The translations under genes and the position numbers were made by a program. Under the pieces are notes generated by a model. The model did no database searches. It saw nothing but the letters and a program-made list of their open reading frames with translations, and was not told the origin of the DNA. From Croceivirga sp. (GTDB lineage Bacteria; Bacteroidota; Bacteroidia; Flavobacteriales; Flavobacteriaceae), in contig JANQKR010000011.1 in NCBI GenBank assembly GCA_028281025.1, positions 62,001-126,000 of the forward strand: a stretch of DNA of 64,000 bases, read 5' to 3'. Every line of letters begins with the position of its first letter. Within the stretch, counting starts at the first letter, position 1. Of this stretch, positions 1 through 64,000 are shown piece after piece.

Positions 1-1
1 C

Positions 2-382
2 GATGCTGTGATTGCCAAGATTGAATCCGTGATGTTCAAACCGGAAGTGGGTAGCGCATATGAGGTACAGGTCATCAAATTACTTGATTTTGGAGCTGTG
101 GTCGAATATGTTGAAGCTCCTGGTAATGAAGTATTGCTCCACGTTTCTGAATTGGCGTGGGAACGAACCGATAAGGTAACCGATGTGGTCAACCTTGGTG
201 ATGTCATCGATGTGAAATATTTTGGACTTGACCCAAGGACCAAAAAGGAAAAAGTGTCCCGAAAAGCACTTTTGCCAAAGCCCGAGGGCTTTGTTGAGCG
301 CCCTTCCAGAAATGATAGGGGAGATCGAAGAGGGGGCGACCGTCGTGGAGGAAACCGTGATAGAAAACCAAGAAGGGACTAA
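2..382 (+). CDS. pnp: Polyribonucleotide nucleotidyltransferase, C-terminal part
   Basis: This is the 3' end of polynucleotide phosphorylase, the phosphorolytic 3'-5' exoribonuclease. The 5' part lies outside the window, and the first complete codon is at base 2. The visible part is an RNA-binding S1 domain (from [20 protein letters not shown] through the HVSELAW motif to VKYFGLDP), followed by an Arg/Gly/Asp-rich basic tail ([15 protein letters not shown]) that is common at the end of Bacteroidota PNPases. The catalytic RNase PH domains and most of the KH domain are off-window. It is followed by a strong hairpin terminator and then by rpoD, an arrangement usual in flavobacteria. Identity is inferred from the S1 domain plus context. 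Confidence 0.9.
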
Positions 383-404
383 ACCCCTTTTTGTCCGTAA
401 TTTT

Positions 405-435
405 AAACCTCGGCCCATGGCCGAGGTTTTCTTTA
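405..435 (+). terminator. Rho-independent terminator of pnp
   Basis: A perfect 11-bp GC-rich stem (AAACCTCGGCC / GGCCGAGGTTT) with a CAT loop starts 23 bases after the pnp stop and is followed by TTTTCTTT. It separates pnp from rpoD. Confidence 0.85.
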
Positions 436-540
436 CAAATTATTTTTCAAATAAATTTTATCAAATTGTAACTTTTTCAACTTTCTTACGTATAAGTAAA
501 AGGAGAGTGTTCCAAAAAATAATAGAAAGAGAAAATTTAC

Positions 541-1404
541 ATGAGACAGTTAAAGATTACAAAACAGGTTACCAATAGGGAAACCGCATCTTTAGATAAA
601 TACTTACAGGAAATTGGTAAGGTCGATTTGATCACGGCCGATGAAGAGGTGGAATTGGCACAACGTATCAAGGCCGGAGATCAGATTGCACTGGAGAAAT
701 TGACCAAGGCCAACCTTAGGTTTGTGGTATCCGTGGCAAAACAGTACCAAAACCAAGGGCTTACCTTACCTGATCTTATTAATGAAGGGAATTTGGGGCT
801 GATCAAGGCCGCCCAACGATTCGATGAAACAAGGGGATTTAAGTTTATTTCCTATGCCGTGTGGTGGATCCGTCAATCCATATTGCAAGCATTGGCCGAG
901 CAGTCCAGAATTGTTCGTTTACCATTGAACAAGATTGGTTCAATCAATAAAATCAATAAAACCTTTGCCTTTTTGGAGCAAGCGCACGAGCGTGTTCCTT
1001 CCGCAGAGGAAATTGCCAAGGAATTGGATATGACCGTAGAGGACGTAAAGCAGTCCTTGAAAAACTCTGGTCGCCATGTCTCCATGGACGCCCCCCTTAT
1101 TGATGGTGAGGATTCCAATTTGTACGATGTATTAAAAAGTGGGGAATCCCCAAATCCAGATAAGGAATTGTTGCACGAATCATTGCGTACCGAGATTGAG
1201 CGTGCCCTGGAAACATTGACCCCAAGGGAAGCGGATGTAATTCGTCTGTACTTTGGTTTGGCTGGCCAACACTCCATGACCCTGGAGGAAATTGGTGAAA
1301 CCTTCGATTTGACCAGGGAGCGTGTACGTCAAATCAAGGAGAAGGCCATTCGTCGATTAAAACATACTTCCAGAAGCAAAATATTAAAAACATACTTGGG
1401 TTAG
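541..1404 (+). CDS. rpoD: Primary RNA polymerase sigma factor (sigma-70 family, RpoD/SigA)
   Basis: This is the 287-residue housekeeping sigma factor. It has the compact form typical of Bacteroidota, with no long region 1.1. Region 1.2 begins at about residue 17 ([20 protein letters not shown]). Region 2 spans about 60-130 and includes [17 protein letters not shown] and the DNA-melting stretch [20 protein letters not shown]. Region 3 follows, and region 4 ([14 protein letters not shown], then [19 protein letters not shown]) recognises the -33 box. The start at 541 is the first ATG upstream of region 1.2. The gene is monocistronic, with a terminator on each side. The TAnnTTTG promoter cores seen elsewhere in the window are what this class of sigma factor is known to use. 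Confidence 0.97.
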
Positions 1405-1514
1405 ACCCCATAAATTACAGTTAAACTTACCTTAAATTGTTTTTTTGGCAAGAAAATTGTAATTTAGTACACTACAGCAGTTTATCATGACTGTTCGTTT
1501 TTTGATTGATGAAT

Positions 1515-1542
1515 AAACTCCGGCTGATTACCGGAGTTTTTT
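1515..1542 (+). terminator. Rho-independent terminator after rpoD
   Basis: The stem AAACTCCGG / CCGGAGTTT with loop CTGATTA is followed by a T run. It ends about 135 bases after the rpoD stop. The 3' half and loop of this hairpin recur at 2608-2628. Confidence 0.8.
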
Positions 1543-1545
1543 CAT
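1524..1545 (+). repeat. Direct repeat, copy 1 (loop and 3' arm of rpoD terminator)
   Basis: This 22-base stretch (CTGATTACCGGAG followed by six T and CAT) matches 2608-2628 with one substitution and one missing T. It forms the loop and right arm of the rpoD terminator. The two copies bracket about 1.06 kb. Confidence 0.6.
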
Positions 1546-1922
1546 GGCGAAAATTCTCAAAAACCCTTTAAATACAAGGGCTACTGAAGAAAACGGTGAT
1601 TTTTCACCACACTCTTTACCGCACTCTTTTGCAAGGAAAAAATACTCCATAGGACTGTATTGTGGCTTTGACAGTAAGAAATCCAAGTCGTCGGAGCGAA
1701 GTCCAATGGAAAATTGTAACGACTGTAGTGATTGGCGCAGAAGTCAAGGTAATCCAGGCACTTATACATGTTTTTAAGGGGCAACGAAACACTGCTTGTT
1801 TTAAGGTAAAACAAACCCCAAAAACGACAATTGGTACAAATCAGGGTGTCCTTTTTTCTTAAATGCTTTGCGCAAGTGGTATCAATGAACACTTGCAGGA
1901 CAGTTTAGTATCATCCCTACAA
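1546..1922. other. Region without a recognisable gene
   Basis: About 380 bases follow the rpoD terminator. Short open frames occur on both strands, but none has a recognisable family, a good start context or a conserved-looking composition. The stretch lies inside the repeat-bounded segment 1524-2628 and may be decayed mobile DNA. Confidence 0.4.
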
Positions 1923-2291
1923 CTAACAGATCTCGTACAGCACGAAAAACCATCTGGTCTGTACCGGGACCATGGTTGGTGGGCCGGGATCGATAAGTTG
2001 ACGTCTGTCCCCCCAGACAACGACGTTGAAACCGGTCTTATCAATCGGTCCCAGGGCCGCAATCGAACATTCCCCATGATCGGGACCATCCTCACCATAA
2101 TTCTCTGGTGTGAGTTGAATGATATAATTGGAGTCTTTGACCAGTCTTTCCGGTAGATGGACCCTATAGCCTACCTGTATGGAGCCCATAATATCCCCAA
2201 CCGGATCCTCTACTGTTACACGGATGCCGGGCGTTGCCGTTAGTATACTCCCGTCCCTGTTGACTTTTCCCATTGCTATTGCTGAATACAT
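1923..2291 (-). CDS. Small hypothetical protein, tail-fibre-like beta fold
   Basis: This is a 122-residue frame with protein-like composition. The start could also be the internal Met in the MGKVN context at 2270. The pattern of a Gly-rich start, alternating hydrophobic strands (GIRVTVEDP, VGYRVHLPERL, YIIQLTPENYGEDG) and a terminal TGFNVVVWGDR strand resembles the small beta modules found at the ends of phage tail fibres and bacterial surface proteins. No specific family is recognised. It stands alone on the minus strand inside the 1524-2628 repeat-bounded segment, so it may have arrived with that segment. Function unknown. Confidence 0.5.
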   Translation of the reverse strand: MYSAIAMGKVNRDGSILTATPGIRVTVEDPVGDIMGSIQVGYRVHLPERLVKDSNYIIQLTPENYGEDGPDHGECSIAALGPIDKTGFNVVVWGDRRQLIDPGPPTMVPVQTRWFFVLYEIC

Positions 2292-2642
2292 AGAGATATA
2301 TCTTACAACGTTAGAATTAGATTACCTACTAAAGGTAAAAAAGAAAGGTCTGGTCCGTAATACCAACAATACAGGATTCGGTGCCAAATATGAAAAATCC
2401 ATGCAGCCCTGATAAAAAGTATTTAAAATGTTTTCCCAAGATTCCAAGTGAAGGTTATTTCCGTTCCAAGGTGGGGGACCACCGCCCGAAAATGATAATC
2501 GAGTACCTGGAAAAAAGGAGTGGATGAGCTACGCTTTTTAAACAATAAATGTTCAAAAATGTCCCGGAAACCCCAGAAAACATGTTGCAAGAAAGGTGCA
2601 AATCGTACTGATTACCGGCGTTTTTCATTTATGTATAACATA
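2292..2642. other. Region without a recognisable gene
   Basis: About 350 bases separate the tail-fibre-like frame from the terminator of the lysine-rich gene. No frame looks like a protein. The only structure seen is the repeat copy at 2608-2628. Confidence 0.4.
2608..2628 (+). repeat. Direct repeat, copy 2 (half terminator)
   Basis: CTGATTACCGGCG followed by five T and CAT is nearly identical to 1524-1545. Here the left arm is missing, so no hairpin can form. This is the pattern expected of a duplicated target fragment. Confidence 0.6.
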
Positions 2643-2670
2643 AACAAAGGGGCGTTACCGCCCCTTTGTT
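2643..2670 (-). terminator. Terminator of the lysine-rich small protein gene
   Basis: A perfect 12-bp inverted repeat (AACAAAGGGGCG / CGCCCCTTTGTT) with a 4-base loop lies 23 bases beyond the stop of the minus-strand gene at 2694. Confidence 0.8.
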
Positions 2671-2693
2671 CAAAAACACTAAACATCCATTAA

Positions 2694-2927
2694 TCAAGCT
2701 GCCTTTTTCAATGCTTTTTTGGCAATCAATGCTTTTTTGTTGGCCTTTTTCACGGCCAACTTATAGACCTTGGCTTCTTTACGGGCCTTTTTCAATACTT
2801 TTTTCTTGCCTTTCTTTTGTTTTAACTTTTTAAGTTCCTTCAAAGCCTTTGCAAATGCTTTCTTTTTAACGGAAACATTTTTTTTGGCTTTTTTGAACGC
2901 TTTTTTCAATTCGCTTTTTTTCGACAT
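2694..2927 (-). CDS. Small lysine/alanine-rich basic protein
   Basis: The product has 77 residues, of which about half are Lys and most of the rest Ala, Leu and Val. It has a KKAxKKA-type periodicity throughout and no Cys or Trp. The composition resembles the basic tail of H1-like histones and suggests an extended helix that binds nucleic acid or another polyanion. This is inference from composition only, and low complexity makes family assignment unsafe. The gene is well defined: a TAACTTTG promoter core lies upstream at 2950-2957 (minus strand) and a perfect hairpin terminator lies just downstream, so it is a single-gene transcript. Confidence 0.75.
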   Translation of the reverse strand: MSKKSELKKAFKKAKKNVSVKKKAFAKALKELKKLKQKKGKKKVLKKARKEAKVYKLAVKKANKKALIAKKALKKAA

Positions 2928-2949
2928 TCGTGAGATTTTAATGTTGGCA

Positions 2950-2957
2950 CAAAGTTA
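2950..2957 (-). promoter_or_regulatory. Promoter -7 box for the lysine-rich gene
   Basis: TAACTTTG on the minus strand matches the Bacteroidota -7 consensus TAnnTTTG and lies 22 bases upstream of the start codon. No clear -33 TTTG is visible. Confidence 0.55.
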
Positions 2958-3026
2958 ATTAAATATTAATTTAACGTTAACTAGTTTTATCTTTTTTTAT
3001 CCATTTCCTTTACGGGAACGAATGGA

Positions 3027-3057
3027 TTTATCCATAGTTTCTTTATAAGTAACTTTG
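3027..3057 (+). promoter_or_regulatory. Promoter of the rpe operon
   Basis: TAACTTTG at 3050-3057 is a perfect TAnnTTTG core, 18 bases before the rpe start. A weak TTTA at 3027-3030 sits at the expected spacing for the -33 box. Confidence 0.6.
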
Positions 3058-3075
3058 CGGTTCAATTCTTGACGC

Positions 3076-3735
3076 ATGAACCAAAAACTCATAGCCCCTT
3101 CCCTATTGGCAGCAGATTTTGCCAATCTTCAATATGATATCGAAATGGTGAACAAAAGTGAAGCCGATTGGTTCCACCTCGATATCATGGATGGTGTATT
3201 TGTCCCCAATATCTCCTTTGGAATGCCAGTGGTGAAAGCCATTGCAAAACATTCCAAAAAAACATTGGACGTCCATTTAATGATTATTGACCCAGATAGG
3301 TACATTACAACGTTTGCGGATTTGGGTGCTAATATCTTAACGGTCCATTACGAAGCTTGTACACATCTTCACAGGACCATACAGGCCATAAAAGCCACTG
3401 GGATGAAAGCAGGGGTGGCGCTCAACCCCCATACTTCGGTCAAGTTATTGGAAGATAGTATCAAAGAAATCGATTTGGTCTGTTTAATGAGCGTAAATCC
3501 CGGGTTTGGTGGGCAATCCTTCATTGAAAACACGTACCAAAAGGCCAGTGACCTCAAAAAACTGATCGAAAGGAAAGATTCCAATGCCCTAATTGAAATT
3601 GATGGGGGGGTCAATGCGACCAATGCAAAAAAATTGGTTGAGGTAGGAGCGGATGTATTGGTTGCTGGAAGCTTTGTTTTTAAAAGTGAAAATCCCTCCG
3701 AAACGATCAAAAACTTAAAGAAAGTGATTGCCTGA
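3076..3735 (+). CDS. rpe: Ribulose-phosphate 3-epimerase
   Basis: This enzyme interconverts ribulose 5-phosphate and xylulose 5-phosphate in the pentose phosphate pathway. The 219-residue length and TIM-barrel landmarks are typical: N-terminal IAPSLLAADFANL, metal-site strand WFHLDIMDGVFVPNISFG, DVHLMI, the VNPGFGGQ phosphate loop and the C-terminal EIDGGVNATN and GSFVFKS. The start at 3076 directly follows a good promoter core. The stop codon overlaps the start of the next gene by one base (TGATG), indicating translational coupling in an operon of four genes. Confidence 0.96.
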   Translation: MNQKLIAPSLLAADFANLQYDIEMVNKSEADWFHLDIMDGVFVPNISFGMPVVKAIAKHSKKTLDVHLMIIDPDRYITTFADLGANILTVHYEACTHLHRTIQAIKATGMKAGVALNPHTSVKLLEDSIKEIDLVCLMSVNPGFGGQSFIENTYQKASDLKKLIERKDSNALIEIDGGVNATNAKKLVEVGADVLVAGSFVFKSENPSETIKNLKKVIA

Positions 3736-4718
3736 TGCAGGAATTTGATGTCATTATAGTTGGTGGTGGTCCCATTGGTATTGCGTGTGGCCTGGAAGCA
3801 AAGAAAAAGGGACTCTCGTACGTGATTATTGAAAAAGGACCTATAGTCAATTCCTTATTCAATTATCCCATTAATATGCAATTCTTCTCCTCTTCCGAGA
3901 AGTTGGAAATTGATGAAATCCCTTTTATCAGTAAAGAAGCCAAACCCAAGCGAAACGAAGCCCTGGAGTATTATCGAAGGATTGTCACCTCCAACAAGCT
4001 CCATATCAATCTATTTGAAAAGGTGGATTCGGTCGAAAAAAGTAATGGCAGTTTTCTTGTCAAAACGTCAAAAAGGGAATACAAAGCTTCCCAGATCATC
4101 TTGGCTACAGGTTTTTACGATATTCCCAATACGCTCAATATTCCTGGGGAGGATTTACCCAAGGTATCGCATTATTACAAGGACCCACATTTTTATGCCA
4201 GTCAAAAATTAGCCGTTATCGGGGCAAGTAATTCGGCAATAGACGCTGCTTTGGAATGCTGGCGAAAGGGTTCCGAAGTAACCTTGATCATTCGGGGACC
4301 TGAGGTGGGACAACGCGTAAAATACTGGGTTCGTCCAGATATTATCAATCGTATCAATGAGGGAAGTATCAAAGCCTATTACAATGCCAATGTCACGGAA
4401 ATCAAAAACACGGAACTGGTTGTAAATACACCGGAAGGTGAAATAGTGCTTGAAAATGATTTTGTCCTTGCCCTTACGGGCTATAAGCCGAATTTTACTT
4501 TTTTGGAGGGATTGGGCATCGCACTTTCCAATGATGACAAGCGAAAACCTTATTACAATTCCGAAACCATGGAAACCAATGTAGATGGATTGTATTTGGC
4601 AGGTGTTATCTGTGGTGGTATGGAAACCCATAAATGGTTTATTGAAAACTCCCGGATACATGCACCCATGATCATCAATTCCATTGTGGAAAAGAAAAAA
4701 GAGCGGACCAATGCTTGA
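3735..4718 (+). CDS. ypdA: YpdA-type FAD-dependent disulfide reductase
   Basis: This 327-residue flavoprotein has an N-terminal FAD-binding GGGPIG motif (residues 10-15) and a second Rossmann motif GASNSA near residue 160 for NADPH. It lacks the CxxC redox pair of thioredoxin reductases. The stretch FNYPINMQFFSSSEKLEI and the C-terminal GVICGGMETHKWFIENSR are characteristic of the YpdA/Bdr family, which in Firmicutes reduces bacillithiol disulfide. By family knowledge the substrate would be a low-molecular-weight thiol disulfide; in this organism that is inference. The gene overlaps rpe by one base and the next gene by eight. Confidence 0.88.
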   Translation: MQEFDVIIVGGGPIGIACGLEAKKKGLSYVIIEKGPIVNSLFNYPINMQFFSSSEKLEIDEIPFISKEAKPKRNEALEYYRRIVTSNKLHINLFEKVDSVEKSNGSFLVKTSKREYKASQIILATGFYDIPNTLNIPGEDLPKVSHYYKDPHFYASQKLAVIGASNSAIDAALECWRKGSEVTLIIRGPEVGQRVKYWVRPDIINRINEGSIKAYYNANVTEIKNTELVVNTPEGEIVLENDFVLALTGYKPNFTFLEGLGIALSNDDKRKPYYNSETMETNVDGLYLAGVICGGMETHKWFIENSRIHAPMIINSIVEKKKERTNA

Positions 4719-5457
4719 GGCAATCCATTTGGCGACACAGTATTTGGCCATGGCAGGCAAGAGCTTTTTGGTGCCAAAGGATGATGACAGTCATACCAAT
4801 ATTGGATTTGATGCCCGCGGCAAGAGGTTTGAAACTTGGGAGTTGGACAACAATGGGTTAAAATTGACCTTGGACCTCAACGATTTTAGCTTGAAATGGA
4901 ACGTCGATTCCGAGAAAAGGATAGCATTGATCGGGAACACCCATGCTGCCATCGTTGCGTTGCTTTCCGAGTCTGCAAAAAGGATGGGATTCCACAGACC
5001 CTACCATTTTAATTTGCACTATGACCTGCCTTTTTTGTGGAATGGGGATTATCTATTTCAACGACCCGATGAAAAAGTACTGTTGGAAACCATACACTTA
5101 CGAACATTGGCAAATACATCCTTGCGCTCGTTCTTGGAAAAAGAGCACTTATCATCGGACATCCGTATTTGGCCCCATCATTTTGATACCGGCGCTTTTA
5201 CAATACTCCATGAAGGCTCCAATAGGTCCATGGGAATGGGTATGGCCATTCCAGATTCCCTTGTGGACGATCATTACTTCTATATCTCCGGATATGAGGG
5301 CCATGTTGGTTTGGACACCGCTGCTTTTGGAAAATTAAGTAACGGGCTCTGGCATAATAATGGTTTTAAAGGAGCCATACTTCCTGCAACCAATACCACC
5401 GAGGAAAAGGTCGTTCGGTTTTTCGGGGAAGCTTTTGAACACTACTCCAAACCATGA
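4711..5457 (+). CDS. Conserved hypothetical protein (weakly DUF5996-like)
   Basis: The product has 248 residues from the ATG at 4711. A longer frame opens at 4684, but 4711 gives the usual short overlap with the upstream gene. The stretch RIWPHHFDTGAF and the overall layout (N-terminal LATQYLAMAGK helix, central alpha/beta domain, C-terminal YFYISGYEGH segment) weakly recall DUF5996 proteins. No catalytic motif is evident and there is no signal peptide or membrane segment. It is third in the rpe operon, and its stop overlaps the start of the DUF2721 gene (ATGATG). Function unknown. Confidence 0.8.
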   Translation: MLEAIHLATQYLAMAGKSFLVPKDDDSHTNIGFDARGKRFETWELDNNGLKLTLDLNDFSLKWNVDSEKRIALIGNTHAAIVALLSESAKRMGFHRPYHFNLHYDLPFLWNGDYLFQRPDEKVLLETIHLRTLANTSLRSFLEKEHLSSDIRIWPHHFDTGAFTILHEGSNRSMGMGMAIPDSLVDDHYFYISGYEGHVGLDTAAFGKLSNGLWHNNGFKGAILPATNTTEEKVVRFFGEAFEHYSKP

Positions 5458-5843
5458 TGGAAAACTGGTATGTACCTATCACCATTGTACCCGGAATCGG
5501 ATTGCTATTGATGTCGACTTCCAACTTATTGGGACAACTTAGCCTGGAAATCAAAAACCTTATCTCGGAACATACGGGATACACCAACCTACTGGAACGA
5601 AAGTTGGTGCAATTAAAGCTGATCAACCTAGCCATGGTCTTTCTTTATGCATCGGTCGCCTTTTTTGTGGTTTCGGGCTTGATTGCGGGATTATATCAAA
5701 GTTCCCATACCATGATTGACAATATTCCAATTTACTTTTCCGTAGGTGGCATTGTATGTTGCCTGATGGCTTTGGTCTTATTGATTGTTTTTTCCTTTAG
5801 GGCGGTACGGATAAAGCAAGACCAGTTTAAAGTGAAAGATTAA
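5454..5843 (+). CDS. DUF2721 family membrane protein
   Basis: This 129-residue protein has three hydrophobic segments: near residues 8-25 (PITIVPGIGLLLMSTSNLL), 55-80 and 95-115. It has the charged helix ERKLVQLKLINLA between the first two, the hallmark of DUF2721. The role of this family is unknown. It is the last gene of the four-gene operon and converges on the minus-strand run, overlapping the end of the beta-barrel-like gene by four bases, with no terminator visible between them. Confidence 0.85.
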   Translation: MMENWYVPITIVPGIGLLLMSTSNLLGQLSLEIKNLISEHTGYTNLLERKLVQLKLINLAMVFLYASVAFFVVSGLIAGLYQSSHTMIDNIPIYFSVGGIVCCLMALVLLIVFSFRAVRIKQDQFKVKD

Positions 5844-6421
5844 ATGGATATCAGGTACTGTACACTTACACTACCTATAAATCCTTGGGCAACCTCTTCC
5901 CCATCGGTTATCACATTGATTTCCCTTCCAAAACCCAGCGTTGCCCCAAAGGAAGATTTTGTATTCTTGATGGGTAGAAAATATCCCCCTTCCAACCAGG
6001 GCTGTACCACTAAAATATTGGTATTGCCGGAAATTGGGGCAATTGGACCACTCGGGCTTTCCTGAACCTCGTCGGTCCAGTCTATTTCCATACTCCAAAT
6101 ATCGGTGTTGAGTCCAACTATAATCCTTCCTTTTCCAACCGGAAAATGTTTTCGATATCCAAAAGATCCTCCAAAACCTTCCCCTTCTTCGGTCAAATTA
6201 ACGTCGCTAAAATCCTGTCGGTCCGTGAAATTAAACCCTAATCGGAAGACTACGGAACCCTTGCCATTGAAAAAATGCTCATAATTTACCGTAGGGATAA
6301 AACCAGCCGGATAAACCTGTGCCGACAATCCAACTTGATCGGATGGCGTTGCGATTTGTTGGGACGTGGCAATTGCACAAACCCAAAAAATGCCCAAAAA
6401 CAAAAATTGCCTCGGTAACAT
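5840..6421 (-). CDS. Outer-membrane beta-barrel-like secreted protein
   Basis: The product has 193 residues with an N-terminal signal peptide (hydrophobic FLFLGIFWVCAIATS, cleavage expected after SQQ). The mature part consists of alternating amphipathic strands with Gly/aromatic turns (SVVFRLGFNFTD, GFGGSFGYRKHF, FGATLGFGREINV) and ends in VSVQYLISI, as in small outer-membrane barrels. No specific family is recognised. It is the last gene of the long minus-strand run, directly abutting the ATP-grasp gene, and converges with the rpe operon. Confidence 0.7.
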   Translation of the reverse strand: MLPRQFLFLGIFWVCAIATSQQIATPSDQVGLSAQVYPAGFIPTVNYEHFFNGKGSVVFRLGFNFTDRQDFSDVNLTEEGEGFGGSFGYRKHFPVGKGRIIVGLNTDIWSMEIDWTDEVQESPSGPIAPISGNTNILVVQPWLEGGYFLPIKNTKSSFGATLGFGREINVITDGEEVAQGFIGSVSVQYLISI

Positions 6422-7456
6422 CTATATCATTTTTAACTGGGACTCCAATGCTTCATTTTCCTTGAGCATCGCCCTACCTGCTTTAAAACTCATGTAGGGA
6501 TGTCCTTTCTTATGATTTATGATACTGATTTTACACATATGGTTCCAATGCCCAATAATTTCCTTCCATCCAAATAGCAAGGAGTGTTTTGGATCATAGA
6601 TATGGGTAGGCTCACTACCCGCTCCGTTAACCTCAATGATACTGAAATCCTTACCCCTGGAAAGGGTCTCAAAAGAATCATAGAGCACATCCATACGACC
6701 ATAGTAAAATCCTTTGATTTGAGCGCAAATGTTATGGAATGTCTCCTCCAGATCAGGATTGTTCCTATGTGTAAAGTCAATAAACTTGGCACCTCGGGTA
6801 TGGCTTCCGTAGGGGACCAGGACACGTCGCTCACCATCCCTTAAAACCGTATCCAATTCGCCGCCCAGTCTATGTCGTAGGACTTTTAGCTGTAAATGGC
6901 TTCTGGCATCCTTTTTGATCAATTCCAATAGGGTGTTTTTTCCATCCCCGGTTACCGCCAAAAATTCCTTGGAAACAATTCCCGTAATCCTACCTTTCGT
7001 TTCTCCGGGATAGCGTACATAAAAAATCCCCACTTCTTTTTGATAAGGAACGAACTCCTGAATTAAAAAATCGGCCGGCGTTTTTTTCAAATACTCCATT
7101 AAATCTGATATCGTATCCAATTTTTGCACCGCAAAGGCTTTCATACCAATATCCGGTTTTGCTATGCAGGGAAATTGTATGCCATGTGATGAAATGTCCT
7201 CCAAAACGGTTTCAACCGAAGCGTCCTTCCCAACAAATACGGTAACAGGAATAAATTCCTTGGGGATATTTCTATAAATATCCATTTTTGATTCCATGGC
7301 CATTCCTCCGTTTTTCATGGACGGATTTACCGCATTAAAAAAGAAAAAGGAACGTGCTTTGGCCGAAAAAAAAAACCAAACCGGAAACAGCGGGTAGTAA
7401 ATGAGATTAAAAGGCCAAAACTCCCAATGCATTATTTTGTGCCATAGCAATTTCAT
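6422..7456 (-). CDS. ATP-grasp domain protein (D-Ala-D-Ala ligase-like)
   Basis: The 344-residue protein has ATP-grasp features: the lysine segment CIAKPDIGMKAFAV, DFLIQEFVPYQKEVGIFYVR, and the metal-binding end DFSIIEVNGAGSEPTHIYDP with the Glu/Asn pair of the family. The N-terminus (residues 12-45) is hydrophobic and aromatic (FWPFNLIYYPLFPVWFFFSA), suggesting membrane association. Members are often labelled D-alanine--D-alanine ligase, but the substrate is not predictable. It overlaps the NRDE gene by four bases and abuts the barrel gene, so it is co-transcribed with both. Confidence 0.8.
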   Translation of the reverse strand: MKLLWHKIMHWEFWPFNLIYYPLFPVWFFFSAKARSFFFFNAVNPSMKNGGMAMESKMDIYRNIPKEFIPVTVFVGKDASVETVLEDISSHGIQFPCIAKPDIGMKAFAVQKLDTISDLMEYLKKTPADFLIQEFVPYQKEVGIFYVRYPGETKGRITGIVSKEFLAVTGDGKNTLLELIKKDARSHLQLKVLRHRLGGELDTVLRDGERRVLVPYGSHTRGAKFIDFTHRNNPDLEETFHNICAQIKGFYYGRMDVLYDSFETLSRGKDFSIIEVNGAGSEPTHIYDPKHSLLFGWKEIIGHWNHMCKISIINHKKGHPYMSFKAGRAMLKENEALESQLKMI

Positions 7457-8181
7457 GATGTAGCACGTATTGGTGAATTAATGGGAAGTGCCTGCGAAGC
7501 CATTTCATCCGAGGTTAGATCATGGTGGTTTAAACGGATTTCCTTCGTCTCAATAATGGCTTGACTGATACTTAAGGTCCTTAGCCCATTTGAGCGGTCA
7601 ATAACAAAACCGTTTTCAGCATCGCCGTGATCGGTCCGATGAAAATCCAAGATTGAGGTCCTTTCAAATTCAATAGTACCATTGACAAAATCCTGAAAAT
7701 GGCCATTTCGCTTTAGCTGTGCTGCTTTGTCATATAGCGTCCATGAGGACCAAATGTACGGTAGGGTGGCATCCAGTTTTTTTAGCTGTTTTTGGACAGC
7801 ATCCCAACGAAATTCAAATAAAACGGAATCCCGGTATACAATAAGGGTAAAAGGCTCTATACCTTTTAAATCAATTTCCTTTAAATACGCAATGGGTTCG
7901 AATTTTGAAACAATATCCAAAACAATGAGTCCCCTGCTTTTTCGGTAAGGTGGTTGCCTTTCGTGATTTTGTGCTGCACCGTTCAATAAAACGGTCACTG
8001 TCCCATTTCCATTAAGGGCAAACCAGGTCCCCCCTCCTGTTCCATCCTTGGGATAAACCACCTTTAGGCCATTCAGCAATTCCTTTTTAGGGGTCAAAAA
8101 TGCTTTACGCGAAACATGTTCATCACGATTGGAAGTGATAAAAGCCTTGTTCCCTGTCGGTATATAGGTTACTGTGCACAT
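7453..8181 (-). CDS. NRDE/TANGO2 family protein
   Basis: This 242-residue protein begins MCTVTYIP and carries the signature SNRDEH at residues 17-22, followed by the GGGTWFALNGNG motif. Together these define the NRDE (TANGO2-like) family, whose members have an N-terminal Cys resembling Ntn-hydrolases. The biochemical role in bacteria is not established. The start overlaps the end of the DinB-like gene by 13 bases, and its stop overlaps the ATP-grasp start. Confidence 0.88.
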   Translation of the reverse strand: MCTVTYIPTGNKAFITSNRDEHVSRKAFLTPKKELLNGLKVVYPKDGTGGGTWFALNGNGTVTVLLNGAAQNHERQPPYRKSRGLIVLDIVSKFEPIAYLKEIDLKGIEPFTLIVYRDSVLFEFRWDAVQKQLKKLDATLPYIWSSWTLYDKAAQLKRNGHFQDFVNGTIEFERTSILDFHRTDHGDAENGFVIDRSNGLRTLSISQAIIETKEIRLNHHDLTSDEMASQALPINSPIRATS

Positions 8182-8660
8182 ACTTTTCGATAATGCATTG
8201 TTGATGGGGCAACCCCAAAAGATTCCGGAAGTTCCATTTCGGTAAAGTGTTTGATGCCTATTTTGATCAAGGCATGATGATGGATGGCATGTTCCAGGTT
8301 GTACATCACCTCGCGATAGTAGTTGGATGACATACTATTCCCCACACCATTTAATTCGTATTCCATTTTGACCTTCCTGTCCGGTTTCTCCAAATGGTCC
8401 TGAATGTAGTCCAGCTGTTCAATGGCAAAAGAAACCTCATTTTCAATTCGTTTGTTGCGTTGTCTTTTATCATAAGATACCTGCCCATTATCATAACCTT
8501 TTATCAAGCATAGGTACAGTTCTATCACATGGCGCGTATGCTGGCCAATAGTGGCCTGGGAAAGTACGTCACATGGTGCGGCATAGGAATCTTTGGGCAA
8601 CTTGCCTAAAATGGATTTAAATTGTTCAAGTGTGTCCACTGAAGATTTAAATAAGGTCAT
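8169..8660 (-). CDS. DinB-like four-helix protein
   Basis: The 163-residue helical protein has the spaced histidines of DinB/YfiT-type metal-binding bundles: IGQHTRHVIELY near residue 40 and LEHAIHHHALIKIG near residue 130. Such proteins are putative thiol-dependent transferases or metal-dependent enzymes, and the substrate is unknown. It overlaps both neighbours (four bases with the LysE-like gene, 13 with the NRDE gene), consistent with co-translation. Confidence 0.8.
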   Translation of the reverse strand: MTLFKSSVDTLEQFKSILGKLPKDSYAAPCDVLSQATIGQHTRHVIELYLCLIKGYDNGQVSYDKRQRNKRIENEVSFAIEQLDYIQDHLEKPDRKVKMEYELNGVGNSMSSNYYREVMYNLEHAIHHHALIKIGIKHFTEMELPESFGVAPSTMHYRKVCAQ

Positions 8661-9307
8661 TGAAATATTGGTTTAAGACTTCTTTGATAGAATAAAAACA
8701 AAAGATATAATGAAAACCCAAGGTAAATGATACCCAGGGCCCTATTTGTATATAAAGTGTAGACCTGATAATCTGCCATCACAATGCCCCCCAACCAAAT
8801 AAAAAGCAACAGGGCAAGCAGTGTTCCCAAACCAATACCCAGCATATAAAAGGAATGGGATAGACGGGTGTCCCCCAAAATGTTTTTTGATGACAATACC
8901 TTATTCCAAGTGAGCCAAAAAGGTACCTGCATCGGGTTTAAGGCACTTAAAAGCAGCCCTAAAAGAATAGGGGAATGTAGTGAAGACACCCAATGGTTTT
9001 CCGGGATGGCTTCACCGGATGTGACGGATGTAAAACTGGAAAAAGATAGATATAGCAACAACAATGCTCCAAAGGGTAACAGCACGGAAAGCCATTGTTC
9101 GTCAAAATGCAGCTTTCCATTTCCCCAAAGGGTAAGCCGTACGTAACATAACTCAATAAGGATAGCCGAGAGGGCAAACCATATGGCATTTTGAAATCCT
9201 TGGAAAGCTGCAATATCAAAAGCAGTGATATTTAGTGTGCCCAAAGGCAAGGCCCCTAGCCAACTGATCAAAAGACCTACGCCCAAAATTTTTAAATGGT
9301 TCATCAT
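8657..9307 (-). CDS. LysE-type transporter family protein
   Basis: This integral membrane protein has about 216 residues and six hydrophobic segments. The first contains GALPLGTLNITAFDIAAFQG and the fourth LLLSALNPMQVPFWLTWN, positions where LysE-family exporters carry conserved Pro/Asn residues. The family exports amino acids or small solutes; the substrate here is unknown. The open frame extends to a TTG at 9325, but ATG at 9307 has an AGGGA ribosome site six bases upstream. It is followed by the DinB-like gene with a four-base overlap. Confidence 0.75.
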   Translation of the reverse strand: MMNHLKILGVGLLISWLGALPLGTLNITAFDIAAFQGFQNAIWFALSAILIELCYVRLTLWGNGKLHFDEQWLSVLLPFGALLLLYLSFSSFTSVTSGEAIPENHWVSSLHSPILLGLLLSALNPMQVPFWLTWNKVLSSKNILGDTRLSHSFYMLGIGLGTLLALLLFIWLGGIVMADYQVYTLYTNRALGIIYLGFSLYLLFLFYQRSLKPIFQ

Positions 9308-9337
9308 AGACATTCCCTGCTGCAAAATACCCAGTAT

Positions 9338-9784
9338 CTATTTCTTTTTAATGGTTTCCCAATTTTTGTCAGCCTTGACTTTGAGTTTTTCCGGGGATTC
9401 GGCCAACCAACTTTCCAGTGTATTGTTTTTACCAGAGTTGTAGAACAGATACAGTTCACCATCCCTAATCTCATAGGTTTCTGGATTTATGGATACCTTC
9501 TTGCCTGCTACAGCAACTGCATAGGCGCAATAACCTCCATATTTGGGCAGGTACATATCAGGATTGGCAATGAACTTTTTTAAATTTTCATTGGAAGCAA
9601 ACGTAAACTTCGCCCCTTTGTATTCGGTCACAAAAGTTTTATTCCCCTCCAATGCAGCACCATCAAAATAGGAAACCACATCGTATCCATTGGCTACATA
9701 TCCTTTTTTGGTATTGTAGTCCACGGACTGGGCCACCATAGTTATCCCCAGGAGCAAAAACATCCCGAATACCGTATTTTTCAT
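9338..9784 (-). CDS. Exported YHS domain protein
   Basis: This 148-residue protein has a cleavable signal peptide (NTVFGMFLLLGITMVAQS). The YHS core is recognisable in GYDVVSYFDGAALEG, FASNENLKKFIANPDMYLPKYGGYCAYAV, with the final Cys in YGGYCAYA. YHS domains are small metal- or heme-associated modules in periplasmic proteins. It directly follows the Cys-motif anchor protein and is the last member of the redox module before the LysE-like gene, with a 30-base gap. The ligand is not determined. Confidence 0.85.
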   Translation of the reverse strand: MKNTVFGMFLLLGITMVAQSVDYNTKKGYVANGYDVVSYFDGAALEGNKTFVTEYKGAKFTFASNENLKKFIANPDMYLPKYGGYCAYAVAVAGKKVSINPETYEIRDGELYLFYNSGKNNTLESWLAESPEKLKVKADKNWETIKKK

Positions 9785-9785
9785 T

Positions 9786-10568
9786 TTAATAGATTTCAGA
9801 TTTTTTATCCATTCTTTTTATTTGGGCAACATCGATACGCATCGTATGCCAATCCCCTGTTTTTTGGACCGCTCCTTGCACGAGGGAAGGTTGGCCTATA
9901 TATGGTATTATGTCTTTATGAATGGGATTTCCTTTCAAATCGGTCAATAAAAAATAATTTGCCATCCCATCTTTATCGGATGCGACCAATACGGGAGGAA
10001 TACCGCCCAAAATGCAAAGGGCCGCACAACTTCTATGAATTTTACCATATCCCGGTTTCATGACACCAAAATAACACTTTGGGTCTACGATTTCCCCCTC
10101 CACTTCAACAACACCAAGTTGTTCCGTAACAATTTCCGCTTGTGGCAAGTTGCCCAAAGATACTTTTTGACCATCATCAATCTCCAACAGGGTTTTTCCG
10201 TTGTAATAAATCAGTTGGCCTTCAATGGTGAGGGCCTTGTTCCCAATATCCCCTTCCTTTTCCCTAATTTCCCTCAAATAGGGGTTTGGACCAAATTTAC
10301 CAACGCCCAACAGTACAATATCCTTGTACTCCCCTGCTGCCAAATGCACCCTGAGCATGGGATAAGGGGATTCGTGATAGATGCCGGAAACTTTGGTCGG
10401 GTTGCCAAAATCAAAAGAACTGTTCACGGCAGGCTTTTGAAAAAAAGCGAATAGCAATGCGGTAACAATCACAACCGAAAGGACCAAAAAAACAAACTGT
10501 TTCAACGACTTTTTGGTGCGGGTGCCCACCTTTTCCACATAACCGATAAAAAACTCATCCTTTTCCAT
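9786..10568 (-). CDS. Membrane-anchored conserved protein with C-x-C-AALC motif
   Basis: The 260-residue protein has one N-terminal transmembrane helix (FVFLVLSVVIVTALLFAFF, about residues 25-45) and an extracytoplasmic remainder. The striking segment is DPKCYFGVMKPGYGK followed by HRSCAALCILGGIPPV, three Cys with invariant-looking Gly/Pro, which suggests metal binding or a redox site. I do not recognise a named family. ATG at 10568 lies two bases after the upstream stop and is preferred over an overlapping TTG at 10577. It sits between the ferric-reductase/Rieske gene and the YHS gene, so a role in extracytoplasmic electron transfer is inferred. Confidence 0.8.
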   Translation of the reverse strand: MEKDEFFIGYVEKVGTRTKKSLKQFVFLVLSVVIVTALLFAFFQKPAVNSSFDFGNPTKVSGIYHESPYPMLRVHLAAGEYKDIVLLGVGKFGPNPYLREIREKEGDIGNKALTIEGQLIYYNGKTLLEIDDGQKVSLGNLPQAEIVTEQLGVVEVEGEIVDPKCYFGVMKPGYGKIHRSCAALCILGGIPPVLVASDKDGMANYFLLTDLKGNPIHKDIIPYIGQPSLVQGAVQKTGDWHTMRIDVAQIKRMDKKSEIY

Positions 10569-10570
10569 AA

Positions 10571-11599
10571 CTAACAAGAAATTGGGGTAGTTTCCGTGCC
10601 TTCTTCAAAAGCATTTGGATTAATATATATCGTGCCATCCACATTCTTTAAGGCGTAGGTCTTCACTTTTTCCGTAAAAGGTGGTGGCGATTGCCCGTTA
10701 TGGGGCAAATATTGGTATCCATGCCAAGGACAGGTGATACAACCATCCACAATCTTACCTTCGCCCAAGGGCCCTCCCTGATGCTTACAAACATTATGGA
10801 TTGCCGATAGTTTCCCTTGGTATTTAAAAATGGCCACGCGTTCCTTTTCCACGGTAAAAATCTTGGCCCTGTTTTCTGCAATTTCATCCAGACGCCCCAC
10901 TTTCAACCATCCATCTTCCTTTACTGCCTTATGTCCGTCCACTTTGGATTCCTTAAAAGCGGCCCTGAGGTGAAGCGAGGCCACCGTTACAAATCCAAAA
11001 ATCAGGAATCCCATGGTGAATGGGGAAGTCTCTTGCTGAAATGCTCCTAAAAACACATGCATGACCACCAGAGCATAGGCGAGGTAAACCATCATGTGCA
11101 AACGCTTCCAAATTTTGGCGGAAAGGTTGTGCAAAAAGAAATCGTGGCTAGTGGAAGCCATTGCGAACAGGATCAAAAGTGCCAAAAAACCCAATACCTG
11201 AAAGGGAAAATTGGTCAGGGAACCATACTCCATGTTGGATGTAAAAATGGAATAGATTGGGGTTACACTGCCCAATGCATGAAACTGTATGGTTGAAAAT
11301 ACCCCATGTATCAAAGCGGCCAAAAACATACTTACGCCCAAATGTCTGCGATTATATAGCAATGGCAGGTATCTTGGGCTCAACCGTGTCAAAGGCCCAA
11401 TAATCAAAATAATGTGCAGCATTAAAATGGCCAGGGAACCAAAGGCCCTAATGATGATGGTCTCAGCAATCATTTCCGGATTGGTCAAAACACTGATGAC
11501 AAAGAACAGAACCAGATAGAGTACCATCCCGACAACGATAATCTTGTCATAGGTCTTTTTATGCTTGTTCCAAAGCACCAACTTATAATCGAGTCCCAT
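10571..11599 (-). CDS. Ferric-reductase-type membrane domain fused to Rieske domain
   Basis: The 342-residue protein has an N-terminal heme-binding membrane region of about six helices (residues 20-215), with candidate heme histidines in ILMLHIILIIGPLTR, AALIHGVFSTIQFH, RLHMMVYLAYALVVMHVF. A C-terminal Rieske [2Fe-2S] domain has ligands in CKHQGGPLGEG and CPWHGYQY. The combination implies electron transfer between a membrane b-type cytochrome and a Rieske cluster. It overlaps the preceding small gene by one base (TAATG). It belongs to the redox module with the Rieske/ThDP fusion, whose Rieske motif is very similar. Confidence 0.87.
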   Translation of the reverse strand: MGLDYKLVLWNKHKKTYDKIIVVGMVLYLVLFFVISVLTNPEMIAETIIIRAFGSLAILMLHIILIIGPLTRLSPRYLPLLYNRRHLGVSMFLAALIHGVFSTIQFHALGSVTPIYSIFTSNMEYGSLTNFPFQVLGFLALLILFAMASTSHDFFLHNLSAKIWKRLHMMVYLAYALVVMHVFLGAFQQETSPFTMGFLIFGFVTVASLHLRAAFKESKVDGHKAVKEDGWLKVGRLDEIAENRAKIFTVEKERVAIFKYQGKLSAIHNVCKHQGGPLGEGKIVDGCITCPWHGYQYLPHNGQSPPPFTEKVKTYALKNVDGTIYINPNAFEEGTETTPISC

Positions 11600-11961
11600 T
11601 AAAATTCGATTTTATAGTGTTCTTCTTTCTTAATTTCGTCAAAAATCAGAATCCCTTTACTCTTGGGAGCAGTAGAAAATGTATAGGTACCCACTCCTTG
11701 CAATTGGCCCAATACCGCTCCTCGTTTTCCTTTGGAATCCAATTCGTAGACCAATACCGATGGGCTCTTTAGTGGTCGATGTAAATGCACCTTAACCAGG
11801 GGCCTATCCAAGGAAACACTAAGTTCTTCCTGTGGTAATTGATTTTTGGCAAAGGGGGAAGAAAACTCCAAATCCCTGATCGCAAAAAATAACAATATGG
11901 GAATGATGACAACTATGCCCAACCAAATGAATTTGTGCGCTTTTCGCTGACTTGAAATCAT
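11599..11961 (-). CDS. Small membrane-anchored hypothetical protein
   Basis: The product has 120 residues from the ATG at 11961, whose ATGA overlaps the stop of the upstream gene; a longer frame starts at 12003. One N-terminal transmembrane helix (FIWLGIVVIIPILLFFAI) is followed by an extracytoplasmic domain predicted to be beta-rich (VSLDRPLVKVHLHRPLKSP, GVGTYTFSTAPKSKGIL). It has no Cys and no recognised family. Its place between the small membrane protein and the cytochrome/Rieske protein, with overlaps on both sides, suggests a structural or accessory subunit. Confidence 0.7.
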   Translation of the reverse strand: MISSQRKAHKFIWLGIVVIIPILLFFAIRDLEFSSPFAKNQLPQEELSVSLDRPLVKVHLHRPLKSPSVLVYELDSKGKRGAVLGQLQGVGTYTFSTAPKSKGILIFDEIKKEEHYKIEF

Positions 11962-12170
11962 TGTGGTCTTGATTTGAACAATTTCCCTAGCAAAAAAGGC
12001 CATGTGGCTACCAGTCCGGGAAAAATCAGCACCCTAACCTTTTTCTTACTTTCGGCCAACAACGGATCTATTTTGGAGGCTGCCACAAACACCACATAGA
12101 GCGCAAAAAGGATTCCCACCATAAAATAGCTTGCCATGACCACCAAAAAAATTGAAACTACGATTTCCAT
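11958..12170 (-). CDS. Small two-helix membrane protein
   Basis: This 70-residue protein has a long hydrophobic helix (residues 4-32, IVVSIFLVVMASYFMVGIL onward) and a second near residues 47-62 (VLIFPGLVATWPFLLGKL), with a basic loop between. No family is recognised. It starts one base after the stop of the Rieske/ThDP gene and overlaps the next by four bases, so it is almost certainly co-translated. A membrane-tethering or cytochrome-accessory role is a guess. Confidence 0.7.
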   Translation of the reverse strand: MEIVVSIFLVVMASYFMVGILFALYVVFVAASKIDPLLAESKKKVRVLIFPGLVATWPFLLGKLFKSRPQ

Positions 12171-14126
12171 CTAAATCAGATCAACATCCGTCATTACTTC
12201 CAAAACTGCCGGTCCCTCTTGTGCAAAAAGCGCGGCCATTTCCTCTTTTAGCTTTTCCTGTTTATCCACTCTTTTTCCCCAAGCCCCGCAGGATTGCGCG
12301 AAGTCTGCAAAATTTGGATTGGACAAGGAGGTCTTCCACACCTCCAACTCCCCGGCCCGCTGCTCTTTGGAAATCTTTCCGAGTTCATGATTGTTCAAAA
12401 CAATAAGTTTTACGGCCATTCCATATTTAACCAAGGTTGTAATTTCAGCTAGGTACTGGCATAAACCTCCATCACCTGCAACGGCAACCACCGGTCGCGA
12501 ATCCTTGACCGCGGACCAAGCGCCGATAGCGGCGGGCAAGGCAAAGCCAATGGAACCCAAATATCCCGACATGATGAAATCATGTGCTTTGGATTCAAAA
12601 TACCTACCAAAGGAATAGGCATTGTTCCCTACATCCACACACATTACGGCATTCTCCGGGGCCAATTGGTTCATGGCATCAAAAACCGCAATGGAGCTAA
12701 TGCCTTTATCAGAGGTCTCCTTTAGTCGCCTCTTTTTTTCTTCATGCCAGATTTTCCAACGTTCCGCTATTTCATCCGTTTGGTCCGTAGTGTTTATTTT
12801 TCCTTTCAATTCGGCTTCAAAAATTTCCAAAGTCCTGGATATTTCACCCCAAACGGCCACATCAACTTTATGAAACTTGCTTAATGCCAAGGGGTCAAAA
12901 TCAACCTGGATCGTTGGCTTTTTGGGGGTAATTCCCGTGTGGTTCGAAAAAGATGCCCCAAAAACAATAAGTAAATCCGATTCGTTCATGAACCAGGAAG
13001 CAATGGGGGTACCACTTCTGCCCAAAACGCCACCCCCCAAGGGATGGTCGTCAGGTATGAGTCCTTTCCCCTTAAACGTAGTCACTACCGGAGCTTTAAG
13101 TTTTTCGGCAAAACCTACGATCTCCTCTTTTTGAAACCGAGATCCATGCCCCATAATAATAACCGGTCTTTTGGAGTTTTTAATCAGCTCCACGGCATCG
13201 GCCACCGCTTGTTTTGGGGGAGCAATCTCCATGGACGTTATTCGTTGTTCGGGAGTTTGCGGTTTACTGGTTTCCGGCACCTTACGTTCCTGTACCTCAT
13301 CCGGAAAGGTCAAATGGGACACATCCCGCTTTAAAATGGCGTGTTTTATGGCCAGGGACATCAATTCTGCATGTTTACTGTCTTGCTGCACCCTTTGGTT
13401 GAATTCCGCTACGGTATTGAATCCCCTCACCAAATCCACTTCCTGAAAATTTCCGGTTCCCACAACCTGTGTGGCCACTTGACCGGTAAGGGCCAAAAGC
13501 GGGGCCCTATCCACTTTGGCATCCCACATTCCGGTATACATATTGGTGGCCCCAGGACCGGCAATGGAGAAGCAGGCTGCCGGTTTTCCCGTAAGTTTTC
13601 CATAGGCGGACGCCGCGAAGGCCCCTGCTCCCTCATGGCGAATACCATAAAAGTTGAGTTTGCCTTTTTCTTCCTGCCGTCGCATCGCATCGGCAAAACC
13701 CAAATTGGAATGGCCAACCATTCCAAAAACGGTATCCACTCCCCAATTTACCATGGTTTCGACCATAACATCGGAGACCGTGGTTTCATGGGCATCTTCT
13801 GGCTCCATTCCAACAAATATGGCGCCATGCTCTTCTTTTACCTGGTATGTTGGAACGCCATCATCATAACCTCCCGGGGGTTTTCCCGTACAGGGATGAA
13901 AATCCCAACCATGCCAGGGGCAGCGTAACATCCCATTTTCAATGGAACCTTCGCCCAAAGGCCCGCCTTGATGCGGACATTTATTGTCCAAAGCCGAAAA
14001 CTTTCCTTCAAAATGGGTTAAACAAATACCCTTATGTGCCGCAGTAACCGTTTTTACACGCCCTTCTGGCAAGTCATTTTTGTTGTCCAGGACCTTATGC
14101 CAAACAATTCTTTTTTCTTGTTCCAT
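12171..14126 (-). CDS. Rieske [2Fe-2S] domain fused to a ThDP-dependent enzyme
   Basis: The 651-residue protein is a fusion. Residues 1-110 form a Rieske domain with ligands C50-P-H52 and C69-P-W-H72. From about residue 115 there is a complete thiamine-diphosphate enzyme of the acetolactate synthase/pyruvate oxidase family. It has FGMVGHSNLGFADAM, the catalytic Glu region YGIRHEGAGAFAASAYGKL, GPGATNMYTGMWDA, a central nucleotide-fold domain (RPVIIMGHGSR) and the ThDP site VAVAGDGGLCQYLAE ending in NNHELGKI. A decarboxylase or oxidase on a 2-keto acid, passing electrons to the Rieske cluster, is inferred. It is the second gene of the redox module. Confidence 0.88.
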   Translation of the reverse strand: MEQEKRIVWHKVLDNKNDLPEGRVKTVTAAHKGICLTHFEGKFSALDNKCPHQGGPLGEGSIENGMLRCPWHGWDFHPCTGKPPGGYDDGVPTYQVKEEHGAIFVGMEPEDAHETTVSDVMVETMVNWGVDTVFGMVGHSNLGFADAMRRQEEKGKLNFYGIRHEGAGAFAASAYGKLTGKPAACFSIAGPGATNMYTGMWDAKVDRAPLLALTGQVATQVVGTGNFQEVDLVRGFNTVAEFNQRVQQDSKHAELMSLAIKHAILKRDVSHLTFPDEVQERKVPETSKPQTPEQRITSMEIAPPKQAVADAVELIKNSKRPVIIMGHGSRFQKEEIVGFAEKLKAPVVTTFKGKGLIPDDHPLGGGVLGRSGTPIASWFMNESDLLIVFGASFSNHTGITPKKPTIQVDFDPLALSKFHKVDVAVWGEISRTLEIFEAELKGKINTTDQTDEIAERWKIWHEEKKRRLKETSDKGISSIAVFDAMNQLAPENAVMCVDVGNNAYSFGRYFESKAHDFIMSGYLGSIGFALPAAIGAWSAVKDSRPVVAVAGDGGLCQYLAEITTLVKYGMAVKLIVLNNHELGKISKEQRAGELEVWKTSLSNPNFADFAQSCGAWGKRVDKQEKLKEEMAALFAQEGPAVLEVMTDVDLI

Positions 14127-14166
14127 TCCGGCAATCGATTAGAAGTTAATACCCGATCCGTTTCTA

Positions 14167-14925
14167 TTATCGCTTATGCTCCGGACTGTCAAAACCAGCC
14201 TGGCAACCTGCTTTCCACTCATCCGGTTGGTTTCCATAGGCAGGTATTCCTCCCTGGTCCTTTAACATCCTCGCCAAATGGAGGCAGTTCCAAACTAAAA
14301 AGGTGGTATTTCTGTTGGTAAAATCATTTTCGGGACCACCGGAGCCCTCGTCCCTATAAGAAGGGCCCGGACCTGCTTCACCCATCCAACCCGCATCTGC
14401 CTGCGGGGGTACGGTGTATCCTATATGGGATAGGGAAAACAAAATATTCATGGCACAATGCTTTACCCCATCCTCATTTCCCGTAATCAAAGTAGCACCT
14501 ACCTTTCCATAATCCCGATATTGTCCTTTGCCATTGAATTGATGGGTATATCCATACATCCTTTCCAGGGTCCGATTGCATACCGAGGATTTTTCGCCCA
14601 ACCAGACCGAAGTACAGAGGATCAAAATGTCGCAAGCATCAATTTCCTTTTGAATCACGGGCCAGTCATCCCTGTCCCATTCCGGGGTTCTGGACATATC
14701 CAGCCCCAATCCCGCAGGAATTTCATAATCCACGGGACGGATGATCTTTGTGCTTACCCCATTTTTTTCAAAGATGTTCTGGGCTATCTTAATTAAGCCT
14801 TCCGTATGCGATAAAACCGGTGTCCTGTTCAAGGTGCAATTCAAAAAAAGGACCTTTAAATCCGTGTAGCTCGAAGGTGGGTTTTCACAGTGCTTTTCCG
14901 TGAGGTTTTTCAGTTGTTCAGTCAT
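14167..14925 (-). CDS. Flavodoxin-like NAD(P)H-dependent FMN reductase
   Basis: The 252-residue protein has a flavodoxin fold. The first strand and phosphate loop are VLFLNCTLNRTPVLSHTEGLI, the mid-strand is ILILCTSVWLGEKSSVCNRTLERMYG, and VGATLITGNEDGVKHC comes before a Trp/Gly-rich end (GWMGEAGPGPSYRDEGSGG). FMN binding and quinone or flavin reduction are expected of the family. It is the first gene of the minus-strand run, 40 bases upstream of the Rieske/ThDP gene, and may supply or accept electrons for that module. No clear TAnnTTTG promoter was found upstream. Confidence 0.8.
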   Translation of the reverse strand: MTEQLKNLTEKHCENPPSSYTDLKVLFLNCTLNRTPVLSHTEGLIKIAQNIFEKNGVSTKIIRPVDYEIPAGLGLDMSRTPEWDRDDWPVIQKEIDACDILILCTSVWLGEKSSVCNRTLERMYGYTHQFNGKGQYRDYGKVGATLITGNEDGVKHCAMNILFSLSHIGYTVPPQADAGWMGEAGPGPSYRDEGSGGPENDFTNRNTTFLVWNCLHLARMLKDQGGIPAYGNQPDEWKAGCQAGFDSPEHKR

Positions 14926-15182
14926 GTTGTTCTCGTATTAGATTAGTTATTGACTATTAGGTCGAAGCATCAATTTTAACATTACGTCTTAAGTTAGATA
15001 AATTTTGGCATTGTTGCGATTCCAGGGGGAGTTTCCATCAATACGTGCAAAAAAGGGCAATCATTGTTGTCATTTTTAGAATTGTACAACAAAGGGCTTC
15101 AATCATAATTTTGTTTAAATTTTTTACACAAACGTTAAACATTTTGTATTTTTAAGCCTTAAAAATGTAATCAGGAAAAGAA

Positions 15183-15347
15183 ATGTTTGGACTGTTCAAA
15201 AAGAAAACGGAAAAAGAAAAATTACAGGATCTATATGCCAAGTTAATGGGTGAGGCACATAAGCTCTCCACGACCAACCGAAAGCTTAGCGACGAAAAAG
15301 TAGCGCAGGCCGATGCCGTGATGAAGAAAATTGAACTTCTGGATTAA
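15183..15347 (+). CDS. Lacal_2735 family small protein
   Basis: This 54-residue protein begins MFGLFKKKTEKEKL and continues as one charged helix with LYAKLMGEAHKLSTTNRKLSD and EADAV-like repeats, ending KIELLD. It matches the flavobacterial Lacal_2735 family of very small conserved proteins of unknown function. It lies seven bases before the TIGR03643 start and probably leads the light-related operon. Confidence 0.8.
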   Translation: MFGLFKKKTEKEKLQDLYAKLMGEAHKLSTTNRKLSDEKVAQADAVMKKIELLD

Positions 15348-15354
15348 TATAAGG

Positions 15355-15636
15355 ATGCAAGGTCCCTTAGATGTACAACAACTGGATCGGATCATTGAAA
15401 TGGCCTGGGAGGACAGAACACCTTTTGAAGCCATAGAATACCAGTTTGGCCTAAAAGAGAAGGACGTTATCAAACTAATGCGATCCCATCTTAAACGAAG
15501 TAGTTTTAACCTTTGGCGAAAACGTGTAAATAGTGGTGTTAGTCAAAAACACCTGAAAAAACGCAGTGCGGAAATCAATCGCTTTAAATGTTCCAGGCAG
15601 CGCGCCATCTCTGGGAATAAAATCAGTAAACGATAA
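15355..15636 (+). CDS. TIGR03643 family protein
   Basis: The 93-residue protein is taken from the ATG at 15355, seven bases after the upstream stop; a longer frame starts at 15331. Residues 10-45 (DRIIEMAWEDRTPFEAIE, LKEKDVIKLMRSHLK) form a helix-turn-helix-like unit typical of TIGR03643, followed by FNLWRKRVNSG. The function is unknown, but such genes recur beside photolyase/cryptochrome genes, as here. The stop codon directly abuts the TTG start of the next gene. Confidence 0.85.
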   Translation: MQGPLDVQQLDRIIEMAWEDRTPFEAIEYQFGLKEKDVIKLMRSHLKRSSFNLWRKRVNSGVSQKHLKKRSAEINRFKCSRQRAISGNKISKR

Positions 15637-16752
15637 TTGAAAGGGCCACATTCCAAAGAGATTCCATTTAACACGTCACTGGACCATATTCAAGAACGAA
15701 TTGCGAAAATAGATCCGGTGGCTTACGGCAAGACTCGAAATTTTATTGATGGAGCCGTCAGTTATCTGTCGCCCTATATCTCCAGGGGCGTTATTTCGAC
15801 CAAACAGGTCCTAAGGGCCGTATTGGAAAAAGGATATTCCCCCAAGAACATTGAAAAGTTTGTACAGGAACTGGCTTGGAGGGATTACTGGCAACAGGTC
15901 TGGATTGCGAAGGGAAATCACATCAATTCCGATATTAAAAGACCCCAGCCCCATGTTGAAAACTCCGGAATACCAGAGGCAATAGTTGTGGGGAAAACGG
16001 GGATAGAAGCTATGGACACTGCCATTGAAAGCTTCTACAAAACAGGCTATTTGCACAATCATGTACGTATGTACATTGCGTCGTTGTGCTGCACTATGGG
16101 CAAGTATCATTGGTACACCCCCGCAAAATGGATGTACTATCACCTACTGGACGGGGATTGGGCAAGCAATGCCTTAAGTTGGCAATGGGTGGCAGGGGCA
16201 AATAGCAACAAGCAATATTATGCAAATCAAGAAAACATCAATAGGTTTTGTTATACCACCCAAAAAGGCACTTATCTGGATGCCCCTTATGAGGCGTTAC
16301 CTAACATGGGCATTCCTTCCGAACTGTCCCGGGCCATCCAACTTAATTTGGAGACCCCACTGCCTGAACCAAAACCGGTTTCCATAAATCCCGACCTGCC
16401 TACCCTACTCTATAACTTTTATAATTTGGACCCCTATTGGAAAAAAGACCTAAAGGCCAATAGGATCCTTCTGTTGGAACCTTCCCATTTTGAGATGCAT
16501 CCCATCTCGGAAAAATCGGTTGCTTTTATGCTCGAACTCAGTACCAATATTGAAGGAATCCAAATATTCGTAGGGGAATTCGATGCATTCCTGGAACAGC
16601 ACCAAGTACATGATCCCTATTTTAAGGAACACCCACTGAACAAACATTATAATGGCATACGGGAAAGTCGCGATTGGATGTTTTCGGTGAAAGGATATTA
16701 CCCTTCGTTCTTTGCCTTCTGGAAACGCTGTAAAAAGGAATTAATGTATTGA
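15637..16752 (+). CDS. Stand-alone photolyase/cryptochrome FAD-binding domain protein
   Basis: The 371-residue protein consists only of the helical FAD domain of the photolyase family. Motifs are YISRGVISTKQVL, FVQELAWRDYWQQVW, YLHNHVRMYIASLCC, LDGDWASNALSWQWVAG and SNKQYYANQENINRF. The N-terminal alpha/beta antenna domain is absent, and no room exists for it because the TIGR03643 stop lies at 15634-15636. The start is TTG at 15637. Repair activity is not certain; a light-sensing or accessory role is possible. It is in an operon with a flavin reductase and a second photolyase. Confidence 0.85.
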   Translation: MKGPHSKEIPFNTSLDHIQERIAKIDPVAYGKTRNFIDGAVSYLSPYISRGVISTKQVLRAVLEKGYSPKNIEKFVQELAWRDYWQQVWIAKGNHINSDIKRPQPHVENSGIPEAIVVGKTGIEAMDTAIESFYKTGYLHNHVRMYIASLCCTMGKYHWYTPAKWMYYHLLDGDWASNALSWQWVAGANSNKQYYANQENINRFCYTTQKGTYLDAPYEALPNMGIPSELSRAIQLNLETPLPEPKPVSINPDLPTLLYNFYNLDPYWKKDLKANRILLLEPSHFEMHPISEKSVAFMLELSTNIEGIQIFVGEFDAFLEQHQVHDPYFKEHPLNKHYNGIRESRDWMFSVKGYYPSFFAFWKRCKKELMY

Positions 16753-16753
16753 C

Positions 16754-17392
16754 ATGGAGTTCTTAAAAGATGATTTGGCAGCCATGGACCGTATTATGCG
16801 TTTAAAATTCATAAATGCGGTTTCAGGCATTAAACCTGCAAACCTTATTGGCACAATTTCCAAGGATGGACAGACCAACCTTGCCCTAATCAGTTCTGTG
16901 GTACATCTAGGTAGCGATCCGCCCTTAATGGCCTACATATCCAGACCGACAACAGTACCCAGGCATACTTTAGAAAATATTTTAAGCACCGGGCAATACA
17001 CCATTAACCATATCAACAAGGATATCATTGAAAGGGCCCACTACACCTCGGCAAAGTTTGATAGGGATAGTTCCGAATTTGAAGGATGTCAGCTAACAGA
17101 AGAGTACCTATCGGATATCAAGGCCCCTTTTGTTATGGAAAGTAGTATGCAAATGGGGATGCAATTGGTAGACACTGTTGCTATACAACAAAACGGGACC
17201 ATAATGGTCATTGGAGAAATCGTTTATCTAAAACTGCCTTCTGAAATTGTGGGGGCAGGCCATGAGATCGATCTATCAAAAGCCAATGGTGTTGGTATCT
17301 CTGGGCTTAATTCGTATTATGAACTGAAGAAAATAGCGGAATATCCCTATGCAAGGGTCAATGAAGTACCTGACTTCAATAAAGAAAAATGA
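16754..17392 (+). CDS. Flavin reductase family protein
   Basis: The 212-residue FMN-binding split-barrel protein has [19 protein letters not shown], then [20 protein letters not shown] and [17 protein letters not shown], typical of the flavin-reductase/DIM6-NTAB family. It may supply reduced flavin to the neighbouring photolyase-like proteins (inference). The start is one base after the upstream stop, and its own stop overlaps the DUF2256 start (ATGA). Confidence 0.88.
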
Positions 17393-17532
17393 AAAAATCA
17401 CAGCTCCCCATAAAGTACTGTATCGTATGTGGTCTCCCTTTTAGTTGGAGGAAAAAATGGGAGAAGGACTGGGAAAATGTGCGCTATTGTAGTGCACGGT
17501 GTAGAAAAAATAAAAACCATGGGCAACATTAA
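17389..17532 (+). CDS. DUF2256 zinc-ribbon-like small protein
   Basis: The 47-residue protein has [16 protein letters not shown], then [15 protein letters not shown]: two CxxC-type pairs that would bind a metal ion. This is the exact architecture of DUF2256 proteins, which are repeatedly found next to cryptochrome genes. It overlaps the flavin reductase by four bases and the cryptochrome by 14. Confidence 0.88.
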
Positions 17533-18997
17533 TCTTGTACTTCCCCATCAGTTATTTGAGCAGAGTCCTTTGTTCTCCAATGGGCAGGAATTCTATTTGG
17601 TGGAAGAAAGGCTCTTCTTTACCCAATACAATTTTCATAAACAGAAAATCGCCTTCCATAGGGCAAGCATGAAGTTTTATGAAAAATACCTGACAGACCT
17701 CGGAAAGAAGGTACACTACATAGCCAGTGAGGAATCGGCCTCGGATATCCGGGAACTGATAGCACAGTTCGCAAAGAGCCAAATCAAGGAAATAAGCTTT
17801 GTTGATCCAGTGGATGATTGGCTCTCTACCCGAATCAAAAACGCTTCCGGGAAACATGGTATCACGACGAATGAATATGAATCCCCTTCCTTTTTGAACA
17901 GCCTTGGTGTGTTACGCACGTATTTTAAAAAAGGACGGAAGAAATACCATCAAACCCAATTCTATATTGAGCAACGAAAAACACGACATCTTTTATTGGA
18001 TGGGTCCGGCAAGGCCCTGGGAGGCAAATGGACCTTTGATACCGACAACAGAAAAAAGTATCCCTCAAAAAAGGTTCCGCCCTCCATTCATTACCCGGCG
18101 TCCAATATTTTCTTTGAAGAAGCCCAGACTTACGTGGACCAAAACTTCAATGACAATTTTGGGGAACTGGGGAACGCTCCGTTGTACCCCACCAATTTTG
18201 ACGATGCCAAGGAATGGCTTCAGCAGTTTTTGGAGTATCGATTTCATGATTTTGGAGCCTATGAAGATGCCATAGTCCAAGACCAACATATTCTAAACCA
18301 TAGTGTCCTAACACCCATGCTCAATGTGGGATTGTTAACACCGAACCTTATTGTCGAGGAGTCCATTTCGTTTGGAAAACAGGAAGGAATTCCCTTGAAC
18401 TCCATTGAAGGATTTATACGCCAAATAGTGGGTTGGCGTGAGTTCATTCGCGGCATCTATACCTTTCACGGCAGAGCCGAACGTACCCGGAATTTTTGGG
18501 GTTTCAAACGAAAATTGCCTTCTTCTTTTTATGATGGTACTACGGGTATCCCCCCTATTGACCATACCATAAAAAAAGTATTGAAAACAGGATATTGCCA
18601 TCATATTGAAAGGCTTATGGTATTGGGAAACTTTATGTTGTTGTGCGAAATTGATCCCGATGAGGTTTACCAATGGTTTATGGAGCTCTTTATAGATGCT
18701 TATGATTGGGTCATGGTTCCCAATATTTATGGTATGAGCCAATTTTCTGACGGCGGTCTTTTTGCCACTAAACCTTATATCAGTGGAAGTAATTATTTAC
18801 TAAAGATGGGCAATTATCAAAAAGGTGAATGGCAAGGTATCTGGGATGGCCTTTTCTGGCGGTTTATGGATACCCACCGCAGTTTTTTCCTTAAAAACCC
18901 ACGTTTGGGAATGCTGGTCAGAACCTTTGATAAGATGGAGCCCGAAAAGAAGGAAGCACATTTGAAAAATGCGGAGAATTATCTCTCTTCACTGTAG
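17519..18997 (+). CDS. Cryptochrome/photolyase family protein (FeS-BCP clade, cluster ligands lost)
   Basis: The protein has 492 residues from ATG 17519 ([17 protein letters not shown]); the frame extends upstream but would overlap DUF2256 fully. The N-terminal alpha/beta domain is followed by a helical FAD domain with [31 protein letters not shown] and [16 protein letters not shown]. This matches the prokaryotic (6-4) photolyase/FeS-BCP clade. In that clade a CxxC and a further Cys just after this point bind a [4Fe-4S] cluster. Here the segment near residue 431 reads [16 protein letters not shown] without those Cys. DNA repair or light sensing is expected. Confidence 0.88.
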
Positions 18998-19326
18998 TGG
19001 GGGCCGTTTGATCGGCATTGATAACTTCATACAATTCGTAAGGAATTAGTAATTAAAACAGGGCTAATTACTTCATATTTACAATATGGGGAACAATAAA
19101 ATCTTTTAAGAAGTCCTCCCAAAAACAATTCTGAAAAGATAGGAACCCATCTTAGTTCCCATGCCAAATCTTTTCAACACATTTCCATAAAATATAGGGT
19201 TGAATGCTTTGATGATGCACTAGCAAACCCTACCTTCGCCTTATTTAAATTTAGTCTAAATAGTTTTTTATTCTGAATCTTCTTTCAAAAAGACCAATTA
19301 TATTTTTAATAGGGTAAAAAAATTAT
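18998..19326. other. Long AT-rich leader region upstream of TonB receptor
   Basis: No gene is seen. The only structure is nested inverted repeats at 19134-19174: AAAAGAT/ATCTTTT enclosing GGAAC/GTTCC. These could be a weak terminator of the photolyase operon or a folded leader. Confidence 0.3.
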
Positions 19327-19334
19327 TAGCTTTG
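19303..19334 (+). promoter_or_regulatory. Promoter of the TonB receptor gene
   Basis: TAGCTTTG at 19327-19334 is a perfect TAnnTTTG core, with TTTT at 19303-19306 about 20 bases upstream. It lies 37 bases before the start codon. Confidence 0.55.
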
Positions 19335-19371
19335 TCTAAAAATTTATTGAGCTTGTTTTAAACTCCAATTC

Positions 19372-21735
19372 ATGAGGTCAAAAAACTACCTTTTGTTGTG
19401 TATACTTATCACTACCACATCCGTCTTTTCGCAGAACGATCAAGCAACGATTTCGGGTCAAGTTACTTCCAACAATGAACCCGTACCCTTTGCCACCGTG
19501 TTTGTGAAAAATGGCACCAATGGTACCACCTCAAACGCAGATGGGTATTATGAACTCAAGGTAAACCCAGGAGCGTTGTCGTTGCAAGTTAGTTCACAGG
19601 GCTACCGAAAAACAGGAACGACCATTACGGTTTCCGCCAACGAATCGGTTACCCTTAATTTTGAGATGATCGAAGATATATTGGGCTTGGATGAAGTGGT
19701 CATTAGTGCCACACGAAACCGTGTGGAACGCAGGAGTGCCCCTGTTGTGGTATCTACTTTAAAACCCAGATTGCTTACGGCAACACAATCCATTTCCTTG
19801 GCTGATGGCCTGAATTTTGCTCCCGGGGTCCGTGTGGAGACCAATTGTCAGAACTGTGGTTTTACACAGGTACGCTTAAATGGTCTGGATGGGGCATATA
19901 CCCAGATTCTGCTGAATAGCAGACCCATATTTACTTCATTATTGGGGGTCTATGGCCTGGAACAGATTCCAACAAATATCATTGAACGCGTTGAGGTGGT
20001 CCGTAGTGGTGGTTCCGCACTCTATGGTTCCAATGCCATAGCGGGAACCGTTAACGTGATTACCAAGGACCCTGTTCTAAATACTTGGGAAATTGGAAGC
20101 AATCTTGCCCTTATTGATGGCGAACAACCCGATCGCTTATTGACCTTTAACGCTTCCATTGTGGCCGATGACCTTAAAAGTGGGATAACCATGTTCGGCA
20201 CCTATAGAAATCGGGAAGCGTACGATGCCAATGACGATGGTTTTACGGAAATAGTGGAACTTAGGAACAATACCGTGGGGGCAAAAGCATTTTTACGCCC
20301 TACCGACCGCAGCCGGATCTCGGTCAATTTAAATGCCATACGTGAATATCGCCGGGGAGGGGATCGTTTGAATCTGGCCCCACAGTTCACGGATATTACG
20401 GAAGAATTGGATCACGACACCTTTATTGGAGGAGCGGACTATGAACTCACAAGTAAGGACAATACCGGAAAATTCCAGGTATATACCTCCGCATCCTATA
20501 CCAATAGGGATAGTTTTTATGGTGGCCTTGGTGGAGGACGTACCGAACAGGACAGTGTTTTGGCCAATAATGCCTTTGGTAGTACCAGGGATTTGGCCTG
20601 GGTAAATGGATTACAGTACACCAAGACCTTTCAAAACAAAGATGTCCTTACCGTGGGTACTGAATTCAACCACGCCAATACAGAGGATATCATTCCCGGC
20701 TATAATCGTTTAATCGATCAAAGCGTAAACTCCTTGGCGGCGTATGCACAATACGAGTGGAAACCCACTGAGAAATTCACCGCCCTTATCGGTACCCGTT
20801 TGGATAATGTACGTGTGGATGGAGATTATACCATTGGCGGAATTGACAGGGGAGTTGATATTAACCAAACAGCCTTTTCCCCCCGCTTAACGCTATCCTA
20901 TCAATTTACCGAAGAACTAAAGTTAAGGGGAGGCTATGCACGGGGATTCCGCGCACCACAGGCCTTTAATGAAGACCTTCATATTTCAAGCGTTGGGGGT
21001 GAGCCGCAGTTCGTTATCCTTTCCAATGACCTGGACACGGAATATTCAAATGCCTATACCGGTTCGTTGAATTACTCAAAAAATGTGGGGTTGCTACAAA
21101 TGGATTTTCTAATAGAGGGCTTTTACACCACCCTGGAAAACCCGTTTACTTTGGTGAGTACGGGAGCCGTATTGGAGAATGGCTCCATTTTGGAAGAAGT
21201 GCGTAACGGAGAGGGGGCACAGGTCTATGGCAGCAACTTTGAATTTGGGGTTTCCCCCAATCCAAAATGGCAGTTTCAATTGGGGGGCACCCTGCAAAAA
21301 GCTGAATTTGACGAACCCCAAATTTTATTCGAGTCCGATGGGACTCCGGGAGAATCGGATATTATTATTGAAGAATTTGTGCGGGTGCCCAACCTCTACG
21401 GATATCTGAATTCCACCTGGATTCCCAATGAAACCTTCAATATAGACCTTACGGGCACCTATACGGGAAGCATGACGGTACCTTTGGTCGTCAGTGATAC
21501 CGGTTTTTTACAACTGAACGAGGTGGACACGTTCTTTGACCTCAATATCAAATTGGAATCCCATATCGATTTTAATGAAAACTTTATGACAACATTCTTT
21601 GCCGGGGTGCGAAACATTTTCAATAGTTTTCAGGACGACTTTGATGTAGGACCAATGCGGGATTCGGACTATATTTACGGACCTGCTGCACCCAGGACCT
21701 TTTTCTTTGGGGTTAAATTTGGAAAGTTGCATTAA
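19372..21735 (+). CDS. TonB-dependent outer-membrane receptor
   Basis: The 787-residue protein has a signal peptide (LLLCILITTTSVFSQ). A carboxypeptidase-regulatory-like domain spans about residues 25-105 (ISGQVTSNNEPVPFATVFV). The TonB plug follows (GLDEVVISATRNRVERRS through YGSNAIAGTVNVIT), then a long beta-barrel ending in FFFGVKFGKLH. The plug carries a Cys pair, ETNCQNCGFTQVRLNG (about residues 157-165), which is unusual and may bind metal or form a disulfide. Uptake of a siderophore-, metal- or cofactor-like ligand is expected, and the substrate cannot be read. A thioredoxin-like gene follows after 12 bases. Confidence 0.92.
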   Translation: MRSKNYLLLCILITTTSVFSQNDQATISGQVTSNNEPVPFATVFVKNGTNGTTSNADGYYELKVNPGALSLQVSSQGYRKTGTTITVSANESVTLNFEMIEDILGLDEVVISATRNRVERRSAPVVVSTLKPRLLTATQSISLADGLNFAPGVRVETNCQNCGFTQVRLNGLDGAYTQILLNSRPIFTSLLGVYGLEQIPTNIIERVEVVRSGGSALYGSNAIAGTVNVITKDPVLNTWEIGSNLALIDGEQPDRLLTFNASIVADDLKSGITMFGTYRNREAYDANDDGFTEIVELRNNTVGAKAFLRPTDRSRISVNLNAIREYRRGGDRLNLAPQFTDITEELDHDTFIGGADYELTSKDNTGKFQVYTSASYTNRDSFYGGLGGGRTEQDSVLANNAFGSTRDLAWVNGLQYTKTFQNKDVLTVGTEFNHANTEDIIPGYNRLIDQSVNSLAAYAQYEWKPTEKFTALIGTRLDNVRVDGDYTIGGIDRGVDINQTAFSPRLTLSYQFTEELKLRGGYARGFRAPQAFNEDLHISSVGGEPQFVILSNDLDTEYSNAYTGSLNYSKNVGLLQMDFLIEGFYTTLENPFTLVSTGAVLENGSILEEVRNGEGAQVYGSNFEFGVSPNPKWQFQLGGTLQKAEFDEPQILFESDGTPGESDIIIEEFVRVPNLYGYLNSTWIPNETFNIDLTGTYTGSMTVPLVVSDTGFLQLNEVDTFFDLNIKLESHIDFNENFMTTFFAGVRNIFNSFQDDFDVGPMRDSDYIYGPAAPRTFFFGVKFGKLH

Positions 21736-21747
21736 ATTGGAGATGCT

Positions 21748-22224
21748 ATGAACTTGAGGATATCGTTATGGTTTGGCTGTTGCTTGTTCTTCACATGCGT
21801 ATGCCATTCCCAACAGGCAACAATCAATTGGTTGGATTTTGAGCAGTTGGAAGACTCCCTTGCCATAAAGCCCAAAAAAGTATTCATTGATTTTTATGCG
21901 GATTGGTGCGCCTACTGCAAGAAAATGGACAAGGCGGCTTTTAGGGATGAAGGGGTCGTTGCCCAATTGAACGGTAATTACTATGCGGTTAAAATGAATG
22001 TCGAATCCAAGGACACCATATCTTTTGGAGGGGATACTTTTTATAACAGGGAATTGGGTAAAAAACGAAACCCAACCCACGAAATCCCCTTGCTCTTGGC
22101 TTCCAGGGAAGGAAGCCCCTTTTCATTGCCGGCTATCGTAATCCTGGACGAAGAGTTCCAGATGAGCGAACGCTATTTTGAATATATCCCGCCAAAAGCG
22201 ATGTTGGAAATACTTGCCGACTAA
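21748..22224 (+). CDS. Exported thioredoxin-like protein
   Basis: The 158-residue protein has a signal peptide (SLWFGCCLFFTCVCHSQ) and a thioredoxin fold whose active site is DFYADWCAYCKKMDK. The cis-Pro region is FSLPAIVIL. It is probably periplasmic or lipid-linked, and acts as a disulfide oxidoreductase. The gene follows the TonB receptor by 12 bases and is presumably co-transcribed; the receptor plug has a Cys pair it could act on (inference). Confidence 0.85.
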   Translation: MNLRISLWFGCCLFFTCVCHSQQATINWLDFEQLEDSLAIKPKKVFIDFYADWCAYCKKMDKAAFRDEGVVAQLNGNYYAVKMNVESKDTISFGGDTFYNRELGKKRNPTHEIPLLLASREGSPFSLPAIVILDEEFQMSERYFEYIPPKAMLEILAD

Positions 22225-22229
22225 TGTTC

Positions 22230-22721
22230 CTAGGCCACCTTTTTTTCGCGTTCCATGGCAAGAAAGTGGGTAAGTCTGTTTTCCGAGTCGTATAAAGGCA
22301 AAACATCAATCTGGCATTGGTATTCTTCGCCATTTTTGCGGTAATTGGTAATCGCGGCCTTAAAACGCTTCTCTTCCTTTAACAATTGCCGTATTTCACC
22401 CCTAGTAGCTTCCGAGGTATTCGTACCGTGCAAAAAGGTAGGGCGTTTGCCTATGGCAAAGTCCTTGGCATATCCCGTCATTTCCCTAAATCCGTTATCG
22501 GCCCATACAATTTCCCTATTGGAATCGGTAACCACAAGTGCTTCATAATCCGTTGTTTCCAGAACTTCCTGGATGCTTGGGTCAATGCTTCTTTTTAATA
22601 GGGATCCCAATTGTTTCAAATCGTTTTCCACTTTCAATTTTTTCAATAGTTTGTGGTAATTCTCCAGATGGAAATCAAAACTTAGAATGGGTGAAATGTA
22701 GCTTCTCTTTTTGGGTACCAT
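22230..22721 (-). CDS. PAS domain protein resembling LOV but lacking the flavin Cys
   Basis: The product has 163 residues from ATG 22721; the frame opens at 22799. The N-terminal helix (LENYHKLLKKLKVENDL) is followed by a single PAS domain: ALVVTDSNREIVWADNGFREMTGY, AIGKRPTFLHGTNTSEATRG, FKAAITNYRKNGEEYQCQI and a final HFLAMERE strand. The position equivalent to the LOV motif GRNCRFLQG reads GKRPTFLHG, so the photoactive Cys is replaced. A signalling role without its own output domain is likely. It converges on the thioredoxin-like gene. Confidence 0.78.
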   Translation of the reverse strand: MVPKKRSYISPILSFDFHLENYHKLLKKLKVENDLKQLGSLLKRSIDPSIQEVLETTDYEALVVTDSNREIVWADNGFREMTGYAKDFAIGKRPTFLHGTNTSEATRGEIRQLLKEEKRFKAAITNYRKNGEEYQCQIDVLPLYDSENRLTHFLAMEREKKVA

Positions 22722-22957
22722 AACCAATTTTTTACATGTCAATTGACAAAAACAACAACAGGAAAGGTACGAATTGGCATTGGGGGCAAAAATGACCATT
22801 GTCAGTATTTAAGGGGAAAGAAGCGCTTATCTTGATCTTGGTTTTTACATAGAAGGATATATAAATTATGGTTGTATTCTCATGTTACATATAATTTTTC
22901 CAAATATCGTGGTGACAATTTAGATCATTACGACATTTAATAAGTAAACGATAAAAA

Positions 22958-23944
22958 ATGAAAAAAATATTTTTACTGTTAGGAGTTACCGGAATGATTC
23001 TTAACGTCAATTCCCAAGAAAACAAAATTGAAGCAACTGGAAACGTAGGGATTGGAACGACAAACCCTAAACATAAATTAGATGTTAACGGAAATATCGA
23101 AAATCGAACAGGTGAATTTTATTCAGAGGCAAATGCATTTGTTTTTAGAAATAATGGAGGAGCATGGACTCCTATAAACTCTAGAGGGATTAATATAGGA
23201 GACTGGGTGAATAGTGCAAGTTATGGTGAATTTATAACAGGTTCAGACTATCATATGAATTTCAAAATCCAAGGAGTTTCTCGTTTATTTATTCATAAAA
23301 GTAATGGAAATGTTGGAATTGGAACTAATAACCCTTCCAATTCTCAAGGATGGGATGGAGTATTAGATGTTGCAGGTTCACAACATTCAAAAATTTTAGC
23401 TACTAGTGTTAACGCAACTTTTAAAACAGGAATATTTTCTCATAATGAATCTTGGCACGGAGGAGGAGGTTTTGTAGGGACAGAGAGTAATCACAATTTA
23501 CATCTTATAACTGGATATTCACCAAAAATGACAATTTTGACAAATGGAAATATTGGAATTGGGACAAAAAACCCAGATATGAAACTCACTGTAAAAGGAA
23601 ATATTCATGCAGAAGAAGTAAAAATAGACCTAAATGTTCCTGCTCCAGATTACGTTTTTAAGGACAGCTATCAATTAAGAAGTCTTGAGGAACTGGAAAA
23701 TTTCATCAAAGACAATAGTCACCTACCTGAAATTCCGTCTGCAAGGGATTTTGAGCAAAACGGTATTATGCAGGCAGAAATGGATATGAACCTCCTTAAG
23801 AAAATTGAGGAGTTGACTTTATATACAATTCAACAAGAAAAGAAAATTAAAGCGCAGGCTAAAAAAATTGAAAATCTAGAATCCTTGAACAACAAGTTCC
23901 TTGAATTGCAATCCAGGCTGGAAAAACTGGAACTTGAAGAATAA
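22958..23944 (+). CDS. Secreted tail-fibre-like protein with GNVGIGT repeats
   Basis: The 328-residue protein has a signal peptide (IFLLLGVTGMILNVNSQ). Three repeats of the form GN(V/I)GIGTxNP occur at about residues 28, 120 and 206. The C-terminal HLPEIPSARDFEQNGIM segment is followed by a coiled coil (LKKIEELTLYTIQQEKKIKAQ to LESLNNKFLELQSRLEKLE). This layout is common in Bacteroidota surface or tail-fibre-like proteins that trimerise. The gene is more AT-rich than the genes to its left. It ends just before a hairpin terminator and the candidate left boundary of the island. Confidence 0.8.
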   Translation: MKKIFLLLGVTGMILNVNSQENKIEATGNVGIGTTNPKHKLDVNGNIENRTGEFYSEANAFVFRNNGGAWTPINSRGINIGDWVNSASYGEFITGSDYHMNFKIQGVSRLFIHKSNGNVGIGTNNPSNSQGWDGVLDVAGSQHSKILATSVNATFKTGIFSHNESWHGGGGFVGTESNHNLHLITGYSPKMTILTNGNIGIGTKNPDMKLTVKGNIHAEEVKIDLNVPAPDYVFKDSYQLRSLEELENFIKDNSHLPEIPSARDFEQNGIMQAEMDMNLLKKIEELTLYTIQQEKKIKAQAKKIENLESLNNKFLELQSRLEKLELEE

Positions 23945-23989
23945 AAATCCTATCCCAACCAAGCGCTGCTTTGAAAATGGTCCAAACAA

Positions 23990-24017
23990 AAAAACGCCAG
24001 GCAAGCTTGGCGTTTTT
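23990..24017. terminator. Hairpin terminator (bidirectional)
   Basis: AAAAACGCCA / TGGCGTTTTTT with an 8-base interior can act on both strands. It ends the tail-fibre-like gene. On the minus strand it lies 21 bases after the tRNA-like fragment at 24038-24052, where a tRNA terminator would be expected. Confidence 0.7.
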
Positions 24018-24037
24018 TCGTATCGAATCAGGTATTC

Positions 24038-24052
24038 GTGACCTCGGCGGGA
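24038..24052 (-). repeat. Candidate att site: remnant of tRNA-Arg 3' end
   Basis: GTGACCTCGGCGGGA matches GTGACCACGGAGGGA at 47051-47065 in 13 of 15 positions. That second sequence is the 3' end of tRNA-Arg. The similarity sits exactly where the base composition changes into the AT-rich island. On the minus strand the order is fragment, then terminator. Confidence 0.5.
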
Positions 24053-24060
24053 CAGAATTC

Positions 24061-24449
24061 TAACTTTTTAAAGGAAGATATTGAAATTATTATCAATAAA
24101 TCGCTCCATATTAGAAGTGTTTGATTTTAACATTTCAAGACGGTTTAAATTTAAAGTAAAAGGAATCTATTCTCGTTGCTTTAGAAATTTTATAAAAAAT
24201 TAATTTTCTATAGTCGGATAGTTTAACGAATTCTTTGATATTAAATGTCGGATTGAAAACTTTATTAGTTCGTGAATGTATTCATTCTCTAGGCTAGTAC
24301 TGTTATCGAATACAATTTGTCCAAATTGCAACCTCGTTTTAAGATTACAGAAAAAAGAGGCTAGAACTTAAGGCAAGTGTCCAACCCCTTTGTAAAACAA
24401 ATAATCCACAAGGATGATACTTCACGAATGGATTACGCAAACTTTAAGA
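24061..24449. other. AT-rich region without a recognisable gene
   Basis: About 390 bases lie between the candidate att fragment and the precursor-peptide gene. No frame of convincing quality or hairpin terminator is seen. Short in-frame stretches on the minus strand, interrupted by stops, could be a decayed gene. Confidence 0.35.
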
Positions 24450-24632
24450 CTAATATCCTCCGCAATTATCTCTTACACTAAACTTCGTGCAACGATTTGA
24501 CCCACAACAAGCTTTACTTTTTCTAGTACCGTTGTTACAACTAATAACACAGATTCCTCCGCCGTTAACGCTTTCCATTTCAAATCGGTCCATTTGTGAA
24601 ATAGTCTTTTTGTTTAACTTAAGTTTTTTCAT
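24450..24632 (-). CDS. Class I lanthipeptide precursor (LanA-like, double-Gly leader)
   Basis: The product is a 60-residue peptide. The leader KKLKLNKKTISQMDRFEMES ends in VNGGG, matching Bacteroidota class I lanthipeptide leaders with a GG cleavage site (after G24-G25 or G25-G26). The core (about residues 26-60) holds six Cys (28, 32, 42, 43, 48, 57) and six Ser/Thr (31, 36, 39, 45, 49, 52), plus several Arg/Lys, and ends CGGY. The LanB dehydratase would act on Ser/Thr, LanC would close thioether rings, and the C39 exporter would cut the leader. The gene is transcribed away from the lanB operon, with its own TATATTTG promoter core. Confidence 0.85.
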   Translation of the reverse strand: MKKLKLNKKTISQMDRFEMESVNGGGICVISCNNGTRKSKACCGSNRCTKFSVRDNCGGY

Positions 24633-24674
24633 GATTAGATTTTAAAATTTAATTTTGAAGGATTATTCCTATAA

Positions 24675-24682
24675 CAAATATA
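24675..24682 (-). promoter_or_regulatory. Promoter -7 box of the precursor peptide gene
   Basis: TATATTTG on the minus strand is a perfect TAnnTTTG core, 42 bases upstream of the precursor ATG. The -33 region is AT-rich without a clear TTTG. Confidence 0.6.
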
Positions 24683-24773
24683 GGCTTATTTTATTTTAAT
24701 TTTAATAATTAACATGTAATATTTTTTAATAAAAAAACTATAATATATATATGTAAATTCAGCTATTTTAATC

Positions 24774-24804
24774 TTTTAGATAGACATTAAGATTATTACA
24801 TTTG
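24774..24804 (+). promoter_or_regulatory. Promoter of the lanthipeptide biosynthesis operon
   Basis: TACATTTG at 24797-24804 is a perfect -7 core, with TTTT at 24774-24777 in the -33 position. It lies 31 bases before the first gene and is divergent from the precursor promoter. Confidence 0.6.
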
Positions 24805-24835
24805 CTGTAATTATGATTTATAATTATTAAATTAA

Positions 24836-27199
24836 ATGATACGATTCTTGTTTTTCTTATTCTTTTTTTGCTTTCATGTTCAATCCCAAGAAATAATAAC
24901 CTCTACTCTGTTAAGACCCGAGTCTAAAGAAATATCTGACTTCTCTTTTTTGAAAAAAGAACTTAAAAATAAGAATGTGGTATTGCTCGGAGAAATGACC
25001 CACAGGTATGGGAATATTTTTGAAATGAAAGCACGCCTAATAGAATATCTCCATAAAGAATTAGGATATACAACAATTGCCATTGAGTCACCTATGTATG
25101 ACCTTTGGAAGGCTAGTCAAAATAGGCTTGACATAAATACCTTGAACAAATCTATATGGGATGTGTGGTCGGACTCAAAAGAATTTCAGAGGTTGAGCAA
25201 ATACATCATTGATAACAAATTGAAGGTAATTGGATTTGATTCTCAAGTCATAAACACTAGAAGTTTTATCGATGATTTTTTCAAATATTGTAAAAAAAAT
25301 AAGGTTCTTCTGAAACTTAACGAAGATGATTTAGGCATTGTTTTTGAAGGTGTTTTGGAGAATGTAAGCTATGGATCCGAAGATATAGACTTTCCTGAAT
25401 ATGAAAAGGAGCTAAATAGAATTGTAAATCAAATATTGAAACTCCAAAAAACCAAAGAAAACAATTATTGGTTACAACTGATTAAAAGCCTGATAGCATG
25501 CTCAAAAGATGCTTACTACAACCAAGAACCCTTATTGTCATCCTATTACGCTGATGAACAGCATAATTTTAGGGATGAGCAGATGGCGGACAATTTGTTA
25601 AATTATATCAATAGAAATCCAAATGAAAAGATTATTTGTTGGGCCGACAACATACATATAGTCAAAAGTTTAAAAGGTATAAAAGATAGTATTATTAAAA
25701 AGTTTACCCCTATGGGGCAGTTTGTTCATGATTCATTGAAAAACAAGATGTATAGTATTGCATCTTTGCATTCGAACGATTCCTTATTCGATGGTAAAAT
25801 TTGGCACCAAACGCCTATCCTTTATGGTTCTTTTGAAGATAAACTAAGAAGATTGGGTAGTCCATATTTATTCATAAGCTCAAATCAAGAAAGTTTAAAA
25901 GTACCGATGACATCCAGACTGTTAAATTTTAGCGAGTTTGTTAAAACACCTCTTAATCAATTGTTTGACGGATACATATACTTTCGAAACGCAACAGCTC
26001 CCGAAAATGAACTTCAATACTTATCAACAAGAAAAAATCCAAAGACAAAATCAATCAATAAAACTAAGGAAAGTGCGGAATCCATAATGTATGATCTCCA
26101 AGTGATAGATATGGAGACTAAAAAGCCCATTCCATATGCGGATATTATATTGGAAAATTTGGAGATTTATCGCATGGCAGATGAAAATGGAAAATTAAAA
26201 ATCAAAATCCCATTGAATAATTCGGAAAATGATGTTCTTATGGTCAAATCAATGGGATATGAAGAAAAAAAAGTACTGTTTAACAAAATAACTTCAAAAT
26301 TAGAATTGGCTCCTAAATATGAACTTTTAGACGAGATTGTTCTTTATGGAACAATGACACCACGAGCAATTCTAAAAAAAGCAGTAGAACAACTAAAAGA
26401 CAATTACCCGCTCCAATCTTTCAATTTTAGTAGGTACGCCCAAGTTATCATTAACAATAATGACCAGACAACTTTAGATATTGAATTAATAACACAAGAC
26501 TATGATCAGGGCTACTCATCTCCTTTTATTATAACCCAACGTGGAGAACAGGTGAAATGGAACAAAAACGTATTTAGTGAACGTAATAGGTATTACTCTG
26601 ATTTTTTTGCCTACAGACAAAATTCTATTCGATATTCTAATATCTTACACAAAAGAAAATATAAAAAGTTTAAACTCAATTTTGTTGAATCTGAAGACGA
26701 AAAATATCCAAATGCTTACATTATTTCGTTTTCAACAGATAGGAAAGGCTGGAATTATACAAATAGAGGTTACTCGACTTCATATTTTGGAAAACTGTAT
26801 ATTGATAAAACTGATTATGCCATATTAGAGATAAATGAAGTTTGGGAAACAACCTTGTTCCAACCTGAGATAAGTAAATTTTGGGCAGGGTACAAACGTT
26901 ATGACGAAATAAAAGAAATGAAAATTAAGGAAGAAAATACTTGTAAATATAAGAAGCATGAAGATAAGAAGTATTACGCTTCCAATTATTACAGGAAATA
27001 TTACACAGAAAGCATCAATAATAAAAACGAGTTATCAAATTCATTATTAGAAACAAATTCTTCTGTTTTTAACATAATTAAACAAGGAGTGGAAGAAATA
27101 AAATATGAAGAATACATAAAGTCTAAAATTAATGATGTACAGTATGATAGTGAGTTTTGGACTACTTTTTATGAAAGCAAGCAAATTCGAAACAATTAA
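24836..27199 (+). CDS. Exported erythromycin-esterase-like protein fused to a carboxypeptidase-regulatory domain
   Basis: The 787-residue protein has a signal peptide (FLFFLFFFCFHVQSQ). Residues 35-400 resemble the erythromycin esterase superfamily: LLGEMTHRYGNIFEMKARL (G52-E53-x-T-H56), the TTIAIESP strand with E84, and IICWADNIHIVKS near residue 268, where classical members have WAHNxH. From about residue 417 there is a carboxypeptidase-regulatory-like beta domain (YDLQVIDMETKKPIPYADII), then a long charged region of unknown fold. It is the first gene of the operon with LanB and LanC. An envelope role in tailoring, processing or self-protection is inferred. Antibiotic esterase activity is not shown. 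Confidence 0.72.
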   Translation: MIRFLFFLFFFCFHVQSQEIITSTLLRPESKEISDFSFLKKELKNKNVVLLGEMTHRYGNIFEMKARLIEYLHKELGYTTIAIESPMYDLWKASQNRLDINTLNKSIWDVWSDSKEFQRLSKYIIDNKLKVIGFDSQVINTRSFIDDFFKYCKKNKVLLKLNEDDLGIVFEGVLENVSYGSEDIDFPEYEKELNRIVNQILKLQKTKENNYWLQLIKSLIACSKDAYYNQEPLLSSYYADEQHNFRDEQMADNLLNYINRNPNEKIICWADNIHIVKSLKGIKDSIIKKFTPMGQFVHDSLKNKMYSIASLHSNDSLFDGKIWHQTPILYGSFEDKLRRLGSPYLFISSNQESLKVPMTSRLLNFSEFVKTPLNQLFDGYIYFRNATAPENELQYLSTRKNPKTKSINKTKESAESIMYDLQVIDMETKKPIPYADIILENLEIYRMADENGKLKIKIPLNNSENDVLMVKSMGYEEKKVLFNKITSKLELAPKYELLDEIVLYGTMTPRAILKKAVEQLKDNYPLQSFNFSRYAQVIINNNDQTTLDIELITQDYDQGYSSPFIITQRGEQVKWNKNVFSERNRYYSDFFAYRQNSIRYSNILHKRKYKKFKLNFVESEDEKYPNAYIISFSTDRKGWNYTNRGYSTSYFGKLYIDKTDYAILEINEVWETTLFQPEISKFWAGYKRYDEIKEMKIKEENTCKYKKHEDKKYYASNYYRKYYTESINNKNELSNSLLETNSSVFNIIKQGVEEIKYEEYIKSKINDVQYDSEFWTTFYESKQIRNN

Positions 27200-27280
27200 C
27201 AATATCGATTAATATTAAGCACTGCTTTTCTGAAATTTTAATTTCTTTTATTGCCATGTATTTGTTGAAAGAAAGATTCA

Positions 27281-29506
27281 ATGGCGAACCAAATATCACT
27301 AGACTTATCTTTAATGAGCTTAAAATTTTCCTCCTTTAACACCTATGTAATCAGAACTCCGATAATACCATTTTCGTGGGTCAATAAGCTAACACAAAAT
27401 AAGATATTTGAATTATGCAGAATTCCTTTTATATCTGAAGCTATATATATTGCATCCCCAGAGTTGCATAGTGAAATGCTAAAATTGATTGATGGGAAAA
27501 CTGTCAAAAATGAAAAGAAACTTCTCCAAACACTTTTAAAGTATCTTTTACGAATGGGGTTTCGTTGTACCCCATTTGGTCTCTTTAGTGGATGTGCAAC
27601 GGGTAAATTTGATGACGACACCCATATTGACATGAAAGATTCAAAAAGTCACAAAAGAGAAACACGTCTGGATATGAATTTTTTATGCGCCTTGGCTCAA
27701 AAAATCGAGGAAAACGCTGATATTAGAAATAGCCTTCATTATTATCCAAATACAAGCTTAAGTCAAATCGGAAATGATTTAAGATATGTGGAATATAGAT
27801 ATGAAAAAGCCTTAAGACGCCATTTTACTGTTTCAATCGAAAACTCTGAATACATAAGAATTATACTTAATACTGCTAAAAATGGAGCTTCAATTGATAC
27901 ACTATCAAGTCTGATTAATGAACCAGATGTTTCTGCTGAAGATGCCTCCAATTTCATACATGAACTCATTGACAATCAAATATTGGTTAGTTCTATCTCC
28001 CCATCAGTTACAGGGGAGGATTATTTAAATCTATTAATTGACAAAATTTCAGACAATGGTATCAAATCTTATTTAAAAGAAATCAATAATGTTTTAAATC
28101 AAGTAAACAATAGCCCTATAGGTTACGGATTAAACTACTATAACACATTAATAGAAATTATAGAGAAATTCAATGTAGGATTTGAAAAAAAGTTTTTGTT
28201 TCAAACTGATCTATTTCCAAAGTTTAAATCCAACAAGATAGATTCAAAAATCATTGACAAAGTAAACAAAGCACTTTCGGTACTAAATAAACTAACCCCT
28301 TATGTTGTAAATGAAGAGTTGGAGAAGTTTAAAAACGAATTTTATGATAGATATGAAGATGAAGAAATCCCCTTATCCTTGGCTCTTGATGTCGAGGCAG
28401 GTATAGGGTACGGAAAAAATGGAGAGGGATCTTTCGATATCTCTCCTCTTATTGATGATATTTTTTTTGATGGACAAAACAATATTTCAAATAACCACAG
28501 AAAAATAAATTGGTCTTTTAGAGATACATTGCTAAACAAAAAAATAAGAGATTCTGTTAAAACGGGTTCGTTAGCTATAAATTTGACAGACCAGGATTTG
28601 ATTGATTTTAAAGAAAATTGGGATGATTTACCTGATACCTTTTCAGTTCTTGTCAATTTGATAAAGGCAAAAAAAAATGGAAGCGATGAACTAATATACA
28701 TAGACCATGTTGGGGGCGCTTCTGCTACTGTGTTGTTGGGACGATTTTGTCAATCCAGTAAGGAGATTCGGAATCTTGTTACAAAAATAATTGAGTCTGA
28801 AGAATTAATTCGCGAAGACATTTATGCTGAAATCGCCCATTTACCTGAGAAAAGAACCGGAAATATACTTAATAGACCAAACCTTAGAAGGTATGAAATA
28901 CCATATTTGGCAAATAGTACTCTTGAATTAGAAAATCAAATTGATATCAGTGATATTATGATTTCAGTTGTAAATGAAAGAGTAATTCTGCGCTCTAAAA
29001 AGCTTAATAGATATATTGCTCCAAAGTTGGCAAGTGCCCATAATTATTCATCTGCTTCTTTGCCTATTTATCATTTTCTATGTGATTTGCAGCTTCAGAA
29101 CAACAGGGAGTCTATTGGCTTTAATTGGGGGAATCTATATTCGTTGTATGATTTCTTTCCGAGAGTAAGTTATAAAGATATAATCTTATCTCCGGCTACT
29201 TGGTTAGTTAATAAAGGTAAAATAAAAAATTTGGTTTCGTTGAAAGCTGTGGCTAGTTGGAGGAAAAAAGAAGAAATACCTTCAAAAATTTTGCTTGTTG
29301 ATGGAGACAATCAGTTGTTAATTGATTTAGAACATGAACTTTCAATTGAATTGTTTATTTCATGTATCAAAGGAAAAAACGAAGTGATTATTTCAGAATG
29401 CCTATATGATTTTGAAAATTCTGTTGTCAACTTTAACGGAGAACCTTGTACAAATGAAGTGATTTTATCATATCATAGAAATCAAGAAAGTCTGATGGAA
29501 TCATGA
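27281..29506 (+). CDS. Lantibiotic dehydratase, glutamylation part (LanB N-terminal type)
   Basis: The 741-residue protein begins with the FSSFNTYVIRTP motif typical of LanB N-termini, followed by the conserved RMGFRCTPFGLFSGCATG segment. Later landmarks are VLLGRFC and RPNLRRYEI, where LanBs have Arg residues for glutamyl-tRNA-dependent glutamylation of Ser/Thr. The C-terminal elimination domain is absent here and is provided by the next gene, so LanB is split, as known in some Bacteroidota lanthipeptide and thiopeptide systems. Cytoplasmic; it acts on the precursor at 24450. Its end overlaps the next start by four bases. Confidence 0.9.
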   Translation: MANQISLDLSLMSLKFSSFNTYVIRTPIIPFSWVNKLTQNKIFELCRIPFISEAIYIASPELHSEMLKLIDGKTVKNEKKLLQTLLKYLLRMGFRCTPFGLFSGCATGKFDDDTHIDMKDSKSHKRETRLDMNFLCALAQKIEENADIRNSLHYYPNTSLSQIGNDLRYVEYRYEKALRRHFTVSIENSEYIRIILNTAKNGASIDTLSSLINEPDVSAEDASNFIHELIDNQILVSSISPSVTGEDYLNLLIDKISDNGIKSYLKEINNVLNQVNNSPIGYGLNYYNTLIEIIEKFNVGFEKKFLFQTDLFPKFKSNKIDSKIIDKVNKALSVLNKLTPYVVNEELEKFKNEFYDRYEDEEIPLSLALDVEAGIGYGKNGEGSFDISPLIDDIFFDGQNNISNNHRKINWSFRDTLLNKKIRDSVKTGSLAINLTDQDLIDFKENWDDLPDTFSVLVNLIKAKKNGSDELIYIDHVGGASATVLLGRFCQSSKEIRNLVTKIIESEELIREDIYAEIAHLPEKRTGNILNRPNLRRYEIPYLANSTLELENQIDISDIMISVVNERVILRSKKLNRYIAPKLASAHNYSSASLPIYHFLCDLQLQNNRESIGFNWGNLYSLYDFFPRVSYKDIILSPATWLVNKGKIKNLVSLKAVASWRKKEEIPSKILLVDGDNQLLIDLEHELSIELFISCIKGKNEVIISECLYDFENSVVNFNGEPCTNEVILSYHRNQESLMES

Positions 29507-30375
29507 AAAAAGTACAAAGAAATTTTTTATTGGGTGATGAATGGTTGTACTATAAAATATATTCAGGAACAAAAACTTCAGAGGACATTTTAATTAACAT
29601 AGTACAACCACTATCCAAAAAGCTTCTGAATGAAAAAATCATTGACAAATGGTTTTTTATTAATTACGCTGACCCAGACAGACACATAAGGGTAAGGTTT
29701 CATATCGTGAAAGAAAACGGAGGACTTGAATATGTTATCAAATTGTTTCGGAATGCGATTTATCCACTTATAGAAAACAAACTAATCGTTAAAGTTCAAG
29801 TCGATACCTACAAAAGGGAATTGGAAAGATATGGTTCCCAAGTCATAGAAGAATTTGAAACACTTTTTTACTTGAACAGTGAATTAATTCTCGATTTAAT
29901 AAATATTATCGATGGAAATCCAAATAAGCGATGGCTATTTGCGCTAAAATCATTAGACATTTTATTGTCAGGATGGGGTATGACTATAAATGACAAAAAA
30001 AATCTTTTCGAGCTTTTAAAAACTTCATTTGATGAAGAAATGGGGGTAACCCCACCTGTCAGAAAAATTTTAGGCAAGAAGTATAGGAAATATCGCGAAC
30101 AAATTTTAGAGGTGTTGCAAAATAAAAATCACGAGTTAAATCGACGTTTGTTGAACCACAACAATGAAGCGCATTCCGTTATTCAACAGATTTTCAAAAA
30201 GTCTAATTACACAAAATTAGACGATGCAATTAATGTAATCGACAGTTATGTTCACATGCATTGCAACAGGATTTTCACTTCAAGACAGAGAATGAACGAA
30301 TGGATTGTTTATGATTTTTTATACAATTATTACAGAAGTGAAATTGCAAAGAAAAAGAATAAAAAAAGCTTATAA
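29503..30375 (+). CDS. Thiopeptide-type/LanB C-terminal elimination domain protein
   Basis: The 290-residue stand-alone SpaB-C-type protein has GDEWLYYKIYSGTKTSEDIL, FFINYADPDRHIRVRFHI, VDTYKRELERYG and HMHCNRIF, the landmarks of the glutamate-elimination domain that completes Ser/Thr dehydration. Its ATGA overlap with the dehydratase start-stop suggests stoichiometric co-translation of a two-subunit LanB. Confidence 0.9.
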   Translation: MKKVQRNFLLGDEWLYYKIYSGTKTSEDILINIVQPLSKKLLNEKIIDKWFFINYADPDRHIRVRFHIVKENGGLEYVIKLFRNAIYPLIENKLIVKVQVDTYKRELERYGSQVIEEFETLFYLNSELILDLINIIDGNPNKRWLFALKSLDILLSGWGMTINDKKNLFELLKTSFDEEMGVTPPVRKILGKKYRKYREQILEVLQNKNHELNRRLLNHNNEAHSVIQQIFKKSNYTKLDDAINVIDSYVHMHCNRIFTSRQRMNEWIVYDFLYNYYRSEIAKKKNKKSL

Positions 30376-30434
30376 AGTGTGTGTGGCGCAAAGTTATCTT
30401 ATCACCAATAGTCCTAACCACCTAGAAACAACCA

Positions 30435-31982
30435 ATGAACAGTAAAGAAGAGCCATCCACTATTTTGTATCGCTTTGTTAAGAAGAAGAAAAAATCTATA
30501 AACAAAGAAGATTTGGCTTTTCAATTATGTTCACATCCGGACTATCCACAGCCGATATCGGTATTAGAGACTTTAGAGAAGCTTAAAATAAAGTGTAGTG
30601 TATATCAAACCTCATTACAAGAAATAGATACAGATATTGGTTGTTTCTTAACTTTATTATCCAACAAACAGGGCAACCAATTTTATTCTATAGTCGAAAA
30701 AACAAAAAGTGGCTATAAATCAGATTTTAAAAGAATCGACTATCATCAGCTTCATGGCATGTGGACCAGCATTATTATTGTAATAGAAAATAATCAAGAA
30801 CATAATGTAGAAAGAAAAAATTGGTTTTTTAAATTACTGCTGTTAACAATAGGGGTGTCAACTTTTTTTTGGGCAACGAGTTATAGTTTTAATTTTCATA
30901 CGATTATCTTTAGCTTTTTATCAATAATTGGATTTATTTTATCCTTAAGTGTTTTTGATGATTTAAGGATTGGAAACATTTCTGTCGTTTCTCAATTGTG
31001 TGAGAGAAACAAAAAAACAAATTGCAATGAAGTGATTAATTCGACTAAATGGAAATTATTAAAATTTTTGAATTTTTCCGATTTAAGCCTCACTTTTTTT
31101 GCAACCCAAATATTGGTACTATACCTAATGTCATTAATGACATTAAAAGTTGAGTATTTTAAAGTTCAAAATGTTTTATTGATAGCAAGCATACCTTTTA
31201 TTTTTATTTCCATATTTTATCAGAAAAAGGTTGAAAAAAAGTGGTGTCCAATCTGTTTGGGAATTTCATTGATATTGTTTTTGGAATTCTTTATTAATCT
31301 TCCTTTTGTTAACTACAATTATGATTTCAGAGCCTTAGTCTTTTATTTTTCAATTTATGGGCTTGTATATGTTTTTTGGAAGAAGAACAGGACAAACCTT
31401 CTAAAAAAAACAGAATTGTTGTCTAAATTGTCAAAGGCCAACCAGACACTCAATAATTATGAAACATTCAAACATATTCTTACGAAGAATAATGACAAAC
31501 TAGAATGTCTTATTTCCAATAGTGATTCTTATCCCACAATTATTGTTGTAACTGATCCATTTTGCGATCATTGTAAAAGTTTACATTCTGAATTAGCAGG
31601 ACTTTTTGGACAAACAGACACTTGCCCAAATATTTCTTTTGTTTTTAATACGGATATCGAAGAGGAATCAGATTTTGAAAAATCTATTTACCGAAACTTA
31701 ATGTTTCATCAAAAAAATGAGGGCGATACTATATTCTTTATGGATGTTCTTGAGGAATGGTTTTTTGAAAAAAACAAGAGCCAATGGTTGGATAAATATT
31801 CAAGAAGTTTTGATGAAAAAAAGATTGATTTAATTTTAAAAGAACAGTACAACTGTTGTAAGAATTACAATATTAAATTTACACCTGCAATTATAATCAA
31901 CGGATATTTATTGCCATCTACATATACCATACAAAATCTATCTTTTTTTATTAAACATCTCGTCAATGATTCCAACTATTAA
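30435..31982 (+). CDS. VKOR-thioredoxin fusion with degenerate C39-like N-terminus
   Basis: This 515-residue membrane protein has three parts. Residues 1-115 resemble a C39-peptidase-like domain without the catalytic Cys context (HPDYPQPISVLETLEKLKI). A vitamin K epoxide reductase-type membrane domain with about five helices follows (about 130-310), with redox Cys in KKTNCNEVINSTKW and KKWCPICLG. A thioredoxin-like domain has FCDHCKSLHSE near residue 376. It would oxidise or isomerise thiols at the membrane. Within a lanthipeptide locus it may make disulfides in the product or protect Cys; this is inference. It lies 59 bases after the LanB elimination gene. Confidence 0.82.
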   Translation: MNSKEEPSTILYRFVKKKKKSINKEDLAFQLCSHPDYPQPISVLETLEKLKIKCSVYQTSLQEIDTDIGCFLTLLSNKQGNQFYSIVEKTKSGYKSDFKRIDYHQLHGMWTSIIIVIENNQEHNVERKNWFFKLLLLTIGVSTFFWATSYSFNFHTIIFSFLSIIGFILSLSVFDDLRIGNISVVSQLCERNKKTNCNEVINSTKWKLLKFLNFSDLSLTFFATQILVLYLMSLMTLKVEYFKVQNVLLIASIPFIFISIFYQKKVEKKWCPICLGISLILFLEFFINLPFVNYNYDFRALVFYFSIYGLVYVFWKKNRTNLLKKTELLSKLSKANQTLNNYETFKHILTKNNDKLECLISNSDSYPTIIVVTDPFCDHCKSLHSELAGLFGQTDTCPNISFVFNTDIEEESDFEKSIYRNLMFHQKNEGDTIFFMDVLEEWFFEKNKSQWLDKYSRSFDEKKIDLILKEQYNCCKNYNIKFTPAIIINGYLLPSTYTIQNLSFFIKHLVNDSNY

Positions 31983-32105
31983 CCATTTTTATCTCCTATC
32001 TATCCCCCAATATCTGTTAATAAGACTAAGTATATAGTTAAAGCATAGACGTTTAAAGTTTTGTTATAATGAAATACCTTTTTTAACCATGAAAACAACT
32101 GTAGA

Positions 32106-33335
32106 ATGAAAAATGAAAATTTAATCTTTTTTGAATATTTACAAAAGATAGAACCTATCCTTTATGAACATGCAGAAAAAATGAACGTACCTACTATGGA
32201 AGAAGATTTAAGCGTTTTATTGTTTGAAGCTACCTTCTATAAATATTCTAAAAATAAGAAATATAAGGAGAGAAGCTTATTACTACTGGACAGGCTCATA
32301 AATGTCTTTCATGAAAAAGATTTGAATCCAGGATTTATTGAGGGTTTTGAAGGTGTTCTTTGGACTTTGAATTGTTTAGAAGAGGCTAAAATCATAGATG
32401 ATTCTAAAGAATTTGCTGAAGATTTAATGCCATATTTTAAGCAATCACTTGAGTATGATATTAAGAAATTTTTCTTTGATGCCTTACATGGTAGTATTAA
32501 TAAAATACAGTATCTAATAAGCTCCATGGGCTCTACAAATCCGATGGTAATTGGATTTGTCAATGATTTTATAGATTCCTTGTATGACAACAGAGAGTCA
32601 GATGGAGATTGTATTTTTTGGTATGATGAAGGAATAGAGGAAGAAACTAAAGTGGTAAATCTAGGTTATGCCCATGGATTACCTTCCTTATTGGTTTTCC
32701 TCTTAAAATTAAAGGAACATGGATTCAAACATGACAAAACTGATATTCTTATTGATGGTATTGCAAAAAGCCTTTTAACTTTTAAATTTAAATCTAAAAG
32801 TGACAGTATATATCCGGCTACATACCGCATAGATGGTGAAAATGATAATTTATCCTCACGTCTTGCCTATTGCTATGGTGATTTAGGTGTAGCTTATGCT
32901 ATGGCATATTATGGTACTAGCAGCAATCAAAAAGAGTTGAAAGTTGAAGCTGAAAAAATAATCAATCATATTTGTCATCGAACAATTGCTAACTCTGGGA
33001 TACTACGCTATGAGTATTATCACTTTTTTGATACAGGTTTTTGTCATGGAATTGCTGGCATAGTATATATCCTGACATTAATTGACCGGTTGCTCCCAAG
33101 TGACTTGATAAAAGAAAGGATTTCGTATTGGAGAAGTGAACTAAAAAGCAATTTAAGCATCCAATTAAAAATAAGGGAAGAGATTAGACTTCCACAATAT
33201 CTTCAACCTTATTCTGGAGACCCATATGTTTTTGAAGCCCAATCAATTTTCACTGGATATTCAGGAACAGGTTTGGTTTTGCTTTCTTTGTTCTATGAAA
33301 CCTATGATTGGAGTGATTTTTTTGTGCTTTATTGA
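32106..33335 (+). CDS. lanC: Lanthionine synthetase C family cyclase (LanC)
   Basis: This 409-residue alpha-toroid cyclase has conserved VNLGYAHGLPSLL, zinc ligand C256 in LAYCYGDLG, and C313-H314 in TGFCHGIAGIVY, plus the late FTGYSGTGLVLLSL segment. It catalyses addition of Cys thiols to dehydrated residues, forming (methyl)lanthionine rings in the precursor at 24450. It is the last gene of the + strand operon, 123 bases after the VKOR fusion, and converges on a minus-strand gene. Confidence 0.92.
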   Translation: MKNENLIFFEYLQKIEPILYEHAEKMNVPTMEEDLSVLLFEATFYKYSKNKKYKERSLLLLDRLINVFHEKDLNPGFIEGFEGVLWTLNCLEEAKIIDDSKEFAEDLMPYFKQSLEYDIKKFFFDALHGSINKIQYLISSMGSTNPMVIGFVNDFIDSLYDNRESDGDCIFWYDEGIEEETKVVNLGYAHGLPSLLVFLLKLKEHGFKHDKTDILIDGIAKSLLTFKFKSKSDSIYPATYRIDGENDNLSSRLAYCYGDLGVAYAMAYYGTSSNQKELKVEAEKIINHICHRTIANSGILRYEYYHFFDTGFCHGIAGIVYILTLIDRLLPSDLIKERISYWRSELKSNLSIQLKIREEIRLPQYLQPYSGDPYVFEAQSIFTGYSGTGLVLLSLFYETYDWSDFFVLY

Positions 33336-33403
33336 ATTGGTGCTATCCTGGTAGAATCGCATTTGAAACATTAACTGTTTAGAGAAGTTGAGTTATATTT
33401 TCC

Positions 33404-34195
33404 CTAGTTCGTTCCAACTTGAAGGAGTTTATATTCTACAGATTTTCTCTCAATAATCTCCCAAAGCTTTAATTTATCTTGGGTATGCACAACGTTTCTA
33501 AATAAACTGTCTGCCTCACAATAGTAAAGGAAATCATAAATATTACTTTTTGATATTGCAAGGTCTTTTATAAAAAGACTATCTGTAAAAAAAGATTTAA
33601 CTTTTTCTGTTATTTTATTATTATGAGTCAATAAGCGGATTTTTTTTATTTCTTTATTTTCACCATCGAATATATTTCCTAAGAAAAATCTGTTCGATTC
33701 ATTAAAATTTTTATAATAAAGACCTTTAAATTTTAAACTCTTCTTTTTACTATTGGGCAAACCCAAACTTTTTGCTGTGACAATTGGTTTATACTCTAAT
33801 AGATTAATATCATTATTTAGATAACCAGAAAACAAAAATGGTTTGACAACTACCTCATCCAGTTCTATCGTCTTCTTATATAGATGAACTATAATATCAT
33901 TTTTCAATATGATTTCTTCGTCTATTATTATGGTTTTTGCCCTAAATTGTATTCCTGTTATTACCAAAGTATCTCTTAATTTAACGTTAATGCCAAACAA
34001 ACCATTTTCATCAGAAATAGTAGCACTTTGAGATGTTTTATTTATTATGTGGAGAGAAGAAACATTAGAAGAAACATTGGAAGAATCCACTATTTTACCG
34101 AATAACATTTGTTCTTGAGCATGCATAGATAATGATATAAGCAAAAATAAATAACAAATTACAGGGATTTTCTTTTTAACATTTTCAGAAGTCAT
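33404..34195 (-). CDS. Exported carboxypeptidase-regulatory-like domain protein
   Basis: The 263-residue protein has a signal peptide (IPVICYLFLLISLSMHAQ) and an N-terminal carboxypeptidase-regulatory-like beta domain (about 30-115, ending IELDEVVVKPFLFSG). A Lys-rich region of unknown fold follows. The second half resembles the charged C-terminal regions of Bacteroidota surface proteins. The DEVVVKP end parallels LDEIVLYG in the esterase-like protein at 24836, so both may be related envelope parts of this locus. Function unknown. Confidence 0.7.
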   Translation of the reverse strand: MTSENVKKKIPVICYLFLLISLSMHAQEQMLFGKIVDSSNVSSNVSSLHIINKTSQSATISDENGLFGINVKLRDTLVITGIQFRAKTIIIDEEIILKNDIIVHLYKKTIELDEVVVKPFLFSGYLNNDINLLEYKPIVTAKSLGLPNSKKKSLKFKGLYYKNFNESNRFFLGNIFDGENKEIKKIRLLTHNNKITEKVKSFFTDSLFIKDLAISKSNIYDFLYYCEADSLFRNVVHTQDKLKLWEIIERKSVEYKLLQVGTN

Positions 34196-34290
34196 ATTAA
34201 TTTTAAGTTTTGTTGTACTAAGTGCTTAAATCAATAATTCAATACTTATATTTTTATTATCTCAATTAAATTCTTGTAATCAATTCTTAA

Positions 34291-34303
34291 TTGACCTCCT
34301 CCC
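34291..34303 (+). repeat. IS3-family terminal inverted repeat, left
   Basis: TTGACCTCCTCCC is perfectly complementary to 35500-35512, with TAA immediately outside. Confidence 0.85.
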
Positions 34304-34307
34304 ATAT

Positions 34308-35142
34308 TTAGGTACTGGTCATAACTAGAGAATCCGGGCTATTTTCATTCATTTCAATGTATTCGTTGGGAGACATGTCTCCCAACGAGCTATGCGGTCT
34401 AAAACCGTTGTAATCCTCCCTCCAAATATCGAATTTTTCTTGCGCATCTTCCAAGGAAAAGAACCAATTGGCATTAAGGCACTCGTCCCTAAATGAACCA
34501 TTGAAGCTCTCGATATAGGGGTTGTCAGTTGGTTTTCCCGGCCTGGAGAAGTCCAATTCCACTTTGTTTTCAGGCCCATTTGTCCAAAACCTTACTGATG
34601 AACTCACTTCCATTATCGACTTTAATGCTCCGGGGGAAGCATCTTGTGGATTCCGTTATACGTTCCATTGCCCCGACCACATCACTTCCCTTAAGTGACT
34701 TTCCAGCATGTATGGACAAACATTTGCGACTAAAGTTATCCACTACAGTTAAGGCACGGAAACGGCTTCCATCATACAATTGATCGGACACAAAATCCAT
34801 GCTCCAGCACTCGTGCAAACTAGAGGCACTACCATCCAGCGGCTTCCTATGGGCGGCCGAACGGTTCCTTTTGGGGCGTTTCGGCCTAAGGTTCAATCCT
34901 TCTTCGCAATAGACCCTGTACATCCGTTTGTGGTTGTCCATGAAACCTTCCCTCCTAAGCAATATATGGATACGCCAAAAACCATAGCGGACACGAACGG
35001 CCGCAATCTCCTTCATGCGCATGCGCAACAACTCGTCGTTACGGCCCTTGCCCCTGTAATAATACATGCTCCTGGCCAATCGTACCAGCCCACAGCAACG
35101 GTTGATGGAAACATTGTACTCCATCCTGATGTTACCGACCAT
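34308..35142 (-). pseudogene. IS3-family transposase OrfB (DDE), frameshifted
   Basis: The integrase core is split into two frames. The upstream part (34570-35142) has LVRLARSMYYYRGKGR, RYGFWRIHILLRREG, the first Asp in CWSMDFVSD and the second Asp in [18 protein letters not shown]. The downstream part (34308-34613 frame) has [17 protein letters not shown] and the catalytic Glu in [12 protein letters not shown], ending [14 protein letters not shown]. Joining them near 34571 requires two extra bases, consistent with a 2-base deletion where related elements read KWAYENKV. The copy is therefore predicted inactive by itself. Confidence 0.85.
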
Positions 35143-35162
35143 CTCCCGTTTTCGAGACGGCC

Positions 35163-35429
35163 TCAGAACTTTTTTTTCAGGACATCCTGTAAAATCTGCT
35201 TGTCAAGGCTCAGGTCGGCGACCAGCTTCTTCAACTGGGCGTTCTCCTCTTCAAGATTCTTCAACCGCCTGAGTTCGGATACCCCTAGACCGCCATATTT
35301 CTTCTTCCAATTGTAGAACGTGGCCTCCGATATGCCCATCTTTCGGCATACCTCGGAAACCCTTGTGCCCGTCTCGGCCTGTTTGATGGCGAAGACAATC
35401 TGTGATTCACTGAATTTTGAACGTTTCAT
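35163..35429 (-). CDS. IS3-family transposase OrfA
   Basis: The 88-residue protein is read from ATG 35429 (KRSKFSESQIVFAIKQAETG); the frame opens at 35471. A helix-turn-helix (RVSEVCRKMGISEATFYNWKKK) and a leucine-zipper-like helix (LRRLKNLEEENAQLKKLVAD) are typical. It ends QDVLKKKF, right at an A8 run where -1 slippage would fuse it to OrfB. Confidence 0.9.
   Translation of the reverse strand: MKRSKFSESQIVFAIKQAETGTRVSEVCRKMGISEATFYNWKKKYGGLGVSELRRLKNLEEENAQLKKLVADLSLDKQILQDVLKKKF
35170..35177 (-). promoter_or_regulatory. Programmed -1 frameshift site of the IS3 element
   Basis: Eight consecutive A followed by G (minus strand) lie in the last codons of orfA. The orfB reading frame is in the -1 phase there and is open across it, giving a KKVLRPSRKREM junction. 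Confidence 0.65.
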
Positions 35430-35499
35430 TGGCAAATAATGATTTAAAATTACACATTTATTCGCCCGCAAACTCTAATTCTAAACTGTCCCATCTATC

Positions 35500-35512
35500 G
35501 GGAGGAGGTCAA
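35500..35512 (-). repeat. IS3-family terminal inverted repeat, right
   Basis: The complement of TTGACCTCCTCCC, followed by TAA outside, marks the right end of the element. Confidence 0.85.
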
Positions 35513-35584
35513 TAAGTGTACAACTTTAGCAATTTTCCCAATTATTCCATCTGTTAATTCTAAGAAACAACAATGTTCTTTAAT

Positions 35585-36802
35585 TTAGATTAAGAAAGCA
35601 TAAGATTGTTGAAACATTCTCGATGCGGTATAATTTTTTAAAAAAAGTTTATAAGCATTCTCAACGATGTCATTCCTTTGATTAGTGCTTTCTACCATTA
35701 TAGCCATAGTATTAGCTAAACAATCGTCATCATTAGTTTTAACTTTTAAACAGTGTTCGCCATTTTTTAGGTGTTTAAAGGCTGGAATATCAGAAAGTAT
35801 CATAGGCAACCTGTACTTCATCGCCTCAAGCATTACATAGCTGCTCTGTTCGTTTAATGAGGGAAAAACCAAGGCATTGGACAAAGAATAGTATTGAGGC
35901 ATTTCCAGAGGTGTTACATATCCCGTAAAGTGGATGGTAATTCCATACTTCTTCCCCATATATTCAATCGTTTTTCTTAACGGCCCTTCACCTACTATTA
36001 ACAAAGCCAAAGGTTTATTCACCCTTTTTATTAAATGTCTGAAAGCTTCCAATACTCTTTTTATTCCTTTTTGCTCTGTCAGTCTTCCCACATATAGGAA
36101 TGTGAAAGTTTCTTTGTTTTTAAAATAAGAGTTTCCTTTGCTCTTATTCCTATCTTGAATAGCTCCTATTTGATTGACACTTATCCCATTCTGGACAATA
36201 TTCAGCTTAGACTTGGGGATAGAATAGTATTTTATTGCATCGTCGGCCATTTCACTAGTAAGGCAAATAACGCTATGTGCCATGCTGCAATTTTTAGACT
36301 CTACTTGAATATTAATGATTCTGGTATCTTCAATTTCATTTTTTTTCCAGTTTAACAAGAATTGTTTACGGTTGTTTTTATAGAATACCCTCCAAAGTGA
36401 AACATGAATAGTATAAATAATTTTAGCATTAGTATTTTCTTTAATTTTCTTTAGTAAATAGTATTGCATATTATTATTAAAATGAAAGATGTCAGAATTT
36501 GATATTTTGAAAACATCCATCAAAAGATAGAATATCGCCACAGAATATTGCTCTGACAATCCAATTAATAATTTGTCTTTATCTTCAATAGTTCTCGGAA
36601 TATCAAAGAATAGTACATTCTCATCAAATCTTTGTAATACGTTGGATATTCTCATACTCCCGATTGTAACAACTATCATTTCTAGATAGTGTTTTCGCTT
36701 TTTAGCCTCGTATGCCATTTCAGAAATATACCTTCCAATACCAAACTTTTGAGATTCATCAGTTTGATTAATTAAAAAGATGCGAGTTTTTCTTTTATTC
36801 AT
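35585..36802 (-). CDS. Family 4-type glycosyltransferase of a natural-product locus
   Basis: The 405-residue GT-B protein begins RIFLINQTDESQKFGIGRYI, the opening seen in Bacteroidota glycosyltransferases of the TIGR04157 type that accompany double-glycine natural-product peptides. The C-terminal domain has FLYVGRLTEQKGIKRVLEAF, LLIVGEGPLRKTIEY and FPSLNEQSSYVMLEAMKY, the sugar-nucleotide site of GT4 enzymes. It overlaps the upstream GT gene by eight bases. It may glycosylate the exported peptide; the acceptor is inference. Confidence 0.83.
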   Translation of the reverse strand: MNKRKTRIFLINQTDESQKFGIGRYISEMAYEAKKRKHYLEMIVVTIGSMRISNVLQRFDENVLFFDIPRTIEDKDKLLIGLSEQYSVAIFYLLMDVFKISNSDIFHFNNNMQYYLLKKIKENTNAKIIYTIHVSLWRVFYKNNRKQFLLNWKKNEIEDTRIINIQVESKNCSMAHSVICLTSEMADDAIKYYSIPKSKLNIVQNGISVNQIGAIQDRNKSKGNSYFKNKETFTFLYVGRLTEQKGIKRVLEAFRHLIKRVNKPLALLIVGEGPLRKTIEYMGKKYGITIHFTGYVTPLEMPQYYSLSNALVFPSLNEQSSYVMLEAMKYRLPMILSDIPAFKHLKNGEHCLKVKTNDDDCLANTMAIMVESTNQRNDIVENAYKLFLKNYTASRMFQQSYAFLI

Positions 36803-37535
36803 TCTGAAAGACTTTCAAATATTCCAATTCGTTTTTTTTTCTAACCTCATTGCTAGCATGCCAAGAATTGGTATTCCTATCATGGTGTAAATGGTAAAGA
36901 GGTGAATTTGAACGCTTTATGAAAAACCCTTGTTTCTTCAACCTATAATATCGTTCTTTATCGTCTGGTCCCCATCCATAAATGTTTTCATTATCTGGAC
37001 CGAATTCTTCAAAATCGTGTGCCCTTCCTCCGAAAACACCACCAACAGAGTATTGAAACCAAAGCTTGAATTTTGACTCTTTTCTCTTTAGAAAATCATA
37101 TTCATTAAACTTTTCGTATGTTTTTCTAACACTTCTTGGCACATTAAAAAATTTCCCATCATATGGATAAACCAACATTTGTTTTTTTGTACTTCTCAAT
37201 TGCTTAGTGCATTCTAATAAGGCTTTGGGTGAAGTTATGACATCCGAATCGCAGATAAAAAAGTATAAGGTTGCACATTGGCTTACCATCTTATTTCGAT
37301 ATCTTGTAGTATGAAAAATCAAATCATTATCTTCAATAAAAGTATAATCTAGGCTGGGTAATCTTCTGATTTCTTTTGGAATTCTAGGCTTATTGTCTAT
37401 TTCCCAAAGCATAATGGAAGTGTCAAAATGAGTAATAATATGCTTGATTACTAGTTTCAAGTTTATCAGCCTGTCCTTGGAGTCAATTCGGGCGTAAATC
37501 AAAAAGCATGTATCTTTTAAGTTGTATTTAGCCAT
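36795..37535 (-). CDS. GT-A glycosyltransferase (galactosyltransferase-related)
   Basis: The 246-residue protein has a GT-A fold: N-terminal FLIYARIDSKDRL, a DxD-type metal site in YFFICDSDVITSPK, and the GT7-like acceptor motif NENIYGWGPDDKERYYRLK followed by PLYHLHHDRN. It is co-translated with the GT4 enzyme (8-base overlap) and the helical protein upstream (8-base overlap). It is likely part of peptide or cell-surface glycan decoration; donor and acceptor are unknown. Confidence 0.8.
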   Translation of the reverse strand: MAKYNLKDTCFLIYARIDSKDRLINLKLVIKHIITHFDTSIMLWEIDNKPRIPKEIRRLPSLDYTFIEDNDLIFHTTRYRNKMVSQCATLYFFICDSDVITSPKALLECTKQLRSTKKQMLVYPYDGKFFNVPRSVRKTYEKFNEYDFLKRKESKFKLWFQYSVGGVFGGRAHDFEEFGPDNENIYGWGPDDKERYYRLKKQGFFIKRSNSPLYHLHHDRNTNSWHASNEVRKKNELEYLKVFQNE

Positions 37536-38478
37536 TATATCTAATATTTAGATTTGATACGGCTATCATAACAACCAGATTCTTTGATTCCAGTTCGTCA
37601 ATCAAAGCTAAAGCTTGTATAATAATTCTTTTCATAATGGAATGAGCGTTATTATCGCCAATGATATTAGATTGATTTATATTATTGTTTAGTTGATTAG
37701 CGATATCCTTCAAAAGGATTTGCTTGTCATTGTTGATTTCCTGAATCTTTTCACTAAAGTAATGTGATAACAATAGAGCTCTAGACAATTTTTGATTTTT
37801 TCTGGCAGAACTATATAGTTCTAGGGCTTCCTTTTTGTAAGGCGTAATGTCGCTTTCTAGTTGCAACAGACCTCTTTTTGCTGTACAAACTGTTTCCTCT
37901 CTATCCAAGCCTTTTTCAAACAAAAATTCCATTAACATAATCCAAACAACGTCTCTTTTATTCCAATCTTTAATATGATAGGTCAGTTCAAAAAAGGCAA
38001 TAGAAAGATGTTCCTTTATAATGAATGTATATTCGGACTTTTCATCTACATGCCTAATCCGATAAAAAAAATAGAACGCAATCAATAAAAGTTCATCCAT
38101 ACTGTCAGACGAAAATTTTCCTCTTGATAAAGAATTGATTTTGCTTATTGCTATTTCGTCAAGAGGATTTAAAATATCTTCCAAATCATCTGATTCAAAA
38201 AATCCTTCCTCAATAAATAATAGTAAACTCCATCCTATTTCCACAGCGCTCAATGGCTCAATTTTTTTATTTTCAAGAGGAATTATCACATATGACAATG
38301 TTTCTTGCAAAAGTTCAAAAGCAAAACTGGCGTATGATTGTTTTCTGTACTTATAAGCATAGTGAAACAGATAATATAGAAGTAATGCTTTATCCTTTAT
38401 TTTCAACTTGCTAACCACCTCTGAGTTGAGAAGTATAAAATGTGCGGCTTCTTCATGGAGATTTTTTTTTGCTTTCAT
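37528..38478 (-). CDS. Helical protein of the glycosyltransferase operon
   Basis: The 316-residue, almost entirely alpha-helical, acidic protein has no signal peptide. SAVEIGWSLLLFIEEGFFES at about residues 77-96 recalls the IGWGI/EFL segments of LanC-like or related toroid proteins in Bacteroidota peptide loci. The zinc ligands of a real LanC are missing. It is the first gene of a three-gene operon with the two glycosyltransferases, and could serve as a scaffold or peptide-binding partner (inference). No family is firmly recognised. Confidence 0.6.
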   Translation of the reverse strand: MKAKKNLHEEAAHFILLNSEVVSKLKIKDKALLLYYLFHYAYKYRKQSYASFAFELLQETLSYVIIPLENKKIEPLSAVEIGWSLLLFIEEGFFESDDLEDILNPLDEIAISKINSLSRGKFSSDSMDELLLIAFYFFYRIRHVDEKSEYTFIIKEHLSIAFFELTYHIKDWNKRDVVWIMLMEFLFEKGLDREETVCTAKRGLLQLESDITPYKKEALELYSSARKNQKLSRALLLSHYFSEKIQEINNDKQILLKDIANQLNNNINQSNIIGDNNAHSIMKRIIIQALALIDELESKNLVVMIAVSNLNIRYNG

Positions 38479-38649
38479 AAGATACTAAGTAAATTGTAAT
38501 ACACATTTGCAAAATCCCTGGATTTGATACCAAAGGCCCTCTAAAATATATTATACAATTGGGTGAGGTCTGCCACAATTAAAGCATTCTTCAATAAAAA
38601 TTAGGATATTTTGGCAATAATATATCTATCACATTGCATTCTAAGTCCT

Positions 38650-38681
38650 TAAAAAAAGAATGTTCAATATTATCGAACATT
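38650..38681 (-). terminator. Terminator of the exporter operon
   Basis: On the minus strand AATGTTCGAT / ATTGAACATT forms a 10-bp stem (one G-T pair) followed by CTTTTTTT, starting 13 bases after the HlyD stop. It separates the exporter pair from the glycosyltransferase operon. Confidence 0.7.
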
Positions 38682-38694
38682 TCTAATATTTGTT

Positions 38695-39996
38695 TTATTG
38701 ATATTTGAAAATATTTTTGAACTTATAAAAAATCCTTTCCGCCACACTAAGATCTTCGGTTATAATTTCGGCACTTCCTATAAGTTCTTGGTCAAAAGGC
38801 AGATATCTATTGTAAGTAGTCTTTGTTCCCACAGGAAGCGAAATATATACAAAATAGTTGCCATTATTGTCAGGTGAAATGGAAATGCTTTTTACTCTAC
38901 CGGATAGCAAGCCGTATTGCTGATAAGGGAAATTGTCTAACTTCACTAACACTTTTTGATTCAAAGTCACTTTGCCAGCATTTTGAGATGGGATTGTTAG
39001 TTTTCCCACCAAAACAGATCTATTAGTAGGCAAAATAGAAAAAACAACTTCACCTGAGTTGATAAATTGATTTGTTCCCCAAAACTCTTGAAAGCTCACT
39101 ACACCTTTAATTGACGAAGAAAGTACATAGGTGTGTTCCCACTCACGAATTGCTTTTTTTAAGGCATTATAAGATTGCGAAAGATTGGTTAAAAAACGAG
39201 TGTCATCTTCTTTTTGATTAATTTGTACCGTTTTCAGAGCATAATCTGCGGAAGAAATAGCCTCTCGAATCTGTGAAATAGATATGGACATTGAACTGAT
39301 GTTTTTTTCCATTTGAAGAAATTCCAGTTTCCTGGATTCATATTCTTGTTGAGAAATCACCCCTTTTTTAAACAGTTCCTCATGCCTTTCCAAATCTCTT
39401 TTTCCCAATTTATATTCCTGCTCCAATACTCTCTTTTGCTTAATCTGATTCTTGAGTCTTAACTTTGTCTCTGCCAATGATTGTCGATTTCCGGACAAAC
39501 GATTGGAGTGGGGATCTAGCTCCTTTAATAATGTATAGTCTACATAACTTTTTTCAAAATTAATATAAGCGGTTTCAACATCCCCTAAAGCCAAATTAGA
39601 TGTAAGAGACACAGGGAATAACAAATCTTCTGACTTTAAAGGCAAAGTGTCTAAAACCGCTTTTAAGAAAAATACATCTTCAGTTACAGATGTATTTCGA
39701 ATAACAGCTAAATGTTGTCCAGCTACTACCGTGTCACCATTCTGAATATAAATATCTTCTAAAGCTCCAGAATATCTGGCAACTACTTTTTCTGTTGGGC
39801 TCTCAGTGGTAACAGTGATTTTGGCAGTAACAAAATCCGGATATCTTATCATAAAAGATAAAACCAGAATGATAATCGTAAACATAAAAACTAAAGTTAT
39901 GCCCCAACGTACAATCCAAGCAGGAGGGTTTGATAGTATTTCTTGAACTTCTTCTGACCGTAAATTGAGTTCCTCAGTATTTGGATTTTCAGGCAT
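38695..39996 (-). CDS. HlyD-family membrane fusion protein
   Basis: This 433-residue adaptor of a type I-like exporter has a short cytosolic N-terminus and a transmembrane helix near residues 30-52 (WGITLVFMFTIIILVLSFMI). The first half-lipoyl motif is YSGALEDIYIQNGDTVVAGQ. A long coiled coil of about 130 residues follows (ETKLRLKNQIKQKRVLEQEY), then the returning lipoyl/barrel segment and a C-terminal IGSAEIITEDLSVAERIFY. It starts five bases after the ABC transporter stop and would link it across the periplasm. Confidence 0.9.
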   Translation of the reverse strand: MPENPNTEELNLRSEEVQEILSNPPAWIVRWGITLVFMFTIIILVLSFMIRYPDFVTAKITVTTESPTEKVVARYSGALEDIYIQNGDTVVAGQHLAVIRNTSVTEDVFFLKAVLDTLPLKSEDLLFPVSLTSNLALGDVETAYINFEKSYVDYTLLKELDPHSNRLSGNRQSLAETKLRLKNQIKQKRVLEQEYKLGKRDLERHEELFKKGVISQQEYESRKLEFLQMEKNISSMSISISQIREAISSADYALKTVQINQKEDDTRFLTNLSQSYNALKKAIREWEHTYVLSSSIKGVVSFQEFWGTNQFINSGEVVFSILPTNRSVLVGKLTIPSQNAGKVTLNQKVLVKLDNFPYQQYGLLSGRVKSISISPDNNGNYFVYISLPVGTKTTYNRYLPFDQELIGSAEIITEDLSVAERIFYKFKNIFKYQ

Positions 39997-40001
39997 TTTT
40001 T

Positions 40002-42200
40002 TTACATATTTATTTTTTCGAGTTCTAATTGATTCTTTACAAGATTATAATAAGCCCCTTTCTTGTTCAATAACTCCTCATGGGTACCAGATTCTTTTAT
40101 TTTCCCTTCATCCATCACTACTATCTGATCTGCATTTTTGACTGTACTAAGTCTATGCGCAATAATGATTACTGTTCTGTTTTCAAAAAACCTATTTAGG
40201 TTTTTCATGATTACCTTTTCATTTTTGGCATCTAGAGCAGAAGTAGCTTCATCAAAACATAATAATTGAGGGTTCTTGTAGATTGCTCTGGCAATAAATA
40301 GGCGTTGTTTTTGGCCAGTGCTAACGCCGACTCCTTCATTGCCAATTGCAGTATTAAAACCCAGTGGAAGAGATTGTATAAAATCATAAATATTTGCAAT
40401 TTTTGCAGACTTTATCAGCCTTTCTTGATTTATTATATCCTCTCCCACAGCAATATTATATGCAATTGTGTCATTAAACACATAGCCTTCTTGCATAACT
40501 ACCCCACAATGGTCGCGCCATGTCTTGTAAGAAATGTTGTTAAGATATTGGTCTCCATATAGGATATTTCCTTTATTTGGATTGTAAAACTTCAACAATA
40601 ATTTCAACAAAGTGGTTTTACCACTACCACTAGTCCCTACTATTGCTGTTACTTTATTGGCAGGGATTTCCATACTCAGTCCTTTGATCACATTCTCGTC
40701 ACTTCCCAAGTATCTAAAAGATAGATTTTTAATTTCTAATTTTTGATTAGGTTTAATTTTTACTGCTAATTGCTTATCATTATCCTCTTCATTTTTCTTA
40801 TCATGAATTTCACTGAGACGTTCCATGCTTATTTTAGCATCTTGATAAGATTGGATAAAACCTACCATTTGGCCTATTGGGGCATTCAATTGCCCAATGA
40901 TATACTGTATGGACAACATCATTCCTAAAGTAATATTTCCTTCTATTACCAAAACAGCCGAAGTGAAGGTTACAACAATATTCTTAAGTTCGTTAATTAC
41001 AGATGATCCCACCCCCTGTACTTGCTCCAGAGCAAGGCTCTGTACAGATACTTTAAACAGCCGAGCTTGCACAAATTCCCATTTCCAACGTTTCTGTTTT
41101 TCAGCATTGTGCATCTTGATTTCCTGCATGCCATTAATCAATTCGATGACAGTACTCTGTTCTTGGCTCAATTGTGAAAAACGTTTGTAATCCAACTCTT
41201 TTCTCCTTTTGAGAAAGTATAAAATCCATATGACATAAAGGATACTCCCAATGGCAAATATTCCAAAAATGGCAGAACTATAATATATGAGCACTGCTCC
41301 AAAAACCAATAAATTAAACATAGAGAAAAGAGTGCTTAATGTGGTGCCGGTTAGCAAGTTCTCTATTCTACTATGGTCGTTTATACGTTGCATAATGTCA
41401 CCGGTCATGCGCGTGTCAAAATAAGCCATGGGCAATGCCATAAGCTTGATAAAGAAATCGGAAACCAAAGAGATATTAATCCGTGTACTCAAGTGCAACA
41501 AAATCCAGCTTCTGAAAATATCTACGCTGGTACGTCCTAAGAAAAGCATAATTTGTGCAGCCAATACCACATAGATAAAGTTGATATCTTGATTCTGTAT
41601 ACCAACATCTACAATACTTTGAGTTAAAAAAGGAAAGATTAATTGTAGCAAACTACCAACAAGTAACCCAATACAGAGTTGAATAATTAATCCCTTGTAT
41701 TTGAACAAATATTGAAACAGAAAACGTAATGATTTTTTATCAGTATTCTCCCATTGCAACTTTTGGAACTTAGGAGTTATTTCCAATAATAAAGTTATGC
41801 CCTCTTTGATATTTTCACTAGCATTATTCCCAATCCATCTAACCAAGAATTCTTCTTTGCTATAGGTAATAAGACCATAGGATGGATCAGAGACATAAAC
41901 AACACCCATTTTGATTTTATAAACAACAACAAAATGATTTTTATTCCAGTGCACTATACAGGGTAATGGAGCATCTTCTAATTGGGTGTAGCTCAGTTTA
42001 GCACCAATAGATTTGAATCCGATAGCCTCTGCAGCATCACTCAACTTAAGAAGATTACTCCCTATTCTAGTAGTCTCGGAAAGCTTCCGTATCTCTTGCA
42101 ATGATATAAGCTTACCATAATGTTTGGCAATAATTCTAAGACAAGTAGGGCCACAGTCCTTTACTCCAGGCTGCTTGTAAAATGGAAAAGGCTTTTTCAA
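40002..42200 (-). CDS. Peptidase-containing ABC transporter (C39 bacteriocin exporter)
   Basis: The 732-residue PCAT has three parts. The C39 peptidase domain has catalytic Cys16 in VKDCGPTCL, His89 in WNKNHFVVVY and Asp105 in VSDPS. A six-helix membrane domain spans about 165-440. The ATPase has Walker A GTSGSGKTT, signature VGVSTGQKQR and Walker B LLCFDEATSALD. It would cut the precursor leader after the double Gly and export the modified peptide with HlyD. The frame starts with TTG at 42200; a stop lies four codons upstream, so no ATG is available. Confidence 0.92.
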   Translation of the reverse strand: MKKPFPFYKQPGVKDCGPTCLRIIAKHYGKLISLQEIRKLSETTRIGSNLLKLSDAAEAIGFKSIGAKLSYTQLEDAPLPCIVHWNKNHFVVVYKIKMGVVYVSDPSYGLITYSKEEFLVRWIGNNASENIKEGITLLLEITPKFQKLQWENTDKKSLRFLFQYLFKYKGLIIQLCIGLLVGSLLQLIFPFLTQSIVDVGIQNQDINFIYVVLAAQIMLFLGRTSVDIFRSWILLHLSTRINISLVSDFFIKLMALPMAYFDTRMTGDIMQRINDHSRIENLLTGTTLSTLFSMFNLLVFGAVLIYYSSAIFGIFAIGSILYVIWILYFLKRRKELDYKRFSQLSQEQSTVIELINGMQEIKMHNAEKQKRWKWEFVQARLFKVSVQSLALEQVQGVGSSVINELKNIVVTFTSAVLVIEGNITLGMMLSIQYIIGQLNAPIGQMVGFIQSYQDAKISMERLSEIHDKKNEEDNDKQLAVKIKPNQKLEIKNLSFRYLGSDENVIKGLSMEIPANKVTAIVGTSGSGKTTLLKLLLKFYNPNKGNILYGDQYLNNISYKTWRDHCGVVMQEGYVFNDTIAYNIAVGEDIINQERLIKSAKIANIYDFIQSLPLGFNTAIGNEGVGVSTGQKQRLFIARAIYKNPQLLCFDEATSALDAKNEKVIMKNLNRFFENRTVIIIAHRLSTVKNADQIVVMDEGKIKESGTHEELLNKKGAYYNLVKNQLELEKINM

Positions 42201-43373
42201 ATAATTAAGCTAAAAAAAAATAAAAATAAGAAAATTCTGTATCCTACAACATAATATAACAATTCAAAATCTCGTACATTTTAATGACAGACTTTTTTGA
42301 AATTAAATTGAACTCGAAAAAAGTAAGGTTTGTTTTGAGGCAAAACTAGTAAAGAACAGTTTCTTCTCGACCAATTGACATAGCTAACACTTTGTCTTAC
42401 TTTTTGGAGTCAAATAAATTCGAAATTATTGTGTGAAAGAATATCCCATCAGGCTAAAATGTAAGGCGATGATATTTGAACAAGAAAGAAGGCTTTTTTC
42501 AATAAAACTTATTAATTCAAGAATTGTTCCCATCTGAAGTGCCCACCGATGGCTTCCATCAAAAGGCTTAAAGTATTTCGTGTGTATCCTTTCTACAAAA
42601 AAAATTAAGGGAACCTTACAATATCTCTTAAATGATAAAATCTTTTTTGTTCAAATATAATCTCCATGTTTTTTTGATGTTTTTTTCAAAAATTACCAGA
42701 CAAAGTATTTTCTAAATGCTCCATGGGTTTATATATGTATATGATTAAATAATTGTACCCACAGATATTTATATATTCATATAGGTCGTGTTCAATAATG
42801 GTTTGGGACCTGATAACTGTTTTCCGTGATAGAGCCGTTGGGCATGACCTTTGTGCCGTAATTGGACGAATTTGGTTTCATCTTTATTTCCAGTGTCCTT
42901 ATCCTTACGAAAAGCGGTTCCTGATATTTTATCATAACGCGCCACTTTTAATAGACTTGATAATTATGGGTATGTAACCCATGGAATTGATGTGACAGGA
43001 GCTTTTCAGGAGATTTTTGTGGCAAGGGGAAAGAATGAAGTTGCCAAAAAAAGCTGTTGCTACCCGTGAAGGTATGATGCTTACCTGTGTTTTTCATTCC
43101 CTTACCATTGAAGTATTTCAGCGGGGAGATTGCCAAAAAACCTTTTTTGGCAATCCCTTGGACAATACAAAAAGACAATCAATTTAGAAAGGTAGGGTGT
43201 ATGTGAGCCCTATCCCTTTAAGGACAATGTTCCAAATCCTATCTTGAAATCCAAACCATTGTATTCCTTGAAATGCCCATACGAAAATATTATTTTGTCA
43301 ACCCCATTTGCCATACATAAACCCATGTATGCCAACTCCCTTTCCATTTTTCAAATACCCTTAGGTTTGTGAC
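42201..43373. other. 1.2 kb region without a recognisable gene
   Basis: This stretch separates the exporter from the mobilization module. Open frames (for example 42753-42977) have no recognisable family or good start context. The only clear structure is the inverted repeat at 43128-43155. Composition changes from very AT-rich to moderate across this stretch, suggesting a junction between two DNA sources. Confidence 0.4.
43128..43155. repeat. Perfect inverted repeat
   Basis: GATTGCCAAAAAA / TTTTTTGGCAATC is a perfect 13-bp stem with a CC loop. No T run follows on either side, so it is not a standard terminator. It could be a protein-binding or transposon-end remnant. Confidence 0.6.
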
Positions 43374-43374
43374 A

Positions 43375-43470
43375 AGTTAACCGGAGGTCACGGAGCAAGT
43401 TGTGTTTTTGCTAACAAAAACCCTACGCACTTCGTTTGTAGCTGCCTTGTGATCCTCACAAAATCTATTG
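43375..43470 (+). other. Candidate origin of transfer upstream of mobC
   Basis: The region directly before mobC contains the hairpin GTTTTTG/CAAAAAC (43404-43421) followed by CCCTACGCACTTCGTTTGTAG. This is the position where Bacteroidota mobilizable elements carry oriT. No nick site can be proved. Confidence 0.4.
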
Positions 43471-43473
43471 AAA

Positions 43474-43821
43474 ATGGGTAGGCCAAAAAAAGAATTGAGC
43501 AATCTGAAAACAATACAGGTCAATGTCAGGATGACCGCTGATGAATACTGTAGGGTATCCACGAATGCGGAAGTCATGGGATTGTCCATAGCAGAATATA
43601 TCCGACGAAAAGTCACTGGCAAGTCTTTTCCAAAAAAGATGGTCAGCCCATTGGACAGAAAACTTTTTGTTGAATTGAGTAGGATAGGAAATAACCTGAA
43701 CCAACTCACTAGGGTTGTAAACTCAGGTATTTGGGACCCATTTAGTATTTCCAAACAATTAGAGGAGGTAAAAATTCTATTGCAATACCTCAAATCAAAT
43801 ATCGCAAACGATGATAGGTAA
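43474..43821 (+). CDS. mobC: MobC-like mobilization accessory protein
   Basis: The 115-residue protein is taken from ATG 43474; a TTG six bases earlier is in frame. The ribbon-helix-helix-like N-terminal part (TIQVNVRMTADEYCRVSTNA, GLSIAEYIRRKVTG) and the LFVELSRIGNNLNQLTRVVN motif are the MobC signature. It binds the oriT region and assists the relaxase. Its end overlaps the relaxase start by 11 bases. Confidence 0.88.
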   Translation: MGRPKKELSNLKTIQVNVRMTADEYCRVSTNAEVMGLSIAEYIRRKVTGKSFPKKMVSPLDRKLFVELSRIGNNLNQLTRVVNSGIWDPFSISKQLEEVKILLQYLKSNIANDDR

Positions 43822-44863
43822 GATTGTCATAGGGAAGGATTTTTATGGGGTTTTGGCCTACAATGAAAAAAAGGTGGATGAGGGGGTTGGATATGTTATC
43901 GATTCCAATATTGAGCATTCCACTTCGGTCAATATGACCAATGAGTTCAATCTGATAAGACAGTTACGTCCCGGACTCGGAAAAGCGGTTTTCCATGTTT
44001 CATTGAACCTGCCACATTCAGACCATTTGGACGATAAAGAGTTTACATCGTTCGGTTGTGATTATCTGATGAAGATGGGTTTCGACAACAACCAGTTCAT
44101 CATGTACCGCCATACCGATACCGAACATGAGCACATCCATATCATTGCGAACAGGGTCAGATATTCGGGCAGGGTAACAGGCGACAGCAATATTAAAAGA
44201 AGAAGCCGGGAAGTGCTCAATAATCTAGAAAAGAAATATGGACTTACCCAAGTTCTGGGAAAATCCAATATAAAAAAATCACTCACCCAAAGGGAAATTG
44301 AAAAAACATTGCGAACGGGTACAGCACCGACCAAGCTTATCCTTCAGGATAAAATCGCGTCCACCATTTCACAGGCAAAGAATACAGCTGAATTTATCAA
44401 GCTGCTCAAAGCGCACAATATCTATCCAAAGTTCAATGTCGGCAAGACTACGGGGCGAGTGTCCGGAATATCGTTCAAATATGGGGATGTCATCTATAAG
44501 GGAAGCTCCTTGGGCAAAAGATTTTCATGGAACAGTATCGTAAAACATATCGATTATGAGCAAACAAGAGACCGTGCAATTGTTCTCAAAAATAACAATG
44601 CAATTGGAGCAACTGCAAAGTCTGATGGAGCAATCGCAAATGGAACACAAAGAGTTATCGAGGTGCCAGCAGGAGATGCTGAACGGGCTCAAAATGCTAA
44701 TGAAGAACCAGAACACCATGTGGCAAAAAATCAAGGAATTGGATGGGTAGCCCCATTGGTCGAGGACAATCCGTGGAACGCCTTCAAGTTGGAGCTTGAC
44801 GATAAGGATAGGTACAAGCGCAAAAAGCGAAGAAAAAAGAAAGGAAAGGGATTCAATCTTTAG
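43811..44863 (+). CDS. Relaxase/mobilization nuclease (MobA/VirD2-like)
   Basis: This 350-residue protein has an N-terminal HUH endonuclease domain: the nucleophile Tyr region IGKDFYGVLAYNEKKV, FHVSLNLPHSDHL and the metal-binding motif RHTDTEHEHIHIIANR near residue 105. The C-terminal third (after about residue 245) is low-complexity (NNNAIGATAKSDGAIANGT) and ends in a very basic RKKRRKKKGKGF tail. It would nick oriT and lead the DNA through a helper conjugation system. A second, coiled-coil-like frame overlaps its 3' part. Confidence 0.88.
   Translation: MIGKIVIGKDFYGVLAYNEKKVDEGVGYVIDSNIEHSTSVNMTNEFNLIRQLRPGLGKAVFHVSLNLPHSDHLDDKEFTSFGCDYLMKMGFDNNQFIMYRHTDTEHEHIHIIANRVRYSGRVTGDSNIKRRSREVLNNLEKKYGLTQVLGKSNIKKSLTQREIEKTLRTGTAPTKLILQDKIASTISQAKNTAEFIKLLKAHNIYPKFNVGKTTGRVSGISFKYGDVIYKGSSLGKRFSWNSIVKHIDYEQTRDRAIVLKNNNAIGATAKSDGAIANGTQRVIEVPAGDAERAQNANEEPEHHVAKNQGIGWVAPLVEDNPWNAFKLELDDKDRYKRKKRRKKKGKGFNL
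44556..44750 (+). CDS. Overlapping coiled-coil small ORF inside the relaxase gene
   Basis: The 64-residue frame lies in another phase entirely inside the relaxase 3' region. It reads as a regular amphipathic helix (LFSKITMQLEQLQSLMEQSQ, LNGLKMLMKNQNTMWQKIKEL), while the relaxase frame over the same bases is low-complexity. This asymmetry suggests that the small frame is the one under selection there. It may be a mobilization accessory protein; not proven. Confidence 0.4.
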   Translation: MSKQETVQLFSKITMQLEQLQSLMEQSQMEHKELSRCQQEMLNGLKMLMKNQNTMWQKIKELDG

Positions 44864-44871
44864 AAACCATT

Positions 44872-45159
44872 ATGAAAACAGAACCCATGGAAAAGACCGA
44901 TAAGCTAGAATCTTTAGGATTGTCCTCCTCTGAAATACAAGTATTGGAGATGATACGGAACAAGAGGTTTCTGTCCATCAAACTCATAATCAAAAATGGG
45001 GAGGTCGATGTCATCGAGGGCTTGGAACGATTGGATACAGAAGCACGCATCATCGATGCCCTGAAACAACATGATTTTCAAAATCTGGAAATCAAGCAAA
45101 GCCATGGGAAAATTGTCTGTGTGAACCGGACATTCAGGAAAAAAGTCAATCATTCATAA
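44872..45159 (+). CDS. Small hypothetical protein of the mobilization module
   Basis: The 95-residue protein may start at 44872 or at the Met at 44887. Charged helices (LSSSEIQVLEMIRNKRFLSI, VIEGLERLDTEARIIDALKQ) end in a beta-like IVCVNRTFRKKV. No family is recognised. It follows the relaxase by eight bases and probably belongs to the same transcript. Confidence 0.6.
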   Translation: MKTEPMEKTDKLESLGLSSSEIQVLEMIRNKRFLSIKLIIKNGEVDVIEGLERLDTEARIIDALKQHDFQNLEIKQSHGKIVCVNRTFRKKVNHS

Positions 45160-45311
45160 AAAACTAAAGGTTGTTAACCAACAACTCATAAGTATGTGAT
45201 AAAATGGTGATTCCACAAGGAATTAAATCGATTAAAAAAGGTAAATTAAAGCCTGCTTTTACAAATACGGTAGTGACCTAAAGACACAGGAGCTGCTGAC
45301 ATTTAGGGGAA

Positions 45312-45485
45312 ATGTCAAACCCAACAATTGAGCTAAAGCAGAAAAAACGAACATTTAACAGTACATGGCTCAAGACTTACGAAGGTTTTGAAGATTACAC
45401 GGAAGAAGATGCAGAGAAAATCGTAGAGCAACTTCAACAACTGGCCAACATAGTTTGCCGCCATGTCCAAAAAGAAAGCACATGA
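45312..45485 (+). CDS. Small protein preceding the serine recombinase
   Basis: The 57-residue protein begins SNPTIELKQKKRTFNSTWL and has an acidic helix (EEDAEKIVEQLQQLANIV). Its TGA overlaps the recombinase ATG (ATGA), indicating translational coupling. Function unknown; possibly a recombination accessory or regulator. Confidence 0.6.
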   Translation: MSNPTIELKQKKRTFNSTWLKTYEGFEDYTEEDAEKIVEQLQQLANIVCRHVQKEST

Positions 45486-47404
45486 ACCTAGAGGTATTCA
45501 ATCAATTTGCCAAAAATGAAAAGGGAAGGGTCATAGGAAAAAACAATACGGCCGTAATCTACACCCGTGTTTCGAGCAAAGAGCAATTTGACAACAATGC
45601 CAGTCTGACCACACAACTCAAATATTGTAAGGAGTACGCACTCAGGAAGGAATTGGATGTAATCGAATATTTCGGGGGAACCTATGAATCAGCAAAGAGC
45701 GATGAGCGTAGGGAGTTCCAAAGGATGCTGAACTATGTCAAGAGGAAGAAGAATATCGGCTATATCATTGTTTACTCTTACGACAGGTTTTCAAGAACCG
45801 GCGCGAACGGGGCCTATATCAGTGAGCAACTGAAAAAGCAGGGAGTGGCCGTTATCTCGGCCACACAGGAAATCGATGTGACAACAAGTGCGGGTACGTT
45901 CCAAGAAAATCTGTACCACATGTTCTCCCACTTCGACAACCAAGTGCGTAGGGACAAATCCATCACGGGCATGCAGGAAAAGCTGCGAAGGGGATATTGG
46001 ACGGGTGCCTATCCGTTTGGATACACCAACACCAATCCAGGTAAAGGGAAGATTCCAAATTTCGTGATTACCGAGGAAGGAAGGTTGCTGAAGAAAGCTT
46101 TTTTATGGAAAGCGAACGCCAATATGTCCCATGTCGAGATTGCGGAAAGGCTGAAAGAAAAGGGCTTGGTCATAAAGGCAAAAAAGCTGACCGACCTTTT
46201 CAGGAACCCCTTCTATTGCGGACTGATCGTCAACAGCCTGATTCCCGGAGAGGTAATCCAAGGGAAGCATGAGGCTTTAATTACAAAGGAGGTCTTTCTT
46301 AAAATCCATAATTTACTTCATGTAGGTGAATCTCCCAGAAAGTATTCACTCGATGATGAAAACCTACCGCTGAAAATGTTTGTCAAGTCTTCGGTCTGCG
46401 GAACACCCTATACTGGATTTATAGTGAGGAAAAAGGGTCTGTATTATTACAAGAACAGACGTAAGGGCAGCAAGGAGAATAGAAGTGCCAAAAAGCTCCA
46501 TGAAGAGTTTTTGGATTTGTTGGGGAATTATACCATAGCCGATAAAAAGTATATCGAACCCCTGACCGAGATAATTCACGATACATTGATCGATAAAAAC
46601 CAAGAAGCACCTCAGGACCAAAAGAGGTTAACCAATGAACTCAATAAGTTTAAAGAGCAGATAAACACTTTGGAAAGAAGGTATGTCGTCCTTAACGAAA
46701 TTACAAGGTCACAGTATGACCTTTTTATGCCTGAACTTAAATCTAAACAAAGGGAATTGGAAACAAGATTGGGCAATGAGGGAATAAATAGTTCAAACCT
46801 TAATAAGTCGGTAAAAATGGCACTTGATTATGCCTGTAACTTACCATCATTGTGGAGGTTAGGGGATTTGGAAACCAAAAGGGCCATCCAATATATGGTG
46901 TTCCCCGACGGGATTCGGTATGACTTCAAAAACAAGCTAGTTCAAACTTTTCGGGTCAATGAAATTTTTCGTGCAATCCGCTTGTTTTCAGTCAATTTGA
47001 AGGAAATAAAAAACGGGAATTTCCACTCGATTTGTGAAAAATCCCGTTTAGTGACCACGGAGGGATTCAAACCCCCGACCGCTGGAGCCGAAATCCAGTG
47101 CTCTATTCAGCTGAGCTACGTGGCCAATTTATTTCTAACAATGGTGGAGATGGTCTTCCCATCGGCCTGTCCTGCCAATTCCTTGGTCACCACACCCATT
47201 ACCTTCCCCATATCCTGCATTCCGGACGCTCCCAATGCATCTATGGTCTGTACCACCACTTTTTCTATTTCCTCTTCGGTCAATTGTTCGGGCAAAAACC
47301 GTTCGATAACCGCAACTTGTGCCAATTCCGGTTCCGCGAGGTCTTCCCTGCCCTGTTCCTTAAAAATGGCAGCACTGTCCTTACGCTGCTTTACCAGCTT
47401 TTGA
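45482..47404 (+). CDS. Large serine recombinase, reading frame running into tRNA-Arg
   Basis: From ATG 45482 (the frame opens at 45455) the catalytic resolvase domain is clear: AVIYTRVSSKEQ with the nucleophile Ser, YIIVYSYDRFSRTGANG, RRDKSITGMQEKLRRGYWTG. A recombinase domain (KKLTDLFRNPFYCGLIVN) follows, then a zinc-ribbon remnant (SSVCGTPYTGFIVRKK) and a coiled coil (LNKFKEQINTLERRYVVLNE). The element-derived part ends about 47050. The last about 117 codons read antisense through the tRNA and the yqeY-like gene, so the stop is supplied by the chromosome. It probably catalyses integration of the island at tRNA-Arg. Confidence 0.85.
   Translation: MNLEVFNQFAKNEKGRVIGKNNTAVIYTRVSSKEQFDNNASLTTQLKYCKEYALRKELDVIEYFGGTYESAKSDERREFQRMLNYVKRKKNIGYIIVYSYDRFSRTGANGAYISEQLKKQGVAVISATQEIDVTTSAGTFQENLYHMFSHFDNQVRRDKSITGMQEKLRRGYWTGAYPFGYTNTNPGKGKIPNFVITEEGRLLKKAFLWKANANMSHVEIAERLKEKGLVIKAKKLTDLFRNPFYCGLIVNSLIPGEVIQGKHEALITKEVFLKIHNLLHVGESPRKYSLDDENLPLKMFVKSSVCGTPYTGFIVRKKGLYYYKNRRKGSKENRSAKKLHEEFLDLLGNYTIADKKYIEPLTEIIHDTLIDKNQEAPQDQKRLTNELNKFKEQINTLERRYVVLNEITRSQYDLFMPELKSKQRELETRLGNEGINSSNLNKSVKMALDYACNLPSLWRLGDLETKRAIQYMVFPDGIRYDFKNKLVQTFRVNEIFRAIRLFSVNLKEIKNGNFHSICEKSRLVTTEGFKPPTAGAEIQCSIQLSYVANLFLTMVEMVFPSACPANSLVTTPITFPISCIPDAPNASMVCTTTFSISSSVNCSGKNRSITATCANSGSARSSLPCSLKMAALSLRCFTSF
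47005..47043 (-). terminator. Terminator of tRNA-Arg
   Basis: On the minus strand AAACGGGA / TCCCGTTT with an about 22-base interior is followed by TTTTATTT. It lies just after the tRNA 3' end and inside the recombinase coding frame. Confidence 0.65.
47051..47065 (-). repeat. Candidate att site within the tRNA-Arg 3' end
   Basis: GTGACCACGGAGGGA covers the tRNA discriminator, acceptor 3' strand and part of the T-stem. It matches 24038-24052 in 13 of 15 positions. Confidence 0.5.
47052..47125 (-). tRNA. tRNA-Arg (anticodon TCG)
   Basis: The 74-base tRNA folds fully: acceptor GGCCACG/CGTGGTC (one G-T pair) and D-arm GCTC/GAGC. The anticodon arm is CTGGA-TTTCGGC-TCCAG with anticodon TCG, and the T-arm is GGGGG-TTTGAAT-CCCTC. 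The discriminator is A; CCA is not encoded. Its first ten bases overlap the end of the yqeY-like coding sequence, and its 3' end is the candidate island attachment site. Confidence 0.93.
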
Positions 47405-47568
47405 ACCAACTTCGCTTCATCTTCCTCAGAAAGTCCTGCTCCCCCACCCTTTTCCGTTTGCGCCAACAATATGGCCGATTTAATGGCACGCAATGCTTCC
47501 AAGGCAACGGTATCCTTCGCTTTCATTGCCGCTTTTAGCTCCGTCATTACGTTTTCCTGCAGTCCCAT
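47116..47568 (-). CDS. GatB/YqeY domain-containing protein
   Basis: The 150-residue helical protein has TELKAAMKAKDTVALEALRAIKSAI, FLPEQLTEEEIEKVV and MGKVMGVVTKELAGQADGK, a standard stand-alone YqeY. The domain is related to the tRNA-binding tail of amidotransferase GatB; the precise role is uncertain. In flavobacteria it usually follows ftsZ, as here. The last codons and TAG stop lie within the first ten bases of tRNA-Arg. Confidence 0.93.
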   Translation of the reverse strand: MGLQENVMTELKAAMKAKDTVALEALRAIKSAILLAQTEKGGGAGLSEEDEAKLVQKLVKQRKDSAAIFKEQGREDLAEPELAQVAVIERFLPEQLTEEEIEKVVVQTIDALGASGMQDMGKVMGVVTKELAGQADGKTISTIVRNKLAT

Positions 47569-47595
47569 ACCATACTATTGTTAAGGGCTGCGAAG

Positions 47596-47634
47596 ATAAA
47601 AAATAAACCCGAAAATAGTACAATATTTTCGGGT
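47596..47634 (-). terminator. Terminator of the division cluster (after ftsZ)
   Basis: ACCCGAAAATA / TATTTTCGGGT forms a perfect 11-bp stem with a 6-base loop. On the minus strand it is followed by a T-rich tract. It starts 38 bases after the ftsZ stop. Confidence 0.8.
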
Positions 47635-47672
47635 CTAAACGCTCCATTAAAATGGAAACAAACTAAACACTA

Positions 47673-49631
47673 CTAATCAACATTGTCATGGAGAAATGAA
47701 TTGTTGGAGCGCAGTTGAATTTCATCATTACTGTCTTCCCCCAAACTCATCCGAGAGACCTTCTGTTCCTTTGGATTTTCATTTAAATCAATTCCCTGGC
47801 GCTTGTACGCAGGCTCCTTTTCTATATCATCCACACTCTTTCTATTGTTCTTAAAGGTGTAATTGAAATTTTTTAGTTTACGTTTGCGTTCTTCTGCCCG
47901 TTCTTTCAATAAATCACTTATTGACGTGTTAAAGGGGTCCACATTGCCATCCCCCGCTGTTTCCTTTTCTGAGGAGGCCTCAGTTTTTATGGTCTTTTTC
48001 TCAAAGACCAATTCGTTCTCCACTAATTTTGGTTCATGGGTCTCGGCAACGGAACGGGCACCGGTGAGCTGGGTCTCCAACTCCATATACTCTTCCAGGT
48101 TATATCGTGTTTCACCATCCAAATTGTAATCCAGGACCGGACTCACTTCCACATACTCTTGAACTTCCATATCCTTTGTCTCCTTGTCCAGATCAAAAGT
48201 GATGGTATTCTCAAAAGGCTTTTCCTCTTTCACCTCGTTTAAAGGCATATCAAAGGTCAATGTGATTTGGTCTTCCTCGAGTTTTGGCGAGACAACTTCA
48301 GCATCTATGACATTGATGTCATTAATAACATCCTTAGCTTCTATAATAATGAAATCGTCATGCATTGTGGTACTGGCCACAACCTCTTCCACAGGTTTTG
48401 GCAGCACTTCCTCATAAAACACATTGAAGTTTCGAATATAATTGGTAGTGGGTATGATATCGGACTCCGGTTTCCCAGGCTCTTCTTCCAAGGTATGTTT
48501 GATTACCGGTTCCCCCTCCGCAGCGTTAGTGAAGGTAGGCTTACTCACCATAGTGCTTTCCGAGCTCAAGTTTTGGACTGCCTTTTGCTCATCTTCCAAA
48601 GTGTGGATAATCTTTTTGGATTCCGTATTCACAATGTCATCTTGCTGGTCCACGGCAAAACCGGTGGCTATCACAGTTACTGCTATAGCATCCCCTAAAT
48701 TCTCATCTTCACCAACACCCATGATGATATTTGCACCATGACCAGCCTCTATTTGGATATGGTCATTGATTTCACCGATTTCGTCTATCGTAATTTCCTG
48801 CGTACCGGAAACAATGAGCAACAAAACATTTTTAGCACCAGTAATTTTGTTGTCATTCAACAATGGGGAATCCAAAGCTTTCATAATGGCTTCATTGGCC
48901 CTTCCTGAACCTGAAGCGGTTGCGGATCCCATAATTGCCGTACCACTATCGGACAGGACGGTTTTGGCATCCCTTAAGTCAATGTTCTGCGTGTAATGGT
49001 GGGTAATCACTTCAGCGATACCACGAGCTGCTGTGGCCAACACCTCATCTGCTTTTGAGAATCCGGCCTTGAAACCGAGATTACCGTAAACCTCCCGAAG
49101 CTTGTTGTTATTGATAACGATCAACGAATCCACATTGGAACGAAGTTTTTCAATACCCAACTGGGCCTGTTTGCAACGCATGGCACCTTCAAACTGAAAT
49201 GGAATGGTGACGATACCCACTGTGAGAATATCCATTTCCCTGGCAACCTTGGCAATGACGGGCGCTGCTCCCGTACCTGTTCCACCCCCCATTCCGGCAG
49301 TAATGAATACCATCTTTGTGGTACTTTCCAGCATCTCCTTAAGATCCTCCATACTTTCCAGGGCGGCCTGTTCCCCAATTTCCGGATTGGCCCCCGCGCC
49401 AAGGCCCTCGGTGAGGGAGACCCCCAATTGGATCCTGTTGGGCACCGAACTATTGTCAAGTGCTTGTGCGTCCGTATTGCAAATAACAAAATCCACACCG
49501 TTGATGCCGGCCTGGTACATATGGTTTATGGCATTACTACCTCCACCGCCAACGCCTATTACTTTTATGACGTTGCTTGTGTTCTTTGGCAAATCGAATG
49601 CGATGTTATCAAATTCATTGTTCTTACTCAT
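47673..49631 (-). CDS. ftsZ: Cell division protein FtsZ
   Basis: The tubulin-like GTPase polymerises into the division ring. Residues 1-330 contain VIGVGGGGSNAINHMYQAGI, the tubulin signature GMGGGTGTGAAPVIA and the T7 loop region. A long acidic, poorly conserved tail of about 300 residues follows, ending RSNNSFLHDNVD. Such tails make flavobacterial FtsZ much longer (652 residues) than the usual about 390. It is the last gene of the division/cell-wall cluster, 36 bases after ftsA. Confidence 0.97.
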   Translation of the reverse strand: MSKNNEFDNIAFDLPKNTSNVIKVIGVGGGGSNAINHMYQAGINGVDFVICNTDAQALDNSSVPNRIQLGVSLTEGLGAGANPEIGEQAALESMEDLKEMLESTTKMVFITAGMGGGTGTGAAPVIAKVAREMDILTVGIVTIPFQFEGAMRCKQAQLGIEKLRSNVDSLIVINNNKLREVYGNLGFKAGFSKADEVLATAARGIAEVITHHYTQNIDLRDAKTVLSDSGTAIMGSATASGSGRANEAIMKALDSPLLNDNKITGAKNVLLLIVSGTQEITIDEIGEINDHIQIEAGHGANIIMGVGEDENLGDAIAVTVIATGFAVDQQDDIVNTESKKIIHTLEDEQKAVQNLSSESTMVSKPTFTNAAEGEPVIKHTLEEEPGKPESDIIPTTNYIRNFNVFYEEVLPKPVEEVVASTTMHDDFIIIEAKDVINDINVIDAEVVSPKLEEDQITLTFDMPLNEVKEEKPFENTITFDLDKETKDMEVQEYVEVSPVLDYNLDGETRYNLEEYMELETQLTGARSVAETHEPKLVENELVFEKKTIKTEASSEKETAGDGNVDPFNTSISDLLKERAEERKRKLKNFNYTFKNNRKSVDDIEKEPAYKRQGIDLNENPKEQKVSRMSLGEDSNDEIQLRSNNSFLHDNVD

Positions 49632-49667
49632 GGTGCTGTTGTATTTTGTGGGTGTGTATCTAAATTC

Positions 49668-50990
49668 TTATTCTGCGTTGTCTAAAAAGTCCTTCAGTTT
49701 TTCTGACCATTTATCAAAAATGGTTTTTCGTTCTTTTACCTGAACGGTATTTCCTGCGGCATGGGCCTCTTCGCCCGCCAACACCTTTTCAGGTTCTGGG
49801 TCAACACTTTCCTGTTGCTGATTTTTGGCATCGGATTGCACTGCGTTCATAAGAAGTCCAACCGCTGTGGCATACAGTGGACTTGCAATTTCATCATCGG
49901 AATCCCCTGCCAAATGTTCATTGGGGTATCCAATTCTGGTATCCATCCCCGTAATGTATTCCACCAATTGTTTTAGGTGCTTTAACTGACTTCCACCACC
50001 GGTAAGTACGATTCCGGCAATGAGTTTTCTCTTCTGCTCTTCATGCCCATAGTTCTTGATTTCCACATACACCTGCTCTATAATTTCAACAACCCTGGCG
50101 TGGATGATCTTGGAAAGGTTCTTCAGGGTAATTTCCTTGGGCTCCCTTCCCCTAAGTCCGGGTATGGACACAATTTCATTATCCTTGTTTTCCCCGGGCC
50201 AGGCCGATCCAAATTTGATTTTGAGCAACTCTGCCTGCTTTTCTATAATGGAACAGCCTTCCTTAATGTCCTCGGTAATGACATTGCCCCCAAAAGGGAT
50301 AACCGCGGTATGGCGAATGATCCCATCCTTGAAAATTGCCAGATCACTGGTACCGCCACCTATATCTATTAAAGCCACACCTGCTTCCTTCTCTTCCTGA
50401 CTCAGTACCGCTTCTGCCGAGGCAAGGGGTTCCAAGGTGATATTCCCTAAATCCAATCCGGCACTTTTAATGCACCTACCAATGTTCTTTATGGATGAAA
50501 CCTGACCTACCACCACATGGAAATTGGCTTCCAGTCGACCACCGTACATTCCAATGGGTTGTTTGATCTCCGATTGGCCATCTACCCGGTATTCCTGCGG
50601 TAGCACATGGATAATTTCCTCCCCGGGCAACATCACCAATTTGTATACTTGGTTGCACAACTTGTCCAAATCATTTTCATTGATGACTTCTTCAGCATCC
50701 GATCTGGTGATATAGTCACTATGCTGCAAGCTTCGTATATGTTGTCCGGCAATACCCACCACAACGGAACCGATTTTCAAACCCGCATTCAATTCTGCCT
50801 GTTCCACTGCTTGTTGTATGGAAGAGATCGTTTGGGTAATATTATTGACAACGCCCCTATGGACACCCAAACTTTTTGAACGACCCGTGCCCAAAACCTC
50901 TATTTTACCATATTCGTTCTCACGGCCAATGATGGCCACAATTTTGGTTGTCCCAATGTCTAACCCGACTGAATACTTACCTTGTTCCAT
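49668..50990 (-). CDS. ftsA: Cell division protein FtsA
   Basis: The 440-residue actin-like protein tethers FtsZ to the membrane. The nucleotide-binding motifs are VGLDIGTTKIVAIIGREN, VALIDIGGGTSDLAIFKDG and IVLTGGGSQLKHLKQL. The C-terminal amphipathic helix region (TIFDKWSEKLKDFLDNAE) fits membrane attachment. It lies three bases after ftsQ. Confidence 0.97.
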   Translation of the reverse strand: MEQGKYSVGLDIGTTKIVAIIGRENEYGKIEVLGTGRSKSLGVHRGVVNNITQTISSIQQAVEQAELNAGLKIGSVVVGIAGQHIRSLQHSDYITRSDAEEVINENDLDKLCNQVYKLVMLPGEEIIHVLPQEYRVDGQSEIKQPIGMYGGRLEANFHVVVGQVSSIKNIGRCIKSAGLDLGNITLEPLASAEAVLSQEEKEAGVALIDIGGGTSDLAIFKDGIIRHTAVIPFGGNVITEDIKEGCSIIEKQAELLKIKFGSAWPGENKDNEIVSIPGLRGREPKEITLKNLSKIIHARVVEIIEQVYVEIKNYGHEEQKRKLIAGIVLTGGGSQLKHLKQLVEYITGMDTRIGYPNEHLAGDSDDEIASPLYATAVGLLMNAVQSDAKNQQQESVDPEPEKVLAGEEAHAAGNTVQVKERKTIFDKWSEKLKDFLDNAE

Positions 50991-50993
50991 AAT

Positions 50994-51713
50994 TTATATT
51001 TTGGTGCAAACCACTTGATTATCAAATTCCAAACTCACTACGGCATATTTTCCCAACGTCTTGTCCCTGGTTGCTTTTAAATAAAAAGCCATGAAGTTCT
51101 TGAACTTCTCGTCCAAGTTTTCCACATCCCCAAGATTTACCACAAAATCCTCCACCCTTAACTTCAATTGATAGTCCCCTTCATCCTTGATATGGATCCC
51201 AATCACATTCTTCCGTAAAAAATCATCCTTATTGATGTAATTCAGGATAACATAGGCATCCTCCAGGCTCTTGCCCGTAATCTTACCTGTAATAATGGGA
51301 ACACGGGCCGAGTGGTACCTTGACAGCGGCATATGTTTTCCCTCATCATCCAGATAGAACCTGTTGACCCCTTCTATTCTTCCAATAGGATTTCGTTGAA
51401 CGATTTCTGAAATAAGTTTCCCCTCAATTGAGAAGTAGACCTGGGCGTTTTTAACCATAGGATTGGACTCGATAATCTCTTCTATGGTATTCAAAACTAC
51501 TTGTTCTTTTTTCCTGTTTTTTACGCTGCCGTAATTTTGTATTAACAATTTATTAACTGCGTCTTCGGTGATATACAAATCGCTCTCTCCCAGAAACTTG
51601 ATGTGTATATCATCAATTTTTCTATTTTTCCCCCTATAGTCCGCAAAACCATACAGCCCCACAATGGCCAGAATCAAAACCGACAGCTTTATATAATTCC
51701 AATTAACTCGCAT
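50994..51713 (-). CDS. ftsQ: Cell division protein FtsQ/DivIB
   Basis: The 239-residue bitopic protein has a transmembrane helix near residues 8-26 (IKLSVLILAIVGLYGFAD), then a POTRA-like domain (DIHIKFLGESDLYITEDAV, NPMVKNAQVYFSIEGKLI) and a beta domain with VPIITGKI. It belongs to the divisome and scaffolds FtsL/FtsI. It is shorter and more divergent than proteobacterial FtsQ, as is usual in this phylum. It overlaps murC by 11 bases. Confidence 0.9.
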   Translation of the reverse strand: MRVNWNYIKLSVLILAIVGLYGFADYRGKNRKIDDIHIKFLGESDLYITEDAVNKLLIQNYGSVKNRKKEQVVLNTIEEIIESNPMVKNAQVYFSIEGKLISEIVQRNPIGRIEGVNRFYLDDEGKHMPLSRYHSARVPIITGKITGKSLEDAYVILNYINKDDFLRKNVIGIHIKDEGDYQLKLRVEDFVVNLGDVENLDEKFKNFMAFYLKATRDKTLGKYAVVSLEFDNQVVCTKI

Positions 51714-53055
51714 AGGCTAGTGCTTTTTTGATTTTAGGAACTTCCAAACCAATATCCCCTGCTCCCAGGGTAATCAATACATCTGGTCTATCATTTTGTA
51801 TCTCCATCAGTAGGCCCGCTTTTTTAACCAACTTTTTATTGGGATTATCGATTTTCTTCAATAGCCAGTCCGATGTAACTCCTGGAATTGGCTTCTCCCT
51901 TGCAGGATAAATATCCAGAAGGAAAATCCTGTCGAACTTTGCCAAGGAGGTTGCAAATCCGTCTACGAAATCCTTGGTCCGACTGAACAAATGGGGTTGG
52001 AACACCACCGTCATGAACAGATTGGGGTGCATCTCCGAAACTGCATCATAGACCGCTTCTATCTCCGCCGGATGATGGGCATAGTCATCAATAAATACAA
52101 AGTCCTTTTCCTTGATTTGATAAGAGAATCTGCGCTGTACCCCTTTAAAGGATTGAAGTCCCCGAGCCAGTGGTTCCGCCGGAAATCCAGCTTCCACCGC
52201 CATGGCAAAGGCAGCAAGTGCATTCAATAGATTATGTCTTCCCGGTTTTTGGAACATTACTTCCTGCAAAGTCCCGGAAGGGGTATGGATGTCAAAAAGA
52301 TAAACGCCTTTTTGGATCCGAATGTTTTTTACACAATAATCCGCTCCGTCCTCAATACCGTAGGTGATGCCTTGCAAAGGCAAACCCTTTTTTACTAAAA
52401 GCTTACCCATAGCACCGAGTTTTTTGGCAAACTCCTCAAATGCCCCGATCAGATCGGATACCGTGCCGTAAATATCCAAATGGTCCGCATCCATTGAGGT
52501 CACACAGGCCACATTTGGGGAAAGCTGTAAAAAGGACCGATCAAACTCATCTGCTTCCACTACGGAATAGGTATTGCCCTCAAAAACAAAATTGCTATTA
52601 AAATCCTCCGAAATCCCCCCAAGAAAAGCCGTAAAAGAACTATCCACCTCCTTTAACAAGTGGGCCAGAATACAGGAAGTGGTTGTTTTCCCGTGGGTAC
52701 CCGCAACGGCAAAACAAAAGGTATCCTTTGTGATTAGGCCCAAAACCTCGGAACGCTTTTTGACCTCAAATCCGTTCCCTCTAAAATAACAGAGTTCCGA
52801 ATGTGTGTTTGGTACGGCAGGAGTGTACACCACAAGCGTGGAACCCACCTTGGTGAATTCTTCGGAAATATGCGCAACGGAATCCTCATAATGAACCGCT
52901 ATACCCAGATTTTCCAATTCCCCGGTCAGTGGGGTGGCGGTTTTATCGTATCCTGCCACTTCCTTGCCAATGTAAAGGAAATAGCGCGCTAAGGCCGACA
53001 TCCCTATGCCTCCTATGCCAATAAAGTAAACGCTATGTATGTCCTTTACGTTCAA
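51703..53055 (-). CDS. murC: UDP-N-acetylmuramate--L-alanine ligase
   Basis: This 450-residue Mur ligase adds L-Ala to UDP-MurNAc. It has the N-terminal [18 protein letters not shown] fold, the ATP loop [18 protein letters not shown], and [15 protein letters not shown] in the C-terminal domain. It is co-translated with murG (4-base overlap) and ftsQ (11-base overlap). Confidence 0.97.
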
Positions 53056-54140
53056 TTCAAAAGTTTTTCTATCTCATCCACAATATGACCTGTTGCATTG
53101 GGCAAGGCCAATTTCCTTATATTCTTTCCAAGCGTCGCTTGCCGCTCTTTTGAATACATCAATTCCTTAAAGACGGCCTCAAATTCCTCATCCAACCGGG
53201 ATTCCTTCAACAGCAAAGCGGCGTCTTCCTTTACCAATGCCAAAGCATTTTTGGTCTGATGGTCTTCCGCGACATTGGGTGATGGAATAAAGAGTACGGG
53301 CTTACCCACAATGCAAAGCTCGGAGACCGAACTTGCCCCGGCCCTTGAAACAATAACATCGGCAGCTGCAAAGGCTTTATCCATGTCGTTGATAAAAGGC
53401 ACTACTTTGACTTCTTCCGAAGTATGTTTTCCATAGTCCTCCACATACAGCTTCCCACATTGCCAAAGCAGCTGAATTCCCAATTCCCTGAAAAAATCCA
53501 ACTTGGCCTCCACCAACTGATTGATTCGCCGCGCTCCCAGGCTTCCCCCTAAAACGAGGAGTATGGCTTTGTTTGGTTTTAATCCAAAAACCTTTGCTGC
53601 TGTTGCTTTGTCCAATTGTGCATTTACCAAATCCACCCGAACCGGATTTCCAGTTTTCACGATTTTTTCCTTTGGAAAATAACGCTCCATACCATCATAG
53701 GCAACGCATATTTTTTTGGCCTTACCGGCCAAAAGCTTATTGGTAATACCGGCATAGGAATTCTGCTCTTGTAACACACAGGGAATTCCCTTGCCAGAGG
53801 CCACCCTTAAAAGTGGACCGCTTGCAAAGCCACCAGTGCCAATGACAACATCGGGTTTGAATTGGTTTACTATTTTTCCTGCACTCAACAAACTATGCAT
53901 CAATTTTATGGGAAACATCAAGTTTTTAAACGTTAGTTTCCGTTGAAGTCCGCTTATCCAAAGGCCTTTGATCGTGTAGCCTGCCTGCGGAACTTTCTCC
54001 ATTTCCATTTTGTCCTTTGCCCCTACAAATAAAAAATTGGTAGTGGGATACCGCCTTTTTATTTCATTGGCAATCGCAATGGCGGGATAAATATGTCCGC
54101 CAGTCCCTCCTCCGGAAAGTATGATCTTATAATTGCCCAC
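53052..54140 (-). CDS. murG: UDP-GlcNAc:undecaprenyl-PP-MurNAc-pentapeptide GlcNAc transferase
   Basis: This 362-residue GT28 enzyme makes lipid II at the inner membrane face. It has [20 protein letters not shown] at the start, [28 protein letters not shown] and the donor-site [15 protein letters not shown]. It overlaps ftsW by 14 bases. Confidence 0.97.
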
Positions 54141-55332
54141 TTAATACTTCCAAAGGGTTGGTATCATCAACTTCCGCCGAAGTTGTTTCCTCTTGTCTTT
54201 TATCACTCGCGCTCAACACTATTCCTATGGCCAAACAAGTCATCCATATTGAGGTTCCCCCCATACTTATCAAGGGTAATGGCTGACCTGTGGTTGGAAA
54301 TAATTCCACAACCACGGCCATATTTATAAATGCCTGAAATACGATGGGCAACCCCACTCCTATCACCAGTAATTTGGCAAAAACCGATTTGGCCGAATTG
54401 GCTACCACTACTATTCGAAATAGCAGCAACAGGTAAAAGAACAGTAAGCCCAAACCACCAACAAGTCCATATTCCTCTATAATGATCGCAAATATGAAAT
54501 CCGAGGTGCTCTGCGATAACAGATTTTTCATCACACTCTTTCCAGCACCCTTGCCCACCAGGCCACCTTCCGCAACGGCCATTTTTGCATATTCCACCTG
54601 TCTTGATGCATCTGCCGAAGCTTTTTCGGGATATAAAAAGGTTTCAATACGGTTTTTCCAGGTAAGTGCCCTTTGCGACGGAATCTTGTCCGGAGCTGCA
54701 AATAATACGGTTATGAACATGGCCACGACAAGCAGACCAACACCCACCATACTCAAAAGATACTTTAAGGGATAGCCGCCCAGAAAGCACAACATCAATA
54801 CCATAAAACTTAAAATGGCTGCCGTGGAAAAGTTTTCGGGTAAAATCAGGGCAATGACCAAAGCCGTGGGAATCCATAGTGGTAATATACTGTCCTTAAA
54901 GGTGATGTGGCTATCCTTGATTTTGGTCAAGTACCGGGCTATCCAGATCATCAGGACCACGGAGGCCAGGGTGGAGGTTTGAAAATTCACTCCGATGACC
55001 GGTATGCGAATCCATCTATTTGCCGTTACTTCCCCAATTTGGGTTTCCACGGTCAAGGTGTATGCCAAGAGGGGTATGATAATGGGCATTGCTATCAGGG
55101 ACAGGCCTTTAAAGTAATGTGTAGGTATCCGGTGTACGGCATAAATGATCATGAAACCCAAAAACAGTAATACGCCATGTTTTACCAAATAACCAATGGT
55201 CGTACCTGCATCCTTTACATAGACCAAATTGGTACTTGCACTATACACAGGTAAAAAGGAAAATAGTGCCAAAAGGGCAACAATACCCCAAATAGCCCGA
55301 TCTCCCCTTAAATTGCGCAATAGTGCTTTCAT
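54127..55332 (-). CDS. ftsW: Cell division protein FtsW (SEDS glycosyltransferase)
   Basis: The 401-residue polytopic protein has about ten helices and the SEDS signatures: [20 protein letters not shown] early, the acidic loop [36 protein letters not shown] and the terminal [17 protein letters not shown]. It polymerises septal glycan together with FtsI. It lies two bases after murD. Confidence 0.96.
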
Positions 55333-55334
55333 CC

Positions 55335-56669
55335 CTATAGTTTTCTGATTGCAGCTTTAAATTGATTACCCCTATCCTCGTAGTTTTCGAACAGGTCGAA
55401 ACTTGCACAGGCCGGGGAAAGTAGAACGGCATCACCACGAGTGGCCATTTTATAGGCCACCTTCACGGCTTGTTCCATTGAAAAGGTTTCTACCATGGGC
55501 TCCACTACCCCACTAAAGGTGTCCATGAGCTTGGTATTGTCCATTCCCAAACAAATAATGCCTTTTACCTTTTCCCTTACCAAAGGCATTAAGGGGGTAT
55601 AGTCATTGCCTTTATCTACCCCGCCAACAATCCAGACAATTGGTTTTTTTATACCTTCAAGAGCGTAATACGCAGCATTTACATTGGTGGCTTTGGAATC
55701 ATTCAGATATTCCACATGATTGATTTTCAATACCTTTTCCAATCGGTGTGGTACCCCCTGGAATGTTTGGATACTTTGTTTGATGGCCTCCTTACGAACA
55801 CCGACCAACATAGCAGCCAAACCTGCGGCCATGGTATTCTTAATATTATGTTGTCCTTCCAAAGTCAAAAAATCCGTACTCATATCTATCGTGTTAGCTT
55901 CTAGTTTAAATCGTATTACCCCATTTTCCATCCAAGCGCCCATTTCCTGCCTTGTGCTCAAGGAAAAAGGAACCTGTTTAGATCGAATGGTGTGCTTTTG
56001 TAGCCCCTCCTGAATAATATTATCATCAGCATCATAAATCAGATAGTCATTTTCATCTTGGTTCATGGCTATCCTGAATTTGGCCGCGATATATTTTTCA
56101 AATTGGTACTCATAGCGGTCCAAATGGTCCTCCGTGATATTGGTTATCACCGCAACTTTTGGTTTAAAATCAACAATGCCGTCCAATTGAAAGCTGCTTA
56201 TTTCCAACACATAATGGTCCACGTCCTTTTCAGCAACCATTTTGGCATAACTGTCCCCAATATTTCCCGCACAGCCCGCATTTAAGCCTGCCTCTTTCAA
56301 CAAATGATAAGCAAGGCTTGTAGTGGTGGTTTTTCCATTGGTTCCCGTGATTCCAATGATGGTGGCATCCGTATATTGGGATGCAAATTCAATTTCTGAA
56401 ATCACCGGGATACCTTGCTCCACCAGTTTTTGCACCAAAGGCACCTTGTCCGGGATGCCCGGACTTTTCATCACCAGGTCAGCATTTAAAATCCTTTCTT
56501 CGGTATGCTGGTTATCTTCCCATTCAATCTCAAAATGTTCAAGAACTTCCTGATATTCCGGTTTGATTTCCCCTTTGTCCGAAACAAAGACCCCAAACCC
56601 TTTTTGTTTTCCCAAAATGGCCGTACCTATACCACTCTCCCCTCCACCAAGCACCACCAAACGCTTCAT
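55335..56669 (-). CDS. murD: UDP-N-acetylmuramoylalanine--D-glutamate ligase
   Basis: The 444-residue Mur ligase has LVVLGGGESGIGTAILG, the ATP loop GITGTNGKTTTTSLAYHL, and the C-terminal YLNDSKATNVNAAYYAL, typical of MurD. It adds D-Glu to UDP-MurNAc-L-Ala. It lies two bases after mraY and two before ftsW. Confidence 0.97.
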   Translation of the reverse strand: MKRLVVLGGGESGIGTAILGKQKGFGVFVSDKGEIKPEYQEVLEHFEIEWEDNQHTEERILNADLVMKSPGIPDKVPLVQKLVEQGIPVISEIEFASQYTDATIIGITGTNGKTTTTSLAYHLLKEAGLNAGCAGNIGDSYAKMVAEKDVDHYVLEISSFQLDGIVDFKPKVAVITNITEDHLDRYEYQFEKYIAAKFRIAMNQDENDYLIYDADDNIIQEGLQKHTIRSKQVPFSLSTRQEMGAWMENGVIRFKLEANTIDMSTDFLTLEGQHNIKNTMAAGLAAMLVGVRKEAIKQSIQTFQGVPHRLEKVLKINHVEYLNDSKATNVNAAYYALEGIKKPIVWIVGGVDKGNDYTPLMPLVREKVKGIICLGMDNTKLMDTFSGVVEPMVETFSMEQAVKVAYKMATRGDAVLLSPACASFDLFENYEDRGNQFKAAIRKL

Positions 56670-56671
56670 TG

Positions 56672-57892
56672 CTAGCGTATTTTAAGTGTTACTATACTTA
56701 GTATGGCCAGCAAAATCCCCACAATCCAAAAACGGGTGACAATTTTACTTTCGTGGTACATTTTCTTTTGGTAGTGATGATGCAATGGCGCCATTAAAAA
56801 GATACGCCTGCCCTCTCCGTATTTTTTCTTTGTATGCTTGAAATATCCAACCTGCAACATCACTGATATGGACTCGGCGAAAAAAATTCCGCACAGCAAT
56901 GGAATCAACAACTCCTTTCGAACAATGATGGCTATTACGGCGATGACCCCACCAATTGTCAAGCTTCCCGTATCCCCCATAAAAACCTGGGCGGGATAGG
57001 TATTGTACCAAAGAAAACCTACAAGTCCCCCTACAAAGGCGGCTATAAAAACCACCAATTCCCCTACCCTTGGGATATAGAAAATGTCCAGATAGTCAGA
57101 GAATTGTATGTTACCCGAAACCCAGGCGAATATGCCCAAAGTCAACACAATGATAGCCGAGGAACCTCCGGCCAAACCATCGATCCCATCGGTTAAATTG
57201 GCACCGTTGGATACCGCGGTTACGATAAGAATCACAATCGGAATAAAAATCAACCATGCATAATCCGCTGCGCCATCCCCCATCCACGAAATGAGGTCCG
57301 CATAATCCAGCTCATTATTCTTGAAAAAAGGAATATTGGTACGAACCGATTTAATTTCCTGCCCATAGACCTTTTCTACCTTAAAGTCCTGGGTAATGGT
57401 CATGACATCCTTTTCCTTCATGGTGACCATAGGATGGAAATAGAGCACGGCCCCTACAATGAGTCCCAAAACAATTTGGCCCATTACCTTAAAGCGGCCC
57501 TTTAGCCCTTTTTTATCCTTTTTAAAGATTTTAATGTAGTCGTCAATAAACCCGATAATTCCCATCCAGAGCATGGTAACGATCAATAGGACGACATAAA
57601 TATTCTTTAAATCCGCTACCAACAGTACCGGTATTAAAGTGGACATAATAATAATGATACCGCCCATTGTAGGGGTACCCGCCTTCTGCTGTTGTCCCTC
57701 CAATCCCAGATCGCGGATGGTTTCCCCTATTTGTTGCTTTTGGAGAAAAAGGATGATTCGTTTACCATATACCATGGCAATAAGCAAGGAAAGGATTACC
57801 GCCACAGCTGCCCGGAAGGTGAGGAACTGAAACAGGGAAGCTCCCGGAAGTTGGTATTGTTGTTCCAAATATTCAAACAAATAGTAAAGCAT
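56672..57892 (-). CDS. mraY: Phospho-N-acetylmuramoyl-pentapeptide transferase
   Basis: The 406-residue membrane enzyme makes lipid I. It shows [19 protein letters not shown], the catalytic [17 protein letters not shown] and [15 protein letters not shown], and the His-rich APLHHHYQK loop. It carries an insertion of about 60 residues ([19 protein letters not shown]) relative to the shortest homologues, common in Bacteroidota. Confidence 0.97.
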
Positions 57893-57898
57893 CCTTAT

Positions 57899-59362
57899 CT
57901 ACTTATTTAATTCCTTTAATGCTGTGGTCACTTCTTTAAAATCATCAAAATCCGCACGTACGCCCTTCGTTTCCTGATAGGTCTCATGTCCCTTTCCCGC
58001 AACCAATATGATGTCATTGGCCATGGCCAGTTTGCAGGCAGTTTTAATGGCCTGCTTCCTGTTTTCTATGGACAGCACCTTTTTGGTGTTTTGGGCTTCC
58101 ACACCTTTTTCCATTTCATCAATAATCTTACTCGGCGATTCACTTCTTGGATTGTCCGATGTAAAAATGGCCTGATTGCTCATTTCCGATGCGATATGAC
58201 CCATAACCGGACGCTTCGACTTATCACGATCACCACCACACCCCACTACGGTGATGACGTTTTCATTTCCAGTCCTCAATGCGTTGATGGTAATCAGCAC
58301 ATTTTTAAGCGCATCCGGTGTATGGGCATAATCAACAATTGCCGTAATTTTCTTTTTCGATATAAAATATTGGAATCTCCCGTCCACATTTTCCAATTCG
58401 CTCACCAGGCGAAGTATTTCCAAGGTTTCCAATCCCAGCATATCCGCTGTGGCATAAATGGCCAAAAGATTGTACGCATTAAAGTCTCCTATAAGTTTGG
58501 ACCACAACTCATTGTCATTAAACTTCAACAGCTGTCCATTAATCTGCCGTTCCAGGATCTGACCCCTATAGTCGGCATATGATTTTAAGGCATAGGTGAC
58601 TTTTCTTGCCTTGGTGTTCTGCAACATCACCATTCCATTCTTATCATCCACATTGGTGAGCGCAAAGGCCGTTTTGGGCAAACCGTCGAACAACTTTTTC
58701 TTGGTATCCCGATAGGCGGCAAATGTTTTGTGGTAATCCAAATGATCATGTGACAAATTGGTAAAAATGGCACCTTCAAAAAACAAGCCTTCGGCACGTT
58801 TTTGATGGATGCCATGGGAACTTACTTCCATAAAACAATACTCAACCCCTTCTTCGCTCATCATATCCAAATAGCTATTGATGGTCAGTGAATCGGGAGT
58901 GGTATGGGTGGTTGGGTGTTCGTTATCATCCACCATAATTTTAATGGTGGAAATTAAACCCACTTTATAGCCGGCTTTTTTAAAGAGCCGATATAACAAC
59001 GTGGTTACGGTGGTTTTCCCGTTGGTTCCGGTAACTCCAACAAGCTTTAGGTTTTTAGAGGGATTTCCATAAAAGTTTGCTGCCATAATAGCCAATGCCC
59101 TTTGGCTATTGTCTACCTGGAGGTACGTCACCCCGTTGACCATCAATTCCGGGAATTCCTCACAAATAATGGCTTTTGCCCCCGTATTGACCGCTTGTGG
59201 TATAAACTGGTGCCCATCAATTTGTGTACCTGGAATAGCTACGAAAACATCATCCATAGCGACCTTTCTGGAATCGAAATGAATGGCATTTACCATAACA
59301 CTGGTATCTCCGTGTACCGCTTTTAGGCCAACCCCATATAATATGTCCTTCAACAACTTCAC
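57899..59362 (-). CDS. murE: UDP-MurNAc-L-Ala-D-Glu--meso-diaminopimelate ligase
   Basis: The 487-residue Mur ligase has FDSRKVAMDDVFVAIPG, the ATP loop GVTGTNGKTTVTTLLYRL, and VVGCGGDRDKSKRPVMGHIA. The motif DNPR in TSDNPRSESP indicates meso-diaminopimelate specificity, the usual Gram-negative stem peptide residue. It overlaps ftsI by four bases. Confidence 0.97.
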   Translation of the reverse strand: MKLLKDILYGVGLKAVHGDTSVMVNAIHFDSRKVAMDDVFVAIPGTQIDGHQFIPQAVNTGAKAIICEEFPELMVNGVTYLQVDNSQRALAIMAANFYGNPSKNLKLVGVTGTNGKTTVTTLLYRLFKKAGYKVGLISTIKIMVDDNEHPTTHTTPDSLTINSYLDMMSEEGVEYCFMEVSSHGIHQKRAEGLFFEGAIFTNLSHDHLDYHKTFAAYRDTKKKLFDGLPKTAFALTNVDDKNGMVMLQNTKARKVTYALKSYADYRGQILERQINGQLLKFNDNELWSKLIGDFNAYNLLAIYATADMLGLETLEILRLVSELENVDGRFQYFISKKKITAIVDYAHTPDALKNVLITINALRTGNENVITVVGCGGDRDKSKRPVMGHIASEMSNQAIFTSDNPRSESPSKIIDEMEKGVEAQNTKKVLSIENRKQAIKTACKLAMANDIILVAGKGHETYQETKGVRADFDDFKEVTTALKELNK

Positions 59363-61368
59363 GACAGTTCCAAAATAATTTTGTTGACCTCTTTGGTATG
59401 GGTCCCGGCCTTTACGGATTGTGCTTTTACCTTCCCATTCCCCTTGACCTCAACTTCCAGTCCCATATTTTCCAATAGGGAAATGGCATCCATGGCACTC
59501 ATGCCACGGAGGTTGGGAATCGCATTCAACTTTTCCTGTGCCCTGGCATAGAATTGCCCATAATTCCCTTCCAGTCCCTCGTTTTTTGGGGTCAAGGATG
59601 TTACCTCCTCCACTACCGGTGAATTGGAGTATATTTTTTGTGCAAGGGACTTGAATACGGGGCCAGATACGTCCGCACCATAATACCCCACACTTTTATC
59701 CGGTTCATGAATCACCACAATACAGGAATACTTGGGATTGTCTGCCGGAAAATAACCTACGAATGAAGAAATATAGGCCAATTTGTCCGGGTCCTTGGCC
59801 ACGTAATTCTTTTGACAGGTCCCTGTTTTCCCAGCCATGGAAAAATTGGCCGAATAGAGCCCGTTACCGGTTCCGAAATCTTTATCCACCACATTTTTGA
59901 GCAGTTGCTGTGCCTTTTCTACATTTTCCTTGGAACAGATGGAGGAATTGATGATGTCTTTCTTGAATTCCTTGATTACCTTGCCCCCTATCCGGGCTTC
60001 TTTTAAAAAGCGGGGACGTACCATTTCCCCATCATTGGCAATGGCATTGTAAAATGTTAAGGTCTGTATGGGTGTCATGGCCACTTCATACCCATGGGAC
60101 ATCCAGGCCAATGAAATTCCAGACCATCCCTTATCACCTGGATACCGCAATACGGGCTGACCTTCGCCAACGATCGGCAAATCCAAATCTTGATGCAGCC
60201 CCATATTCATCAGGCGGTTTACAAACTTTTCCGGCCTTTCTTTATAGTTTTCATGGATGATCTTGGCAAATGCCGTATTGGAAGAAACCGCAAAAGCCTC
60301 CGCTACCGAGATTTCACCGTATCCACCCCATTTGGAATCTTTGACCATACGGTCATAGACCTTATATTTTCCCTTTCCGGTATCCACAATACTACTGGTA
60401 TCAATCACCTGATCCTCCAATGCCGCCAACAAGCTCATTAGCTTAAAGGTAGAGCCCGGCTCATGGGATTCCCCAACGGCATAGTTCAGTTTTTCATAGT
60501 AGGTACCTTCCTCAGTTCTCCCCAGATTTGAAATGGCCTTGATTTCCCCTGTCCTTGTTTCCATGACCACAACACAACCATGGTCCGCTTTATATTTCTC
60601 CAATTGCGCCAATAGGGCGTGATGGGCCACATCCTGAATATTGGTGTTGATCGTCGTTACGATATCCTGACCATCCTTGGGTTCCACAGTATTGTTAAAC
60701 CCTACAGGTTTCCATTGGCTACCCGCACTTTTCTGCTTGAGACGCTTACCTTCCCTCCCGCGTAAATAACTAAAGCCAAAAGCACCGTCCAATCCCACAC
60801 GGGTAAAGTATCCGTTTTCATCCACCCTTTCATAACCAATGGTCCTAGCCGCCATTTTCCCCAATGGATATTCACGAACAACGCGATGTTTTTCTATAAA
60901 CCCTCCTCTGTTGGGACCCAATCGAAACATGGGAAACTTTCGCATTCTCGCATAATCCAAATAGGAGACATTGCGGGCAATGAGTTTGTAGCCGTTCTTA
61001 TTGGCCCTTGCCTTGCGAAGCATTTGAAGGTAATGGGCCGAGGGTTTATTGAACAATTGGCCCAAGGAATCACACAGTGGACCAATATGCTCCTCCCAAA
61101 CCTTGGGTTTCACGGTGTTGGCATCAAACCGGATTTCATATTTGGCCACCGAAGCCGCCAATAGACTTCCATCATCGGCATAGATATTGCCCCGGTTGGG
61201 CTCAATGGTGAACATACGTTCGGTCTTTTGTAGGGCCTTGGCCTTGTAGGTTTCCCCCTTCACCATTTGGATATCCACAAGTTTGACCACTACCCCAATG
61301 GCAAAAACGAACAAGCCTCCGGCAACCAGATACAACCTATTCATGATATGTTTCTCGGTAATAGGCAC
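59359..61368 (-). CDS. ftsI: Septal transpeptidase FtsI (PBP3-like) with C-terminal PASTA domain
   Basis: The 669-residue class B penicillin-binding protein has an N-terminal transmembrane anchor (LYLVAGGLFVFAIGVVVKL) and a dimerisation domain. The active site is EPGSTFKLM, followed by SSN in AVSSNTAF and KTG in SMAGKTGTCQ. A PASTA-like domain ends the protein (IPNLRGMSAMDAISLLENMG), as is common in Bacteroidota FtsI. It cross-links septal peptidoglycan with FtsW. The start overlaps the ftsL stop by one base. Confidence 0.95.
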   Translation of the reverse strand: MPITEKHIMNRLYLVAGGLFVFAIGVVVKLVDIQMVKGETYKAKALQKTERMFTIEPNRGNIYADDGSLLAASVAKYEIRFDANTVKPKVWEEHIGPLCDSLGQLFNKPSAHYLQMLRKARANKNGYKLIARNVSYLDYARMRKFPMFRLGPNRGGFIEKHRVVREYPLGKMAARTIGYERVDENGYFTRVGLDGAFGFSYLRGREGKRLKQKSAGSQWKPVGFNNTVEPKDGQDIVTTINTNIQDVAHHALLAQLEKYKADHGCVVVMETRTGEIKAISNLGRTEEGTYYEKLNYAVGESHEPGSTFKLMSLLAALEDQVIDTSSIVDTGKGKYKVYDRMVKDSKWGGYGEISVAEAFAVSSNTAFAKIIHENYKERPEKFVNRLMNMGLHQDLDLPIVGEGQPVLRYPGDKGWSGISLAWMSHGYEVAMTPIQTLTFYNAIANDGEMVRPRFLKEARIGGKVIKEFKKDIINSSICSKENVEKAQQLLKNVVDKDFGTGNGLYSANFSMAGKTGTCQKNYVAKDPDKLAYISSFVGYFPADNPKYSCIVVIHEPDKSVGYYGADVSGPVFKSLAQKIYSNSPVVEEVTSLTPKNEGLEGNYGQFYARAQEKLNAIPNLRGMSAMDAISLLENMGLEVEVKGNGKVKAQSVKAGTHTKEVNKIILELS

Positions 61369-61685
61369 TATTCTTCGGATTTAACTATTATTTTTTGAGG
61401 GGGAACAGCTGTAGGCTTCAATCCATTGTCCACTACTTCCACTCGCAAAGTGGATTCCAAACGCATTTGTTGAAGTTGTTGTCGCAAAGCCACAAACTCA
61501 CTACGCATAGCACGTACTTCTTCGTTCAATTCGGAAATTTTGGTTACTTTTTTATCCGCACGATGGCTGCTGGAAATCATCAGGGCCGCCAGAAAGGATG
61601 CAAAAAGAAGGAACAGCCAGTTTTTGGGAGCATCCCCACTCACCAAAAACCTACCTTTTAAAATATCCAATAATCCTTTTTTCAT
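61368..61685 (-). CDS. ftsL: FtsL-like divisome protein
   Basis: This 105-residue bitopic protein has one transmembrane helix (LFLLFASFLAALMISSS, about residues 25-42), then a coiled coil (KISELNEEVRAMRSEFVALR) as in FtsL. Identification rests on size, topology and its place between rsmH and ftsI. It lies 24 bases after rsmH. Confidence 0.85.
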   Translation of the reverse strand: MKKGLLDILKGRFLVSGDAPKNWLFLLFASFLAALMISSSHRADKKVTKISELNEEVRAMRSEFVALRQQLQQMRLESTLRVEVVDNGLKPTAVPPQKIIVKSEE

Positions 61686-61709
61686 TTTCTGCCGATTGTT
61701 TTTCCAATC

Positions 61710-62618
61710 CTAAATTCGCTCCGCTATCCGAAGCTTAGCACTACGTGCCCTATTATTTTTTGCTATTTCTTCACTTGACGGAACTATAAGTCCCCCTATC
61801 TTTTTCAATGGCACGTCCACATTACCATAAAAATCCTTTTCTGCCTGACCCTCAAATTTGCCATCCCGGATGAACCGCTTTACCAATCTGTCTTCCAGGG
61901 AATGGTAACTTATAACACTCAACCTCCCCCCTTTATCCAACACTTCGGGAACCTGCTCCAAGAATTCCTTCAACGCCAAGACCTCTTCATTTACCTCAAT
62001 CCGAATGGCCTGATAGACCTTTGCCAAAGTTTTATTCTCCTTTCCCCTTGGCAAAAATTTTGCAATGGCACGTTTAAGGTCATGAGTTGTTTCAATTGGC
62101 CTCCGTGACCTTTCGGCTACAATGGCATGCGCTATGCCCTTAGCACTTCGCAGTTCCCCAAATTCAAGAAAGACCTTGGTCAACTCCTCCGTGCTACGTT
62201 GATTTACCAAATGATAGGCACTTTTGGCCATTCTTTGGTCCATTCGCATATCCAATGCCGCATCAAACCTTGTGGAAAATCCTCGTTCGGCCACATCAAA
62301 CTGATGGGAAGACACCCCAAAGTCAGCCAAGATTCCATCAACTTTTAGAATGCCATAGAACTTTAAAAATCGTTTAAGGAACCGAAAATTCTCATTGATC
62401 AATTCAAATCTTCCATCCTTAATGGTATTGGCCAGTGCATCTTCATCTTGATCAAAGGCAATCAACCTTCCCTTACCGCCCAGCCGTTTCAATATTTCAG
62501 TGGAATGGCCCCCTCCACCAAAGGTGACATCCACATAAACCCCGTCTTCTTTTATGTTCAATCCATCTACCGATTCCTTAAGAAGTACCGGTAGGTGGTA
62601 TGCCCTGTGCTCCTCCAT
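61710..62618 (-). CDS. rsmH: 16S rRNA (cytosine-1402 N4)-methyltransferase
   Basis: The protein has 302 residues from ATG 62618 (EEHRAYHLPVLLKESVDGL); the frame extends upstream inside mraZ. The SAM-binding motif VYVDVTFGGGGHSTEIL, GILADFGVSSHQFD and SVISYHSLEDRLVKRF are typical RsmH/MraW. It overlaps the mraZ end by 41 bases. Confidence 0.96.
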   Translation of the reverse strand: MEEHRAYHLPVLLKESVDGLNIKEDGVYVDVTFGGGGHSTEILKRLGGKGRLIAFDQDEDALANTIKDGRFELINENFRFLKRFLKFYGILKVDGILADFGVSSHQFDVAERGFSTRFDAALDMRMDQRMAKSAYHLVNQRSTEELTKVFLEFGELRSAKGIAHAIVAERSRRPIETTHDLKRAIAKFLPRGKENKTLAKVYQAIRIEVNEEVLALKEFLEQVPEVLDKGGRLSVISYHSLEDRLVKRFIRDGKFEGQAEKDFYGNVDVPLKKIGGLIVPSSEEIAKNNRARSAKLRIAERI

Positions 62619-63066
62619 TGAAAATTTCTTCAGAGAAATCGTCAAATTCCTTATCAGTCATGGAATCCAGATTCTCCTCATATTTTGGTTTAGCCCATAT
62701 TTCCACGAACGTATGGGCGGCATTCAGCACGACTTCCTTCTCAATTCCCGCAAACCCAATTAGGTTCCTTGGTATTTGAAGTCTTCCCGAATCCCTATCA
62801 ATAGTGACATCATCTTTTAACCCCGCTGTGTATTTGCGCAACCAAAGACGAAATTGCTTCCCCTTGTTGGGATGGGACATGACCTGTTTCATCAATTCAT
62901 CGAACTTCACCCGCGGATACAATTCCAAGCAATCATGGTCCACGGAACGCTTAATAACAAAATCATCCCCCATAAAGGGCATTAATTTGTTTTTTAGCGA
63001 TGTGGGCAGAATAATCCTACCCTTGGCATCCGCTTTGCAATCATGTTGTCCAACAATGGAAGTCAC
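62578..63066 (-). CDS. mraZ: Transcriptional regulator MraZ
   Basis: This 162-residue two-repeat SpoVT/AbrB-like protein has ADAKGRIILPTSLKNKL in the first half and DRDSGRLQIPRNLIGFAG in the second. It forms rings that bind repeats in front of the division cluster in other bacteria. The start is GTG at 63066 with an AAGAA site just upstream. It is the first gene of the whole cluster. Confidence 0.95.
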   Translation of the reverse strand: MTSIVGQHDCKADAKGRIILPTSLKNKLMPFMGDDFVIKRSVDHDCLELYPRVKFDELMKQVMSHPNKGKQFRLWLRKYTAGLKDDVTIDRDSGRLQIPRNLIGFAGIEKEVVLNAAHTFVEIWAKPKYEENLDSMTDKEFDDFSEEIFNGGAQGIPPTGTS

Positions 63067-63099
63067 TTCTTAGAGAACCCTTTATTGTAATTACTAACC

Positions 63100-63107
63100 C
63101 AAATATA
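63100..63107 (-). promoter_or_regulatory. Promoter -7 box for the division/cell-wall cluster
   Basis: TATATTTG on the minus strand lies 33 bases upstream of the mraZ GTG. A TTTG at 63132-63135 could be the -33 box at a somewhat long spacing. Confidence 0.55.
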
Positions 63108-63240
63108 TATAAATTATTACCTAATAATCCACAAATCTCCACTTTGTTGATAACTTAATCCACTAAAAGACACTCACTTTTGCACATTTCTACACTTTGC
63201 TTACCCATTCCCATCCCAAAATGTTGTGTTTTGAAATGCC

Positions 63241-63248
63241 TATATTTG
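63241..63248 (+). promoter_or_regulatory. Promoter -7 box for the hydrolase gene
   Basis: TATATTTG is a perfect TAnnTTTG core, 24 bases before the start codon, and is divergent from the mraZ promoter. Confidence 0.6.
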
Positions 63249-63272
63249 CCGCTCGATGCCGAACCAACTTAG

Positions 63273-64000
63273 ATGGAAGACGAAATCATAACAGACGGTA
63301 AGTACCGTTACATTGAAATTGGTGAAGGGAAGCCCATTATCATTCTTCATGGGCTCATGGGGGGGTTAAGCAATTTCCAGGGGGTGACCCATTTTTTTCC
63401 AACCAAAGGCTATCAAGTTTTGGTGCCCGAATTGCCCATCTATGATATGCCCATGCTCAAAACCACGGTAAAAAACTTTGCCAAGTTCCTAGAAGAGTTT
63501 ATAGCCCACAAAGGCCTTAAAGATGTTATCCTTTTGGGAAATTCCTTGGGCGGCCATATTGGCCTTTTACATACCAAACTATTTCCTGAAAAAATAAAGG
63601 CATTGGTGATAACGGGCAGCTCCGGGCTCTATGAAAGTGCCATGGGTGATGGCTATCCCAAACGTGGGGATTACGATTTCATTAAAAAGAAGGCCCAGGA
63701 TGTCTTCTATGACCCTAAAGTCGCTACCAAAGAGATTGTGGACGAAGTATTTGCAACCGTAAATGACCGAATGAAACTGGTGAAGACTTTGGCCATTGCC
63801 AAAAGTGCCATTCGCCACAATATGGCCAAGGATTTGCCCAATATGCAGACACCTACTTGTATTATTTGGGGGAAACAGGACAACGTTACCCCTCCAAACG
63901 TAGCAGAGGAGTTTCATGAGCTCTTGCCGGATTCCGAATTGTTCTGGATCGACAAATGTGGCCATGCTCCCATGATGGAGCATCCTGAGCAATTCAACCA
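63273..64000 (+). CDS. Alpha/beta hydrolase, 5' part
   Basis: The frame is open to the window edge. The first 242 residues show the oxyanion strand PIIILHGLMGGLSNF, the nucleophile elbow LLGNSLGGHIGLL (Ser in GNSLG), a cap region, IIWGKQDNVTPP with the acid, and the His in DKCGHAPMMEHPEQF. The complete catalytic triad is therefore present and only a short C-terminus is missing. The gene is divergent from mraZ, its usual place in flavobacteria. The substrate is unknown. Confidence 0.93.
   Translation, partial: MEDEIITDGKYRYIEIGEGKPIIILHGLMGGLSNFQGVTHFFPTKGYQVLVPELPIYDMPMLKTTVKNFAKFLEEFIAHKGLKDVILLGNSLGGHIGLLHTKLFPEKIKALVITGSSGLYESAMGDGYPKRGDYDFIKKKAQDVFYDPKVATKEIVDEVFATVNDRMKLVKTLAIAKSAIRHNMAKDLPNMQTPTCIIWGKQDNVTPPNVAEEFHELLPDSELFWIDKCGHAPMMEHPEQFN

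Follow-up and report, generated by a model that had tools for sequence, protein, structure and literature searches.

Pinensins, which are made by Chitinophaga, are class I lanthipeptides whose biosynthesis involves a split LanB; to our knowledge, glycosyltransferases (GTs) and VKOR proteins are not part of this system. Glycocins combine GG/C39 export with thiol oxidases and a SunS-type GT2 enzyme. Cacaoidin is glycosylated, as is NAI-112, an actinobacterial class III lanthipeptide, and we know of no LanC-like GT partner for either. Within the portions of the literature covered here, cacaoidin is assigned to class V (PMC8068269), and glycocins, for example pallidocin, are described as glycosylated RiPPs (PMC6405829). 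The covered part of the study by Walker et al. (2020, PMC7268733) reports LxLxKx5L leaders, GG sites, C39 proteases and split LanBs for class I lanthipeptides of Bacteroidota, names the pinensins as the only Bacteroidota lanthipeptides isolated by 2020, and names glycosyltransferases for class IV clusters. Zinc-less LanC-like proteins near CAZymes in Bacteroidales were judged not to be lanthipeptide-related in the covered part of another report (PMC10352776).

The locus considered here lies in a 64,000-nucleotide stretch of Croceivirga sp. DNA, referred to as the window. Its precursor/LanB/LanC/C39 core is already known in kind: like the pinensin system it is a class I locus with a split LanB from Bacteroidota, and it shares its leader, GG site, C39 protease, split LanB and LanC with the lanthipeptides in the covered part of PMC7268733, where a LanC-like/GT set and a VKOR protein go unmentioned for those lanthipeptides. 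Like glycocins, the window would encode an exported, glycosylated RiPP, but glycocins lack LanB and LanC, and cacaoidin and NAI-112 differ in being actinobacterial and of other lanthipeptide classes. The Bacteroidales TIGR04149/TIGR04157 radical-SAM RiPP clusters, as covered from PMC10352776 and exemplified by a Parabacteroides locus (L087), have a GG peptide and a C39 exporter as the window does. L087 also shares with the window a GT4 of the TIGR04157 kind (23% identity) and a zinc-less LanC-like gene, whereas its maturation proteins are a radical SAM and a pseudo-radical-SAM protein, with no LanB and no zinc-bearing LanC among its annotated genes. Gene content suggests, with a probability of about 0.55, that the product of the window's locus is a class I lanthipeptide that undergoes further decoration in the course of export.

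The lanthipeptide gene set and its surroundings

The first-pass annotation proposed a class I lanthipeptide with a split LanB, which curated HMMs back; the precursor, split LanB, LanC, C39 exporter and HlyD genes were all recovered by HMMs where it had placed them (Table 1). The genes starting at 27281 and 29503 fall firmly into LanB families by PF04738, PF14028 and TIGR03891, the last scoring 190.6 bits against a cut-off of 48.45 for the C half. Both LanB activities are represented by PF04738 and PF14028, here split between genes that overlap by 4 bases. Relatives of the N half occur in 19 of 199 family genomes at E <=0.001, counting the window's own genome and a short, weak match in G170. 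The LanC has all zinc ligands in the alignment, in YCYG (C256) and FCHG (C313, H314) motifs, and zinc motifs are present in 11 of 12 LanCs of LanB loci. Scans of 12 proteins of the locus gave no radical-SAM match.

Table 1. Features of the locus, with positions in the window
Feature	Length	Position	Strand	Basis
Precursor (LanA), leader MKKLKLNKKTISQMDRFEMESVNGG	60 aa	24450..24632	-	NF038153, GG scan
Erythromycin-esterase/ChaN-like domain fused to CarboxypepD_reg-like domain	787 aa	24836..27199	+	
LanB glutamylation part (split LanB N half)	741 aa	27281..29506	+	PF04738, E 4e-147
LanB elimination part (split LanB C half)	290 aa	29503..30375	+	PF14028, E 8.3e-66
VKOR membrane thiol oxidase with DsbA-like thioredoxin	515 aa	30435..31982	+	PF07884, PF13462
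LanC cyclase	409 aa	32106..33335	+	PF05147, 112.8 bits (cut-off 23.2)
Short CarboxypepD_reg-like outer-membrane-type protein; membership in the system uncertain	263 aa	33404..34195	-	
Putative IS3-type transposase ORFs, outside the pathway		34308..35471	-	label read by eye
GT4 glycosyltransferase	405 aa	35585..36802	-	PF00534, 108.2 bits (cut-off 26.4)
GT-A glycosyltransferase	246 aa	36795..37535	-	PF02709, 27.8 bits (cut-off 23)
LanC-like protein without zinc motifs, predicted alpha/alpha toroid	316 aa	37528..38478	-	
HlyD-type membrane-fusion partner	433 aa	38695..39996	-	PF13437, 55.8 bits
C39-peptidase ABC exporter, TTG start as listed	732 aa	40002..42200	-	PF03412, PF00664, PF00005

The precursor matches the NCBIfam 'class I lanthipeptide' leader NF038153 (28.5 bits, cut-off 22) and falls just below the cut-off of 25 for TIGR04149 (23.3 bits). 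Its leader segment LKLNKKTISQM conforms to LxLxKx5L, Met occupying the final position, and the canonical GG spacing suggests cleavage after G25. The predicted core, with a calculated monoisotopic mass of about 3700.66 Da, has 35 residues with 6 Cys and 6 Ser/Thr, so that the leader and the core Ser/Thr and Cys residues expected of class I are all found. The exporter scores 106.7, 108.8 and 100.5 bits with PF03412, PF00664 and PF00005, respectively.

Two gene sets converge in the locus, Ere-LanB-LanB-VKOR-LanC on the plus strand and C39-HlyD-LanC-like-GT-A-GT4 on the minus strand, and the precursor gene is divergent at the left end. An esterase-like fusion had been proposed for the first gene of the plus-strand set, and its esterase-like part is matched by PF05139 (57 bits, cut-off 26.4); PF04187 gives 29.2 bits and CarbopepD_reg_2 (PF13715) 32.1, a hair under its cut-off of 32.2. 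The protein appears to begin with a signal-peptide-like sequence, and it was the best BLAST match of no ORF in 18 other LanB loci or in the Flagellimonas onchidii loci examined. Two features absent from the earlier gene list lie between the sets: the outer-membrane-type protein, which is under cut-off with both PF13715 (27.1 bits, 32.2) and BamP (87.5 bits, 230), and the putative IS3 (ORFs 34308-34613, 34570-35142 and 35163-35471), located between that gene and the GT4 gene. A direct repeat of at least 18 bases, of the kind expected as the attachment repeat of a neighbouring mobile element, was not found in 18.0-47.6 kb.

The VKOR/thioredoxin fusion, also called in the first pass, was recovered by PF07884 (36.1 bits, cut-off 27.5) and PF13462 (28.1 bits, cut-off 23.2), and its Cys 189, 197, 271, 274, 377, 380 and 475 are conserved in all four aligned proteins. 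Its N-terminal stretch gave no Peptidase_C39 match in the Pfam scan but aligns with the C39-like domain of its relatives, and is assigned to that domain because all three relatives scanned have Pfam matches, which start at profile position 12-19. The C39-like end of the window's protein seems unfit for catalysis. This domain, which the relatives reveal, had been overlooked earlier. An AlphaFold model of the protein was poor (pLDDT 48.8, pTM 0.32) and was set aside.

The LanC-like protein and the glycosyltransferases

One gene of the minus-strand set had been described as encoding a helical protein; the gene is present, but its identity was missed, since profile, hhalign and motif checks mark the product as LanC-like. 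Judged by its sequence, it is a LanC relative without zinc ligands. It has neither a CYG nor a CHG motif, these being absent from all nine LanC-like proteins listed, and no Pfam match at E 1. The match of its predicted fold to LanC is weak when taken alone, and Foldseek against the PDB gave nothing under E 0.001. It is conceivable, though rather unlikely, that this protein is a sugar-active alpha/alpha-toroid enzyme (an epimerase or hydrolase) that makes or trims the sugar, and not a presenter of the peptide. Against this stand the hhalign comparison with LanC (E 1.6e-6, probability 90, over 107 columns of the N half) and the profile search, in which, among ORFs of the fetched loci, the protein's own family came first and the next six matches were LanCs.

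LanC-like proteins of this kind were seldom encountered. The single sequence matched 2 of 199 family genomes (its own and Snuella), a two-row profile only its own among 395 phylum genomes, and a scan of genome contigs gave four loci in two named species. With a four-row profile, F. onchidii alone matched among 60 genomes of its genus; five match places are known in that species, one of them inside a normal LanC. A five-row profile matched 3 of 349 family genomes at E <=1e-5 and 7 of 335 phylum genomes at E <=0.001, the seven being the window's own, L088, L089, a normal LanC beside LanB (L084), a protein without zinc motifs for which about 1.5 kb on each side is covered (L083), and two that look unrelated by eye (L085, L086). 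Plasmids yielded no match and viral contigs no confirmed one.

The proposed pair of glycosyltransferases was likewise recovered, Pfam assigning them as GT4 and GT7C-like. By its score, the GT4 is a relative, not a member, of the RiPP-associated family TIGR04157, its best NCBIfam match (191.2 bits, cut-off 400). It is 39% identical to a GT4 of Snuella, and its best plasmid match is a TIGR04157 GT of Parabacteroides (23%). A search of 247 phylum genomes with TIGR04157 at E 1e-80 matched none, nor did any control match. The GT-A has, by eye, DSD and GWGPDD motifs and matches 13 of 199 family genomes at E <=0.001 (best non-self E 1.7e-6); relatives 39%, 37% and 35% identical adjoin LanC-like genes in L088 and L089, and BLAST found no relation to a GT-A of F. 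onchidii (L075:2871-3917; E 0.15). The SunS family is not among the NCBIfam matches listed for the two GTs (25 of 30 for GT4). Two neighbours of F. onchidii GTs (L074:11867-12703 and L075:1994-2875) have N-termini that had resembled elimination domains; a SpaB_C-like identity was rejected (hhalign P 0.06, probability 0.9), the LanB_C profile used being impure, with strong matches to LanB_N proteins.

The locus could also be an ordinary Bacteroidota class I locus, in which the GTs and VKOR lie nearby by chance and play no part, so that an undecorated lanthipeptide results. Precursor, LanB, LanC and C39 make up the standard complement in the covered part of PMC7268733, and GTs are absent from most LanB loci of the family. 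This explanation is nevertheless improbable given that 8-base overlaps link the GT4, GT-A and LanC-like genes to one another, that these genes come after the exporter gene in the same orientation, that the VKOR gene is placed between LanB_C and LanC, and that the gene order recurs elsewhere.

Related loci

The order C39-HlyD-LanC-like-GT was found in three loci, which include two genomes other than that of the window. LanC-like relatives near GTs and a C39 exporter lie beside radical SAM in Parabacteroides, beside VKOR and Cys-rich GG or GSG peptides in Snuella, F. onchidii and one further genome, and beside LanB/LanC in the window and another F. onchidii cluster, in a sample of neighbourhoods that is small and partly selected. 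The presence of similar GT sets beside different peptide-modifying machineries may reflect a portable means of adding sugar to secreted peptides. The Parabacteroides locus contains a GG peptide, radical SAM, LanC-like, TIGR04157 GT and C39; its LanC-like gene directly precedes the GT gene without overlap. The Snuella locus (L057) contains VKOR, a Cys-rich GG peptide, C39, HlyD, LanC-like and GT4, and PF04738 has no match in the Snuella genome. L089 carries C39 (split over two ORFs), HlyD, LanC-like and two GT-A genes, and L088 a LanC-like gene with VKOR and GT-A. VKOR relatives adjoin Cys-rich GG peptides in L057, L032 and L075. Two F. onchidii loci, L071 and L075, carry exporter copies with 87% identity to that of the window, and L075 is a different contig from L076. 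In L080 (G737), two Cys-rich GG peptides accompany a zinc-less LanC-like gene with no relative of the window's GTs within 20 kb, which counts against such genes always standing beside a GT.

Alternatively, two independent systems could be neighbours, a plain lanthipeptide set, served by the C39 exporter, and a GT/LanC-like set that glycosylates another GG peptide, which was lost or is encoded elsewhere. The opposite strands of the two sets, the IS3 between GT4 and the next gene, and the Snuella set, where GT4, LanC-like and C39 stand beside a VKOR peptide and LanB is absent, agree with such an arrangement. It is made doubtful by the precursor being the sole GG-leader output of a filtered scan for small ORFs outside large genes in 22-45 kb, by the single C39/HlyD pair in the locus ORF list, and by the position of the VKOR gene outside the GT set. 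Moreover, F. onchidii C12 pairs LanB/LanC and a precursor next to the exporter with C39, HlyD, LanC-like and GTs, together with an FkbM methyltransferase and GDP-mannose-dehydratase-type sugar genes.

Proposed pathway and implications

For a single decorated lanthipeptide, the preferred reading, LanB_N would glutamylate Ser/Thr of the core with Glu-tRNA, LanB_C would carry out elimination to Dha/Dhb, and LanC would close (methyl)lanthionine rings using a subset of the six Cys. Lacking zinc ligands, the LanC-like protein would not cyclise but may bind the modified peptide, or else its leader, and pass the peptide to GT-A and GT4, which would attach at least one sugar while it is still cytoplasmic. 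Cleavage after GG by the C39 domain would then accompany export by the ABC/HlyD pair. On the far side of the membrane, the C39-like/VKOR/DsbA protein could oxidise leftover free Cys to disulfides, its C39-like end possibly offering GG leaders a place to dock. We infer a sugar on the peptide, which is perhaps disulfide-bonded as well. A decorated, possibly glycosylated and disulfide-containing product had been suggested in the first pass, and the support for it lies in gene content and relatives.

Tentatively, C39, HlyD, a LanC-like adaptor and GTs may constitute a portable glycosylation cassette that is plugged into three unrelated Bacteroidota RiPP pathways (radical SAM, VKOR/disulfide and, in the window, LanB/LanC), with a former cyclase presenting the peptide and with a glycosylated, possibly disulfide-bonded class I lanthipeptide as the window's product. 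The occurrence of a zinc-less LanC-like protein with GTs beside a true LanB/LanC, and in a shared order with the exporter at three loci, gives it a testable role as the partner of RiPP glycosyltransferases. If true, this would provide a route to glycosylated class I lanthipeptides in Bacteroidota.

Layout and lanthipeptide core of the window locus

The region from 24.4 to 42.2 kb of the window, in a genome of 5.1 Mb, consists of two gene sets (see table). The LanB_N and LanB_C genes overlap by 4 bases, and the genes for GT-A, GT4 and the LanC-like protein, a LanC relative lacking CYG/CHG that the first-pass annotation called a helical protein, have an 8-base overlap at each junction. An IS3-type transposase gene separates the GT4 gene from a short outer-membrane-type gene and may have split an operon.

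Positions and gene content of the window locus and of loci compared with it
Locus	Position	Strand	Features, in order where a set is given	Basis
Window, first set		+	esterase-like fusion, LanB_N, LanB_C, VKOR/thioredoxin, LanC	ORF list
Window, precursor		-	precursor gene, divergent from first set	
Window, second set		-	C39 exporter, HlyD, LanC-like ("helical") protein, GT-A, GT4	
Window, transposase	34308-35471		IS3-type transposase	
Window, right of exporter	within 43468-47125		read as MobC, relaxase, small ORF, recombinase	
Window, tRNA	47051-47125		tRNA-Arg(tcg), then yqeY/ftsZ	
L023, own genome, contig C3	6718-8303		DUF6734 gene and 233-aa gene without Pfam match, directly preceding LanC; NF038153 precursor on opposite strand	
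L087, Parabacteroides distasonis plasmid			TIGR04149 peptide, rSAM, pseudo-rSAM, LanC-like (annotated hypothetical), TIGR04157 GT, second GT, C39	
L057, Snuella			VKOR, one Cys-rich GG peptide, C39, HlyD, LanC-like, GT4	
L088			VKOR, Cys-rich GSG-leader peptide, LanC-like, GT-A, C39	peptide by eye, translated
L075, Flagellimonas onchidii			VKOR, two Cys-rich GG peptides, C39, HlyD, GTs, LanC-like	
L073/L074, F. onchidii contig C12, maturation side			LanC, LanB_N, LanB_C, GG precursor	
L073/L074, contig C12, adjoining side			C39, HlyD, FkbM methyltransferase, GTs, LanC-like, GDP-mannose dehydratase and epimerase pair	
L080	9266-11743		zinc-less LanC-like gene, nucleotidyltransferase-looking gene, two Cys-rich GG peptides whose leaders look lanthipeptide-like	
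L083	1450-3357		zinc-less LanC-like gene overlapping gene resembling luciferase-type monooxygenase	
L032, LanB locus of another genome	6770-8718		VKOR fusion beside GG peptide whose leader differs (LGKTLNRKEQKAINGG)	
L074 and L075	11867-12703 and 1994-2875		related genes of unknown family, beside GTs	

The precursor leader scores 28.5 bits against NF038153 (cut-off 22). Canonical GG spacing presumably places cleavage after G25, and the predicted 35-residue core has six Cys and six Ser/Thr. The window LanC retains C256, C313 and H314. Dehydration and ring closure of the precursor are well-supported predictions from homology, and the peptide's predicted export with GG cleavage is also well supported. 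Passages of Walker et al. (PMC7268733) describe an LxLxKx5L motif in class I leaders of Bacteroidota, which the window's LKLNKKTISQM matches except for Met at the last place, and also C39 proteases paired with GG sites, as well as LanBs in split form. The LANTHIPEPTIDE core of the window locus belongs to an already known type, because these features are in print, 19 of the 199 Flavobacteriaceae genomes (the window's family) hold LanB_N relatives at E 0.001 or better (own genome counted in, and one, G170, a short weak match), and L023, elsewhere in the window's own genome, is another LanB/LanC locus, carrying C39, HlyD and a precursor that matches NF038153. A class I lanthipeptide cluster is also present in Tenacibaculum, according to passages of PMC10734526.

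Glycosyltransferases beside LanB and LanC-like genes

Glycosyltransferases (GTs) beside LanB genes are not usual. No ORF in 18 LanB loci had the window GT4 or GT-A as its best BLAST match. The 107 neighbour proteins considered were 120 aa or longer, were encoded no more than 6 kb from LanB_N and away from locus ends, and matched none of the window proteins by BLAST. Their 25 commonest Pfam families, all with at least two members, include no GT family; families with one or two members may have dropped out of that list of 147.

Nine LanC-like proteins were compared. Those of the window, L057, L073, L075, L059, L088, L089 and L080 were obtained through the LanC-like protein or its profiles; that of L087 is not independent of GTs, since the window GT4, searched against plasmids, was the query that found it. 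L075 and L059 are near-identical copies from one genome, each at a contig end. If a GT is any gene that passes a Pfam cut-off, is annotated as one in its record or shares 35% identity or more with a GT of the window, seven of the nine LanC-like genes have one within three genes (all except L059 and L080). The L057 GT4 is 39% identical to that of the window, and the GT-As of L088 and L089 are 39%, 37% and 35% identical to the window GT-A. A TIGR04157 GT begins 12 bases after the L087 LanC-like gene and is followed by a second GT. The gene adjoining that of L073 reaches only E 0.037 against PF00535, with a STELLO-type GT above cut-off at the third gene; L075 has a STELLO-like neighbour under cut-off and a GT-A above it at the third gene. 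The short L059 contig carries a copy of the STELLO-like gene, which was not family-scanned and is uncounted. No relative of the window GTs was found in L080, whose other genes were partly family-scanned, nor any LanB within 20 kb, and the LanC-like protein perhaps serves a different purpose there. L083 encodes a tenth zinc-less protein, which was kept out of the nine as too little of its flank was seen to judge.

The same-strand order C39, HlyD, LanC-like, GT is common to the window, L057 and L089, where the exporter is split over two ORFs. Gene order thus suggests that the LanC-like protein is a putative GT partner. Alternatively, it could be a sugar-active toroid, which passages of PMC10352776 favour for similar Bacteroidales proteins. 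Another F. onchidii copy (L060/L076), cut by a contig end, is fused behind a DDD-motif domain resembling the L073 GT-like gene; fusion to a GT is only a reading, because that domain had no Pfam match at E 0.01. Glycosylation of the window peptide is predicted and likely.

Maturation genes and the VKOR protein

Three kinds of maturation, rSAM, VKOR and LanB/LanC, adjoin similar LanC-like/GT sets, LanB/LanC in the window and F. onchidii contig C12. The C12 precursor scores 20.8 bits against NF038153, just below the cut-off of 22. PF04738 had no match in the Snuella genome of L057. The C39 and HlyD of L075 are 87% and 81% identical to those of the window. L076, a contig separate from L075, ends in the LanC-like gene and carries GDP-mannose dehydratase- and epimerase-looking genes. 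L071, a further LanB cluster of F. onchidii, encodes a pair of NF038153 precursors together with a GT2 and a C39 that shares 87% identity with that of the window; the LanC-like profile hits included no zinc-less LanC-like gene from this cluster. A faint likeness of the related L074 and L075 genes to the LanB elimination domain was unsupported when tested. Among the matches listed (titles and abstract starts, with most subscription journals outside), no published description was found of a LanC-like/GT set beside LanB/LanC, and lanthipeptide in combination with VKOR led to one paper, on an Amycolatopsis species.

In all three VKOR relatives scanned, Peptidase_C39 precedes VKOR and then a DsbA-like thioredoxin. 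The C39 matches begin at profile position 12-19; C16 of the window exporter, by motif presumably the catalytic Cys, falls near position 13. The window VKOR protein aligns to its relatives over its full length and has no Pfam C39 match itself. Cys is absent from the first 31 residues of the window protein; the L057 and L075 relatives carry Cys at residue 4, so that an apparent loss of the catalytic Cys is supported for the window protein and not for these two. By eye, the His of the exporter's KNHFVVV is replaced in the VKOR proteins by Gln in the window, Leu in L057 and Glu in L032, the only one of 18 other LanB loci with such a VKOR. The C39-like domain may dock GG leaders, and the VKOR suggests that disulfides would be formed in the product.

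Mobile context

The products read as MobC, relaxase, small ORF and recombinase are 63%, 64%, 87% and 93% identical to their L060 counterparts, which adjoin the F. onchidii LanC-like gene. Two same-genus genomes retain the ftsZ side and yqeY, and one retains the tRNA; no synteny beyond ftsZ/yqeY was found in the roughly 10 kb seen. Because the mobilization genes match those of L060 and same-genus synteny stops past yqeY, the window cluster probably arrived, or moves, with a mobilizable element.
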